The notes under the pieces were generated by a model. The model did not search any database. It saw nothing but the letters and a program-made list of their open reading frames with translations, and was not told the origin of the DNA. A DNA stretch of 64,000 bases from Vandiemenella viatica. Taxonomy: Eukaryota; Arthropoda; Insecta; Orthoptera; Morabidae. Location of the stretch: the NCBI GenBank assembly GCA_031002005.1, contig CM061920.1, positions 47,904,610 through 47,968,609 of the forward strand, in the 5' to 3' direction. Each line of letters begins with the position of its first letter. Position 1 is the first letter of the stretch. Shown piece by piece: positions 1 through 64,000 of the stretch. A program made the position numbers and the translations under genes.

Positions 1-3000
1 CTATAATTAAATTACGAAAATATATCACCCTCAACTTTCACAATTTAATAGTAGTTAAATTGATAATTTTAATGAAAAAGTTGTCATAACTTAAAAAAAG
101 TCGTACTATTATATAGGAAAGTTTCAGTAATTCTGAGTAAAATATGTTCCAGATGCTGATAATATACACATAGGCGAAAAATTAGGCCCACAAAAGTTAG
201 TGGGCTCTAGCATTACTTGCATTATTTTTGACAATTTATTGGTCCTCGGATTAAAAAAAGTTGAGAAACATTGCTCTATAGGATTCGAAGTCTGATTAAA
301 CAATATACAGAATTTTATTGTGATTCTGAAACCAGGTAAAATTCAACAATCTTGATGAATATATCAAATGATTTTTAATATTGACTTACATTTTTAAGCA
401 TCATTGTTAACGATTGCCCATTGTGGTGACAGATTTATTAACCTTGCAAAAACTTTAATAGGTATTAGATTCAAGCTTACATTTGCGGTTAGAGCTAATG
501 ACAAAACCTAGCAGTAACCACAAGCAATGTTTTTTGTTTACATGAGACACATCAGGGAAATCATCACAGAATATCATAAAAGTCACACTTTCCAGACAGT
601 CTATAAATACAAGTGACAGCTGGTGAAGTTAAGCTTTCAGGTTACAGCAGTGAAACTGAACAGGAGCATGCATAGCACACAGTGGGTGGATGACAGTGTG
701 GTTGTATAAAACGCAATAGGGCATGAGAGCATCTATCTTGAGTTCAAGTCAATTTTCGGACTTCTAATATTGGGGAATTAATTTTGGACCTCAAGACAGT
801 TATGTTAGAAGAAAAATAGTGAACTTTTAAATGTATAGTAAAGAAAATTATATGCTGTGACTAATTCAACCAGTGAATAATAATTTTTGAAACAAAAATG
901 AAACATTAACTTTCATTAAACCTGTAGTTGATTTGGTTTATTTCTAGATTGCTACTGCTACAATAATTATCTGCTGCAAGAAAAATAATGCAGTTATGAG
1001 ATAAATGTGTGATGGCTTTTAAGAAATTTTTCTTCTGGTGGTAAAACAATTTTGTTATGTTTTACTGGTTTAGTAATTAACTTGGTAACGGCTTGCACAT
1101 AAAACTATTGTTTTATACTGAATAATAATATCCGTAATAAATTCAGTCCTGTCGCGAAGCCATGTACACTGATTGCTTTTACTTGTTTATTAATGATGCT
1201 ATCAACAATAAGTGAGGTTATTACAACACTATACTTTTGACCCACCTCATGGAGGCATCGAGACTTCGTAAGTTATTATTTTCTTTTGGTCACCACAGTT
1301 GTGTGATGAACGTACTAAAATGCACTTACAATTCTCTGTGATTGTAAGTATTCACAAGTTCACAGGAATAAGCAACATGCAAAACACACAAATCAGAAGT
1401 ATGTAGTTGAACACCTTTTATTCCAACAGTTTATGTCTTACATTACTACGCCAACCACCAACTGAAATTAGATATCACTTGTCCGAAGATCACAATTTCT
1501 AATAAGTGGAAAGTTTAACCCCAAAATACTCTCCTTCAATTAGCAATACCTTAAATGCCCGTATAACAATTACGTCTCTGTGTATTTCCACATTGTCTGG
1601 CTCATCTTACATTAGCGAAGTTAAGCTAATAGTTGTTTCCCATCATGGTAGCTCATATTACGTATCCACATGCCCGGATAAGTCTCCCAATTTCCCGCAC
1701 TACTGCTACAAGAGCTAACATATAACTGACTGTGAGTCTAGCATAAAGTAGTGCTTCTCGCTCTGTGTTGATTATCAATACATGCACAGATACTCTTTAA
1801 TTGTGGATGGCTAGGTTATTGTAGTTTCACATGGTCTAGGCTGCATTTCTACCTAACCACAATCCCCTAAAAAAAAAAGGGGGGGGGGGAATCTGTTTAA
1901 GTTGATATAATGCCAGTACTGATAATTATGTTGAGGTAGTGGTATTGCAATCTAGAATTAAACCGTTGATTTAATATTCAAAAGAGAAGTTCAGATATAG
2001 TCAAATTAATGCTTTAGATGCTGGTGAATTGGAAGTATTTTTTGCAGTCTAAATAAGTAAAGAAACTTTTTCTTTATTTCATGATCCTCTCATTGGATAG
2101 TAAATCAAAAACCAATTTTCAAATATTCATAATTGCAGCCATGGTTTGATTCATTACGTCACAATAGCCATTTCTCCTATGGAAATTTATGGTAAGAAAC
2201 AGGTGCCATTAACATATTAATGATGAAGCAATAAACCATAACATAATTTCATGTCTTTTTATGCTAAATGCTGTAATGATTTAATGAGCTTGCGCACACT
2301 ATCACTTGTGTTGGAGATAATAGGTATTGTCAGGTTCTTCGGTGGTTTAATTAATACAGAAATTAATTAAGTAGTCCACCATGTCAGTTTAACATTTTTA
2401 TTATTATTATTTTCAAAACAACGTCAGTGATATTGTTCACATGCAAAGATACAATCCAGAGTTACTACTGACGTAGTTGCAAAGAGAATCTGTATAAACT
2501 GACTGTAAACTAACTCTGTCCTGCTGATTTCTTTATATAGGCTCTATCGAAATTTCTGGAATTCTTCAAAAGCTTCCGTGAGATATTTCTCGAACATTAA
2601 CAATTACTCAAACAATTAAACATATAAAAAACAATCAGAATTAATACATAATCACTTAACATTATTACAAAATAATCAGAAATGGAAATTAAAGATATTT
2701 AAATACAAAATTATTTACAGAAATCATTTTAAACTGTAGAAAATTGTCATGTAGACATCGTAACTTGCATTAATACTTGGAATTACACACATTTAAGCCA
2801 TTCTCTTGTACGGTTCTGTTCTTAAACATATTAAATGGCCTTTAAATAATTACTTTTCATAAAATAAAGTCTATATACACTGATTTACAAGAAATTGCAA
2901 AACAAACTTACCCAATCATATTCAAGCAAACTTTAGCTCACTACAAACACTTCATTAAATACAATTCTATTTAAAGTTCAGGTATGAGGGCTGTTACAAT

Positions 3001-3590
3001 ATGGTTAATAGTTTGTTTGATTGTTTAGTTTTGCAGGTTTGATTCTTCTACTAAGTCAATTCACAGGTCACTTTTAAGTTCACATCTGATTTATTTACCA
3101 AACACATACATCTATCCCATCCACCAACACTAATTATACTTATTCATCCCGACCGTGGATAATGCTATACAGTACTTCATTTCCTCCAAGCACAAGTTCT
3201 GACCACGCTTCTGACTATCGAGTCTACACACTGTGTTACCACTTCTCACTACTGCTAGCTTGTCGTTCATCACAAAGCACATCCTTAACGTGATTAGTGG
3301 ACGACACTTTATTACCTTTAGGTCCACTATACAATTATACAAAAGAAGACTGGACCACTCTACTATAACACGTGCCACGCTGTAACTTGTGCCCCACACA
3401 CACGGTAGCCAGCTTCACACCGACCATCACGGCAGCTAAGCTCAAACTGACTCAAAAATTACTTTTTGCCCCACGCGCCTCCGCTCATAACAATGCTTTG
3501 TGGCGACTTCAGCTTTAAAAATAATATACCTAGCTTAATACTGTATCGCCACAATGCACTTTCAAGAAAGTAATTGATTTCACAGATCTA
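1..3590. other. AT-rich intron sequence, no gene recognised
   Basis: Short ORFs occur on both strands but none shows a domain or plausible splice context. There is an A/G homopolymer run near 1869-1890. A segment around 2340-3560 is slightly less AT-rich and may be an old LTR-type element in reverse orientation, but I could not define its ends. Confidence 0.4.
171..281 (-). mobile_element. Possible hAT-type terminal fragment
   Basis: Read on the minus strand from 281, the sequence begins CAATGTTTCTCAACTTTTTT, which resembles the CAGTGTTTCTCAAC end common to hAT (Charlie/Buster-like) elements. No second end or target duplication was found, so this is weak. Confidence 0.25.
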
Positions 3591-4188
3591 CAGGGTGATT
3601 CAGGACGAATGGCAAATATTAATGGGAGTGGCAGTATAAACAATATTGAGTAAAAAAAGTTTATATAAGCATGTGTCTGATTTCCATTCATTTTGACGAT
3701 TCAGGTGCTGGAATGTAATGCATACCTTACCCCACTTGATTTTTGTGTGTGTGGAGATGGTTGGAAAATGAAGAATTCAAAGAAAAAATAAACACAAGAG
3801 CTAAATTACTCACTTGCATTATGACAATGCTACCCTCATAAAAGTAAACCAAGATGTAATCAGAAGAGCTACACGTACTGTTGTGAAGAGAGCTGCAAAA
3901 TGTATTGAAGTCGATGGTGGGATTGTTGAACATTTAATTTAAACTTTTGTAACATATATGTAAGTTTTTGCAATGATAAAGTACTTCAATAAGTTATTTG
4001 TGTGCTCTTGATCATTTCTGAGGTTTATTTTATGCATAACATTACAGCACCTGTATCTCCAAAATGCATGAAAATTGGATACATGTTTGTTTGAACTTTT
4101 TTTATATATATAATCAATATTGTTCATACTACCACCTCCTTCAATACTACTCAATATTGTTCACACTACCACAGCCTGAATCACCCTG
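3591..4188 (+). mobile_element. Mariner/IS630-like TIR element, deleted copy
   Basis: A 598-bp element is bounded by inverted CAGGGTGATTCAGG at 3591 and its complement ending at 4188, flanked by TA on both sides (3589-3590 and 4189-4190), the usual Tc1/mariner target. The similarity of the ends continues inward (GAACAATATTGA on both sides), and the right end carries this subterminal block twice in tandem. Inside, 3725-3935 (+) encodes LTPLDFCVWRWL and KCIEVDGG, matching the C-terminal part of a mariner-like transposase. The N-terminal and central catalytic regions are gone, so it cannot be autonomous. Confidence 0.7.
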
Positions 4189-4340
4189 TATAATAGTAAC
4201 AATATACTGTTTCTTGAATGCAGGTTATAATGGTAGGTGTGCAAAATGTATTTCAGTGTCAAAACATAAAATCTTTTCCAAAATTTAATACAGCACAAAA
4301 TAGTAAAAGTGTTAAAGTTAATCTAAATACTGCCACATAC

Positions 4341-4471
4341 CCGCTGATAAGTTGGTGGACAGTCAATGGGTACTGGGCAGATTTCTTCAGGATGTGAAGG
4401 GGGAGGTGTCACAATTGGTATGCAGCTGTATGCGGGGCATGGTAGTAACAAACCCTTTGTTTTAAAGGCAG
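4341..4471 (-). CDS. Exon: cysteine/proline-rich segment, last exon visible
   Basis: This 131-bp exon carries two bases plus 43 codons and leaves in phase 0. Acceptor is cttttttccag and donor gtatgt. Its translation starts AFKTKGLLLPCPAYSC and later has a proline-rich TPPPSHPEE and CPVPIDCPPTYQR. Four cysteines suggest the beginning of a VWC- or TIL-like module finished in the next exon. No matching acceptor with coding sequence was found between 4340 and 1, so the gene continues left of the window. A TIR transposon ends only about 150 bp away. Confidence 0.8.
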
Positions 4472-5164
4472 CTGGAAAAAAGAAAATCACATTAAAATAA
4501 TTAGTATGGTTTGTAAAAATAAAAGGATATTAAAAATACTGCACATAATTGCTGGAAAAATTTCATCATTAAGATAAATAAACAAAATGATTCATGGCAG
4601 TGTGCCCATGAAGTCCTTTTCCTCAGAACAGTTCAGGTCATAATTGAAACTCAGTATCATCCTTCTGGATGATTCTACATGCCAAAAGTATCTATTATGT
4701 ATAGAGATGAGCAAGTTTAGCAAGTGAATTAAATTTTTCCTTCTTAGTTTGGAAGTTATTATTATAAGAATCCAATCGATTTTGTCACTCACTGACTTAT
4801 GCTCGCCAAAACTGTAAAGTACTTCTCAAAGTCACAAAAAACTGAAATTATGTACACAGATAAAATTTTACCATCAAATCAAAAGAAAATTTCAAACTTG
4901 GTATTATATACATTTATCCCTCCTCTACCCCAAACATGAAATCATTTTTTACCCTAATGTCTTTAAATGCTACAAATTTCCATTAGAAATAAAGCTCACT
5001 AATCTTAACTATGTTTTCAATTTTACTTCCTTCCTCTCCTTGCTATGACAGTGGAATTCCGAATTTTTAACTGACTATGAGATTGCATCATCATAATAAC
5101 GCTGTACATCCTATATTTCTGCCACAAATCATAAGAAGAGTCAAAAATTGGTAATTTACCCTGT

Positions 5165-6068
5165 ATTTGTGCAATTGCAAACCCAAACATGAAATGTTTG
5201 ATACATATTTTTATATTAATTGCTTTGCTCTAGATGAACCTTTGAGTGTTATTCAACATGATCATTCCATTACTGTTGAGATTGCATCAGGAGTGTGTGT
5301 AAGTGTTGGAAGTGTCCATATCATTGTGTCAGATATACTTGGATACAGAAACGCATCAGCCAGATGGATCCACATTTTGCTCAACGAGGCACAAAAGAAT
5401 GTTTGGAAAGAAATCTGTCGATGAATTCTGAATCAATTTAAAGAAGCAGGAGAAGTTTCTGAACTGTATTGTCACCTGAAATGAAACAAGGGTTCAGTAC
5501 TATGTCCCAGAAAACAAGAGGATGAATATGGACTCATGGAAAGTTGGAGAGGGAACACCAATAAAGGCCAAGATGTGACTGTCCGCTGGGACGGTTATGA
5601 CAACGTTGTTTTGGGACTTAAAAATTGTATTGCTGAATGACTATTTATATACTTTAAAGACGATGCATGGAGCTTACAACTGCCAGCTGTTGGGTGATGC
5701 CAAACAATGTTCTGCAATCAACCAATTCATGGATGTCCACTTTCTTTATGGCAGTCCACAGCAGCACACAGCAGTTCTAGTTCTTGATAAATTTAACATC
5801 CACCTTACAGTCAACATTTGTTTCCATATGACTACCACATGTATGGTTCAAGAAGACACAGAGGTTGAACAGTACATGCGCAATTGGCTACTATGCCAGC
5901 AATCTTTTTTTTTTATGACGGGATCAGAAAACTTCCTATCTACTGGAGGAAAAGTATTTCTATTGAAGGAAACCATGTAGAAAAATATGTAAGTTTATTT
6001 GTGTTTTGTTTACAACAAAAGAAAATTGGATGAAAAAATTCCAACTTTTATTTCAATGACCCTCATAT
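5165..6068 (+). pseudogene. Mariner-family transposase relic
   Basis: Several frames together read as a decayed mariner transposase. A helix-turn-helix-like region lies at about 5240-5420. A central region reads TLFWDLKIVLLNDYL and MHGAYNCQLL (about 5600-5695), matching the mariner WD..G..L.DYL....TI.G.YY block. The C-terminal block reads FFYDGIRKLPIYWRK and GNHVEKY (about 5905-5985). The right end TTTCAATGACCCTCATA near 6068 looks like a mariner TIR. Stops and frameshifts are frequent and the second catalytic aspartate region is not readable, so the copy is dead. The left TIR was not found. Confidence 0.65.
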
Positions 6069-6739
6069 ATGCCTCAAATTTCTGTTTTGCATAGATGCCA
6101 GTAAGCTTGAAAACACATTGAATTTTATTTTGTTCCTATACTTAGTTTGGAAGATGTTTGTAAACCATTTACTCGGCACACATCTACTGTAACCATTATC
6201 ACTTACCGACGAACGCAACCTTTATTTAAAAAGAGAGTACACGTTATTAGTATTGAACATAGTCAACAGGTCCATAAAGACTTTGAAAATGTGGTATTTA
6301 AGTAACAGAAATACTGCCGAGTTATCAACCCAAACACTTGCAGTTGTGTGAGTGGAGACATAACTGACCATTACCACACATATATTCATATAACCTGAAT
6401 TCTGAATTGTTTTATCCACAGATTTACAAATGTGACTGTTAGATTTGAGCAATGATAAATCAGCTGAGTGATACCCATAGCGTCTCATATAACCATCAAT
6501 AATGAGCAAAAATTACTTCCAGACTCAAAATAAGTGATGATCATATGGAAATAACGAAATCTTGCAAAAAGTATCTGTAAAAAAAAGACCCAATCTCTAG
6601 ACAGTTTAGTGACAAAAAGTTTTGAGATCTTGCTCTGAGAGATTTCTTGACTCTATAGTGTCTAGTTTCTTAATTTTTTAAAAATATATCTTGGGTTCAT
6701 GAATTGTCGATTTAAAACAGATAAACAAGGTGACTTGTT
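6069..6739. other. Intron sequence, nothing recognised
   Basis: AT-rich, with only short unmatched ORFs on both strands; no repeat copy in this window matches it. Confidence 0.4.
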
Positions 6740-8060
6740 CATTATGTTTTCCATGTTTTAGTAAACTTGGAATTATATGTGTCAGAGATAGATATAGAAA
6801 CATTAATTGAAATCAAGGGTTATCATCATATGGGTTATCATCATATAAGAAGTAACTTGGAAAGTAAAAACACTGGTGGAATAGTCATATATGTTATTGA
6901 AAATCTCTCCTATGAGGTCATCAGGACTGATGTTAAACAAGTGGTTTGTGGATGGTAACTATCAAGGTATACTTGGATTCCCATTTATGGAGGACAGTTG
7001 TAGGTGTCTTCAGTTCTCCTACTAGCAGCAAGTTTATAGATAGGATCTTGATGGTAATGGAGAAATATTGGAAATCAGTCAAAATGATTGTATTAAGGGG
7101 GTGGAAGATGGAGGAGATTTCAACATTGATTAGTCAAAAACTAGGAATTTTATATCAAAAACTAGTAGCACAATTATTGGTCTATGCATGAAACAAATTG
7201 TTAATAAAATTAATAGGGTCACTTCCAATACTGTTAATAGGCAACTGCTGTTAAATAAATTAAAAATAATGTATATATATGGAAAGGACAGACAAAATTC
7301 ACCCAACACTCACCAAAGTAGAAGGGAGGAGGGCAATAGCAACACAAAACAACACACAAACAAGGAAATACAATATATCGGGTAAAACCCTTTTTGAAGT
7401 AAAAAGCAGTAGCTACGCTTGCACAAGTTTTGTGTTCGATTCAGCCACTGATAGAATGAAATGACCGTCAAGGTGGTGGGGGGAGCAACGATAATATAAC
7501 TGCGAGTATGAATCATAAGAAAGATTAAAATGGAAAATAATAATAATCATTGAAAAAATAATAGTAATAAAAATTATAAATAAGTAAATAAAATGTAATT
7601 ATATTTATATAATGATAATTATATTATATAATTATAATTATATAATTATTGGGTGTATTTTATCTGACCTTTCCATATTGCCACACGGCAGTTCTTTACT
7701 TTCATTGTTAAAAATAATGTATAATGTCACTAGTGAAATTTATACATGGTAGGGAAATTATTTAACAAACAGGTATCAAAGGGTTAGATTCAATAATGTT
7801 CCATCTAAAGAATAGTAAAACGAGAAGTTCCGCAAACAAGTAAATTGGGTCCTTTATTATTCATATTGAATTTAAATCACCTGCCAGAAACATTAAACAA
7901 TAGTAAAATTCACATGTTCACAGATGATACAACGATATATTATCATGGTGAAAATGAAGACAAAAATGATAGATGTGATAAATGACATGTTGAATCTGTT
8001 TAACGAAGGGCTAAATAAAAACTTGTTAAGACTGAATGTGGCTAAAACAATACATATAGT
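6740..8060 (+). pseudogene. CR1/Jockey-type LINE relic
   Basis: Positions 6767-7190 (+) read as decayed endonuclease-domain sequence (GGIVIYVIENLSYEVI). Positions 7745-7990 (+) give a decayed reverse transcriptase: RVRFNNVPSK, IGSLLFILNLNHLPE and HMFTDDTTIYY, the counterpart of the usual GxLLF...NDLP and FADDT blocks. The catalytic motif has TDDT where ADDT is usual. Between them lie AT-rich sequence and a Penelope-like tail fragment. It is non-functional, with multiple frameshifts. Confidence 0.6.
7285..7400 (-). mobile_element. Penelope-related tail fragment
   Basis: The stretch with cactcaccaaagtagaagg, gaggagggcaatagcaacac and atatcgggt aligns by eye with the tail shared by 12.5, 37.5, 40.7 and 58.0 kb (CACTTACCAAAGATGAAGGC, AGGAGGGCGAGAAG, AATATTTCGG). 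It is diverged and has no clear ends. Confidence 0.35.
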
Positions 8061-8086
8061 GATGGGGTTTTAAATAAATAAATCAC

Positions 8087-8105
8087 GGGGGGGGGGGGGG
8101 GGGGG
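8087..8105 (+). repeat. G19 homopolymer
   Basis: Nineteen consecutive G, a likely length-variable site between a LINE relic and a G-rich MITE. Confidence 0.9.
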
Positions 8106-8314
8106 CAAACAGACACAATGCATTCTGTTGAAATGAATGAAACTAAAATTCATTGGTTGAAACATCACAAATTACTTGAAGCAGTTATGAATAATACGCT
8201 TATGTTCATTATGTTTATAGATCACACATATTACATAAATTACAAAGTAGCAAAAAAAAGTAAATTTATTATACACAAGCATAATCAGTTCCATTAGAGA
8301 AGTCTCTCCCATAA

Positions 8315-8708
8315 GGGATTGTGCAAAAACTATGTGGCTTATTTTTTGGGGAGGGGGGGAAGGGGTTGGATGGAACGCTATGTTGGGCTACGTGGGGGGA
8401 GGTGGGGTTTCGAGGCAGGCCACGTTGCTTTTCGTTCATATTCTTTGTCATAGTTAAAATGAGATACAGGACACACAACAGCATGTAAATATTTATTTCT
8501 GCCATTTAATTATCCCCGTATGTAATTTTCGATAGTCTGACAAGAGAAAACAGTACAAATATTTTCTGGAGTTGATGGGGAAAAAGGCTACGTTCTACGT
8601 GGGAAGGGGGGGAGGGGGGGGGTAGAGGCAAAAGCCACGTCGGGCTATGTGGGGGGAGGGGGGTTCACAGGAGGCCAAAATGGAGTTACGTGGTTTATGC
8701 ACGATCCC
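8315..8708. mobile_element. G-rich MITE with inverted ends, copy 1
   Basis: The left end GGGATTGTGCAAAAACTATG and the complement of the right end (GGGATCGTGCATAAACCACG) form terminal inverted repeats. The interior has two inward G-rich blocks of the type CTACGTGGGGGGAGGTGGGG. A second copy occurs at 58628-59030 with the same layout. No coding sequence is present and a target duplication could not be fixed, so the superfamily is unknown. The element sits at the left edge of an RTE-like LINE. Confidence 0.55.
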
Positions 8709-10953
8709 TATACAACCATCTCATGACCATGCAAATACAATGTACCAACAAAAAGTACACCGTGATAAACACCCACACACCAACAAATGTAGATAACAAA
8801 AAGAAACCAGTAGAAACCACAAAATTCTGGGACAAAATTGAGAAAGTCATGGAAAAATCCCTAAAGAGGATGCAAAGATCTTACTTGGCGATTTTAATGC
8901 ACAACTCGCATAAGAAAAAGAATATCAGAAAACCATTGGTAAATATCCCATCCACAGACTCACAAAAAAAAGTACTTATTGAAAGGAGATTTGTTGAAAT
9001 ATGCCAACACAGCAACTTAAAAATCATGTTAACTTCTCTGAGGAAAGATTCATGAAAACAAAAGACCTGGAGATTCCCCATACCAGAACTTGGTGAATAT
9101 CAGATTGATCATGTTGCCATTTCTTATCCTCTACACAAAGAAGTCTATTAAGTTCAAGTATTCAGAGGGGCAAACATAGATACAGACCACTATTTACAAG
9201 AAATAACATGAAATTCACCCCAAAGTAAAAAAAAAAAAAAGACAGAGAAAAAACACCTACAAAAATTTGACACGAGGAAGATCAGGGAAACTAACCAGAG
9301 AGAAGAATTGGAGAAAGAACAAGCAGATACCTGGGAAAAAATTACAGAAAAGGCCAAAATACTAATACCACTGAAAAAGAGTACGAGATATCCTTGATGG
9401 GATTCAGAATGTGAGAAAGCACTATCGGAATGCAAAGAAGCTTTTCTTAAATACAATAGTAAAAAATCAGTGGAAAACTTGCAGCACTTTCATGAAATCC
9501 AAAAACAAGTGAGGAAATCATCAGACAAACAAGAAAAAGTACCTGAAGGACCAACTGGATTCCATCGAAGAAAATTTCTGCAGCTATAATACCCGAGAAT
9601 TTTATAGAACTATCACAGGAACAATCCGAGGATACACCCCTCAAAACTTATGCTGCAGGAAATCGGATGGTAAGATCGCACTAACTAATCAGTAAAATTG
9701 TGGAGAATTGTCTAAATACTTTTTTGAACTACTCAACTGCCCTGAACAACCATCAAGATTCCCAAAGGAAACCACCACCTACACCTATCTGGAACCCCTA
9801 CCACCATCAGAAGAGGAAATCCACAGACATATTCTCTAACGTAAAAACAACAAAGCACCTGGAGATAATGGTATTAATGTGGAACTATTGAAAAATCTTA
9901 GCCCAAATTCACTTAAAGAACTCACATAAATCATTACAGAGATCTGGCAGACAGAAAAATTACCCGAAGACTGGAAAAGCGACCTCATTCACCCACTACA
10001 CAAGAAGGGAGATAAAACAGTCATCAATAACTATCGAGGGATCTCCCTTCTTCAAGTTACATACAAAATTCTTTAAGCCTGTCTTCTCAAAAGAGTGCAA
10101 GAGCAACTTGACCACAAAATTGGGGAGTTCCAAGCTGGCTTCCGCACCTGTCAGAGCTGCACAGAACAAATATTCAATTTAAAATCTACACTTAAATATA
10201 AAGCACTCAGGAACAGCCCAGTCACTTGATCCTTTGTAGATTTCAAAAAGGCACATGATTCAATCGACTGGCAATCTCTCTTAAACATTCTCGAAGAGAA
10301 AAGGCTCGATCCAAAAACCCTAAACCTCACTAAACAAACACTCACCAGCACAACCTCCAAAATGAAATTCATGGGTGAGATATCTGAACGGTTTCAGATC
10401 AATAACAGCATTCGCTTCAACATTGTTCTGGAATGGGAGAAACACCAGAACTATTGGAAACGCATACAACTCAGACGACACAGGAATGGTATTAAAATTT
10501 CCTGCCTAGCCTTCAGAGGTGATTTAGCCATACTAGCAGATGATGAGAACACAGCACTTAAACAGACAGAAACATTCAAAAAATGCGCTGAAAGAGTAGG
10601 CTTACAAATATCCTTCCAAAAAACCAAGTTCATCTGTTCAAAACTCCATACTTAAAATCTTGTCACAAAACATGGCCAAATTGAGAGAGTCCCATACTTC
10701 AAGTATCTGGGAGAAATCATCAAACTCACAGGAGGAAAGAAAATAGCACAGAAAGTTCACATGAAAAACTTGGTAGAACCTACAACATATACAATAAAAA
10801 ATGTTTGTCCATACATAAAAAAAGTCAGACATTACAACACAGTTATCAAACCTGAAGCCCTGTACACCAGTGAAACTTTAACACTAAACAGAAAAGGTGA
10901 CCTAGAAAGCATTTTGAAAGAAGAATACAAAATTATAAAAAAGATCCTTGGCC

Positions 10954-10999
<46 letters not shown>

Positions 11000-11410
11000 A
11001 ATAAATAAATAAATATAGATGATGAATATAGATTTAAATCTCGAAAAGCAATAGAAACACTGTCAAACCTTGCGGCAGTCATCAGGAAATGAACATTAAG
11101 ATTCTATGGACATATCCACAGACTCCCAGCAACCAGACTCATTCGTAAAATTGTGACGTACAAAGAATAGCTATAAATTATGCCCTGGGTCCATCAGATC
11201 AAAAAAGACCTGGAAAAAGCCCACATAAACTCATCAGAAATCATAGACAGACAAAAAATTAACAAATGGGAAGTACCAACAGAGAATGAAGTCATTAAGA
11301 GACCAGGGACAAAGTGGACTGAAGAAAGGAAAAGAATCCACTGAGAAAATAATTGAAAGCTGTATGGAAACTTAGAAAACTGAATCGTTAAGGCTTTACC
11401 TGATCAAACA
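8709..11410 (+). pseudogene. RTE-like LINE (endonuclease-reverse transcriptase) relic
   Basis: Frames shift often, but the order of domains is complete. The endonuclease has LMTMQIQCTNKKYTV and IDHVAISYPL (8720-9150). A linker has WWDSECEKA-like sequence (about 9395). The reverse transcriptase has NNKAPGDNGINVELLKN (about 9850-9895), INNYRGISLLQVTYKIL (about 10025-10075), FQAGFR, FVDFKKAHDSIDW (about 10238-10275) and an ILADDEN block (about 10530). The C-terminal region (FYGHIHRLPATRLIRK, about 11100-11150) is the cysteine-poor tail typical of these LINEs. The match is to the endonuclease-reverse transcriptase group often called RTE/craft-like; the exact clade is inference. An expanded A-tract interrupts the C-terminal part. 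Confidence 0.7.
10955..11014 (+). repeat. A43 tract followed by (AAAT)n inside a LINE ORF
   Basis: Forty-three A (10955-10997) followed by about four TAAA units. It lies after KKILGPK and before the DEYRFKSRKAIETL part of the LINE C-terminus, so it expanded within coding sequence; it is not the element's 3' poly(A) tail. Confidence 0.85.
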
Positions 11411-11559
11411 GGGTCCAATTTCATATAATAATCATAATACTATACAAATTAAGTAAAGTATTATGTAAACCAGGACAAGCACTGTTGTTTAAAGCAATTA
11501 TGATGCATCACATAAGATACTGCTCCACATAAATAATTGTGGGGTGAAAAAAAATATAT

Positions 11560-11960
11560 ATGAAATAGGAAATTAATTTCAGTATGGGATTGAGTGCTGA
11601 TTTAAATAAAAGACAAACTAAAAATGTAAGTCAAATGTTAAAAGACTTAGGATGCTAATATATAGAAGACGGAAATAATTAAAGATTTATTGACTTTTAT
11701 ATACAGGTTGGAAAGTGGTCTGTTTCCAAGATATCTGTCTGGACCAAAAGAATAATGATGTACATAATTATAAAGCAGGCAAATCAGTTCCATCTGCCTT
11801 ATACTCAAAGTGGTAAAGCACAAAAAAGTGCTGCACAAAGGTTTAATAATGTACAATAAATTACTGGAAGAAATATAAAGGTCCAGATCTGTTGGAAATT
11901 TTAGAGAAAAGCTAACTAATTGGCTTAAGTAGAGTATAATTATTTTTTTTAAATACAAAT
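11560..11960 (+). pseudogene. CR1-like LINE 3' end fragment
   Basis: Plus-strand frames give HNYKAGKSVPSALYSKW and, further on, KGPDLLEILE then LTNWL, matching the closing segment of CR1/Jockey reverse transcriptase ORFs (LP..IK....L..FK..LK.WL). No reverse transcriptase core is present. Confidence 0.45.
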
Positions 11961-12487
11961 AACAAAGGATATGTTGAAGGTTGAGACAAGTAAAACGCAT
12001 GTGAGACACCGAAAACACATACAATATTTCAGTTTTACACCTTATTCATGTACTAGGGACTGAGTTATATGGTTCAGGAGGTGTGCAGATGCCAAAGTTA
12101 AGGTTTCTACCGGATTAAAACCTTGGCATAATGTTTTGTTCACGTGATGTATGAATTTTGAGGTATTTGTGTTAGCAACAGGCTATTTGAAAATAATAAA
12201 TCAATAGCAAAACTTTTATATATATTACTTGTATTACACAAAAGTCATGAATTCCTTAGCACATCTTTTAAAAATCAATAATTGATAACACTGAAAGAAA
12301 CCATTCTGTATAAGAAAGTGAAGGGAATACACACTGTAGAATGTAGACTCGGCACAGACCCAGATCTCATAGCCTTTAGTCATCAAAGAGCCATGAGGCT
12401 TGGACCTATTTCCACAAGAATTGTTTTTGTAGGATACTATCTACACATTGTCATAAATAAAATCAAGTATTACTCATATCTACATTG

Positions 12488-12652
12488 AGATAATGGAAAC
12501 AAAGAAACTGCCGTTGGGCACTAAGAATTAGATAGGATAGAAAAATACCCATCACTTACACAGATGAAGGCAGGAGGACGAGAAGAACACATACAAAACA
12601 CAAAAACTAACAAATTGCACAATATTTCGGCAGGCTCATACCAAATATTGTG

Positions 12653-12731
<79 letters not shown>

Positions 12732-12792
12732 GTGTTCTTCTCACCCTCCTGCCTTAATCTATGGCAAGTATTTTTCCCCTATCCTATCTAAT
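12488..12792 (-). mobile_element. Fold-back Penelope-like insertion with 14-bp target duplication
   Basis: The segment is flanked by TCATATCTACATTG (12474-12487) and TCATATCAACATTG (12793-12806), 13/14 identical. The left arm (about 12521-12600) is the reverse complement of the right arm (about 12730-12792), sharing GAAGGCAGGAGG and ATTAGATAGGATAG. The centre has GCACAATATTTCGG facing CCAAATATTGTGC, then a 74-T run. The same tail occurs at 37.5, 40.7 and 58.0 kb, and a diverged version follows a GIY-YIG remnant at 43.7 kb, which ties the family to Penelope-like elements. Confidence 0.6.
12656..12729 (+). repeat. T74 homopolymer
   Basis: Seventy-four consecutive T between the arms of the fold-back insertion. 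Length in any assembly is unreliable; it yields a meaningless poly-Phe reading frame. Confidence 0.9.
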
Positions 12793-13144
12793 TCATATCA
12801 ACATTGCAATTTCCAAACAGAAACTGTATGATGTTAATAGTAAGCAATGTACATTGGTAAAATATGTTTATACAGAATTACAGAAGATGAATTTTCTTGG
12901 CTAAGTAAGGTATGCAACTGGACAAAGAAAAGTTGCATAAAAGATTCACAAATTTTTACAATGCACTTTAATGATGAACTTCAATAATTTTATGTTACAG
13001 CAACTACAGCAATCAATTAGTATTTCTGTAAATTCTTAAGTCGTAGACTAATATTTTCTGTAGGAAATATATTAACATTCAGTAAAAGCTATTGTCATAT
13101 AGAGTTATCAAGATGCAGAGAAAAGAGTAAACTGATAGTCTTAC

Positions 13145-13273
13145 TTTTGAGGTGTCCCTTGTTCTTCTTAGTGCCAATCTTCCTATAACGGTTGTGAATG
13201 GAGCCTTCAATTTTCTCAACATGCCATCCATCAGGACAATTTGGAGGTGGAGGACATGGAATTGGTGTCACTG
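13145..13273 (-). CDS. Exon: cysteine-poor basic linker of the hemocytin-like protein
   Basis: This 129-bp exon has two bases, 42 codons and one base (phase 1 at both ends). Acceptor is gtttttctag and donor gtaagac. The translation starts VTPIPCPPPPNCPDGWHVEK and then runs into a Lys/Arg-rich segment (YRKIGTKKNKGHLK). I recognise no named domain; the CPDGW motif looks like the start of another small cysteine module. The exon is assigned to the gene because its phases and splice sites fit exactly between the LDLa exon (G|CA gives Ala) and the next (A|CT gives Thr). Confidence 0.8.
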
Positions 13274-15690
13274 CTAGAAAAACAATTAATGGAGGTGACT
13301 CAAATACATGCATTTACAGTTCTGGAATAAATAATTTTATTTAATTAAGAAGATGTGATGTAATTGAACAGTTAATTATTATATAAATCATACAAGAAGC
13401 ATCATCAAAGCATTAAATACGTACACATGAATCATATAACATGATGTGTATAATTATATGAGTTTTACCTCTTGGAAAATTTATAAATCATGGGCTAAGC
13501 AAATGCAAATAATTTTAGACACCAAATTTCTAATTTTTGATCATTTTTTTCTCTACCACTTACTAACTTTTTATCCAATATCCACCCATACCACATCACC
13601 AAAGTATGCCTTATATACACCGATCATCATAGTTACCTGCCTTCTGTATTCCAATGCTTTCCACCCCGCCTTTATAACATCAGTTACTGATCATATTCAA
13701 CAATAATTACGACAATAATCCAGAGTGGCCACCATCACCAAACAAAATACTTGATACTCTTCCTATGCGTTCTATACTAGTCATCACACTCACTTTCCCT
13801 AATGTTTCTCTAGCACTCTCCCCAGTAAAAGGAAGACATTGTAATATCTCCTTACTAGATTTGCAATGTAATTTACCTAATAAGTTCATTATCAAATGAA
13901 ATCATAGATTCAAAAACTAAAAATAATTTTTCATAGAAATATGAAACAAAAGGTTAAAATGATCTTTAAATAAAGATTTTGTTCAATTCCCACAATTCAG
14001 TAAAACTTAATTTTATTTAATTACTTGTCATATGGATAAGCTACTAATATAATATATATAAATTTATACAATGACAAGAATGTTGGTAGCATTCACAAAC
14101 TGATGTCCAGTTCTTGCAGCCATTCTATGAAAGATGTTGTAGCACTGAAAACATCTTGAAATGGTCCACCATTCTTCCTTACAGGGCATGGCTTGATGAT
14201 ATGCTCCACACTCTGGGAAGCAGCTCTGCAGTCATTGTGTAAGGCTAAAATGCTTACTAGGGCTAGGATAACAGTTATCACCTCAACTATTACCCTGTTA
14301 CCTTGGATATTAGATTGTACTAAAGTTCTCCGTCGCCACCATCTTGATACCCTCAAAAATAGAAAAGGTAGGTTCATCAAATAAAAATCACTGCCTCTAA
14401 TTTAAAGTTTAAAATTCCACTGTATTCTTGGGAAACATTTTACAAGTTCGAACAATCTGTAGGCCATCGGAAATCGTCACCAAATAATTTGACTGCAGGT
14501 TATGATAAGTAATCAGATTAGACCAAACACCATTACTGCATACTAGTAACTTGAAAATCTGAATTGTTCAGCCACACTCCACACAATCTAAAGATGGCTG
14601 CCTACATTTCCTTACACCATGCTTTCACTTCCACCTTCAAGGGCTAAGCGCTTCCAAAGCAACACACGTCTTGGTCCAGTGGTTTCCAGTGAGAGAAAAC
14701 AACTAGTCTCTGTCTCTCCTATAAGTAACCTAAGCGTGTCAGTCAGTATTCTTGTGAATCAGCAAGCCATATGACCTGCCGAAGTGTGAAAAAGATGTAT
14801 AACTGTACTCTGATTTCATCATACTTATTACTTTAGTGACTCAAAATATTCCTATTAATCTAAAATTTTGGGCAGTAATTAGGCTTATTAAGAAGTGTTA
14901 AGTTCAATCCTTATGAAAATTTTCGTAGCTTTAATAGTTTACGTGTAAAAAAAAATAATTTCTGTTTAACTCAACAAATGCTTCTAACTTCCACAATTTT
15001 GCAGCTACGAAGCTAAATAACTTTTATTTTACTTCTAATTTACTTCTCCTACGTTTGGTACCAAAAATGCTGTTTTTACCATTTTCTAATAGTTTGAACC
15101 AAGATTGACCCAAAATGTTGTGCAATCATTAATTTTGAAACTATATATAACCACATCTGTAAAACATGTTTTAAACGATTCTGCAAGTTGTGTAAATTTG
15201 AAATTGCTCCCTGCTTTCTTCGATTTATTATGAATTTTGTAAAATCGTTCATTTGAATGCTGTATGCCCTAGCCATCTTGCAACAGCGTCTTACAAAAAT
15301 TTTACTTTCTCTTATTTTGATCCAATGACTTTATGAATTTGATTAAAACTATTTGTAGTTGTATTATGCTTTGTTTTAAATATTGTTTTCTCATTTGAAT
15401 TTACGCATATTTTCTCAACTGGTTATTTTGATCTTTACCCATATGTTTTTTACAAACTGCTCAAAAATCAACTTTTAAACTTTACTAATGTTTTTCCAAA
15501 CTTTAATATGTTGCATAAGCCAAAAGTATAATTCTTTCTGGCTATAAACCAACTTTCTATATATCAAATTATGACTTTTAAAATATGCAATTGCATCTTC
15601 AGTTCACATACCGGTTTTTAACTTTTAATGTTTTCAAACTCTTTAGTAGTATTCTCTAGCTACAAAATTTCTAACATCTTTTTACTAGTT
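13274..15690. other. Intron sequence, unidentified repeats
   Basis: A minus-strand reading frame at 14093-14380 (VQSNIQGNRVIVEVITVILA) has the look of old repeat coding sequence but I cannot place it. The rest is AT-rich, with no domain, tRNA or repeat match inside the window. Confidence 0.35.
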
Positions 15691-15699
15691 ACAATCTTC

Positions 15700-17010
15700 A
15701 TCATCATCATCAAGGGTTATCTGCTATACAGCAGTCCACGCACAGTGACAGCCCTCAACACCTCCCTCTGTTCCGCCATTCTCTTAATTTCAGTATCCTG
15801 TTTGTCATTATACCCTCCATCATTTTCATCCTTCGCCGACCTCTTGTCTTCTCTCCGTTTACAGTCCCCACCAGAGCAGTCTTAAGTAGGCATTCATTCC
15901 TCAGCACATGCCCAATCCAGTTATTTTTTCTGTTTCTTATTGCTTTTATGAGTGACCTTTTCTCTCCTATTCGTTTCAGCACTTCCTCATTTCTTACTTT
16001 GTCCTCCCAACTTATTTTCTCCATCCTTCTCCATACCCATATTTCAAAAGCTCTTTAGATCTTCTTTGCGTAGCGTCCACGTTTCTGCTCCATACAGTCC
16101 TACACTCAATACAAAACATTTAGCTAATTTTTTCCTCAGGTTTTTGTCCACCCTTCTGCATAGTCTCTTGCACTTCTTCCTTTTTGAAATCCAAACTTTT
16201 CTTTAGCAATTGACATGGACAGTTTGCTGGATATTCGTCTATTTAGCACTCTTAGTAATATCTTCGGACAGTGTTGCAGATCGTACAATTCTTCTACATA
16301 TTCTTTCCACCTTTGCTGTATTTCATGAGCCTCTCTGGCTAACGTTCCATCCTTGTTTTCCACTCCCAGCCCCGCTGTTCTTCTTTTTCCTTGAAATCAT
16401 ATCTGTACAGCTTCTTTGTACATCAAGTCAGATTTTCCCTCACTTTCTAATTGCTCTATCTGTTCACACTTACTTCTCATCCAGTTCTCTCTTGCTTTTT
16501 CCACTTCTCTTTTCAATTCATTATTTAATTTTCTGTATTTCCTTTTCCCCTCCTCAGTGCCTGTGTTTTTTCACTTCCTTCTCTTGTTCATCTTCTGTAG
16601 CATTGCTTCAGTCATCCATTCTTCATTATTCTACTGCTTTTCTTAAATCCTATTACTTCTGCAGCAGCCCTTTTCAGACTCTCCTTCATCATTAACCATT
16701 TTTCATCCATACTCTCATTTATATTTCCTCTATCCCATTCATTTATAAAGATTATTTCTATTTCTCTACCTTGTCCTTCCTCTTTAAGACCATCAGTATT
16801 GAACATTTTTATTATCTTCCCTTTCTTAATTCTTTTCAGTCTCATTTCTATTTCTGCTACAACAAGATTTTGATCAGAATTAGCATAAGCTCCTGGGTAA
16901 TTTTTTACATTTTTTAACCAATTCTTATACCTGTTCAGGATTAGTATATAGTCAATCTTATACATCTTTCCCTCAAAGGGAGAGGTCTCTAAAAGTGAAG
17001 GCAATGTTTA
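15700..17010 (-). pseudogene. Internally deleted RTE-like LINE, reverse orientation
   Basis: Read from 17010 downward it encodes the end of the endonuclease (YKIDYILILNRYKNW, NSDQNLVVAEIEM), a linker, a short reverse transcriptase piece (RISSKLSMSIAKEKFGFQKG) and the C-terminal tail (RRMEKISWEDKVRNEEVL then NWIGHVLRNECLLKTA). Compared with the related copy at 51.6-54.8 kb, two blocks are missing: one before the ISSKLSMS segment and one that removes the catalytic core after FQKGRSA. The element is therefore a doubly deleted, non-autonomous copy. Confidence 0.65.
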
Positions 17011-18609
17011 CTTTCACGAAATATTCTGAAACCAAATACCAGATATGCTAATATTATGTTCTGACTTCCTATGGCTGTTCAGCTTGATTTCTGACTTGAA
17101 TTGACTGAGTAAATAATTCTAACAGTGTTGTGCTATGCTATTTAATTGGGCCCAATGTTCTGCGAATAAATTTTGTTTGCAAAATTTTAGGTTAGCTTAT
17201 AACTGGCAGGAGAATCCTAAAAAAACTACTTATTCAGCATGGTGGTGCTTCTGATGTGGCCTGTCCTTATGCAAATTAGTTTGACCCACTGGTCTCTCTT
17301 CATGTGTAATCCTAGAAGACATTTGTGGGATCTTTAATATCTGGATGTTTCACAGATGCAGACACCGAAGTTTCGGCATGTGAACACCTCCTGAGTCATT
17401 CTCTTTAGCATGAATAAGGTTTAAGATCTAATTTTGTGTATTTTTGAGTTCGTGATATATGTCCTTCTCCCATTGCTGCCTTCAACTTTGGTGAGGGATG
17501 AGTCATTTCCCTTTCCTTATAATGTATATTGCCTAAAGCCATTTCCTTTTTCCTTTGTTAAATAATGTTCATAGTATTCTTATTATTAAAATGAGAACTT
17601 TCTTTGAGCATCTGATCCCCTTGGTAATTCTTTATATTTAAAAACTGTCCATCCAAAATGTGTTTTGCATCATATTATCAGCGACTATTAAAAATCGCAT
17701 CTGTTACTATCAAAACCTTTGAAATTCATTAAACTGTTATGATTTTATTATTTTGTATATGATTCCCTTTATTTCTATATTAATCTTGTGTCAGTAAATG
17801 CTCTTTAAATTATTTATAAATGTTCAAATAGTAAGTTGTAAGCACCATAGAATTTTGGCAAATTCTAGTTTTGCTTAGGCGGGACTTAGAAATTTCGAGA
17901 AGTGTAGTTTTCAACTTTAAGGAATTTTCCTGTAATCTGGCTCACAGTTATAATTCATCATAAAAATCATTTTAAAGTGTATTTATCTTATCGGGAAACG
18001 TTTGGTTTAGGAGATATTCCGCTTTGTTCAAGTTTTGAGACACGCGATCGTAGAAGTAGAAATTCTGAGATTTGCAATATTTCTAAACTGCGTAAAGCGA
18101 CAACCGATCTTTTATCACCAGTTGTAGTCAGCACTATCCCCGATATTTTGGCAATAAAATTAAATAATTTGGTACAGATTAATTAGTGATTTTAATTGAG
18201 AGAAAAAAATAAGCTTTTCTATTAAAAGAGATATCAATTTAAATTTTACATCAGCAGATAGCCCTAATCAAGACGAGTTCATACATATATGGGTTTTCAT
18301 CAAAAGTTTAAGCATTTGTCCGGAAATTAAGTTTTTGAAAAATAGATTGTCGCGGATTGTTGTGCACGCACGTAAAAAGTTCTAGAACACTTAGGGATTT
18401 TACCCGAATTTGAATGTATCACTACGCGGAGTCTTAAACAGCTAAAACTTTAAAATTAATTACTTTAAATTTCTCAAGAGACTGCCGTCGGACTTCTAGT
18501 AGATAAGTCCAGATACTGTCAAAGTTTGAACATTTTTTATAGTCGGGATCGTCAAATAAATTACACATACTTTGAGCTACGCGGAAGCAAAAAGATGTGA
18601 CACAGTTGC

Positions 18610-18640
18610 TGACGTCACTGGTTCTAGCCGTTTCTATAAA
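18610..18640 (+). promoter_or_regulatory. LTR promoter: CRE-like site and TATA box
   Basis: A perfect palindromic TGACGTCA (18610-18617) precedes TATAAA (18635-18640) by 17 bp, followed by a GC-rich GACCCCGCCGCCAT start region. The sister LTR keeps the TATA box (35012-35017) but has TTACGTCA instead of the CRE. Confidence 0.6.
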
Positions 18641-18952
18641 AAAAAAGACCCCGCCGCCATTATGGTTTGTCTGTTCCTGTCCGCGGTCTGTTCCTGCCTG
18701 TGGTCTGTTCCTGTCGGTCGTCTGTTTCGGTCTGTCTTTCGTCGCGCTGGTTGTAACTCGCCATGTGGGCTAGTTCAACCATGTTGGATCGTGTCGTGTT
18801 AAATCGTAACTTCAATGACTGTTAAGAATTTGTAAATTTACTAAAGTGGTTTCGGTCGGTTAGATTTCTCTCCACAATCTGTAAATTTTGGTAAAGAGAG
18901 TTCGATATGCCTGCTCAACTGTAAATGCAATTTTGAACTTTTGACTTTGAAA

Positions 18953-18958
18953 AATAAA
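18953..18958 (+). terminator. LTR polyadenylation signal AATAAA
   Basis: AATAAA lies about 245 bp before the LTR end and is conserved at 35315-35320 in the sister copy. Confidence 0.5.
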
Positions 18959-19639
18959 ACTTTGGATTTTACTAACAGTGAACTTGTGTACTTCAGTTGT
19001 TAACATAAAACCCTTTTCTCAATTTGTGGGTAACAAATTTTGTGGCGACCTAAGGCATTTAGTTGAGTCATCCTGGCTACATGGTCAAACCAAATTAAAA
19101 TATTCAGTAAGTTTTCATCGAACAGTGAGGTGCTATCAAGAGTGTAAGTTAAGGCACTTAGGCGATACTCACCCCGGTATCGGCCTATGTCCTTACAAAG
19201 TCTAAAATAATTTCGTTGTTAAAATTCCTTATTAATTCTTAGTCTTTTGGGCTGAAACTTGAGAACAGTATGGCATAGCTATTTTCTACTTATTTAACCA
19301 AATAAGGATTGTTTCTTTCAATCATCTGATTTTTATTGTTTGCCTTGGCAATAATATAATGTATACCAGTTGATATACATGCAGTCTCTTTAATAACTTC
19401 CCTTGAAGATATTTCCCTGTCATAAGCTACATCTTAAACTGCTTGAATATAACATTTCTATTACTGAAAGATAGCTAAAAGCCTTACTATGTTAAAACAC
19501 CAAAATTCCAAATAAGTCATTGTAACATTTTCATGACAGCCTAAAACTGTGATCTTCTTGGGTTCATAAAAATTAAAGTGTATGGAAAACACCATAAATG
19601 ATGTGTGTATCTGGATTTCCCTGAAAAATGCCTCGTTCT

Positions 19640-19745
19640 ACAATTAAATGAAGATACACAAGATGTGCCCATTTATTACCAGCAAGATGGTGCACCACCT
19701 CATTAGTTATAAGCAGTTTGGGGTTCTCTTGAAGTTTGTCTAACT
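19640..19745 (+). pseudogene. Mariner-like transposase fragment
   Basis: The plus strand encodes PIYYQQDGAPPH, the FQQDGAPPH block around the second catalytic aspartate of IS630/mariner-like transposases. Flanking frames are decayed and no TIRs were found. Confidence 0.5.
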
Positions 19746-19924
19746 GTTATGAAACAATAAGGACTGAACTGAATACAAGCATTTATTGCAAAAGTTAACT
19801 TTTTTGAAACTATGAATATTTAGTATTAGATTCTCAGTTTCGGATTGTGAAAAATATTTTATGTCTTGCTTTAACTAAATAAAGCTGCAGATATCAGTAG
19901 TAATAGTGAGCATAAATTTCTCAC

Positions 19925-20111
19925 CGGTGATGGTGGGTGCAGTAGGCTCAGGTAACTCACTACAGTCTACCTCATCATCAGGGCAGTCAGATATGCCATC
20001 ACACCAGAAGTCTGCATGTACACAGGCACCACTTGTTGGACAGAGACGTGCACCTTTTTCACATGGCTGACATTCACAACTGCAGTGCAATCCAGGAATG
20101 CGACGTGTGCC
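19925..20111 (-). CDS. Exon: LDL-receptor class A module
   Basis: This 187-bp exon carries 62 codons plus one base (phase 0 in, phase 1 out). Acceptor is ccctatttcag and donor gtgaga. It starts GTRRIPGLHCSCECQPC and contains a complete class A repeat at about residues 17-50: CEKGARLCPTSGACV, WCDG, DCPDDE, DC. The six cysteines and the acidic calcium-binding CDG...DCPDDE signature are all present. A Thr/Pro linker (LPEPTAPTIT) follows. LDLa modules bind calcium and ligands. A SINE lies about 180 bp upstream in the adjoining intron. Confidence 0.9.
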
Positions 20112-20289
20112 CTGAAATAGGGTATATGAATATATTATTTTTTCATTTTAAATCAATTATTTACACTGTCATATAACCACAAAAATATAATATTGATGAA
20201 AATATTAAAATTTAACACTTAAAACAATATTTCAAAACTGCATTCCAGTTCTGACAATTTAAACATTGCCAGTTTGAGCCCTGCAGGGA

Positions 20290-20508
20290 TGGGGGGCAAA
20301 GAATGGGAAGGAATTCAGCCATGGCCTTTTGAAGGAAGCTACCCGGCATTTGCCTGGAGTGATTTGGGAAACCATGATAAACCCAAATCTGGATGCCCGG
20401 AAGGGGATTTGAACGGCCGTCCTCCCGAATGGGACGGGGATTTGAACGGCCGTCCTCCCGAATGTGAGGCCAGAACGCTAGCCGTTACACCACCACACTT
20501 GGTTTCAA
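20290..20508 (-). mobile_element. tRNA-headed SINE with duplicated B-box region
   Basis: Reverse-strand copy of the SINE family also seen at 42231, 59448, 61362 and 63572. The tRNA-like head lies at the high-coordinate end. A 29-bp block starting ggggatttgaacggccgtcc is present twice (20403-20431 and 20436-20464), so the B-box region is duplicated. The tail is truncated. Several short ORFs here are repeat artefacts. Confidence 0.8.
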
Positions 20509-20519
20509 TCTCCTGAATA

Positions 20520-21667
20520 TATTTTGTAGGGTACATGTCTACCTGAACTCATGACTTTAAGAGGGCAAATCATTTAATGACTGAACTGGCTGCTAATGAT
20601 ATGTCTGTGGTACTGTCTTTTCTTAAAATGCACCTCCCAAAAAATCCAAATGTCTTTTAATTACAAAATTTTAGTGTCAATGTGGTGTAGACAGTAAGCT
20701 ATCTGTTCCCTAATTTTCCAAACCATGTTTAAATCCCCACAGTATCAGATATTTCTATTTATTTTTATCTGCAGATATTATTGAACATGATTTTGTTTTT
20801 TCTATTTTATTTCAACTTTAATACAAATTTCATTACTTCTAACAGTAAAGCAAATGCAATTTCAGCCAAAGACTTCCTAATATGCATCGGCAATGGCCAT
20901 TGAAATTTGGTTAGGAGGGGAATCTGTTTTCGTTGCATACATCATTTTATTTTCAAACATTTGCACTCAAAAACTTCCAGGAATTACACACACTGATTGC
21001 AGAAAAAAAATAAAAAATCAATCTTCTCCATGTTATGTATTACATTTAAAATACTTCTTGATAACATAAAAGTATATAAAAGACAAAAATGAAATAAAGT
21101 AAAAAATAATACCTATTTCAAATGGGGAAAAAACAAAACACTAAACTTATTAACAAAATGTGAAAAAAATATGTAAGAATATAGACTTTCCTGGTGTATG
21201 TTTGCAGTAAAGTCCTCACACATGTACCTCCAGATTGTGTTGCAAAAACAGAATACGGCAGTATACCAGTGAGGATCAACGATTTTTTTGAAAAAATCAT
21301 TTTCTGCTACTTTATTATGTTACTAGCTTCAAAGTTCCTCAAAAAATGACGGGCTGAACGGTATGTTTTGGCGAGTCATTTCTTTGTAATAGATTAACTT
21401 AGTAAAATTGTTATAAAACAATGCACAATGTAATTCCTTGCATCTTACATGTAACAATATCTATCAGTTGTCACTATAGCCGGAAGGGGGGGAGGGGGGG
21501 AGGCTTTAAACTTTACCACAAGCTCTGCCGATATACTAGTTCTATATTTTATTATTGGTTACTCTGGCATGTTCCTTTATTCACATTAGATATATCTAAT
21601 ATGTGGCTAATGCTCTAAAAGCAAATACTACTACTAATAATAATTCAAATATCTAACACTTAGTCCG
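20520..21667. other. AT-rich intron sequence
   Basis: Contains a weakly tRNA-like stretch (20685-20745, TTTAAATCCCC) and a G-rich run at 21485-21502. No genes seen. Confidence 0.4.
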
Positions 21668-23134
21668 TTAACTTCTATGGATCGCCCAACAGAGCCCTCG
21701 CTGGGTGCTCCTTTGTTGTCACCTAAGGTCTCTACCTGCACTGAGTGGGTGCGGTCAGCTGATACCTGCGCTGCTGAGTTCGGCACGCGGCCCGACGTGC
21801 TGTGTGCTGAATATTTCTGGAGCTTTGTGTGCGAGGGCCTTCAACTTTCACTCTGCGTTTTGAATCCCCAGATACAAAATAAATTAAATTACTCTCACAT
21901 CTAAAGTTTATCAATTTAATGTTCCTCTAAAAGTTAATATCCGCGTAGACAAACATACAGGTACTTCATATACTAAATAGATATTACAGCAACTAAAATA
22001 TGTTTGGTTGTTTGTTTGTGAGTGCAGTAATTCATCTGGAGAAAATTTCGAAGTTAAATGGTCAAATACCTTTCACAAATTCTGCATATATTTTCCATCC
22101 TCCTTTTGGTTCCAGGCTTTGGACTGGCAAAGTTAAAAATACATTTTTTTTTTTTTTTTTTTTTTTTGTATTCCACTTAGTTTTAGAGGAGTATAAATGT
22201 AATGTAATTATTATAGTACAGTTACCTATGGATGCACTTTCTGTTTCGAACACATCTACACATTGGTGTGTTAATTTTTGAATTTTCAAAGTGAATAATG
22301 TTTCGAAAATGTCTCCAAGAAAATCCTTCCACCTTGATAATCTAGTGAACAGATCCTGACGTATTTGTCTTCGTATATAAATAAGATTTGTTTGTTTCTT
22401 CAGCAAAAGATTTCATAAGATCTTCTGTTAAAAATATCAGGAAAATGACAGACTGCTCGAATTTTGACCTAATCCATATTTTTGTCCGACAGCCGAATCG
22501 TCAAATGCATCCACAAAAGGATGAGAATCATTTTTCTTCCAGTCAAACCTGTCACTAAAGTATCCTTGTTTCCACATATTTAGCTCTCGCTATCTGAAAC
22601 TTCTATTTCTGAAGAATTTTCATCTTTTGTGGAGACAAATGGTTGTTTTCCACTAGCTGATGTACACGGCTTAGAACTATTATGTCGAGATCCTATCAAA
22701 GGGTCATCACTATCATCCATACCAAAGAGATCATTCTCACAATCACTTCTAGAGAATATCCATGAATTCTTCCTCCTTACATACATGAAGGCAAGTAATT
22801 TTTGCAGTGAATATAAATAAATGCAAATAGCAACACAAATAAGATCGCAGCAGCAAATGCTCACAGGCCGAATGTTGGAAAGCCGGGGGTGGAAATATGG
22901 CTACCTGACCTAACTGCTAAGTGGCTCGCGCGTTAGCACGTGCAGAGCACGCAGGGACCTGCATGGTCAGACGACTTAACGGATCTAGAGCACAGATAGG
23001 GTGGCAAGGCGACACATGTATACACGTCCAGAGCACCTGAAGGAAGGAGCAAGGGCGCGCGTAAACACATCTAGAGCACCTGGGCGAAGTAGTAGCCACG
23101 CGCGTTAACGCATCTACAGCACTCAAAGGGTTAA
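21668..23134 (-). mobile_element. piggyBac-like element relic
   Basis: A candidate element of 1467 bp lies between TTAA tetranucleotides (21668-21671 and 23131-23134). Read inward from the right, TTAACCCTTTGAGTGCTG is a typical piggyBac end; the left end is diverged. On the minus strand an acidic N-terminal region (DCENDLFGMDDSDDP, then SSEIEVSDSES) is followed across stops by RFDWKKNDSHPF and SRWKDFLGD, consistent with the start of a piggyBac transposase. The catalytic region is lost. Subterminal repeats around AGAGCAC lie at 22920-23120. The GC-rich terminal regions differ sharply from surrounding DNA. Confidence 0.6.
22920..23125. repeat. Subterminal repeats of the piggyBac-like element
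   Basis: About five imperfect units of roughly 40-50 bp share CATCTAGAGCACCTG-like and GCGCGTTAACAC-like sequence. Such clustered motifs near a transposon end are usual transposase binding sites. Confidence 0.55.
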
Positions 23135-23140
23135 TTACCT

Positions 23141-24250
23141 TGTAAGATATGAAAGGTAATGCTGGGGTTAGGCATAAAGCCTTTGTCTTAACTCTAACCA
23201 TGTGTATCCTTGGATACTTCCAGCTATTACTTTACTAAATATACAAGGTCGCCACTTAGGTTTATTTTAACCAAAAGCTAACGAAAGGTATACGTAAATA
23301 ATGTTTATGAGTCAGTTGGAGCTAAAAATCACTATATTCTTGAAAGTGTTGTATTGTCATTAGCTGAATAGGCATCAGACAAAGTCACAGAAAGAAAGTC
23401 TGCAAGTACGATTAACCGACTCGAGCCAAACCACACACCAAAATTAAAAGTACAATTGATTATCACTTGTGTGTCTGTAAAAGTTTTTCATGCACTTCTA
23501 CTGTCCCAATTGGGGACAACCAACACTTAAATAATCCCGAGGCCCCACATGGTGTAATACTATCTTACTGTAACATTATGATAAAATTCAATGAGCAAAG
23601 CTGCATGTTGACGAGCCTACATTCTCTCAAAGACTAACTAACTGCTCCTGCGTGAAACTACATCTTGATGCGTGCACGTTCCTTGGACGACTGAGCTTAC
23701 ATCTTGATGCGCTCAAAGTTTGTGGACGACTGAGGCAACCGTCGTGTCGCGTCGACTGTTTCTATATGACTGGGGCCGAGGGAAGGTTCTACGGGTCTAC
23801 CTGGTATCTCACGAACTGTACAAAAGTGCTCATTTCCACAGTCACATGGGTAACTTCTGGAGATAATCAGATATCAAATCTCACGACATAAAGGTTTCAT
23901 CATCCAATTTTGACCTCGACAACAAAAATAATCCTTTCTCCCTAAAATTTTGTAAATCACTAGATCTTGTAGCAAATATCAACTTCAGTTATTATAAAAA
24001 ATTTCGTAACTTTAATAGTTTAGCCGAAAATAAATAATTCTGATACAAATTTTCGAAATACTACTCCAGGCGAATGCTGAAGGCTGATGCAATGCAAAAT
24101 ACTATCTCAACAATTGTAAAAATATGTTTTCTAGCTTGAATTATTATAGAAACTAACTACAGAAATGAAATACAATACTATCCAATTTAACTCATGGTTC
24201 TGCGAATAAAATTTTGTCACACAATTACAAAATTTATAAGATACTTGATA
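23141..24250 (-). mobile_element. Solo LTR, copy 2 (about 1110 bp, reverse)
   Basis: Low end TGTAAG at 23141; the high end is mutated (CTTGATA where CTTACA is expected). ACCT flanks both sides (23137-23140 and 24251-24254). It shares blocks with the reverse LTR at 38345-39401, including GGTCGCCAC and a similar end region (TTACAAAATTTA). It inserted two bases from the right end of the piggyBac relic. No internal retrotransposon genes are present. Confidence 0.7.
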
Positions 24251-25582
24251 ACCTTGCAGCTTTCTCTCCGACATCTGTGACTCTTGACTCGGTATTTGAT
24301 CCAAAATTCGTTTTCATCATCAAAACATAATTTTTTGGGAGATTTATTTACATTCTCTCTTTATTCATTCACTATTTATTCTGTCAGTATCCTCACAAGA
24401 ATGCAATATTTCACCAATTATGCTGATAAATTACCATAAAACTTAAACAGAATCATCTATATCTATAAAACGAAAACCAGAGATATTTGTAATATAAAAA
24501 CTCGGAAACTATGGAACAGATTTCGATGGGGTTTTCACTGTTTTAAAGCTTAGAACCTTAATTCACTTGTCTGGCATGTCTTATGTTTCAACGTCAAATA
24601 ATGTAGGCGCATTAAATGAAATTCTGAACGTATGGTGAGGAATTTCACAGGAGGAATGATTAGATGCAGCATACGTCGCACTAAACACACAACTACAATA
24701 TAATATCTCTGACCATAGCCTTTGATGAGCAATTTACAATAATAACCATTTTTTCACACTCCAAACTGAACAAAACTTGAAATATTATTTCCTTTAACAC
24801 TTGGTGTTTAGTTTTTAAATGCTCGATGGCCGTATTGAATGCGAGGAATTAAGAACGAAAAATCAGAGAGATTTTCTTTGCCCCTGATGTTTGGCAGTGT
24901 ATTTGACCATCAGCTTCAGCATTTGTCTCTGATATCAATGTTATTAAAATCAATTATTTACGATAATTTTCTGGATAAATTACGTTGAATTATAGGTTCA
25001 AGTTTACGTCGCGATACACAAGGTTCCTAACTTATGACAAAATGATTGCATCAATGCGAGTGTGATTGAAGCTTTGGATTTGTGGCACCAATATTAGCGG
25101 AGATTTTGGTTAGGTTGAAATTCAGGCTGGACCATAATGAAAACTGAACTTTTTGTTACAATCAATGGTACGAGGAATTTAGTTATCAGTTATTTAAGCA
25201 ACTTTCATAAGCACTATGTCATGTTGTAACATCATGTATCGCGACATAAACTACTCCTGAATTATACAGGTAAACTAATACTAAAATATCTCGGGCATTT
25301 AGTTTGGATTCAGTTATTCACATTAACCAACGTTTAACGTATTTCTTTTTCCCCTATTGATTGTGTTTTTCAGTATTGGATTTTCTATATTTGCATAAAA
25401 GACTGAATCTGTATAGCTAAGATTTCAGGCGCTTGGAGCTTACAGATTCATTTCGTTTGCGCTAATTAATTCATACGCTGATGGTTTTTTTTTATCATCT
25501 GAAGTTTGTATTCAACCTTTAGTGTTAGGTGCTGATAGATTCATTCCGTTCGCAGTAATTAATACGTACGCTGATTTTTTTT

Positions 25583-25616
<34 letters not shown>

Positions 25617-26509
25617 CTTTAGTGTTTAAAAATAATAACGAATTAGGTCAACTGAACATTTTTTGGTATTAGGGTGCAATTCTATGCTATATGCGCGTGT
25701 ATCTGATGTAATCTAGCTTTTATTGATTTTATATTTTATAGCGTTGTTTAGTAATGCAATGGCCTTTAACAGCTTTTATTAATTTCATAATTTATTCATT
25801 GTTTACTAATGCGGTTTTTACGTCAACTGTTGTGCCGCAATTTGATGATGAATTCTTATATAACTCAATGAGACAGATAGAAAGTAAAAAAAAAAATACA
25901 TGTCTCGCTTAGCTCTCGAATAAAAAATTATTTATAGGTATAGATTCTTTTCCGTTTGACAACGATTTTCTTCTCAACTTGACCACAATCGCTAGAAAGA
26001 AAACAAAACTCCCGTTGTACAAGTTCAGCATGTAGTACCTTGTGACTTTAGGATTTTTTGGTCCAGGTTTCATTTCAAACTGTCAACCTCAATTTACAGA
26101 TACAATATCCCAAGGACAAAACAGTATTTTACATTTCACTTTCAATGTGTCTCGTCAAGTTAGATAAAAATCCATCATCTGGTTTAACGAGAAGTGTAAA
26201 CGATATACATATATATATAAAAAACCTTCAGTTTTGATTTGTCTTGTGCTGTTACATAAGAATACATCACCAGATTGCAATGTGACAGTTGAAAGATTTT
26301 TCATAAAAGAATATTCACATTCAACGAATACTGTTTTAGTACTAAATCGACATGGAATTTTGTTTTCTTGTGAAGAAAGTTTAAATGCAACATTTCTGAG
26401 ATACAAAAACTTAACTCAAACGGCAAAAATACTCTGTTAGGCGAAAAAGGGTGTGTGGATAAATTGCTACAGGGGCGTGGGCTCTATCGAAATTAAATTA
26501 AACTATAAA

Positions 26510-26583
26510 GCGAGCTTGATGGTTGAACGGTAGCGCTCAAGCCTTGAACTCGAGATCACGTATATTCAAATCCCCGCCAAGCC
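26510..26583 (+). repeat. tRNA-like SINE head, not a tRNA gene
   Basis: A box TGGTTGAACGG (26520-26530) and B box ATTCAAATCCC (26564-26574) are spaced as in tRNA-derived SINEs. The downstream body (ttacatggtttcac) resembles the SINE family elsewhere in the window. A cloverleaf cannot be closed well. Confidence 0.5.
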
Positions 26584-27257
26584 ATCCATTTTTCGATTTT
26601 ACATGGTTTCACAAGCAAAATACTCACGATGTGACGCATACCTCTTGGGCCTGTAGCTAAACATTAAATTTTTCCTTACTTTCTGACATAATCTAGCTTT
26701 CAGTCATATTATAATCTATTCGATATATCGAATGTCAGACAAAAATGTCTGGCGTTTGGAACTAAAAGTAGAGTCATTGTGTTCGTTCTAATTAATGCGT
26801 GGGCTGATGGCTTTTAATAGAAATAGAACGTTGTATTAAGACTTTAGTGTTGCAAATAAAAACAGTTTAGGACAACAAACCAGCTTTTCTTCATTTTATA
26901 ATTTATTGCGGTGTTTCGTAATGCAGTTTCTATGATAACCATGGTGCCATAGTCCGTAAATCCCTGAAATTAATCGAAGTAAAGATTTTTTTATTATTAT
27001 TATTTCTCACTTATTTCTGAATAACTGATATACAGCTGTGAATACCTGATTATTGTCAAAGTAAAGGTGCCGTAATGGCTTAAGATATAAGTAAAATTTT
27101 AATTTTGAACCTAAACTTTCAAATTCTGAAAATCCACTCAAAATGTGTATTTTTTGCGTAATTCCGGAATAAACAGATATATTCCAGATACATTTGTATG
27201 TATGTGGTATGTAATAATGTGTGTAATGTTTTGATTTTCGAATAATGTGCGTAATGT

Positions 27258-27421
27258 AATCGTAGGCTTCCGCGGCCAGAGTCAATTGAGTCTTGGCTAT
27301 CCGGGTGGCGCCGCGTCATGTTTCTTAAAACCGACGTTTCAACCCTCATTCTGGGGTCTTCTTCCAGGGCAGAATGAGGGTTAAGAAACATGACGTGGCG
27401 CCACCCGGATAGCCAAGACTC
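27258..27421 (-). mobile_element. Penelope-like hairpin insertion with 14-bp target duplication
   Basis: Flanked by identical AATGTGCGTAATGT (27244-27257 and 27422-27435). Inverted arms of 44 bp (27285-27328 and 27381-27424, one mismatch) begin ATTGAGTCTTGGC; the last bases of the right arm overlap the duplication. The loop, read on the minus strand, has an ACCC/GGGT stem followed by GAAACGTCG, the same layout as the hammerhead-like core at 29910-29941. It is inserted in the Helitron-like element, so it is younger. Confidence 0.65.
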
Positions 27422-27835
27422 AATGTGCGTAATGTTTCAATTTTCGAGCAGCAACATTAGCAAATGTAATTAGGTTGAAATTTAACCTGGACTAAAATGA
27501 AACTGACATTCCACATCAAAGCACCCAAGCCACCCCGTTCTTGGAAGTGTGCTGTTAAATCACCGATTAGTTTAGTACCGGAAATGGCCGTTACAAAATC
27601 AGTAAAACTTGGTAAGCATGAATCTGTTCAGATGAATAAAAATAGTGTACGGATAAATCAAATTAAACCCACTTCTTTCTTGGTAAGTTGGGGATGAACC
27701 TAGGTATGTTTTAATTCCGGAAATTGATGGCCCAAATTGTATGAAACTTGGAACATGTTACTGATTGCATGAATAGAAACAGTGTATGGGTAAATCAACA
27801 ACAACTAAACCGGGCAACGCCGGGACCTCTGCTAG

Positions 27836-29039
27836 TAAAATTACAAAAACGACCAGCAACTACAACTGCATTAACAGTGTGAATGTGTACGTTGGCATCA
27901 CGATTCAATTTGACAAAATCATTTTGTTTCGTCAGGTTACATTTTCCTCATAATTTTAACACGTAAAATCAATAAATAAATAGTGAATAAATAGGAAAAA
28001 AATGTTGTAGTGGTAATTCTACAGTAATAAAGCTTCCAAATAAAAATACTAGACACTATATTTGAATTTCATGCATATACCCTATTGTCCATCAATTTCT
28101 CAATTGAAAAGAAAGAAAGATAGAAAGAAAGAAAAATCTTATACAAACAACAATACCCACACACTGAAAAATTAAAACATTACCAAAGCTTCCATATTTA
28201 CAACCAAAATAAGAGTTGACGGAGTCAGAGTGTAAGCAATATATGCACTGAAAGATTCTGTAATGGGTCATCTGTTCTCTTATTCTATTCTTGCTATTTT
28301 ATTTATTCACAGTAGTAATCAGCCAATAAACAAGGTCAAGTCGAAAAAATGTTGGCAACAATTGAGCAGAAACAAATGAGGTGAAGCAATATTTATATGG
28401 AAAGAAAATATATACTATTCGCACCACTCACCAAAGTTGATGGATGGTGGGCATCGTTTATCTTTTCTTTCTATATAACTAAGAAGTGGGGTTTTTTTTG
28501 TGCAAAATATTACTCCCTTTCTTCACTGGAATCATACTCATGTTAGACAGCATCCTAGAGTAGTGGACCATCTTGAAGCTACTTCAGGATATTATTTTTT
28601 TTATGTCAATTAATTCTTATGAGACGATATGGCTCCATATGATCCAGGCCCACTACGGATCCGCGAGACTTCCAGTGCAGTCCAAATTGTCACATATGGA
28701 CAATGTACCTGACAATGGTGACGGAGCAAATCGCTGAAAGCTTGTCTTTCGATAATACTATCTGGTGGAGAACCCACGAAGATTTCAATTAATTCTTGTT
28801 TCCAAACATTATCTACACACATTTTGTGACTTGCCTTCTGTCTAGATAACAGCATGCTATTTCTTCTACTTGCTTTCTACAAGAATATTAACATTTCCTC
28901 ATTATGTGCATAGGCAAGCAGGAGGAAGCTAAAAATCTTTGGACATTGGAAATATATATCAAATCAAATTGCTGTAGTAAAAATAGGACTGTTTTTTAAT
29001 ACTAAAGTTACTAAAAGTGAAGGAAAAAAGATTTACATT
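27836..29039. other. Intron sequence with a (GAAA)n microsatellite
   Basis: A GAAA-type microsatellite is at about 28108-28136. A short palindrome-family fragment (ccactcaccaaagttgatgg) is at about 28425-28455. A minus reading frame at 28610-28855 is unrecognised. Confidence 0.4.
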
Positions 29040-29865
29040 ATTGTTATTCTCTGCGATGGAGAAATTTTGATGTATGTACATAATATAGTGGATGGACCAA
29101 AATGGTTAAAGGTGGAAATCTAAAACTGTACACCAGGATGGATCAAAGTGGTTATAATCGGTGGAAACCTAAAGATGCAAGGTGTTGACTCAAAGTTGGT
29201 TTACTAATACAAGTAGACAGAGATTTTCAAACAACCTACAGATGGAAGGTGTTCTACCACAAGTAGTAGACCACATCTCAAAGGGGTGCAAAATGCTAGA
29301 TGTTGGGTTAAGAAATCCTGATGATAAATATCCGGCATCTAAGGTAACAGGAGGCATAAGTTACAACTAAACAATTGTGATTTACAGCTGTAGAATTGGG
29401 GGTCAAGGGTGGTATGTTCTCAAGGGTGTCAGCTTATGACGGATGGGCTGAGGCAATAAATATTGAGAAATGCCTCTGCGATCTATCTTACCAGCTCTGC
29501 CAGAAAACCCTACTCCTACGTCCACGAAGGCAAAATCCGAGTAGCCCCTGGGCAATGCACTCTTTCAAGTGTAGCTAATGGGAGAGGATGGAAGGTGAGC
29601 CCCCGCACCTTAAAACTGGGACACTATGGCTAAGGGAAGGAAAACCCTGAAATAAAACCCTGGTCCTCCAGCATGGGGGTTGTGCGAAGGGCTGGTAACC
29701 CTTCCACATAAAAACATATATTACTCATAAACCTCAAAGTAAGGAAAGCCGGGTGGATCTTATGAGGACAACAAAGGTAAGGTCAAAGGACAAGCGATTT
29801 GGAATCAAAGATAATTCGAAAATAGGAACGTGGAATATGAGAGGTATAAATAATAAAGAATATGA
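29040..29865 (+). pseudogene. RTE-like LINE, 5' part before a Penelope-like insertion
   Basis: A long leader precedes the start of the endonuclease (IGTWNMRGINNKEYE, about 29820-29865). The open frame is cut exactly by the insertion at 29866 and resumes at 30825. Near the left end, two related blocks of the form gtggatggaccaaaatgg / aggatggatcaaagtgg suggest a duplicated 5' region. Confidence 0.6.
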
Positions 29866-29909
29866 AAGTTTCTCGGGAGACCAGCCGGACGGTGTCATAA
29901 AACGACGAC

Positions 29910-29941
29910 GTTTCGACAACCTGCTCGGTTGTCTTCATCAG
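29910..29941 (-). ncRNA. Hammerhead-ribozyme-like core
   Basis: Minus strand reads CTGATGA, A, then stem GACAACC/GGTTGTC with loop GAGCA, then GAAAC. The 7-bp stem is perfect. Downstream ACG...CGTC could form a short stem III ending at a candidate GUC cleavage site. Pairing for stem I next to the core is poor (C opposite C), so activity is unproven. Penelope-like elements are known to carry hammerhead motifs. Confidence 0.5.
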
Positions 29942-30054
29942 GTATATTTTAGATATTTCTTCTCGAAATCACAAACAGACTGGCTTCGCTGCCTCCGAAA
30001 TTCGAATGTCGTGTATAGAGGGTTGCCAGGACGCCCAATCAGCGCGCTGGAACT

Positions 30055-30232
30055 GAGGGTATCAGTGTTGCGGACTGCGTATGGAGCCAAAATTGTCACC
30101 CATCCAAGCGCTGACCACGCTCACCGTTGCTTAACCGGTCTACTGCAAGCCGAGGGTATCAGTGTTGCGGACTGCGTATTGAGCCATACGCGGTCACCCA
30201 TCCAAGCACTCACCACGTTCAACGTTGCTTAA
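30055..30232 (-). repeat. 5S rRNA-derived sequence, two tandem copies
   Basis: Two units (30055-30135 and 30152-30232) start GAGGGTATCAGTGTTGCGGA. In complement each contains GTTAAGCAACG and CTTGGATGGGTGAC, which are the A-box and C-box parts of the 5S rRNA internal promoter in the right order and spacing. The first ~45 bases of 5S rRNA are missing and the 3' third is diverged, so these are not functional 5S genes. Confidence 0.65.
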
Positions 30233-30713
30233 CCTGTAGATGTAAGTGCTGGCAAACTATGTCCATGGCATCAGTTTGTTTGTATTTGGCCTTGTTGGGA
30301 AGATTTTTGTTTTTTAAGACATAGATCCTTAATAATTGGTCTCCAGGCTTCACTTAAATACAGTCCATTGTCCCTATTGATGTTATTATCGTTAAGTTGA
30401 ATTTCTAATGCTTCCCGAATTACCTAGTCCCAGAACGAAGAGACTCTGGCCAGCACCACCGTTTCATCAAACACTATTTTATGTTCTTCATCGAACGCAT
30501 GTTCGGCTATTGCGGACTTTTCCACTTGCACCAGTCTCAAGTGTCGTTTGTGCTCGGTGATATGCTCGGCGATGGTTCTGATCGTCTGTCCAATACCCTC
30601 AGTTCCAGCGTGCTGATTGGGCGTCCTGGCAACCCTCTATACACAACATTCGAATTTCGGAGGCAGCGAAGCCAGTCTGTTTGTGATTTCGAGAAGAAAT
30701 ATCTAAAATAGAC

Positions 30714-30745
30714 CTGATGAAGACAACCAAGCAGGTTGTCAAAAC
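30714..30745 (+). ncRNA. Hammerhead-like core, mutated
   Basis: Inverted partner of the previous core: CTGATGA, stem GACAACC/GGTTGTC with loop AAGCA, then AAAAC. The G of the conserved GAAA is replaced by A, which should abolish cleavage in a real hammerhead. Confidence 0.4.
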
Positions 30746-30824
30746 AACGTTGTTTTATGACACCATCCAGCTGGACTCCCGAGAAACTTTATTGAATCAA
30801 TACGCCGGGAAAGTCTCCAATTAC

Positions 30825-33410
30825 AATAAAGAATATGATCTGGACAGGGAGTTAACTAGAAAGAGGATCAATGTTGCTATAATTACAGAAAGAATAAAGG
30901 AAATTGAAAGGAACAGAACACATAGATAAATATACTACAGTGGAGTGGCACAAGAGAAAAGAGCTGCAGCAGGAGTGGCAATATTAGTGGATAGGAAACG
31001 GAAAAATAAAATTGTCATTTACACTATGATAAGTGAAAGGATTCTGACTCTAAGAGTAACCTAACCTTGATCGCCATATATGCCCAGAAGAAAACAAAAA
31101 AGAAGAATCTGAACAATTCTATGAACAGCTTCAAGTGGAGATACACAAAATGAATAAAAGTTATTTTCTAATACTAGCTGGCGATTTTAATGATCGCGTA
31201 GGAAATAGCCCAATTCCAGAGGTAATGGGGAATAAAGGCAAATAACCATTAAATGAAAATGGTAAACTACTGAGAGATTTGCATCCTTCGACCAGTTAAA
31301 GGTTACAAATATATTCTTTACGCAAAAAGATATCCATCAATTTAAATGGACGGCAAGAGGACAAAGGTCTATCATTGACTACGTAATGGTTAATAACAAA
31401 TTAGGTCCAGATGTAGTAGACACCAGTGTACATAGAGGTAGTGATATGTATACAGATCACTATCTCGTTATATCAAAAATAAGAATACTTGCTAAATGGA
31501 GGAAGAGAATGAATAAACACTTACAAAAAGATCAAGAAGTTTTTAAGACCTTTTAAAAGATGAAGGAATAAGACATCTATATCAAAGCTGATTACAACAC
31601 CGCTTACTGTAAAATCCAACAAATAATGATATCAGTAAAGAAAGGGAAACTATAGCTTCATCAATACTGAAAGCAGCATAGGAAGCCATTGGCAAGAAAA
31701 AAAAATTAGAAGAATTAAAATGTGGACTGAAGAAATTGCAGAAGCCATCAAACAAAAGCAAAAGTCTTATCTAAAAATGATAAAGGATGGTAGACAAGAG
31801 ATGGCTAATAAACTTAAGAAACATCTTATAAAAGATGAAAAGGAAAGTGCTAACATAAATGTAATTGAAGAAGAGGCATGGATAAAGCACTACAAAAAAT
31901 ATATAAAGAGGAAAAAAATAAAATAGGTATTGACCATATGGATACTAAAGAAATTGATCTTATAGATACAGAGTAGGTTGATGCAGCATTAAGATCATTT
32001 AAAAATAGAAAAGCTCCTGGACTAGATACAATTAATTTAGAATTGATTATGTATGGGAGAATGATTCTGAAATTTAGATATTTACACTTAATTAATATGT
32101 GTTGGAAAAAGAGAATCATCGCAGAAGTATGGAGGAACGCCAAAGTTATTTCACTGTTTAAGAAAGGAGATAGGAGTTCATGTGATAACTACGAGGAATT
32201 AGTTTATTAAATACGGGCTACAAGAGATATGCAAAAATAATGAATAACATGCTCAAAGTAATAGCAGATGCTCTCCTATTAGAAGAACAGTGTGGGTTTA
32301 GGAAAGGAAGAACCTGCATAGGTAATATATTTTGCCTTAAACAACTACTGGAAAAGAGAAGAGAATTTAATTAAAAGACTTTCATTGCTTTTATAGATTA
32401 TGAAAAAGTGTTCGATAAAGTAAATAGACAAAAACTATGGGAAATAATGCAAAGAAATGGGTATCCAGAACATTTAATACAAGTTATTCAAGATACATAA
32501 AGAAGAACAAAAATTGTATTAGGTCTAGGATATAAACTTACAGAAGAAATAGTGATTAACGAAGGGGTGCGGCCTGTGTCGAACACTCTTCAATATATAT
32601 ATATATATATATATATATATCTATGACTTAGTTAGGAAATGGAAAGAAAATGACCATCCTGGTAAAAAAATAAGCAACAACACATATAAACACTATGTTG
32701 TTTGCAGATGACCAATTTATCCTCCAGGAAAATGAAGATTGACTTCAAAAAGCAATACATATGCTAAACATTATCAGCAAAGGTTACAATCCGCAGTTGT
32801 CTCGTGCAAAAATGAAAGTTATGGCATGGCAATGGAAATATCGTAACAGAGTTAAAATAGTGATAGACAATCAGCCAATAGAACAAGTCTCCAACTTTAC
32901 TTATCTCGGATGTGAATTATATTTTAATGAGGATAACGAAGCGAAGAAGAAACTTCACTGTTTTCAGTATGTGTGGAACAATTCGACGAACACTGAAAGG
33001 TAAAGCATGAGAGGAGACTCAACTCAAGTGTTATAAAATGATGGCAGTACCGTCTCTGCTACATGGAAGTGAAACATGGGTAAATAAAACACAATACAAA
33101 AACAAAATTCAATCATCTGAAATAAAGTTTTCAAGCTCATTGAAAGGATATTCCCTAAATGATAGGTGGAGAAATGAGGAAATAAAGGAACAACTGAATA
33201 TCTCCCTGCTAAATGATAGAATTACCCAAAAAAGGGATAACTGGAAGAACCACGTCCTACCGATGGGAAAGGACAGATTTCCTAAGCTTGCCCTGGAGTA
33301 CCATCACACTGGCAGAAGGGACCTAGGAAGAGATGGTCAGAAGAATGAAATTGGAACAGGCTTTTGGCCTATCCATGAAGATGAAGTAAGTAAGTAGTAA
33401 GCTGCAGAAT
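30825..33410 (+). pseudogene. RTE-like LINE, 3' part after the Penelope-like insertion
   Basis: Decayed frames give RKRINVAIITE and EKRAAAGVAILVD (endonuclease, 30850-30995), SIIDYVMVNNKLG (31370-31410), a connecting helix region, then reverse transcriptase blocks: KAPGLDTINLELI (about 32010-32050), CGFRKGRTC (about 32290), AFIDYEKVFDKVNRQKLW (about 32390-32440), and LFADDQF (about 32700). The tail (RRDLGRDGQKNEIG) reaches about 33400. An (AT)n microsatellite interrupts it at about 32596-32620. It is a dead full-length copy. Confidence 0.7.
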
Positions 33411-33419
33411 TATAGAGCT

Positions 33420-33960
33420 ACTTCCTGAATGGTACAGTACAGTATGTTGAAGGTAGATACTAATATAGTACCAACAAATTGGGGGAAGTCAAAAAAGTAG
33501 TAGAGATGAAATATACACTTCTACAACAGGGAGGTAAAGAGGCTGAAGACACAGGTGAGAAGAAAACTTAATACAATAAGCCAGCATATGGCAATAATAC
33601 ACATACAAAACTCCTTAAAAAGAATTAGTAGCAGCAAAGAATGAAATTTTGTATGTGTTCACAAATAGTATTGTAGATGCAGAGGGACCCCCTGAATTAT
33701 ACAACCAGAGATTTCTATGGTATTATTATGAAACATTTGAAGAGAAGGCATCCAGACAGTTACAACAAATGATGTAGACGTACCATAGGCTATAAAATAC
33801 TGACATTAATCAGCTGCTTTGGTGAGACCTTTAGGGACTGTCACACTATTATTTGACTTTTGTAACATTCCTTATTACATAGTTCGGGAAATTTACCAGA
33901 ATTATACCAATTTATATGAGAAGTAAGAAAAGTAAGTCAGAGAACCACAGTTTGATCTAA
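33420..33960 (+). pseudogene. CR1-like LINE fragment
   Basis: The block with ggtgagaagaaaactt, agccagcat and ccttaaaaagaattagtagc aligns by eye with 55.98-56.12 kb and 63.0-63.1 kb (ggtgagaagaaaacaac, agtcagccatg, aaggaattaataatagc), all part of the same CR1-like family. Only the linker between endonuclease and reverse transcriptase is present, with many stops. Confidence 0.45.
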
Positions 33961-34228
33961 TTTTTGTGGATATTAGAAATACCTATGATGAAAATAAGTG
34001 GTGTAGTCAGACGCATGTAGTTGAGTCATGCTCAGCTGGCATTTATTTATTTTAACCGCCCGCGATCGTCTTCTGATGCTGAACCCGCGTGCTAGTTTCG
34101 CCCGTGAGAGAGCGCTGTGGCCCGGTGGTGCCCTCTTCCGGCTGAATGAGCTGATATAATCGGGGGACACAAGACCGGGAGGCGAGTCGGCCAGCAGCAG
34201 CGGCTTGGTTTGATGGGCCTAATACTTT

Positions 34229-35547
34229 TGTAAGCACCTTAGAATTTTGGCAAATTCTAGTTTTGTTTAGGCGGGACTTAGAAATTTCGAGAAGTGTAGT
34301 TTTCAACTTTAAGGAATTTCCCCGTAATCTTGCTCACAGTAAAAATTCGCCATAAAAATCATTTTAAAGTGTATTTATCATATCGGGAAATGTTTAGTTT
34401 AAGAGATATTCCCATTTGTTAATGTTTGGAAATACACGATTGAAAAGTAGAAATTCTAAGATTTGCAATATCTTTAAATCGAGTAAAGCGACAACTGATC
34501 TTTTATCACCAGCTGTAGTCAGCACTGTCCCCGATATTTTGGTAATAAAATTAAGTAATTTGGTAAAGTCTAATTAGAGATTTTAATTAAGAGAAAATAA
34601 TAAGCTTTTTTATTAAAAGAGATATTAATTTAAAATTTACATCAGTAGATAGCCCTAATTGAGACGATTTCGTACATATATTGGTTTCCATAAAAAGTTT
34701 AAGCATTTGTCTGGTAATTAAGTTTGTGAAAATAGATTGTCGTTGATTGTTGCTGTAAAAATTCAAACGTTTGGGTTAATCCCCTGCTTTAGAGCTTTGT
34801 ATCACCACGCGGAATTAAATAAAACTTTAAAACTAATTACTCTAAATTTCTCACTAAACTGCCGTTGGACTTCCAGTTGATAAATCCAGATACTGTCAAA
34901 GTTTGAACATTTTTAATAATCTGGATCGCCAAATAAATTACACACACTTTTGATCTCGCGGAAGCGAAAATATGTGATACAGTTGCTTACGTCACTGATT
35001 CTAGTGGTTCCTATAAAAAGACCCCGCCGCCATCATGTTTTTGTCTTTCTTGTTCCGGGAGCATTATGTGAGTGAGCCTGCGTCAGTCTTGTGTCGGGGC
35101 GGGAGGAAATCGGTTGAAGGTGAAGCTACCGGGTCAGCCATGTTGAAACTTTGGTGTAAGAGCATGCGAGGTTAACTTATAACATGAACTTTTAAATTTT
35201 CATAAGTGGTCGGTTGGTTTAAATTCCTCTCCACAACCTGCAACCTTTTGGAAAAGTGTGTTCGATTTGCCTGCTCAACTGTATAATGCTAATTTTGAAC
35301 TTTTGATTTCTTTGAATAAACTTTAATATTTTTGAGTAAAGTGGACTTGTGATTTTTAGTAGACAGTAAACCTTTTGTGGCTTAACAAATATTGTGGCGA
35401 CCTCAAGCATTTACATTGAGTTTATCCGGCTACATGGTCAAATCAAAATTATTTCATAAATTTTCTGCAGAACTTTGAGTCAATATAAACTGTTAGTTGA
35501 GGCAATAAGGCTATACTACAGCCCCGGTATCGGCCTGGTTTCTTACA
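34229..35547 (+). mobile_element. Solo LTR, copy 3 (1319 bp)
   Basis: TGTAAG...CTTACA ends, with CTTT on both sides (34225-34228 and 35548-35551). It is collinear with 17837-19197 over its length. TATA at 35012-35017 and AATAAA at 35315-35320 are conserved; the 17-bp minisatellite is absent. It split a GC-rich island. Confidence 0.88.
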
Positions 35548-35853
35548 CTTTCCTCAAGGGACTGCGACGTTAGAGGCCCGCTGGTATAGCGAGCTCTGGT
35601 TATTTGCCCAGGCAGCCTGGAAGTACTACTTGAGGTGGATTTGTCGCATTAATCGAAGGAAGTCCTCTGCTGCGCCTCATGTCTGTGAGCGTTTTCCGAC
35701 GATTCTGGAGTACAGTGGTGGTCGGGGCTGGTGGTGACTTCAAGGCGATAAATTGCCATTTTCTAGCCCTGTTGGGTATTCGGGATAGAATACCTGACGA
35801 TTCCAACTACAAAGTGTGTCGCTTACTGCGTTCTTGTTAATTGTGTTACGGGA

Positions 35854-35917
35854 ATGAACAAAATTTCCCGATATGTGGTGCTAATCGTTCCTGCCACCTT
35901 ATCAGTGGGTGTGAGTG
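35854..35917 (+). CDS. Possible first coding exon with signal peptide (nested gene)
   Basis: An ATG at 35854 opens 21 codons starting MNKISRYVVLIVPATLSVG, a basic start followed by a hydrophobic core and small residues, as in a signal peptide. The frame then meets overlapping donors GTGAGT (35911) and GTAAGA (35918). It sits at the edge of the GC-rich island, as expected for a first exon, and on the strand opposite to the hemocytin-like gene. No second exon was found to 64000, and a chance match is quite possible. Confidence 0.22.
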
Positions 35918-36216
35918 GTAAGAACTTATGCGCCGGTGTGCACACACTATAGTGTGTCATAACTTGATTCTTAGGTTAAATTGAAGGACGCTGAGGTAAA
36001 CTGATTCCTCTTCGTTTTTGGTGTATTTTGCCTCCTCTGTACAAATTGTGTTTGATACTAGTTGTAGATTTGTTACATGATGGTAAATTGATGAGAGCCT
36101 GCCCTGTTATATCACGTTTCCTAGCGCGTAAGGTTTTCTGTTTGGATGTTTAATACAAGTGGAGATATTGTGATGAGGGATATTCTCATAGCTTAACCTG
36201 GTTGTTATTGCACTGT

Positions 36217-36392
36217 CTTATGTATTATATTATTTGTGATTATAGGATTTATTAAGATCATAATCTGCAAGATCGAAGTGTTCTTATGTATTATATTGTA
36301 TTATGTTATTTGTGATTACAAAATTCATTATGATCATAATCTGCAAGATCGAAGTTTCTTATGTATTATATTGTATTATATTATTTGTGATA
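36217..36392 (+). repeat. Tandem repeat, about 75-85 bp, 2.3 copies
   Basis: The unit holds cttatgtattatatt, atttgtgatta and gatcataatctgcaagatcg, repeated in direct order with small indels. It is non-coding. Confidence 0.75.
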
Positions 36393-37519
36393 TTCTCTAT
36401 AAGTTCAATCATTGACCATGATTCTTGCAATAAAATGTTTGAACAAGGTTTGCACTTTATAACCATGCTCCCACATGCTTCCCACTGAGTCCTTAGTGGC
36501 AACCACACATAACAGTAGTAAGGAGACATTATTCATGAGCATATCAGTTACAGCAGTAGTCTGTGTGCAATATATTTAATAACTCAAATACATCTTAGAG
36601 AATAATCCTTAAGATGGTGGTGAATGATTTTAATAATCATTGAGGTAAATCAGGATTTGACTTGCTGGATGGAAAATTTATAAATGATGGGAACCAGAAT
36701 TGAGGTATAACGACATCTCGTCAATAGCAACAAATTAGTGCATGAGACTGTTAGAATCTTTTTTAAAGTGGTCCAAACATTGTTAAGAAATTTATTATGA
36801 ATCTTACACACTGTTCAACAAATACTGCACTCTTCTTCCACAAAGATTTCTAATATTTAATTCTTGTTTAAAATGTACCAGTCACATTCTTCTGATATGC
36901 TTAAACAAAGATTAAGTGTATTGGATCCACTATTCTAATAAATGTTGCTGTCGAGTGTAGATGATAAGAGTCAACGATAATGTCTGCACATGACATAATG
37001 CCATGTGGTAAGTTTAACACTGAGTAAGAATTATGAAGCATTTGTAGCAAGCTAGAATTTGATTGAATATGATCTTATATGTTTGTCTTGCAATTTACCA
37101 TAAGCCGTTGTAAACAGACTTTGTTTCATGGAAATAAATTATGTAAATACCAGTTAATACGTTTAAGGACAGAACTAAGCTAGAGAATTACTTAAGTGTT
37201 TGTCATTACAAGTAATCAGATGAGCTACAATGTTTAAAGGATGATTTACTACAGTTTAAAATGATTTATGTGGGTAATTTTGTGTTTAAATATTTTTAAT
37301 TTTCATTTCTGGCAATTTTTTAATGATTGTAAATGATTAGGTATTAATTTTGTTTGGTTTTAATATGTTTTTAATTGTTTAAGTTTGAGAAATATCAGTC
37401 GGAAGACTTTCTAATGATCAAGAACTTTTGATGGACCTAATATAAAGGGAGAGGCAGACACAGTTTTTACTTGGACAGTTTTTTCGACGAGTTTATGAAC
37501 ACAGTGTGTGGTAGTATAG
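36393..37519. other. AT-rich intron sequence
   Basis: A stretch near 36600-36700 (TGGTGAATGATTTTAATAATC) might be a scrap of a LINE endonuclease. Nothing else was recognised. Confidence 0.35.
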
Positions 37520-37795
37520 TCTTTTGATGAAGTGTCGAATGTGTGGTCACATCCCAACCCACCTTCATGTGGCGGGTTGGGATGTGACCACATCTTTCCC
37601 CCTGCCCTATGTCTCGCCTCTCACATGATTAAGACTCGTGTCGAAATATTGTGCAACTTGCTTATGTTTTTGTGTTTTTACGAGTTTTTCTTGCCCTCCT
37701 GCCTTCATATGAGGTATATGATAGGTATCTGTTTATTTTTCCCTATCGTATCTTATTTTCAGTGCCTCACGGCAGTTTCTTTGTTTTCGTTATCC
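37520..37795 (+). mobile_element. Penelope-like tail copy with hairpin
   Basis: It carries the tail family (CGAAATATTGTG, CCCTCCTGCCTTCAT, CCTATCGTATC, ACGGCAGTTTCTTTG, ending TTCGTTATCC). A near-perfect hairpin lies at 37541-37593: arms GTGTGGTCACATCCCAACCC and its complement, 19/20 paired. No flanking duplication was found, so the left side is probably truncated. Confidence 0.5.
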
Positions 37796-38344
37796 AGGAG
37801 TAGCTAAATTTACAGACGTAGTGTCAAATTTTTCTTGGAAGCCTGTACTGAAAAAATCCACACTGTGAGTCACCGAGCTACTGGTAGCAAACTTATCAGC
37901 AACTGATAAATTTTTTTCATTAAATATATCAACAAATGGAAAATTGGACTCTACTTAATTTTGTTTGATATAAATCTCTTTACAGACCTAATATTTTTTC
38001 CATTTTTCAATCTAGGACATTATAATAAAAGAAAAAGGGAAAAATAATCTACTTAGCAAAGACAATTTACCAAACAAAATTCAGCAGAATCCAATTTACC
38101 ACTTGCAGATTTATTTAATAAACATTTTTTATTTGTTACTGATAAGCTGGCTACCAATAATACAGGGACTTGCAGTCAACATTCATCTTTATTACATATT
38201 GATCAACATATTAAATATCATTTTAAGTTCCTTCTGTAGCCGCCACAACTCCATCTCTATTTTTACAGGAATTTTACATTCCTACTTCTGATAGTAAACC
38301 AACAACCAAATTGTTCGTTAGAATAACGAAGAACAAAATCCATT

Positions 38345-39401
38345 TGTAAGAACAGGAAGCTTATGCTTGGGGTGGAGCACAATCTTGAATCTTAACTCTG
38401 ACCGTGTGTAGCCTTGGATGTAACAGTTTTGGTTTAAATAGAATAATAAGGTCGCCACACAGATTTTAACCTAAAATCTATGAAAAGGTAAAGTTCAATA
38501 AATAATTCAATGTCATTTAAATAACTATATTCTTCAATTTCACAAAACCAAAACTGTATAGGCAATCAGATGACTTTTCCAAAGAAATGTTTTACAAGTT
38601 CGATTAACCGGTCAAGCCAGACCACACCCCAATAGTTCAAACTTTTAGTTGTAATAATTAAATGAAAGAGAATCACATGCTGCTCCCATCGTTACACAGT
38701 TTAGAAAAATCAAACAATCCTGAGGCTCCCTATTGCGGAAAATTACTTTAACGCGACATTATGTTCAACTTGACTAAAAGAAGAAGCATTATTCCCAAAA
38801 TAAAACTGTCACTGATGTGCTAGGTATAAAACTTTCCGGCCTACTGAGCTACAAGTTACCGCGTTCGCGGATCCTGGCAGACTGAGAGCGAACAACTGCA
38901 CGCACGAGTCTATATCAAATAGCACTTCTCGAAGATTCCTAGCAGCTGTTCTCACCCTCTTTCATAGGGGTGGCTGACGGGAAACTCGTCAGATATGAAA
39001 ACGCATGTCTGAAGTCCTTACATTGTCTAATCTGATCTTGACAATAAAAATAGTTCTATCTTTCTGAAATTTTAAAACTCATTAGCTCTTTAAGTAAATG
39101 TTAACTTTGGTTATTAAACAAAATATCCTAACTTTAATCGTTTAGCCGAAAACAAAAATAATTTAGATATGAACTTTCCCACTCCAGGCGAATGCCGAAG
39201 AATGTTGAAATTGAAAATATTATCTTGAAAGCTATAAAAACCTGCATCCTATCTCAAAAATTATAAAACTGCTTTCTAACTTGAATAAACATAAAAAAAT
39301 GACTATAAAAATGAAATGTACTAATATTCTGTCCAACCTAACTCGTGGTTCTAAGAACAAAATTTTGTCATGCAGTTACAAAATTTAACAGATATCTTAC
39401 A
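38345..39401 (-). mobile_element. Solo LTR, copy 4 (1057 bp, reverse)
   Basis: TGTAAG...CTTACA ends and CATT on both sides (38341-38344 and 39402-39405). It shares the GGTCGCCAC block and terminal regions with copy 2. No internal genes are present. Confidence 0.82.
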
Positions 39402-39691
39402 CATTACATTCTACCATGTGAAATTCCTGTTCTCTCCTCTACCTCTCTTCATCAAATATTTGTTACATTGAGAGCTTTATCTCCTCTCTCATAAAAATAC
39501 CTCTCACACATAAAGTTATATTCTGATACACAATAGTGGTTTTAATCTCTCTCTTCTTAAACTTTTTTTGGGATCACTTTGTGCTATAATTGTTTCATAT
39601 GGTTCCATAATTAGCTAATAGCGAACTACGGGAACAACTATCTGTGGTAGCTCAGATCCAGAATGTTGCACTCTGACTTAAATGATGTTGT

Positions 39692-39779
39692 ACGATCGTA
39701 ATTTTTCACAGCGTTGTAAGCGTGTTAAGATGTCACATTTGTGACATCTTAACATGGCTGGAAGCCCGAGAGAAATATA
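39692..39779 (-). mobile_element. 88-bp Penelope-like hairpin with 14-bp target duplication
   Basis: Flanked by identical TTAAATGATGTTGT (39678-39691 and 39780-39793). It contains a perfect palindrome at 39723-39754 with 14-bp arms (TGTTAAGATGTCAC) and a 4-base loop. On the minus strand TTTCTCTCGGGCTTCCAGCC resembles the end of the 29.9-kb Penelope-like element (TTTCTCGGGAGTCCAGC). Confidence 0.6.
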
Positions 39780-39923
39780 TTAAATGATGTTGTTGGCTTG
39801 GTTGATTTTAAATACTTCGGACAAAAATAAAGTTCTTAACAGTTTCTCTCTCTGAGAATGGAATAATAATAATAAAATGGGAAAGTAATAATTACAACAA
39901 AAATAAAAGAACTATTGTTTTAC

Positions 39924-40029
39924 CTCACCACATGGCGGGCACTCTTTTGGCTCACATTCAGACAGGCCATTTAATTTACAAATACAGCTTTCACAGTTCC
40001 TTGTCTCATAAACTGACCCAACTTGATAT
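39924..40029 (-). CDS. Exon: VWC-like cysteine-rich segment
   Basis: This 106-bp exon carries one base plus 35 codons (phase 2 in, phase 0 out). Acceptor is attttcacag and donor gtaaaa. It encodes YQVGSVYETRNCESCIC, then KLNGLSECEPKECPPCGE. The C-x2-C-x-C...C..KEC..C pattern matches the front half of a VWC-type module, as found after TIL modules in hemocytin-like proteins. It joins in frame to the LDLa exon across the largest intron in the window (20112-39923), which holds three solo LTRs, a Helitron-like element, a piggyBac relic and a Penelope-split LINE. Confidence 0.86.
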
Positions 40030-40286
40030 CTGTGAAAATAAGATATAGGCAGAAATAATTTCAAGTTGATGATTTAAAAAAAAAAAAAAAAAAAAAAATC
40101 CATGAATGGCAAAAGCAGATTTTAAGTGGAATTTATTGCTCCAAGTATATATGATAATCATAATAAGAAAGGGATAAATAGATAACTAGAGAAACTGGCA
40201 CTGTAATATTTGCTTCTTTGGAATTAAATTTTAATACAATCTTTACTTGTAAAAAACTGCCAATCATAATATTGATCAGTACTTAC

Positions 40287-40455
40287 CTCACATGCTCAAC
40301 AAAGCAAGGGCAGCTAGTTCTGTTGACACAGGTTTGTCCATCCCAGACAGTATTGTCACGTCGACAGACACAAGCTGCTTCATCATTGAGCAGGGCAGGT
40401 GGCAGTCCCGGACATGGAGGACACCGTGGTGGAGGAGGCAGTGGAGGCAGTGTTG
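40287..40455 (-). CDS. Exon: proline-rich linker and TIL-like cysteine-rich segment
   Basis: This 169-bp exon carries two bases, 55 codons and two bases (phase 1 in, phase 2 out). Acceptor is attcctttag and donor gtaagt. The translation starts with a proline-rich stretch (TLPPLPPPPRCPPCPG), then CVCRRDNTVWDGQTCV and SCPCF. The spacing C-x-C...WDG..C....CPC is typical of trypsin-inhibitor-like (TIL) modules that accompany VWD domains in von Willebrand-type proteins. Only 257 bp of intron separate it from the next exon, the one short intron of this gene. Confidence 0.86.
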
Positions 40456-40605
40456 CTAAAGGAATAGCATTGGAAAAATAGGAAAAGGTAGATAATTTTC
40501 AGTACCTGTTGCTAGTATATTAATGGTATTATATTTCCATATTATTTCCACCTAAGCAAACAAAAGTTTACAGATACAACATTTAAATTATTAAGACCTA
40601 TTTTT

Positions 40606-40860
40606 CATGGATAATAGAAACAAATAAACTGCTGTTAGGGATTTAAAATAAAATGAGGTAGGGAAAAAATAACCAATTACTTACCAAAGATCAAAGCAGG
40701 AGGGCGAGATTAATAATTAAAAGAAATACTTCACGATGTTTCGGTAAACAACATCAATCGTGAAGAAGGCAAGATAAATAGCAGGGGTAAAGATGTGGCC
40801 ATACCCCCACCCGCCGCATGAATAAAATAAAAGTTCAAACACATGCAGGGATGGTGTTTC
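40606..40860 (-). mobile_element. Penelope-like tail copy, reverse
   Basis: Begins ggataatagaaacaaataaac and carries the shared blocks gaggtagggaaaaaat, cttaccaaagatcaaagcag and cacgatgtttcggt. It ends in sequence similar to the 37.5-kb hairpin (gatgtggccatacccccacc). No flanking duplication was found. Confidence 0.5.
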
Positions 40861-41439
40861 AACCGGTGTTGGGAAAGGGGGGGGGGAGGAGAATGTTGAC
40901 CAATAACAAATGTTAATGATCAGTCAAGGTAAAATGAAATTTGTTAGGAAAAAAAAACAATAACAAATGTATAATCTGATTTGTTATAGCTTCAAATTAA
41001 TAAAACTAGTAAGATATAAACATATATCAAAAATATTTAAAAATGTTGAAAAATTCCAACAGCATCATGTGCCAGATGAAAGAAGGTTAAGGAATATAAA
41101 AATGCATAAATAAGCAAAGTTACAGTGATATAACAACAGTATAGGACTAATAAGGAATTAACAATCACTTTGATAAAAGCTTTGAACCTTAAAGCATCTT
41201 ACAAATAGTTTATTTAACACTTCAAAAATGTAACAAAAGGAGCTATTTCTGAGTTCTAAAATTATAAAATATAAAATTATGAATAAGTCTGAAAGGTTAA
41301 AAATAAGATAGTAAGAGATGAGAACAGATAGGATTCACTTTTATTTTAACACAAAGTTAAAGATGTTAAAAGTTATTAAAAACTAACTGGTACCCATGAC
41401 TTCGTTTGTGTTTGTAAGGAATTTTGATTGATAGCTACC

Positions 41440-42640
41440 AACATGCAACCACCTTGTGCACAATGGGAGACTCGACACTAATACCACACACAAATGCGAG
41501 TGATCTGTGCTGGGTATTTATGTCTGCAAAGTTAAATATAGGGACACACATGTCTTTTGTTGAAATATGAAAATACCCTTGGTCAGCCAATATCAACCTC
41601 ACAGCTACCAAAATGCAACCACCACAGTGCACAATGGGAGATGTGAGGCTAATACTACACACAAACACCAGTGATCTGTGCTTGGTAGTTGAGGCTGGAA
41701 AGTGGAATATAGGGACACACATATATATCATCAAAATATGAAAAGGCCCTTTGCCGATGGGAGACTTGAGACTACTACTACACACAAACACCAGTGGACT
41801 GCACTAGGTACTTTTGACTACAGAGAGAGATATAGGGATACACATGTTCTTGGTGAAAATATGAAATTGCCCTCTGTTGACCAATTTCAACCACCATATT
41901 TTTCGCACCCCCACAGCTACCGATGTGCAACCACCTTGCTGCATGTTGGGAGACTTGAGGCTACTACCAAACACAAACACCAGTGGACTGCGCTAGGTAG
42001 TTTTGATGCAGAGTGAAATATAGGGACACACATGTCTATTTTGATATCAGATCGACCACTTTAAACCGCCGTATCTACCACACCCCCAAAGTTACCAATA
42101 TGCGATCACCAAAGAGCACGATGGAAGACACCAGACTACTAAGGCACTCAAACGTCAGTGGTCTGTGCATGGTAGTTCTGGCTGCAAGGTAAAATACAGG
42201 GGCACATACATCTTTGGTTGAAATATAAAACCGAGCGTGGTGGTGTAACGGATAGCGTTCTGGCCTCGCATTCGGGAGGACGGCGGTTCGAATCCCCGTC
42301 CGGGCATCCAGATTTGGGTTTTCCATGGTTTCCCAAATCACTCCAGGCAAATGCTGGGATGCTTCCTTTAAAAGGCCATGGCTGAATTCCTTCCCATTCC
42401 TTGCCCCCATCCTTTCCCATCTCTAAAGACCTAGCTGTTGAGAGACGTAAAACAGTTAAAAAAAATAATTGAAATATAAAAGTGCTCCCGGTCACCACTT
42501 TCACCCATCATATCTCCAAATTCCCATGCCTACTGACATGTAAGAACCATTGTGTATGATTGAAAACTCCATGCTACTACCACACACAAACATCAGTGAT
42601 TTGTGCTAGGTAATGATGGCTGCAAAGTGAAATATGAGAG
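41440..42640. repeat. Tandem array of about six 120-190 bp units, split by a SINE
   Basis: Each unit contains versions of GCTACCAACATGCAACCACC, AATGGGAGACT, CACACAAACACCAGTG and ATATAGGGACACACATG. Start points of the last motif are near 41541, 41712, 41834, 42022 and 42199, then 42632 after the SINE. One unit is shortened by about 60 bp. Short ORFs in both directions are by-products of the repeat. Confidence 0.8.
42231..42468 (+). mobile_element. tRNA-headed SINE, full-length reference copy (238 bp)
   Basis: Flanked by identical TTGAAATATAAAA (42218-42230 and 42469-42481). The head has an A box (TGGTGTAACGG) and a perfect B box (GGTTCGAATCC). The body has GGGTTTTCCATGGTTTCCC and AAATCACTCCAGGCAAATGC, and the 3' part ends with an A-rich tail. 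It inserted in one unit of the tandem array. This copy defines the family ends used for the others. Confidence 0.9.
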
Positions 42641-43318
42641 CTGTCTTGACATAGCATAATAAAATCAGTACAGAATAAAAAAATAAAAAATAAAATAAAA
42701 TAAGGAAATTCATGTGATGATAACAAGGGCAAAAACAAGTTTAACTGATATTTAGAGATGAAAAATTTGCCCACTTCAATTAATATTTCATTTGACATAA
42801 AAGAATAGTGGCAATTTTGAGTTATGAAGGCAAAAAATAAATTTATAAGTCGTAAACAATTCAACATACAAATGTAAATTGTTTGTTTTATAATTATGAT
42901 ATTTGAGGAATATAGGAGCATAATCCATGAAACAGCAGGAATAAAAGAAAATCATTGAAATGGAATTGTGCAAAGCATAAATCAGCATTACAAGTACATT
43001 TCAAAATTAATGACTAAAAAATCAGTCATAAAATTCTTGATATGTGCATACTTTAAGGTCCAATTGTGGTGAAACAAAAAGGTATTTCATAGAAAGTGTT
43101 AAGGAAGAAAATGTTACTAAAATTAATCTTTATACATGGGAAATTTTTAGAGAGATCATATGGAGTTCAGGTTTTGGATGGATACTTGTGTGATGCCATG
43201 GCCATGACGACAAATAAAGACAAAATGACTGTAGCAAAAATTAAATAAACACTCTCTTGTAGAATCTGAAATTATTAAAATACATAAAATGATTTAAAGT
43301 ATAAGTTACTAAAATTTG
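42641..43318. other. AT-rich intron sequence
   Basis: No gene or repeat recognised apart from short AAAAT runs near 42675-42700. Confidence 0.4.
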
Positions 43319-43324
43319 TAAGAA

Positions 43325-43619
43325 AAGAAAGGGAAATTAACCCACCACATACCAAAGTGGATGGATGCGATGAGAGGGAACACTTATGCTGACAAACAAC
43401 TACACAATATTTCGGCATCTGCCTTGTTCACAAATAGAAAAATGGGCCCGTTTTTCTATTTGTGAACAAGGCAGATGCCGAAATATTGTGTAGTTGTTTG
43501 TCAGCATAAGTGTTCCCTCTCATCGCATCCATCCACTTTGGTATGTGGTGGGTTAATTTCCCTTTCTTTTCTTATTTATATCGTCTAGAAGCCGCTTCCA
43601 TTTTCCTTAGTTTCATCAT
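43325..43619. mobile_element. Near-perfect palindromic insertion with 15-bp target duplication
   Basis: TAAAATTTGTAAGAA stands at 43310-43324 and 43620-43634. The palindrome runs 43319-43574 about a GGGCCC centre (43446/43447), with one mismatched pair in about 128-bp arms. Each arm contains CACAATATTTCGGC and ATACCAAAGTGGATGG, homologous to the Penelope-like tail family. The right side continues 45 bp beyond the palindrome to a TTTCATCA end like other family ends. Short ORFs inside are mirror images and not genes. Confidence 0.75.
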
Positions 43620-43689
43620 TAAAATTTGTAAGAATAAGACATCTGTTAAAATTAATGAATATAAAATACAAAAACAGCTTTGGACTAGG

Positions 43690-44935
43690 ATTAGGTCAAG
43701 TATATATATATATACATTAGGATAGGATAAAAAACCACCTCTTACCAAAGAAGGGGATTCCTGCGGTGTTGGTACACGAAAAAAACAAGAACACACAAAG
43801 AATAGAATTTTCGAGCATGGCTCTTCCTCAGTAGAAGTGAGATGGCTGCACGCAAGCGGCCGGCAGCCAACAAATTGCACTTTAACATAGCCAAACACTG
43901 CTTTAAACATCCTTTCGCATGTGTTTGTAACTGAGAGTCAGCAATCATGGCACCCATCTTACACACAACTTATTCATATACAATTTTTCATGCAGGATGT
44001 TATGCACTCATTCTGTCATCATGCCTAAAGCCTCAGCAAACTCAAACACCTCCACCCAGTTTTCTTCCATAACTATACTATGGATTTAATACACACTATC
44101 CAGCATGGAAACCTCAACTGGGCATATGGAGCACACTGCATTTCCAGTAGCTGGCTTGACCATGTTAAAATTCATTTATCTAGAAATATACAGTCTTCAA
44201 TGTAGGAGTAGAGTCCCCAGAAACATCATCTAACTTTGCTTTAATGTGCATTGCTGTCCACTTCTTTAAATAATAGATTTATCACTGCATGGAATTCGTT
44301 TTTGTCCAGCCTTGTGACAGTTGCTAAACCTCTCACTTCAAAGAATTACCACATGTGACTAAAGGTTCACTACCGGCTAAAATTTGGCTAGGTGGGGTTT
44401 AAAGAATGGAACTTTCCAGTCATCACATAACCAAATCGATTGTTGCATCATCTCCTAGAAATTTACCAAAATTATCAAAAGACCCTTGTATATATAGGGT
44501 AAGTTGTGGGTACATAAGAGCCCCAATGACAAAGTTGGTAGCCTACTGGCTGATCTTGTCAATTTGGAATCACTGCACTGCTCTCAATCTAGCATTCTTG
44601 GTGTGAAAATCTGTCATGCTGCTTCTGCTGAAGTTCATAAATAATGGGACATCCAGGCTCTGCTCAGGAATAGACTGCCATTTCTGTTTATGTTGTTGTT
44701 GCTCGACCTTACCTCCAACTATTCATTTATTACTGACCCCAGATATCGTAAGTTCTGGCCTAAACTTTAGTTCTGTAGAAGTTTATTCTGTGGCAGTTTT
44801 CAATAGCGTGATCAACAAATATAGAATTTTCAATCCATAGCAAGTGCAAGTAGTTGCTTGGGCCACACTCATTTATGATTCTGATAGATTGGCCGATGTA
44901 TATTTTTCCACCATTCCGTGGGATCAAATAAACTC
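43690..44935 (-). pseudogene. Penelope-like element relic: GIY-YIG domain and 3' tail
   Basis: From 44935 down, the minus strand encodes PRNGGKIYIGQSIRIINEC, IENSIFVDHAIENCHRINFY and, after a frameshift, NRNGSLFLSRAW: the GIY-YIG (IYIGQ) and following blocks of a Penelope endonuclease. About 0.7 kb of decayed 3' sequence follows. At 43808-43831 the minus strand reads CTGAGGAA, stem GAGC/GCTC, GAAAA, a degraded hammerhead-like core. It is followed by the tail GGTAAGAGG..TATCCTATCC. This arrangement places the tail family downstream of a Penelope endonuclease. Confidence 0.65.
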
Positions 44936-45119
44936 AAGGTATTCAGAGGCGAGCATTACATTGTAAACGATATTTGATAAATGATATTTTAGAAAACATT
45001 TTATAGTGTAATAAGTCATATTTTATAAAAGATTTCTTTTATAAAATTTCCTTTATAAAATGTAATAAATTGGCATTACATTTTATAAAAGATTTCATTA
45101 TCCTTCAAACATAAACACA

Positions 45120-46730
45120 AAAAAATGCTGCAATTGAAGTTGCCAAACTTGGTTAGGACTGACGAATCCACAGAAATCTTTATTTCTGAGTATGAGCAGA
45201 AGGAAAAGAAACATGTTGGCTATGAGAATAGGAATAAAAAGGCAAAGATTGTGAAGTTAATTAGTTCTATGAAAGAAGGCTGTACAAAGAAGACGTGAAA
45301 ATGGATTAAGACGTTGGTATTTGGAAGGTTTCTGGAATAATAGCAGACAGAACATGGAGTATTTTAGACAGTCATTTAATAGTATTTCTCAAAAATTTCA
45401 GGGACATACATTGATCATGGGAAGTGATTTTAATATGCCCTTGGTTAACGGGAGCACATGTTTGTATATATGTTAATAACTGAAACGTTCCTAGAAACAT
45501 TTTCGGAAAATTCTCTTGAACAGATGGTCAAAGAGTCAACGTGGAGCAACAAAGATTCCTCATTCATTTTGGATCTTTTTCTGACAAGCAATCTGGATAT
45601 TGAAGATACGGTTTGTATAGAAGATGGTATAAGTGATCACAAGGCGGTTGTGGTAACCTTAAAATCTAGTCTGAATTTGAAGCATGACAAAGACAAACTC
45701 GTATATTGTTTTGATATAATTAACAATGCCTGCATGCCTGATTACTTGGTGAAAAATTTTGAAATGTACACACTAAATACAAATGTTTAGGAACATTGGT
45801 TTAATTTAAAAGAAATAAAATGGACCTGCTTAAATAAATTTGTTCCTAAGAAGTTTATTAAGGTTAGTAAGAACTTCCCATGGTTCAATAGGGAAGTGAA
45901 ACATTTGCTCACGACAGAAAACTCGGCCGAGATTCCAATGTCTAACAATCTTACCAACAAAATTATGAATGATCTTGTTCTTGATGTCAAGGGAATAACT
46001 AAACTGCTTATGAATGTAAAAATCAATAAGGCTCCTGAACCAGACGGTATTCCTACAAGATTCTACTCTAGGTATGAAAAGGAAATTGCGCCATATTTGA
46101 TGGCATTATATACCGCCTCCTTGGATCAAGGAAAAATACAAGCCGAATGGATAGATTCCACTAAATATCTAGGGGTAACAATTCATAATAAATTGTCGTG
46201 GAATGAGCATATCGAGACTGTAATTGGGAAAGCAAATCTTATGCTCCGATTTCTAGGTTGTAATTTAAAACAATGCACTCTGGAAGATAACTCAATTGCA
46301 TACAAGTCACTAGTGCATCCTCATTTAGAATATTGTTGTTCTGTATGGGGTACCCATCAAAAGGGACTAATGGAGGCATCAGAGAAGGTCCAAAGAAGAG
46401 CCGGCCGATTCGTGACAGCTATATTTAGTTGGAGGGGAAGGGTAAGTGCAATGCTGAAGGAGTTAGGTTGGGAAGACCTGGAACACCGAAGGCATTGCTC
46501 TTGACAGAGACAAATTGAAAAATTCTCGACTGACGTATTTTGGAATTACAGCAAACAAATATTGCTACCAGCAACATTCATATCTCGGAACGGCCACGAA
46601 AATAAGATAAGAGAAATCAGGGCCTGAACGGATTCATTTCTGCTCTCATTTTTTCCACGAGTGACTAGGGAATGGAATAGAAAGGATTTACCGGGTGAGT
46701 AAACTTAAAATCTGACAGGAGTAGCTTTTG
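45120..46730 (+). pseudogene. CR1/Jockey-type LINE with in-frame deletion of the RT core
   Basis: The endonuclease end reads LIMGSDFNMPLVNGST (about 45415), then DLFLTSNLDIEDTV and GISDHKAVVVTLKS (45570-45670). Positions 45896-46504 form a 202-codon open frame: it begins in the linker, contains KINKAPEPDGIPTRFYSRY (reverse transcriptase block 1), then jumps at about 46148 from QGKIQAEW straight to STKYLGVTIHNKLSW, the region after the catalytic site. The tail SLVHPHLEYCCSVW is intact. The polymerase catalytic FADD block is therefore absent while the frame stays open. Confidence 0.7.
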
Positions 46731-46737
46731 ATAAAGC

Positions 46738-46805
46738 ACTCCGGCCATCCTGATCTGGGTTTTCCATGGTTTTCCCGGATCACTCCAGGTGAATGCTGGG
46801 ATGGT
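46738..46805 (+). mobile_element. SINE body fragment
   Basis: Matches the body of the SINE family (GGGTTTTCCATGGTTTTCCC, ATCACTCCAGGTGAATGCTG) without the tRNA-like head or tail. Confidence 0.7.
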
Positions 46806-46849
46806 CAAACATGGCCTGATAGATGATAAAGCTAAAGAAATAAGTCATG

Positions 46850-47775
46850 AGACCTGTCACATCTTAAAAACAAAAAAGCATCCAAAGCCCAATATCAAGA
46901 AGCAACATCATGAATAATAACATAATAGTGGAAACATTGTCATCATTCCGGAAGATAAAGATAATGCTATTGTTATCCTTTCATCGGAACAATTTGTTGC
47001 TATAATTTCTTGGAATTTGAACCCACATTCAATATAGCAAATAAGAGTAAAGCTCCTCTAAACAAATCTGGATTTCCATACTAGACCATCAAGAATCTGC
47101 AACCAATGCAGCCAGACCTCCATAACTATATCTCACATGACTGCTAAGCCCATTTGTTGGCAGCTGTTCATAGCATGTAAGGAAGGAACTCTTTTGTATT
47201 TGTAAAGACTATCAACAGTATGATTGTTTTGGATTCCAAGCTCACGGATAGCTTTGGTGTCATCTCTCTGATTACTGGAGTGTCTGTGCAGGAGACAGTG
47301 GAATTAATATGTGCCATTTTGCACTTGGTATTTCAGTCTTCTTCCAGCATGTGCTCACATTTACATTCTTTCTATATGATGGGAAGTATTAGGAACAAAC
47401 TGACAACAGAGTAGCCGCTCTCATCTGTAGTGGCCAATTTGTTTATGGAGGAACAGAAAGAAATTACGTTGGGGAATGCTCCAATGGAACTAAATATTTC
47501 TATTCCTACAAGGATGAAATATTCATAGTCAGGTCACATGGCATGATGACATTAAAAGAATTCTTGAATTACCTAAGCTCAGTTCACCCAAAAATGTACT
47601 TCCACATGGAAGTTGTGAAAAGTGGGAGTCTTCCTTTCTTTGACACATTAACTAAGCAGAAGTCATATGCTAGTTTTGCTCACAGTGTGTACGGGAAATA
47701 AATGTATACAATTGGCATTTATGGCCTACAAGCTTTCACCATTCGACTCAATGCAAGACAGTATGGACCACATTA
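46850..47775 (+). pseudogene. Penelope-like reverse transcriptase relic
   Basis: In the last third (47500-47700) one frame reads YKDEIFIVRSHGMMTLKEFL, NYLSSVHPKMYFHMEVVKSG and SLPFFDTLT...HSVYGK. These match the YVDDxF..W.HG...L..FL..LN..HP.I.F..E.E..G.LPFLD....VYRK sequence of Penelope reverse transcriptases, with K-D-E where V-D-D is expected. Upstream, EDKDNAIVILSSEQF fits the DKG..VV block. It is frameshifted and dead. Confidence 0.65.
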
Positions 47776-48292
47776 GTTCATGAAATACACAGACAACAAT
47801 TGTCACTAAGGCTCCATTCAGACACCCGACTATCTCCTTGACTGCAGAGACATGGGGTTCATGTCCCAAGCAGAAGACCCATTCAATGAAAAGCAATCAA
47901 AGCAGCTAGTTTCTGGTAAGACGCAATTTGAAACAATCCAGACACAGAAAGTAAGTATTGGGCAAGATCTATCTGCAGGACGAATTAAGGAATCTTAGAC
48001 TAGTTTACACACAAAAATGGCTATTTGCAGGAGCAGAGTAATTGGTTATTTATTGCCAGTAAATGAAAACCAACAGCTGAACAGAAGGCCTTTTTCTGGG
48101 ATTACTTAAGTGGAAAAAAGGAGAATTCTTGCACTTCATGAAATAAAGAATGTTCTGAAATGGACATTCGTATAAGTCATTTGTCTATGTGTTGATTATC
48201 AGTCAAAGATTTTTAATAAGATATAAATTAAAACAATGTTAAGTAACATTTAGCATTCTGTATTCTATTCTAGAAAAGCTGTAATAACTTAC

Positions 48293-48440
48293 GGTATGGG
48301 TGGAAGCACCCCAGAGGCTCTGCACGAAGTGCAATATTGTTGTGCCACTGGACAGGAACAATTTTCATGAAGCGTGCCTTCACCAGTTTACCAAAGTCAA
48401 TTTTGTGTGGAGTGTTTGCATCAAAATTTGCAGCAAAAAC
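48293..48440 (-). CDS. Exon: C-terminal part of F5/8 type C domain
   Basis: This 148-bp exon encodes 49 residues plus one base (phase 0 in, phase 1 out). Acceptor is ctaattgcag and donor gtaagt. It begins VFAANFDANTPHKIDF and ends KARFMKIVPVQWHNNIALR followed by AEPLGC, the classic closing strand and final cysteine of F5/8C domains. Joined to the previous exon (HKDK|VFAA) it gives an uninterrupted domain end of 98 residues. The final C joins CA of the next exon to make Pro. The intron upstream (48441-55355) holds a LINE copy that is itself split by a solo LTR. Confidence 0.88.
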
Positions 48441-49613
48441 CTGCAATTAGTGTTAGAGATAGAGGTAAAATCAAATATGAATGATATGTTTTTAAAAATA
48501 ATAATAAATATAAATAAAAAAATACAAAATATTATACTACTAGTGTCTGCTAATTTCTACATATTTATGTGAATGGGCAGTTTTTTTAATCTCTTTCATG
48601 TAGGAAAACTAGCTTTCCACATAGAAACTTCCACAAGTTGTTCTTTTTTAATTGAATTTTGTTTTCCTCCAAATCTTTTTTGAAGCTTCCAAATAAATGA
48701 CTATTACATGGTGTCGAATCTGGACTAAAGATACAATGATCCAAACCTGTACAATATAATTTGCCTAATTTTACTACTATGACAGCGGCAGTATGGTGCT
48801 CAATGTTATTGTGCAGATGCAGGACACTGCAGATCACAAATCTGTACCTTTTTGGATGAACAGTCCTCTGCACAAGAATTCACAGTGGTGTTCAACATTC
48901 AAATTTTGTCTTTTAAGAATGAAATCAGCATACACAACAGTTTAACACCCAAAAATAAAATCATAAGAACCTTTCCAATAAAAAGATGGATATTGGTGTT
49001 CTTGTTTTGCATACTATTGAAAATTTCACCACTTCATTACCTTATTGCCCGTGTGTCATTAAATGTGAAACTACAAATTAGAAATGAATCTACTTCTGCA
49101 TCAAAATACTGCAAAAGATTCTAAGAAAAAAACAGCCCTCAGATTTGCACTCAATATTCTTAACAATCATCAAGTAAATTTAATTCCTTTTTAATTATGA
49201 CCTACCAACTTTGCAATAAGGTTATTGAATTTACAACACTTCCTGTGTATAGTGTTTGTTCTGGGATGATGTCTATGATCAACCTTCACATAAGAACTTG
49301 TGCCACTTTCACATTTGACATTTTAAAGATGTAAGAATAGCAAACTGTACATGCTATATCAACACAATATCTACTGGTTTAACACCTTCATGTTTTAGAA
49401 ACTTAAAATTTCTGCATTACACAATGGATACATGAACCTCCTTTTCTTTTATTATGATAGAAAGTAAGCTTGTAACATGCTCTTACAAACTACACGGTTA
49501 CCACGTTAGTAAGATATAAGATATCCAAAGCTTATTTAAAAGTGTCAATTCTATTTGACTGGAAGTCACAGGTATTAACCAAAACTACAATATCATAATA
49601 AATAGAAAGCTCT

Positions 49614-49690
49614 CTGGTGGTTCCATTGTTAAAGCTTCTGACTGGAGATTGAGAGGTCCCCTGTTCAAATCTCTGGAAGGGATGTTTAAA
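49614..49690 (+). repeat. tRNA-like SINE head of another family
   Basis: The stretch starts CTCTCTGGTGGTTCCATTG, continues through TGACTGGAGATTGAGAGG and has a B-box-like TGTTCAAATCTC. It resembles a tRNA-derived SINE head but differs from the main SINE family. The anticodon and acceptor stems do not close, so it is not called a tRNA gene. Confidence 0.4.
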
Positions 49691-50149
49691 AGAACCTAAT
49701 CGTCACCTCCAGCACAGCTTGCTGCGCAATACAAACTATGACAGAATGCTTCGTTGTTAGAATTTCAAATAAATTTGTAGGTCCTCTCCATCTGGTAAGT
49801 TTATTGGATTAAGTTAGGTAAGGAGGATGGGCACTGGTCATCCTACCTCTGATAACAGGCCTAAAAAATGAACCAACCTTCTGGTGGAGAATCACGCTTA
49901 GATTTTAATAAATAGATAATTAAGGGAAATATTTCTGGTGAGATATGAGAATAAACTGAAATAAATGACTTTTTATTTAATTACAGGAGAGAGCCATTAA
50001 CAATTGATGTCTATGTAAGAAATCCATCTATGTAAGCATCATTCAAGGACTGAAATCACACCTAGAGTATGTGATCAGCTTACATTGGCTTAGTTAAGAA
50101 CACACATAAAAAATAAAGGTTGTTTATGATTATTGGGTGGGGTCAGAAT

Positions 50150-50530
50150 AGCTCATTGAAGGCTTGAACTATAAATATCTCGGCAAAACATTTTATAATA
50201 AAGTCAACTGGGCAGAGCAGACTGGGCAGGTGGTAGAAAAAGGTTACAAAATACTTCATTTGCTGGAGAGGGTAATGAGAGGAGGTACCAGAGAAGTTAG
50301 GGAATTGGGTTACAAAACTTTGGTCAGGCCATTGGTTGAATATGGTAGTGTACTTTGAGACCATCATTTTGGGTATTAAATACAGAAGTTGGAGACCATG
50401 CAAAGAAGAGCAGTTAGATTTGTTTGTGAAAATGATCACAGGAATCAGTCAGTAACTGATATGATAAAGCAGCTAGATTGGGAGCCATTTGAAGAACGGG
50501 GGAGGGTGAAGAGAGTGCTTGTAATGTAAC
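50150..50530 (+). pseudogene. CR1-like LINE 3' end
   Basis: NYKYLGKTFYNKVNW, ELGYKTLVRPLVEYGSVL and, after a stop, LETMQRRAVRFVCEN give the closing region of a CR1/Jockey reverse transcriptase ORF (KYLG....L.W, Y..LV.P.LEY, QRRA.RF). The 5' portion is missing. Confidence 0.65.
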
Positions 50531-50559
50531 AAATTCTTATTATTTATTAGGCATCAACA

Positions 50560-51615
50560 TAACATTGGGATGACCATAAAATTATAATACATATCTACAT
50601 ATTAGTGTAACAACACAAGGTGGTGACCTCATACTTCGTGCATGACCCACAATAAATCTATCGCCTAAGTAACGGTATGACACACACTATATGTATAAAT
50701 TAGGTTTCGCCAATAGAGTTTCGGATGATCACAATATTATTAACATATGAAAGGCATCGTTGATTGTTAGTTACACTACACATAATAATATAATACAATA
50801 TAAGTAGCATTTCGCGCATACGCTATTGAGATAGAAGCGGAAATGACTGAATTTGTTACAAGTGAGGAAGTCTTGGAGATATGACGTCAAAACAGATGTG
50901 AGTTTCATTTTTGTATAGGACAATTGAATTGAAGACTTTTTTGGAGGTTATGTATTATCTTAAGTGTTTTTGTGTAATGTACCATAGAGAGGTATTGGGA
51001 AAGCAATCCCAATTGTTTCATACACTATGAAAGTTGTTTAATAATGTGGTGAGAATATATCTATTCTACACAAACCTTTTTCTAAAGATTTTATTATGTT
51101 ACATTGTTCGCTTTGTCTTATTTACTCAACCAAGGTTGAGGATTTATTTATGCTTTGATGCACCGTAGGTACATAAGTGTAACCAAACAGTTGAGAAGAG
51201 TTTTAGTTTGATTTTGATTTCATTTAAAATATATAGCTATTGCTATTATTGCAGTATTTGAAAGCTAATATCTCACAGTCCTAGTTCTCCAATCTTGGGA
51301 AATACAAACTGTAAAGTACTGAAAGTCTGTCAGTAGGTATAATACGTGGGAACTATCAATTTAAGTCCATATGAATTTTTCTGTAAAGTCAACAGAACTC
51401 GTCCCCATTATGACGTAGAAGTTAACAACTCAGTTTATTTAGGTGATAGAAGATTCAAGTAAATTTTATAAAGCTTATATTTAAATTATCTTTTATTTAA
51501 CACCAAATATGGCTAGTTTACTTTTTCGAATAAAAAGCTCTTAAATCACACCTCTGTGGTGTCCCACCTGGTTTCTGGTAGTGGAAATATTATATTTTGA
51601 TTTTTAGAATAAATA
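50560..51615. other. AT-rich intron sequence
   Basis: No gene, tRNA or internal repeat recognised. Confidence 0.4.
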
Positions 51616-52466
51616 AAGAATGGATGACTGAAGTAATACTACAGAAAATGAAAGAGAGAAGGAAGTCTAAAAACACATGTAGGGAGGAGGGTAGAAGGAA
51701 ATACAGAAAATGAGATAATGAAATGCAAATGTTGAGAAAGCAAGTGAGAACTGTATGAGAAGTAAGTGAGAAGAGATAGAGAAAGTAAAAAGGGGGGCAA
51801 AATTTGACTTTATGTAAAAGGAGGCCGTGCAGATATGATTTAAAGGAACAAGAAGGACAGCGGGCTGGAAGTGGAAAACAAGGATGGAATGTTAGTCAGG
51901 GAGGCTCATCAAATACAGCAAAGATGAAAAGAATATATAGGAGAGCTGTATGATATGCAACACTAACCGAAGGATTTAGGATTAGAAGAAAGTCTCCAAG
52001 GAGGGGATGGGTGCGATATCCTGGAGGTGGAAGTGGAGAAGGCTATGGCAGAGATGAAGAACAGAAAAGCCTGTGGGATTCATGAATTACCTATAGAAAT
52101 GCTGAAAAGTTTGAAAGAGGGAAGAAGAGAAATACTATATTTGTGCACTAAGATATATAAAAGAGGAGACTTTTTTAACAACAGTGTTGATACCAATTAA
52201 AAAGGAACAGAATGCAGTGGAGTGTGAAGATTTCAGAACTATTAGCCTTTTATGCCACGCTGCTAAGATATTACTAAGAGTGCTATATACAAAAATATCC
52301 AGCAAATTGTCCATGTCAATTGCTGAAGAACAGTTTGGATTTCAGAAAGGAAGAAGTCCATGTGACACTATTGGTTTGCTGAGAACAATAGGTGACAGAT
52401 ACATTGAAAGGGGAAGAGATTGTTACATGGTGTTCATAGATCTGGAAAAGGATTTTGATAAGAGTG
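51616..52466 (+). pseudogene. RTE-like LINE, 5' part before a solo LTR
   Basis: It encodes decayed linker and reverse transcriptase start: EVEKAMAEMKNRKACG and ELPIEMLK (52030-52105), RISSKLSMS-like sequence with EEQFGFQKGRSPCDT (52300-52365), and YMVFIDLEKDFDK (about 52425-52462). The last words are the first catalytic block (F.DLEKAFD). The frame is cut at 52466 and resumes at 54098 once the LTR and one AGTG are removed. Confidence 0.72.
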
Positions 52467-54097
52467 TGTTAGGGTCCAAACCCATACCGGGGTCTGTATC
52501 GGCTTGTACACCTAAACTTGAGTTCTTCCAAAATGTTACCAAAAGTTCGAGAAAAGTACTATAACCATGAAAAACCTTGGAGAATGCTAACTGTAATGAT
52601 GAAGATGGTCGCTACTCACAGAATTAACCTCCTGTAAGAAAGGTACTAAGTTAGAAATAAAAGTTGAAGTCAGAATCACTAAAGGATATATTCTTGAAAA
52701 TTTCACTGAGTTTGCATAAAGTCACAGTTAGCAATGGCAATCGGAGAAAATCATTAAGCCAAAGATCACAAGTCATTAAACAGAACAGACTGCTCCACCC
52801 CGAAATGAAAGTAAAAGTTAAAGTTCCGGCATTGATGAACTCATGTCGTCAAAGTTCAGAGTTCTACGGTTGGCAATTCCGACGGTCAGCCATGTTTGTT
52901 CCGGTCTCCCATGACCACCCGCGAGCCGGTCTCACTCAAATCTGCTAAACAAAATGCTACATGCTATCCCGACCAAGTGCTTCATAAAATGCCTTGAAGC
53001 GAGCGACCAGCCTACCTTTATCAGAAATGACCTACTGACATAAACAACAGGCTATCTAGAAAAAATTTTGCTAACGGAGAACTTCCAGAAAATCACCAGA
53101 GATAGAGCATAACTAAACGAGTGTTGTGATGTGGTTGGTTTTGTTTTCAGAGCTTCCAGACCGGTGTAAATGATTTTTGACAATTGGTTAATCGGAAAGC
53201 TCAAATGACTTTAGTACTGCCGAACGTCACATCCGGAATATGAATTTGCTAAAGTTTAAAATATCAAGTTTATACTATGTTTAAAGTGTTCCCCAGCCTC
53301 TGCTGAGTTCAGTGGTGTAAAAATCTTTTAAATTGGTTGAGGATGTCAAAAGTTATTGAATTTCTAAAATTTGCCGATTTCCTGGTGTTACAAGATTTTA
53401 TTCGCTTTTTATTTAAAGTTGGTTATGGCCTGAAACTATTTTTAAAACGTACCTTTATTTAATGTAAGTGCTTTAGAAAAGTTTTTAGTTCGTGAAATAT
53501 GTTTGCCAGATAGAGATTCAAATTAGAAGTTGGTTTCCACGACGTCACAGGATAACGAATTTTAACTTATTTATATCTTCTGATTATTAGTTGATGGCTA
53601 TTGGAAACTTAGAGAATATTGACTTGCCAGTTATTTAGTTTGTTTAAATCTACTTTTGAGGCTCTGAAATTACTTAGATGTGCTGGAATTTATTATTGAA
53701 ATTAACACATGGGGCGATGCTTTAAAAATCATATTTACTGCTTTAAATCAGTCTAGAACTGAGAGTTATTAGTGAATTTACTATAGAACGGTGAAATTAT
53801 ACCTATGAAAGTGCTTTACAGTGGTCAATTTAGTGGAATATCAGTGATGTGGTTGTTTAACCAAATCGGTTTACTTTACTTCAGAATTATTATGGATTAC
53901 GCTCATTTAGGTAAGTTTATGGTTTATATTTTATTAGAAACTTCTTATTTAAGGTTGTTATGTGTTGTTTATTTACTTTTCTGAACCTAAAGTGTTGTTA
54001 TCTCGATTTCAAACTATGGTATCATGTATTGAATGTTAACCTCAAGCTTCGTGGGATTTTAACTGAATATTGAACATAGAGAGTAAGGTAGCTTACA
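52467..54097 (-). mobile_element. Solo LTR, copy 5 (1631 bp, reverse), nested in a LINE
   Basis: Low end TGTTAGGG, high end CTTACA, with AGTG on both sides (52463-52466 and 54098-54101). The complement holds the CCCCGGTATGGG-like end block and GTAGCGACC, counterpart of GTGGCGACC in the other LTRs. It is about 300 bp longer than copies 1 and 3. Short ORFs inside are not retroelement genes. Confidence 0.75.
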
Positions 54098-54830
54098 AGT
54101 GCAATGGGTGAAGTTAATGAATATTCTTTTTAAAAAAAGTAATTGATTGGAAGGAAAGAAGGCTAATAAGTAGATTATACATCATACAAGGAGTGAGAGT
54201 GGGGAATGATCTTACAAGGAGAAATAATTGGACAAGTAGAGTCCTTCAAATATCTTAGGAGTATTGTGACTGGTAATATGAGTTGCACTGCAAGGAGTGA
54301 AAACTAGAATCACAATGGCAAAGGAAGCTTTCAATAGAAAGAAAAATATATTATGCGGAAGGCTGGATAAAAAGCTTAGGAAAAAACTAGCTAAATGTTT
54401 CATATGGATTGTAAGATTGTATGGAGTGGAAACATGGATGCTATACAAAGAAGATATAACGAGGTTGGAAGCTTTTGAATTGTGGATATGGAGGAGGATG
54501 GAGAAAATAAGTTGGAAAGACAAAGTAAGGAACGATGAGATTCTGGAAAGAGTAGGAGAGCAAAGATCCCTTATAAAAACAATAAGAAACAGAAAAATGA
54601 ACTGGATTGGTCATGTATTGAAGAACCAATGCCTGCTTAAAACTGCCTTGAAGGGAATTGTTAATGGCGGAAAAAGAAGAGCTGAACAAAGAAAGAAAAT
54701 GCTTGATGACACCATGAAAAATGGGTAATATTTAGAGACAAAGAGACTGGTGGAACAAAGGGAGGCATGGATGGCTGTTGCTGCGAATGGACCTGCCGAA
54801 TAGCAGAAAACCCTTGATGATGATGATAAA
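54098..54830 (+). pseudogene. RTE-like LINE, 3' part after the solo LTR
   Basis: It resumes with VIDWKERRLISRLYI-like sequence (54140-54185). A 143-codon open frame (54297-54728) holds the C-terminal tail: RLYGVETWMLYKEDITRLEA, RRMEKISWKDKVRNDEILE, NWIGHVLKNQCLLKTALKG. The element ends with the GATGATGATGA tail near 54825. The tail is closely related to that at 15.7-16.1 kb. The reverse transcriptase core between about 54240 and 54300 is largely deleted. Confidence 0.72.
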
Positions 54831-55355
54831 TATCACCTCACAGCAGTTCTTCCTGCTCCATTGTTACTGAGAGTGTATTTATTTACATGATTATTTAATT
54901 TACATTAACATATGCTACAGTGTTTAAAAAAATTCACAAAACATTCATGGTAATTGTGGAAACCACCTTAGTTTCATACTACATCACATTTGTTTTAAAT
55001 ATCTCAAATTCCAAGTATTTTTAAAATTGATTCTTTTTAAAAATAAAAAACTCCGGCAAATAAAATCTGCAGTCTAAGTTTTTACCATACATTACCTTGA
55101 ATAATTTCTGCTGTTAATTAAGTTTCCTTCATACAGCACGGTCATGATTTGCTCTAGAAATATTATGTGTAACTACTTCATCACTCAAATTTTTACTTTT
55201 CACTCATACTCTTACATCTCTCAGATTATAGTATCAGCAAGTAATTTAAAGATAACACACTATGGAATCATTTTATGTAAGAATAAATACTGTTGTCAAT
55301 TTCTCAAATAATGAATTGCTAAAACAACTAACCTCTGTAGATAGCAAATGCTCAC
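54831..55355. other. Intron sequence before the F5/8C exon
   Basis: AT-rich with nothing recognised. Confidence 0.4.
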
Positions 55356-55502
55356 CTTGTCTTTGTGATCCTCGTCAAGTACAGTATTCCAAATGTCTCC
55401 ATCTTGGCTATAGAGCACCTTGAAGGCCTCAACCCAGTCATCACTACCTGGATAGCCCTGTGTGACAATGCCACTAAGGATGCTAGGCTCCATGAAGTCG
55501 AA
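55356..55502 (-). CDS. Exon: middle of F5/8 type C (discoidin) domain
   Basis: This 147-bp exon encodes 49 residues in phase 0 at both ends, with acceptor tgtttcag at its right end and donor gtgag at its left. The translation contains the discoidin signatures LSGIVTQG, DWVEAFKVLYSQDG and WNTV, which form the middle beta-strands of an F5/8C domain. Such domains bind phospholipid or glycans in coagulation-type and adhesion proteins. The first ~50 residues of a normal F5/8C domain are missing, so an upstream exon must exist. I found no convincing candidate between 55503 and 64000, so the preceding intron is probably at least 8.5 kb. Product assignment to the hemocytin family rests on the full module order. 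Confidence 0.88.
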
Positions 55503-55689
55503 CTGAAACACAGAGATAACTAATAATATTAATTTTCTAATGAAGAAAAACACCAAATGGGAAAACTAAGTTGATGTAACAGCTGTTTTCTGGTAACCTA
55601 TACTTGTATAGTGTGAGCTCTGAAACTATTACTTTCTCATGGTTAGCAGTAAACCAGTATTAATACAATAAATTATAATACAGATAACA

Positions 55690-57130
55690 GTGAATTTAAA
55701 TGTCGACAACCACACCATATGCAATAACCTTGTGGGATGTCAAATAACTGAAGAAATAAGTGATCATGAGGCAGTTCTGATGGATATTAGAGGATTCAGT
55801 AAACCAGTGGACAAAATTGAGGGGGAGGGGGAAATAAGTACAATTATAATAGCCACAAATTTCAAAATTGAAGAGATATTTCAGGAAAAGTTACAGAAAA
55901 TGGAAGATGGTACAAGTACAGTGGAGCAAAAGTGGGAATACTTCAAGAGATAATAAATTTTTATTTCAAAACATAAGTACAGAGCCTACCAATTATAATA
56001 GGGAGGTGTGGAGGTTAATGACATTGGTGAGAAGAAAACAACACAAAGAGTCAGCCATGCAGTAAAGAATACTTGAAATAACTAAACAAGGAATTAATAA
56101 TAGCAATGGAGAAGGCTAAACATGGATGTATCAAGAATATGATTTGTGCATGGGGACCACTGATGAAAGCATCTAGAAATTTCAAACACTATGCTAGAAA
56201 ACTGAGAAGAAGGGAAAGGTATTTAGACAATTATAGATAAGATGAAGAAGAAGTTAGTAATGATTTTAAAAAGGCAGATATATAAAAACAACTGGTCACA
56301 TGAGGCCATTATGGACTATAATTCAGAAATGGGAGGGTGCAAATAAGATGATCCACGAAGAAATATATATATATATAGATTGTTAGGAAACAAAGGCGCT
56401 AAAAGCGGATATATTGAACATTGGATAGGATAAAAAACCACCGCTTACCAAAGAAGGGGATTCCAGCGGCGTTGGTACACGAAAAAAACACGAACACACA
56501 AAGAATAAAATTTTCGAGCATGGCTCTTCCTCAGTAGAAGTGAGATGGCTGCACGCAAGCGCTGCTGGCAGTCAGTCTCCCATATCTATATATATATATA
56601 TATATTCTGAGGATAATATGTAGAAACTAAAAAAAGGACATAAAAAATGATGTTCATAATATTACTGCTGATGTCTTAAAGATAGAAGGTTTTGACTTTT
56701 CACCTCATCTTGTAACTTTATTTGAGTCTGGATATTTGCTACTTACCAGAGGACAGAAAAAGTGTTACAGTAGTACCGATCCATAAAAGAGGGATGACAA
56801 ATAGGGTTAAAAATATTGGTTGATCAGTTTGATGTCAGTGGCATGTAAATCAATGGAGAGATTGATATACAATCTCGTCAAAAATGTCTGTGAGAAAAGA
56901 AACTAGTTTTCTTGTCAATAACATGGAATTAAACAAGGATATCAACACGAAATCTCAGTCAGTAGGGTATGTGCAAGATATTTCAGATGAAAAGGATAAA
57001 GAAGGCCTAATTATTAGTGTAGCACTAGATCTTTCAAATGCTCTTTACTGTATGAGCCATAAAATGGTGGTAACACAAAACAATGCATTCATTTCCCTTA
57101 GACACTGGCACTATGGGATGTGAAAGGGTG
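55690..57130 (+). pseudogene. CR1-like LINE relic, interrupted
   Basis: The endonuclease end reads EEISDHEAVLMDIRGFSKP (about 55750-55807), a linker follows, and the reverse transcriptase has LISLMSVACKSMERLI-like sequence (56820-56875) and IISVALDLSNALYCMSHKM (57010-57065), corresponding to the SL.SV.CK..E and D...AFD.V.H blocks. The same endonuclease segment recurs at 62.78 kb. A Penelope-like tail is inserted at 56380-56585. Confidence 0.6.
56380..56585 (-). mobile_element. Penelope-like tail copy with hammerhead-like core
   Basis: About 165 bp are nearly identical to 43725-43855 (ggataggataaaaaaccacc, gttggtacacgaaaaaaaca, agaataaaattttcgagcat). The core at 56511-56534 (minus: CTGAGGAA, stem GAGC/GCTC, GAAAA) is the same as at 43.8 kb. 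AT-repeats lie on both sides, so a target duplication cannot be read with certainty. It interrupts a CR1-like LINE. Confidence 0.6.
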
Positions 57131-57721
57131 TCATTTTACAATTGCATAACAAAATAGATCAATAACCGAGAAGATATACTCTCACAGCATAACATGAACA
57201 TTAATTATACCAACTACATTTACACAAACTGGTGGCAATTATTTTGTAGATACCTTAGAAATAATTTCTTTGGTTACCAGTTAAAAATTCTTTCAATTTT
57301 TTGCTGAATTTAATTTTATCACCTTCTTGGCATTTAAGATTTTTTAGGAGCATACTGAAGATGTTTGTTTCGCTGAATATCGGACTCCTTTTTGAACAAA
57401 TAACAACTACTTAGAATCCTTAGGAAGATAATTTTAACTTTTAGTGACATAATTTTGTATTTTACAACTTGTTTCAAACAGATTATAACTGATGAGTAAA
57501 AAGGGCATTAATGTAAATATTCTCAGCCACCAGTGTTAAAATCCCTAACTTGTTGAAATGTTTTCTATATCAAGTTCTACTGTTAATCCCATAAACTTGC
57601 TTTGGGCAGTAAACACTTTGTCTCTTTAAGTAGAATTGACCCAGAATATAATTGTATGTGACATTAAGGAGTGAAAATAAGTAAAATTAACTAGTTTCCT
57701 CATACAGAAATCACCTATTTC

Positions 57722-57985
57722 TCAGATCAAATGAATAACCAATGTTGCTGCACCCATTCGCTTCACTAAGTCAGGGACAGGCTCCCTCAATTTTAAATTA
57801 TGACCAATACACAAACCTAGAAACTTTATAATCCCTACCTCTTGAATGCACTGGTCTGCAAATTTAATGGCCATGTCCGGTGTTAATTTTTGTGATGTAC
57901 TGAATTGCATAGATTGAGTTCTATAAAAGTTTAAAGATGAGCCATTAGCTATAAACCAATTATTATTAAGGTAAAAGACATAATT
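57722..57985 (-). pseudogene. LINE reverse transcriptase fragment
   Basis: The minus strand reads NNNWFIANGSSLNFYRTQSM, then IKFLGLCIGHNLKLREPV and MGAATLVIHLI, matching the post-catalytic part of a CR1/Jockey-type reverse transcriptase (WF..N.L.LN..KT..M.F, ...KFLG..ID..L.W..H). It is abutted on the right by a Penelope-like tail. Confidence 0.6.
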
Positions 57986-58135
57986 TAGCACCGATGAAGG
58001 CAGGAGGGCCAGACAGACAGAAGAAAAAACACAAACAACACACTTCACAATATTCAGTTAGTAACCTCAATCATGCATCAGGTGATACTTATGGCAGGGG
58101 AAAGATGTGTACACATCAGGACCTACTATATGAAT
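57975..58135 (-). mobile_element. Penelope-like tail copy, truncated
   Basis: It shares GATGAAGGCAGGAGGGCCAG, AAACACAAACAACACACTTC and, on the minus strand, CTGATGCATGATTGAGG followed by CTGAATATTGTG, a decayed version of the hammerhead-like core region. The end that normally abuts the target site is missing. Confidence 0.5.
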
Positions 58136-58627
58136 CCAACACGTAATGGGGAGTCTAATGACTTATAGTGGAAGGCTCTTGAAAAATCTGAAACACATCT
58201 ACAGTAGAAGATGAATTTACATTAGCACTGGAGCAGAAAATGCCAAATCATGAACAAGAAATAATTGTGATGCTTAGTTGCAATAGCATAAGTGAATAGC
58301 AATGGGGGTTACAATGAATTTCAGAATGGCAAAGAATACCTTCAGTCGACAGTCAGAGGATATATCAGACATCATGCAAACCAAGATGAGGATTCAGTGA
58401 AGATTATGGGAGAAAAAATGACCAGTCTAATATTTAGGAAAAGAAATACCACCTCCAAATAGAAGAGGTAATCAAGAGTATACAGGCTGGAGTCCAAATT
58501 TTTAACAATACAGAAGATGAGTGTTTTCGAGAAGAGAGGATGGGAGGTTAGAGAACAAGATAACGAGAACACAAGGGAAATTAGAGATGGGTTTTGAAGT
58601 GCTTGATTCACAAGGAGGAATGGAAAA

Positions 58628-59030
58628 AACTGTCAAAGGGAGCATCCACAAACTATGTGGTCTGGGGAGAGGGGGAGAGAGGTTTTGAACAAAGCTATGC
58701 TGGGTTACTTGGGGAAAGAGGGGGGGGGGAAGTTCCGAGACAAGTGATGTAGCTTTTCATTCATATTATTTGTGACAATTAAAATGTGGAATAGAATACA
58801 CAACAACCTGTGAAGATTTATTTCCATCATTTAAATATCTCCGTATGTAATTTACAAGAGTCTGATAATAAAAAACAATTCATAATATCTTCTGGAATCA
58901 ATAAAGAAAAAAGCTACATTCAACTTGGGGGGAAGAAGGGGGAGAGCATGTTCGGTTATATGAGGGAGTGGGTGGGGTGGTGGGAGTTTCACAGGAGGCA
59001 AAAATGGAACTATTTAGTTAATGAACACTT
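58628..59030. mobile_element. G-rich MITE, copy 2
   Basis: Aligns by eye along the whole of 8315-8708: GCATCCACAAACTATGTGG at the start, TTTTCATTCATATT and CTCCGTATGTAATTT in the middle, and GTTTCACAGGAGGC near the end. No coding capacity. Confidence 0.6.
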
Positions 59031-59447
59031 CCAAAGGAATTTTTGGAAAGAAATTAAGTGACTAATGACTGACAGTGTACTTCTGGATTTCTTGAAAGCA
59101 GATACCTGATAAAGTCAACAAAGAACACTGTCAAAAAGTTGTCTTTTTATGACACAACAATCCAAACCGAGGGAGACTATATTGTATTTAAATACTGGGA
59201 AGATGCTCATTTACACATCAGCAAAGATTAACTGTAGAGAAGGGGAGAGACTGATGAATGAAGAGTAGGAAGAAGATTTATAATTTAAATAATATAGTAA
59301 AGAAAGAGGAAAAGCCAAATCAAGAAAAGGAAAAGTAAAGATGAAAGGAGAAGCATGGTCAACAAGAGGCAAAGTGATAAAGAAATTCATTTGACTATAC
59401 TCGACAAGAACGAGAATGTAAATACAAAGAAAGAAGTAAGAAGATGA

Positions 59448-59695
59448 TACTTGTTTATTTTTTGCTTGTGGCTTTCTTCCTCATCGATGTCACGGTAATG
59501 GGCCACCAGTAGAGTTGGGGAAGGAGCAGGAGCAAGGAATGAGAAGGAGTTCAGCCATGGCATTTTGAAGGAACCATTCTGCCATTTGCCTGGAGTGTTC
59601 TGGAGAAACCATGGAAAACCTAAATTTGGATCGCTGGACAGGGATTCGAACTTGTGTTCTCCAAAATGCAAGACAGAACATTACCACTCACCCAC
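59448..59695 (-). mobile_element. tRNA-headed SINE, reverse copy
   Basis: Flanked by AAGAAGATGA (59438-59447 and 59696-59705). Head B box (complement of GGATTCGAAC) and the body block are recognisable but diverged from 42231-42468. Confidence 0.75.
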
Positions 59696-59705
59696 AAGAA
59701 GATGA

Positions 59706-61361
59706 AGTGGCGGATGAATTTGTTTTACAAAGGAAGAAATGTGCTTTAGTAGAGCAACAGTTTACCAGGCCATGTCAGTAGTAACAGATAACACAATACA
59801 ATACAGCCAGAGAATGCACAAAGTGGGGGAGTGTCGACTGCCATAGCAAATCAAGCCAATCGGTGGAATCAACTGATTTTTGTAGCAACAGTCAAACCAT
59901 GATGGAACCAGGATGGCTGTATTATGACAGTAAATCATGGGCTACCTCCAGAAATTAGGCATTGGCTATTCTGTTCACCACACATATTTACATCATAAGT
60001 CTGGAAGACGTGGATGCAGCAAACTTTCGGTAGTTCATTGGATTTCCCAGTGAATCAGGGACATGTCTCATTAGGACTCCAGCCAATAGCAGGCTCAATG
60101 GACTGATCACATTGTGGTGGACAGTTAAGGAAGTTTTGACTACAGTTTCTAAAGTTGGGGTGAAAGTTGATTGCAGATAGCAGCGGTTGTAATCAGAGCA
60201 GTTACAATAGAGATTCGAAACAGCCAGAAGCTTGGAAATGTAAGCATCCAAGCAGCAATGACACCACAGTAGATCAGATAGTCAGCAAAATTAGGCGATA
60301 GCAAGATGCCAGTAGGAAACAGATGGTAGGAAAAGAATTATTCCTATTGGCCAGAGGTACTCCTGACTATGGATGATAGAGAGGAGGAAGCCACACAAAA
60401 CTGGGAGGCACGAGCTGAGAAGAGTGTCTGGTGTCTAGGAACAGGTCATCAGCAGCAGAAGGAGTTTGGAAAGGTCTAGGAAGTTGGACAGGCTTCCTAT
60501 GCAGCCAGAGGACTACAAATTGATGTTGCGAGGAATCTTCACAGCTAGAAAAACAGGTGGGAGCTAGCCAGTGATTCATAAGCAATGTAGAAGGCAAGGA
60601 ATAAAGTAACAAGCTGGGAGTGATAGTTGATGGAATTATAGAGAGAGCTAGGAGAAGCCTTATTGTACAGACATGATGTAATAACGTGTAAATATATGTA
60701 CATATCCTTACTGAGTGTTTTATTTATAAGTACTACTGCTCACATGACTAGAGGTTACCCACAGTTTATACGTTCTTCTCGGTAGTGGCAAGGCAAACAG
60801 AAAAAAAAGTTCGCTCCTCCACCACAACATTAAGCAGACATTATAACATGGGTGTAATAATGTCAATAGAAAAATTCATTTCAAATCACAACAGAAATGA
60901 TTTTTAACACATTTTTCATTGCTGAAAGGCTTTTGTGAAGATTACATTTATTGATCCCAAAATTTGGATGTGAATTATTTAAAGTTAACTATTTTTATAC
61001 TTCAGGTTGGTGTGTTGTTGGATACAACATGAGGACTGTTGTTGTGAATAGTTCTAGTTGAGAATCAAGTAATCTCAGTTCTAGATTGAAATATGATAAA
61101 TTTTTTGATTAAATTCTGGTTGTGGCGAGGGAAAGTTGCTGCAAACTTTTCATTAAACTTTGTCAATATTTCAAAGACATATTTTCTTACTTTGTGGTTA
61201 AACTTTATTAAAATTGAACATCAAGTGTAGTGCAAGGTAGACTCATTGACATCCCGAACAGAAGAATTGGAAATGATTTATGTAAGTGAGGGTTTAATGC
61301 CATATGACATGGAATAGTACAGATCCCAACCACTCTCTATGAGAATAAGAGGAGTAAATGC
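59706..61361. other. Unrecognised sequence
   Basis: Less AT-rich than its surroundings, with two minus reading frames of 81-87 codons (59988-60251, 60367-60612) that match no family I know. Part of it may be an old retroelement leader. No exon of the hemocytin-like gene was identified here. Confidence 0.3.
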
Positions 61362-61549
61362 CGGCGGTTCGAATCCCCGTCCGGGCATCCAGATTTGGGT
61401 TTTCCATGGTTTCCCCAAATCACTCCAGGTGAATGCAGGGATGCTTCCTTCAAAAGGCCATGGCCGAATTCCTTCCCATTCCTTGCCCCCATCCTTTCCC
61501 GTCTCTAAAGACCACGTTGTTAAAAAGGGACGTTAAACTGAAAAAAAAA
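61362..61549 (+). mobile_element. tRNA-headed SINE, 5'-truncated copy
   Basis: Flanked by GGAGTAAATGC (61351-61361 and 61550-61560). It begins within the T-arm region just before the B box, so 5' truncation happened at integration, and it ends GGGACGTTAAACTG plus an A-rich tail. Confidence 0.85.
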
Positions 61550-61560
61550 GGAGTAAATGC

Positions 61561-62479
61561 AAACAAAACTGTGGTCTTAGGATTGATCAAGGACAATTCA
61601 GGGGTTCTCTTTGAGGAAGCAGCTTCAGTTCCAAGCAAAGATGCAGAGCAGCACCAGAGCTGAGCAGTGGAGGAGAGATGGGGTTAGCGAAGGCATCTGA
61701 GTATAGCAGTGGTCACAAATACCGTCATGTTAGGAGCAGACATAGTGGGCAATACATCACTGATCTACATTAGTACAACAGGTTGAGAACCTGCTATACA
61801 ATATGACAAACTGAGGGTGACGATTCAGTACATTATCAGAGTATACACTCTGGTATGTTGCTCCCCTATGCAATAACTGCAATCAGAGGCAGACCTGGAC
61901 AGGTTGAAAGAAATAGCCGAATTAATGAGTATAGTTAATAGAACACACATTCATTGAATAAATGTATATAGTTATTCATATAACTGGTGTTTTTGTTAAT
62001 GTAGACTACCTGTCATATTGAATAAATAGGATTCCTGCTCACAGCAGTCTCGTTCTCAACTGGTGAAAGAAGTGAAAAGAGAGAGATAAAAAGTAAGAGT
62101 CACTATAGCATTTTGTGATTAAAAAAAAAAGCAGCATGAATTGAAGAGATTAATATGTGAAGAGAAAACAGCATGAAGAAAAAAGAAAGTAGAATTAGAA
62201 GACCAGGATATATAACAGAGAAAGCTGGATATGAGAAGAAAAGAGGTTGAAATAGATGACTGCGAAAGCTCATGAAAGATCCAATAGCATAAAATCCAAG
62301 ATAAAGAAACTTTTTGACATATATGAATAGTCATCTTTAGTTTTCAGCAAGCCATATTGATTAGCAAGGACAGCTATAGTTCAGTGGTAGTAATAAATTT
62401 TAGCCATTAGTTTCTAGGGGTAGTTCTCTAGGATGATAAAAAAGAAAAAACAATAGGCTATTAGCTACTTAACACAGTG
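61561..62479. other. Unrecognised intron sequence
   Basis: No domain or repeat match was seen. The text near 61640-62050 has an LTR-like look (short AT-rich end with AATAAA near 62025) but no ends could be set. Confidence 0.3.
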
Positions 62480-63990
62480 GAGGAAAGAATGATGAAGATG
62501 AGGATTTTGGGGAGAAACTAAATGAATGCTCAAAGTTGAGAGGTGACAGTAGAAATGTCATTAGTAGTGGGGATTTAAATCAAGCAAGAGTCAACTGGGA
62601 AGGAAGTAAGAATAATAACACAAGGAACAGTAGTTTGCTAATGCCACAGTTAGGGAAGGAGGCTTCACACAAGTGGTACAGCAGAGCAAAAAGGGTCCTA
62701 ACATGTTGGATATATTCCTACTAAAGCCTTATGATAATCTTGTGGGATCTCGAGTAATTGGAGGAATTAGAGCTCAAGAAGCAGTTCTGATGGATATTAG
62801 AGGGTTCAGTAAACTAGTAGCCAAAATTGAAGCTACTAACAGGTTCAATGTTAAAAGGACACATATTTTAGAACTGAAGACCTCACAGTAAAGTTCAGTA
62901 TACAGAAGGTACAAGTACAGTGGAGTCTAAACAGAAAAAAATTAAGGAGGTAATAAGAAAGAGGGAAGAAATGTTATATAAAAAAAGTACAAAACCTACA
63001 TTCTGTAATAGTGATGTTAGGAGGTAAAAGAGGTTGGTAGAACACAACAGAGTCCAGAGACAGCAAAGTAACACAGAATAACTGAAATAGCTCAATAAGG
63101 AGCTAACAGCAGCAAACTGGGGGGTTAAAGATCAGTGAATGAAGAATATTTTTGGTGCAGGAGTAGCACAGATGATACTGTGACTATGTTTCAAAACTGA
63201 TGGGAACATTAATTTATTCTAATAATCATTATCACTTATAACAAACGTGAAGAATTTACCGAGGGTTTTGCGGGGAGGAAAAAAGAAATATTAAGTAACT
63301 GGTTTGATGAGACTATTAGGGACTGAGAGGAAGTAATTCTAAAGTGTTGCTTGTTCACACAAGTAGAAATGATTGGTCTAAACATATTGAAAGGAACACT
63401 GAGTATATTGTGAAAGAACTAAGAAATCTGAAAAAGCCCAAATGGGTCATCCAAGGTGATAATACTAAAGATCTTTTGAAGACAGAGGGATACAAGGATA
63501 AAACATCATAACTTACCATGATATGATATTTAGACTGAGTCTGGAGGCTTGCTGATCATCAGAGAACTGTCTTTTTTTTTTTTTTTAATCTGCCTCACAT
63601 CTCTCAACAGCGAGGTCTTTAGAGACGGGAAAGGATGGGGGCAGGGAATGGGAAGGAATTCGGCCATGGCCTTTTTAAGGAAGCATCCCGGCATTTGCCT
63701 GGAGTGATTTGGGAAACTATCGAAAACCCAAATCTGAATGCCCGGACGGGGATTCGAACCGCCGTCCTTCCGAATGCTAGGCCAGAATGCTATCCATTAC
63801 ACCACCACGCTCGGTAGAGAACTGTCAAAGTATGATAGTACTGGTCTATAAAACAGAAGCAACAAATAAAGATAAAAATTATAGCCCGACTGATTTGACA
63901 TCACTGTATGAAAATTAATGGAGACTTTAGCCTGAAACCACATCAGACTTCAATGTTAGTGATGAAAGAAAATGGTTTGAAAACTTTGTC
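62480..63990 (+). pseudogene. CR1-like LINE relic, interrupted by a SINE
   Basis: Decayed endonuclease: SSGDLNQARVNWEGSK (about 62560-62615), then LDIFLLKPYDNLVGS and EAVLMDIRGFSK (62705-62815), the same family as 55.7 kb. Linker sequence (about 63000-63115) aligns with 33.5 and 56.0 kb. The sequence after the SINE (CTGTCAAAGTATGATAGTAC, 63821 on) appears to resume reverse transcriptase. It continues past the window. Confidence 0.55.
63572..63815 (-). mobile_element. tRNA-headed SINE, full-length reverse copy
   Basis: Flanked by AGAGAACTGTC (63561-63571 and 63816-63826). It has a T-rich tail at the low end and the full tRNA-like head (complement of GGTTCGAATCC B box) at the high end. It interrupts a CR1-like LINE. 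Confidence 0.88.
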
Positions 63991-64000
63991 AAATATAATC

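What the first reader, a model, noticed from the sequence alone, without database searches (positions are those of the whole stretch)
12488..43619. Five fold-back insertions share a Penelope-like signature: 14-15 bp target duplications and hairpin ends
Insertions at 12488-12792, 27258-27421, 29866-30824, 39692-39779 and 43325-43619 are each flanked by a duplicated 14- or 15-bp target (13/14 match in the first, exact in the others), and each is built as an inverted repeat. One has a GIY-YIG endonuclease remnant; others share sequence blocks with a tail that follows a second GIY-YIG remnant at 43.7 kb. Known Penelope-like elements give variable target duplications and inverted or tandem terminal repeats. 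What looks new is a population of short, mostly non-coding hairpin derivatives with a near-constant duplication length, a MITE-like form of a retroelement.
Basis: partly seen in the sequence, partly recalled or inferred. Interest (0 to 1): 0.85.

Follow-up and report, generated by a model that had tools for sequence, protein, structure and literature searches.

The report
Two-ended insertions of Penelope retrotransposons
The five hairpin-shaped insertions are shortened copies of Penelope-type jumping genes that appear to be laid down from both cut ends of the target DNA, and in the copies compared here nearly every pair of ends uses one of each of two start points.

Summary
All five insertions are real fold-backs flanked by 14-15 bp direct repeats (E1 with one mismatch). 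Copies fetched from the same 3.72-Gb genome show what they are: ends of Penelope-like elements (PLEs) of at least six families; one family has an 815-codon reverse-transcriptase frame and endonuclease hits in frames open for up to 828 codons. The hairpins are [reverse pLTR][pLTR], head to head, with a 30-45 nt "tail" normally at one end only: 35 of 39 strictly de-duplicated hairpins (47 of all 53), 15 of 15 readable long pairs, 6 of 6 E2-type hairpins; independence predicts about 49%. This fits published PLE biochemistry: both strands are nicked and extended, and reverse transcription starts at two neighbouring RNA sites whose interval is the tail. Duplications cluster at 12-17 bp, so "near-constant 14-15" is too tight. 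Apexes mostly differ and lengths run from 88 bp to kilobases, so most hairpins are independent products, not a MITE-like family; three clear shared apexes leave room for some re-mobilisation. The pLTRs carry hammerhead-like motifs whose core pair 3-8 is C-G, U-A/U-G, A-U or G-C in different families. Inverted pLTRs, tail and PLE hammerheads are known; the near-strict pairing and the A-U and G-C cores look new.

The parts
12474..12806 (.). E1 with its 14-bp target duplications (12474-12487, 12793-12806; one mismatch); subfamily B1; tail at the left end (12488 to about 12526), none at the right
   Evidence: row window 12525-12794, TN
27244..27435 (.). E2 with 14-bp duplications (27244-27257, 27422-27435); tail 27258-27287 at the left end only
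   Evidence: five relatives with the same build
29852..30838 (.). E3 with 14-bp duplications (29852-29865, 30825-30838); arms 29866-30062 and 30593-30790; tail 30791-30824 at the right end only
   Evidence: long relatives
30274..30597 (-). C-terminal GIY-YIG endonuclease remnant inside E3, in two stop-free pieces (30427-30597 and 30274-30423)
   Evidence: Pfam alone does not recognise the pieces
29911..29941 (-). hammerhead-type core with the textbook motif (CTGATGA-A-stem II-GAAACGTC) in the left arm of E3
39678..39793 (.). E4 with 14-bp duplications (39678-39691, 39780-39793); tail at the left end; the arm next to the tail lacks a stretch that L130 has
43310..43634 (.). E5 with 15-bp duplications (43310-43324, 43620-43634); arms 43319-43446/43447-43574, 99%; tail 43575-43619 at the right end only
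43462..43484 (+). hammerhead-like core of E5 with G3-C8 in place of C3-G8 (the other arm carries the same on the - strand)
43715..43869 (-). single pLTR end of family F1 with textbook core CTGAGGA-A-GAGC-CAT-GCTC-GAAAATTC (core 43809-43831); 93.6% identical to 56419-56574
44739..44933 (-). second GIY-YIG remnant, about 0.9 kb upstream of the F1 pLTR on the same strand
56409..56574 (-). second F1 pLTR end in the window
37542..37799 (+). older pLTR end of subfamily B (A3-U8 core near 37625), with a 51-nt palindrome at its 5' side; no target duplication found

Best explanation
The hairpins are two-ended, 5'-truncated insertions of endonuclease-bearing Penelope-like elements. The PLE protein nicks both strands with a 12-17 nt stagger and uses both 3' ends as primers on its pLTR RNA. 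One strand starts at the distal RNA site (its arm gets the tail), the other at the proximal site (no tail). The two cDNAs run inward, stop at variable points and are joined in the middle, often at self-complementary words, leaving two head-to-head arms; gap filling makes the target duplication. Shown here: architecture, duplications, the two alternative ends, the pairing of one tailed with one tail-less end, mostly variable apexes, and relatives with long open frames. Taken from a published in vitro system: nicking and extension of both strands and the two start sites. Inferred: that one protein dimer makes one start of each kind per insertion, and that the cDNA ends anneal at the apex.
For: Relative with an open frame: L157 codes an 815-aa stop-free frame with a Pfam RVT_1 match (2.8e-10) and, by eye, YVDD and GIYSIPCECGKVYIGQ; its 5' part runs across the hammerhead and the tail region, as described for the Anolis element PAc (PMC11167929: both strands nicked and extended, two RNA start sites, the tail lying between them). 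Head-to-head order, counted by eye: within 6 kb 22 -/+ pairs, 3 same-strand, 0 +/- among the 150 listed endonuclease hits; within 500 bp 9 -/+ and 1 +/+ among the 100 listed F1 hits, with one +/- pair at 526 bp; 8 -/+ pairs within 5 kb and no +/- pair among 44 E2 hits. One tail per hairpin: 35 of 39 strictly de-duplicated pairs (20 NT, 15 TN, 3 NN, 1 TT); 47 of all 53, or 42 of 48 after removing five clear segmental duplicates; 15 of 15 pairs with both ends readable, of 18 E3-family pairs examined; 6 of 6 E2-family hairpins; window E3, E4 and L130 by eye. Single copies carry the tail in 65 of 154, so independent choice predicts 49% one-tailed hairpins; P(at least 35 of 39) = 7.7e-8. Duplications. 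E3's two arms differ in length (about 200 and 730 nt), as two separate cDNAs would.
Against: Pfam does not call GIY-YIG in the 815-aa frame. Exceptions to the one-tail rule: L026, L036 and L072 (no tail) and L045 (two); in the full set of 53 also L037 (no tail by score, one by eye) and L009 (two tails; removed by the strict de-duplication). Loop-free palindromes in 30 of 39 could also come from self-priming, the reading favoured in PMC3846280. Most sites of families A and F1 are (TA)n tracts where duplications cannot be read. In 36 subfamily loci only 10 gave an exact 13-17 nt repeat at the ends. The PAc study reports no difference in start site between strands, which does not test pairing within one insertion. 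Families other than E3's were not linked to an RT frame here.
Confidence: 0.87

Rival explanations
1. Snap-back: a single cDNA is primed at the target, folds on itself at a palindrome and copies itself (or RT switches to an antisense transcript), giving an inverted repeat from one priming event.
For: 30 of 39 hairpins have no loop; a palindrome (GATGTGTACACATC or GATGTGGTCACATC) lies in the pLTR near several apexes; self-priming is proposed in PMC3846280.
Against: Copying the cDNA back would be expected to put the tail on both arms or on neither; most hairpins have exactly one. Unequal arms with loops over 60 nt occur in 8 of 39 and in E3.
Confidence: 0.2
2. MITE-like family: hairpins are copied as hairpins and spread on their own.
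For: Shared apexes at different targets: E4 and L130, L110 and L115, L113 and L116; L007 and L016 meet at the same native palindrome.
Against: Six E2-type hairpins have spacings of 25, 43, 55, 71, 84 and 105 nt; 39 hairpins span 122-680 nt; long pairs with open frames exist. Only two exact copies of the E4 apex exist in the genome. Recurrent joining at the same self-complementary word would also give shared apexes.
Confidence: 0.09
3. Cut-and-paste DNA transposon or foldback element with long terminal inverted repeats.
For: Inverted arms flanked by direct repeats.
Against: Ends are asymmetric (one tail), duplications vary 12-17 bp, single ends of the same kind are common (154), and the family with an open frame encodes a reverse transcriptase.
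Confidence: 0.02
4. Assembly or sequencing artefact (palindromic chimeras).
For: Hairpins are a known artefact of some libraries (general knowledge).
Against: Target duplications abut the ends, the tail rule holds, and arms have diverged (70-99% identity).
Confidence: 0.01

Closest known systems
Penelope elements of Adineta vaga (PMC3846280; passages read)
   Same: pLTRs in inverted orientation head to head, a 31-bp tail optionally on one of the inverted pLTRs, palindromes at the junction, unrelated sequences captured between solo pLTRs, short target duplications
   Different: Target duplications in the passages read are 8-10 bp or absent; here 12-17 where readable. The passages read do not say that the tail is nearly always on exactly one arm.
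PAc, Poseidon-type PLE of Anolis (PMC11167929; text parts 1 and 2 of 4 read)
   Same: Open frame starting in the pLTR at the hammerhead, two internal RT start sites with the tail between them, both strands cut and extended
   Different: In the parts read the two ends of one insertion are not paired; its natural hammerhead core is C3-G8
Hammerhead ribozymes with core variants (PMC3088659; passages read)
   Same: Covariation of core pair 3-8; natural U3-A8 reported there, such changes having been shown active in vitro
   Different: Here A3-U8 is the rule in the GAAATATTG group and G3-C8 occurs in the E5 type; activity not tested
Metazoan retrozymes (PMC7229834; passages read)
   Same: Small non-coding elements with type I hammerheads, possibly moved by PLEs
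   Different: Retrozymes are direct tandem repeats; these are head-to-head PLE ends

Membership tests
Penelope-like element (Penelope/Poseidon type) | Reverse transcriptase open frame in the family | tested here: met
   E3 family only: L157 815 aa, PF00078 2.8e-10; for A, B, F1, F2, E2, E5 no RT frame was looked for
Penelope-like element (Penelope/Poseidon type) | C-terminal GIY-YIG endonuclease | tested here: inconclusive
   Motif GIYS..VYIGQ visible in the L157 frame; Pfam gives no GIY-YIG match
Penelope-like element (Penelope/Poseidon type) | pLTRs in tandem or inverted order with an optional 30-40 nt tail | tested here: met
Penelope-like element (Penelope/Poseidon type) | Hammerhead-type motif in the pLTR | tested here: met
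   Textbook core in E3 and F1, variant cores elsewhere, by motif; no Rfam hammerhead match in the stretches scanned; cleavage not tested
Penelope-like element (Penelope/Poseidon type) | RT falls in the PLE clade of a tree | not tested
   no tree built
MITE | Copies share one internal sequence and both ends | tested here: not met
   Apex mostly varies; ends asymmetric; exceptions E4/L130, L110/L115, L113/L116
Retrozyme | Direct tandem repeats of 150-450 bp with hammerheads | tested here: not met
   Mostly head-to-head order in the listed hits

The most novel reading that the evidence does not exclude
PLE integration is a paired reaction: in each two-ended insertion one target strand is extended from the distal RNA start site and the other from the proximal one, as if the two halves of a protein dimer held the two sites of the RNA. 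Alongside, the pLTR hammerheads have exchanged their core pair 3-8 through C-G, U-A/U-G, A-U and G-C while keeping the rest of the motif, so natural hammerheads with A3-U8 and G3-C8 cores would exist in large numbers.
Probability: 0.5. Interest if true: 0.75.

Novelty: new variant of a known kind. Interest (0 to 1): 0.52.

Why it matters
How PLEs complete an insertion is an open question; the in vitro study says that steps after first-strand synthesis are yet to be validated. Fold-back copies record both ends of a single event, so they show which start site each strand used. If the one-tail rule holds genome-wide, it points to a coupled, probably dimeric, two-primer reaction and gives a direct test. 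The hammerhead core swaps would widen the known natural sequence space of this ribozyme.

Tried and rejected
Rfam scans of the whole window (gathering score) and, in E-value mode, of 48 kb, 521 bases and 221 bases of it gave no hammerhead match; one search gave one weak twister-P1 match (E 2.7), and the microRNA matches lie on the perfect E5 hairpin, all below gathering score. Pfam on EN pieces found nothing relevant; a protein search with two joined pieces found nothing. A first TSD search on pattern-centred loci did little better than its control (9 of 49 tail instances with a repeat of 11 nt or more against about 4.5), because most sites of families A and F1 are (TA)n tracts and element lengths were unknown. 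A complexity filter wrongly dropped long arms (E3, E5); corrected. The automatic tail calls contain mis-paired families (nine NN rows); replaced. The de-duplication removed 14 of 53 pairs, of which five (L008, L015, L055, L059, L085) are clear segmental duplicates and the others share repeats in their flanks; it also removed L009, a rule breaker, so one search gives the tally without it. The apex comparison uses an ungapped axis and is unreliable where its score is low (for example L120, L121, L129, window E2). MITE, DNA transposon, retrozyme and artefact were considered and rejected as above. Papers on PLE hammerheads (PMC4209133, PMC5785218) are not held, so earlier reports of A3-U8 or G3-C8 cores cannot be excluded.
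Full report
WHAT WAS CHECKED. The five insertions were read from the window. Each has a direct repeat at its ends: 14 (13/14), 14, 14, 14 and 15 bp. Each contains an inverted repeat. Direct repeats of 14 nt or more at 60-1000 nt spacing number 18 in the window against a mean of 0.3 in ten first-order Markov copies. When the 149 direct repeats of 12-29 nt in the window and 47 loci are ranked by how well the enclosed sequence folds back, E5, E3 and E2 are at ranks 3, 4 and 6 and E4 at rank 9. E1 needs one mismatch and was recovered.

THE GENOME. I fetched 48 loci around it, two of them overlapping, 20 more, 40 loci of a younger subfamily, 20 of family F1, one E4 relative, the ends of 18 long pairs plus one open-frame copy of the E3 family and five E2 relatives.

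ANATOMY. In sense orientation an element end reads: variable 5' cut, in many copies near a palindrome (GATGTGTACACATC or GATGTGGTCACATC), then a hammerhead-like core, then about 100 nt of pLTR, then one of two ends. End N stops at the pLTR border (TTAGTTTTAT in A, TATCTTATT in B, GTTCAATA in F1, GAAACTTTCATTGA in E3). End T runs 30-45 nt further. Both ends occur in single copies too: 65 T and 89 N of 154.

HAIRPINS. Two such ends face outward, head to head. Order is strongly biased, by eye: 22 -/+, 3 same-strand, 0 +/- pairs within 6 kb among the 150 listed endonuclease hits; 9 -/+ and 1 +/+ within 500 bp among 100 listed F1 hits, plus one +/- pair at 526 bp; 8 -/+ within 5 kb and no +/- among 44 E2 hits.

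ONE TAIL PER HAIRPIN. Of 39 strictly de-duplicated hairpins 20 are N/T, 15 T/N, 3 N/N (L026, L036, L072) and 1 T/T (L045). Without de-duplication 47 of 53 have one tail, with 4 N/N (L037 added; by eye it has one tail) and 2 T/T (L009 added); after removal of five clear segmental duplicates 42 of 48. Of 18 long E3-family pairs, 15 have both ends readable and all 15 have one tail; one pair (L147/L148) is internal on both sides and two have one end missing. All six E2-family hairpins, the window's included, have one; so do window E3, E4 and L130 by eye. With the tail in 42% of single copies, independent choice predicts 49%; 35 or more of 39 has probability 7.7e-8.

TARGET DUPLICATIONS. In 36 non-duplicate loci of the young subfamilies the longest exact repeat was 13 (4 loci), 14 (2), 15 (1), 16 (2) or 17 nt (1), against 0.43 expected for 13-17 with swapped flanks (the swapped set also gives a few longer matches, 18-34 nt, about 0.6 per 36, from shared repeats); a 30-nt repeat in L077 is pLTR homology, and 25 loci gave 0-11 nt. 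L099 has a 15-nt repeat that the filter removed. In the 18 long pairs, exact repeats abut the ends in 12: 12 nt (5), 13 (5), 14 (1), 15 (1). E2 family: 16, 15, 12, 13, 14 and none in a (TA)n site. L034 has 15, L043 has 13 and 14. Lengths may be off by one to three where element and target share bases. So the spread is 12-17, centred on 13-14. Most sites of families A and F1 are (TA)n tracts, where nothing can be measured.

APEX AND LENGTH. Border-to-border lengths of the 39 hairpins run from 122 to 680 nt; 30 have no loop, 1 a loop of 40 nt, 8 a loop over 60 nt. The six E2-type hairpins have spacings of 25, 43, 55, 71, 84 and 105 nt. Long pairs reach kilobases with open frames. This looks like a continuum of 5' truncations, not a fixed small element. 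Against that: E4 and L130 share an apex at different targets, L110 and L115 share one, L113 and L116 share one, and L007 and L016 meet at the same native palindrome. Repeated joining at the same self-complementary word would explain these, but copying of ready-made hairpins is not excluded. E4's arm next to its tail lacks a stretch that L130 has.

THE AUTONOMOUS ELEMENT. E3's endonuclease piece has 150 scored matches (20,975 first-look candidates), the 149 outside the window at 95-98% identity, some in frames open for 826-828 codons. L157 has an 815-aa frame open to the edge of the fetched stretch, with RVT_1 (2.8e-10); GIYSIPCECGKVYIGQ and YVDD are seen by eye, while Pfam gives no GIY-YIG match. 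The frame runs through the pLTR, across the hammerhead and the tail region, as reported for PAc.

MECHANISM. PMC11167929 (parts 1 and 2 of its text read) reports that the PAc protein cuts and extends both strands, that reverse transcription starts at two neighbouring RNA sites, and that the genomic tail is the stretch between them. Put together with the present counts: both nicked strands are primed, one from each site; the cDNAs run inward and are joined; the stagger becomes the duplication. The pairing within single insertions is the new point. Why it should be so is inference: a dimer holding both RNA sites would do it. Self-priming alone would be expected to copy the tail onto both arms or neither.

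NOVELTY. Inverted pLTRs, the one-sided tail and PLE hammerheads are known. New, as far as the held library shows, are the near-strict pairing of tailed with tail-less ends and the A-U and G-C cores.

Noticed in passing
window 43462-43484, 37625; L001-L129: Hammerhead-like motifs whose core pair 3-8 is A-U, G-C or U-A/U-G instead of C-G, in families of hundreds of copies.
   Followed up: partly
window 30055-30139 and 30152-30237: Two repeats of about 86 nt (87% identical) inside E3 that resemble the 3' half of 5S rRNA on the - strand (recalled; no Rfam match at E<=1); possibly an internal Pol III box.
   Followed up: partly
L007/L008, L015/L016, L018/L019, L032/L033, L055/L056, L059/L060, L080/L081, L085/L086, L092/L093, L097/L098: Pairs of what looks like the same insertion with similar flanks about 25-225 kb apart on one contig: local segmental duplications, or unresolved haplotypes in the assembly.
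   Followed up: no
L110-L121, L047, L057, L068: Most fetched copies of families F1 and A lie in (TA)n tracts, while B, E2 and E3 families are mostly in ordinary sequence: different target preference.
   Followed up: no
contigs C7, C4537, C7729: Three contigs have nearly the same length (388,957,648; 388,957,591; 388,957,675), which suggests that chromosomes were cut at a size limit.
   Followed up: no
window 10230-10655, 45791-46504, 52115-52564: Open frames that look like decayed non-LTR reverse transcriptase fragments (by eye).
   Followed up: no
L175, L176, window 27258-27421: The E2 family keeps an extra G in its hammerhead-like core (CTGGAAGA instead of CTGANGA) in the three copies long enough to show it.
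   Followed up: no
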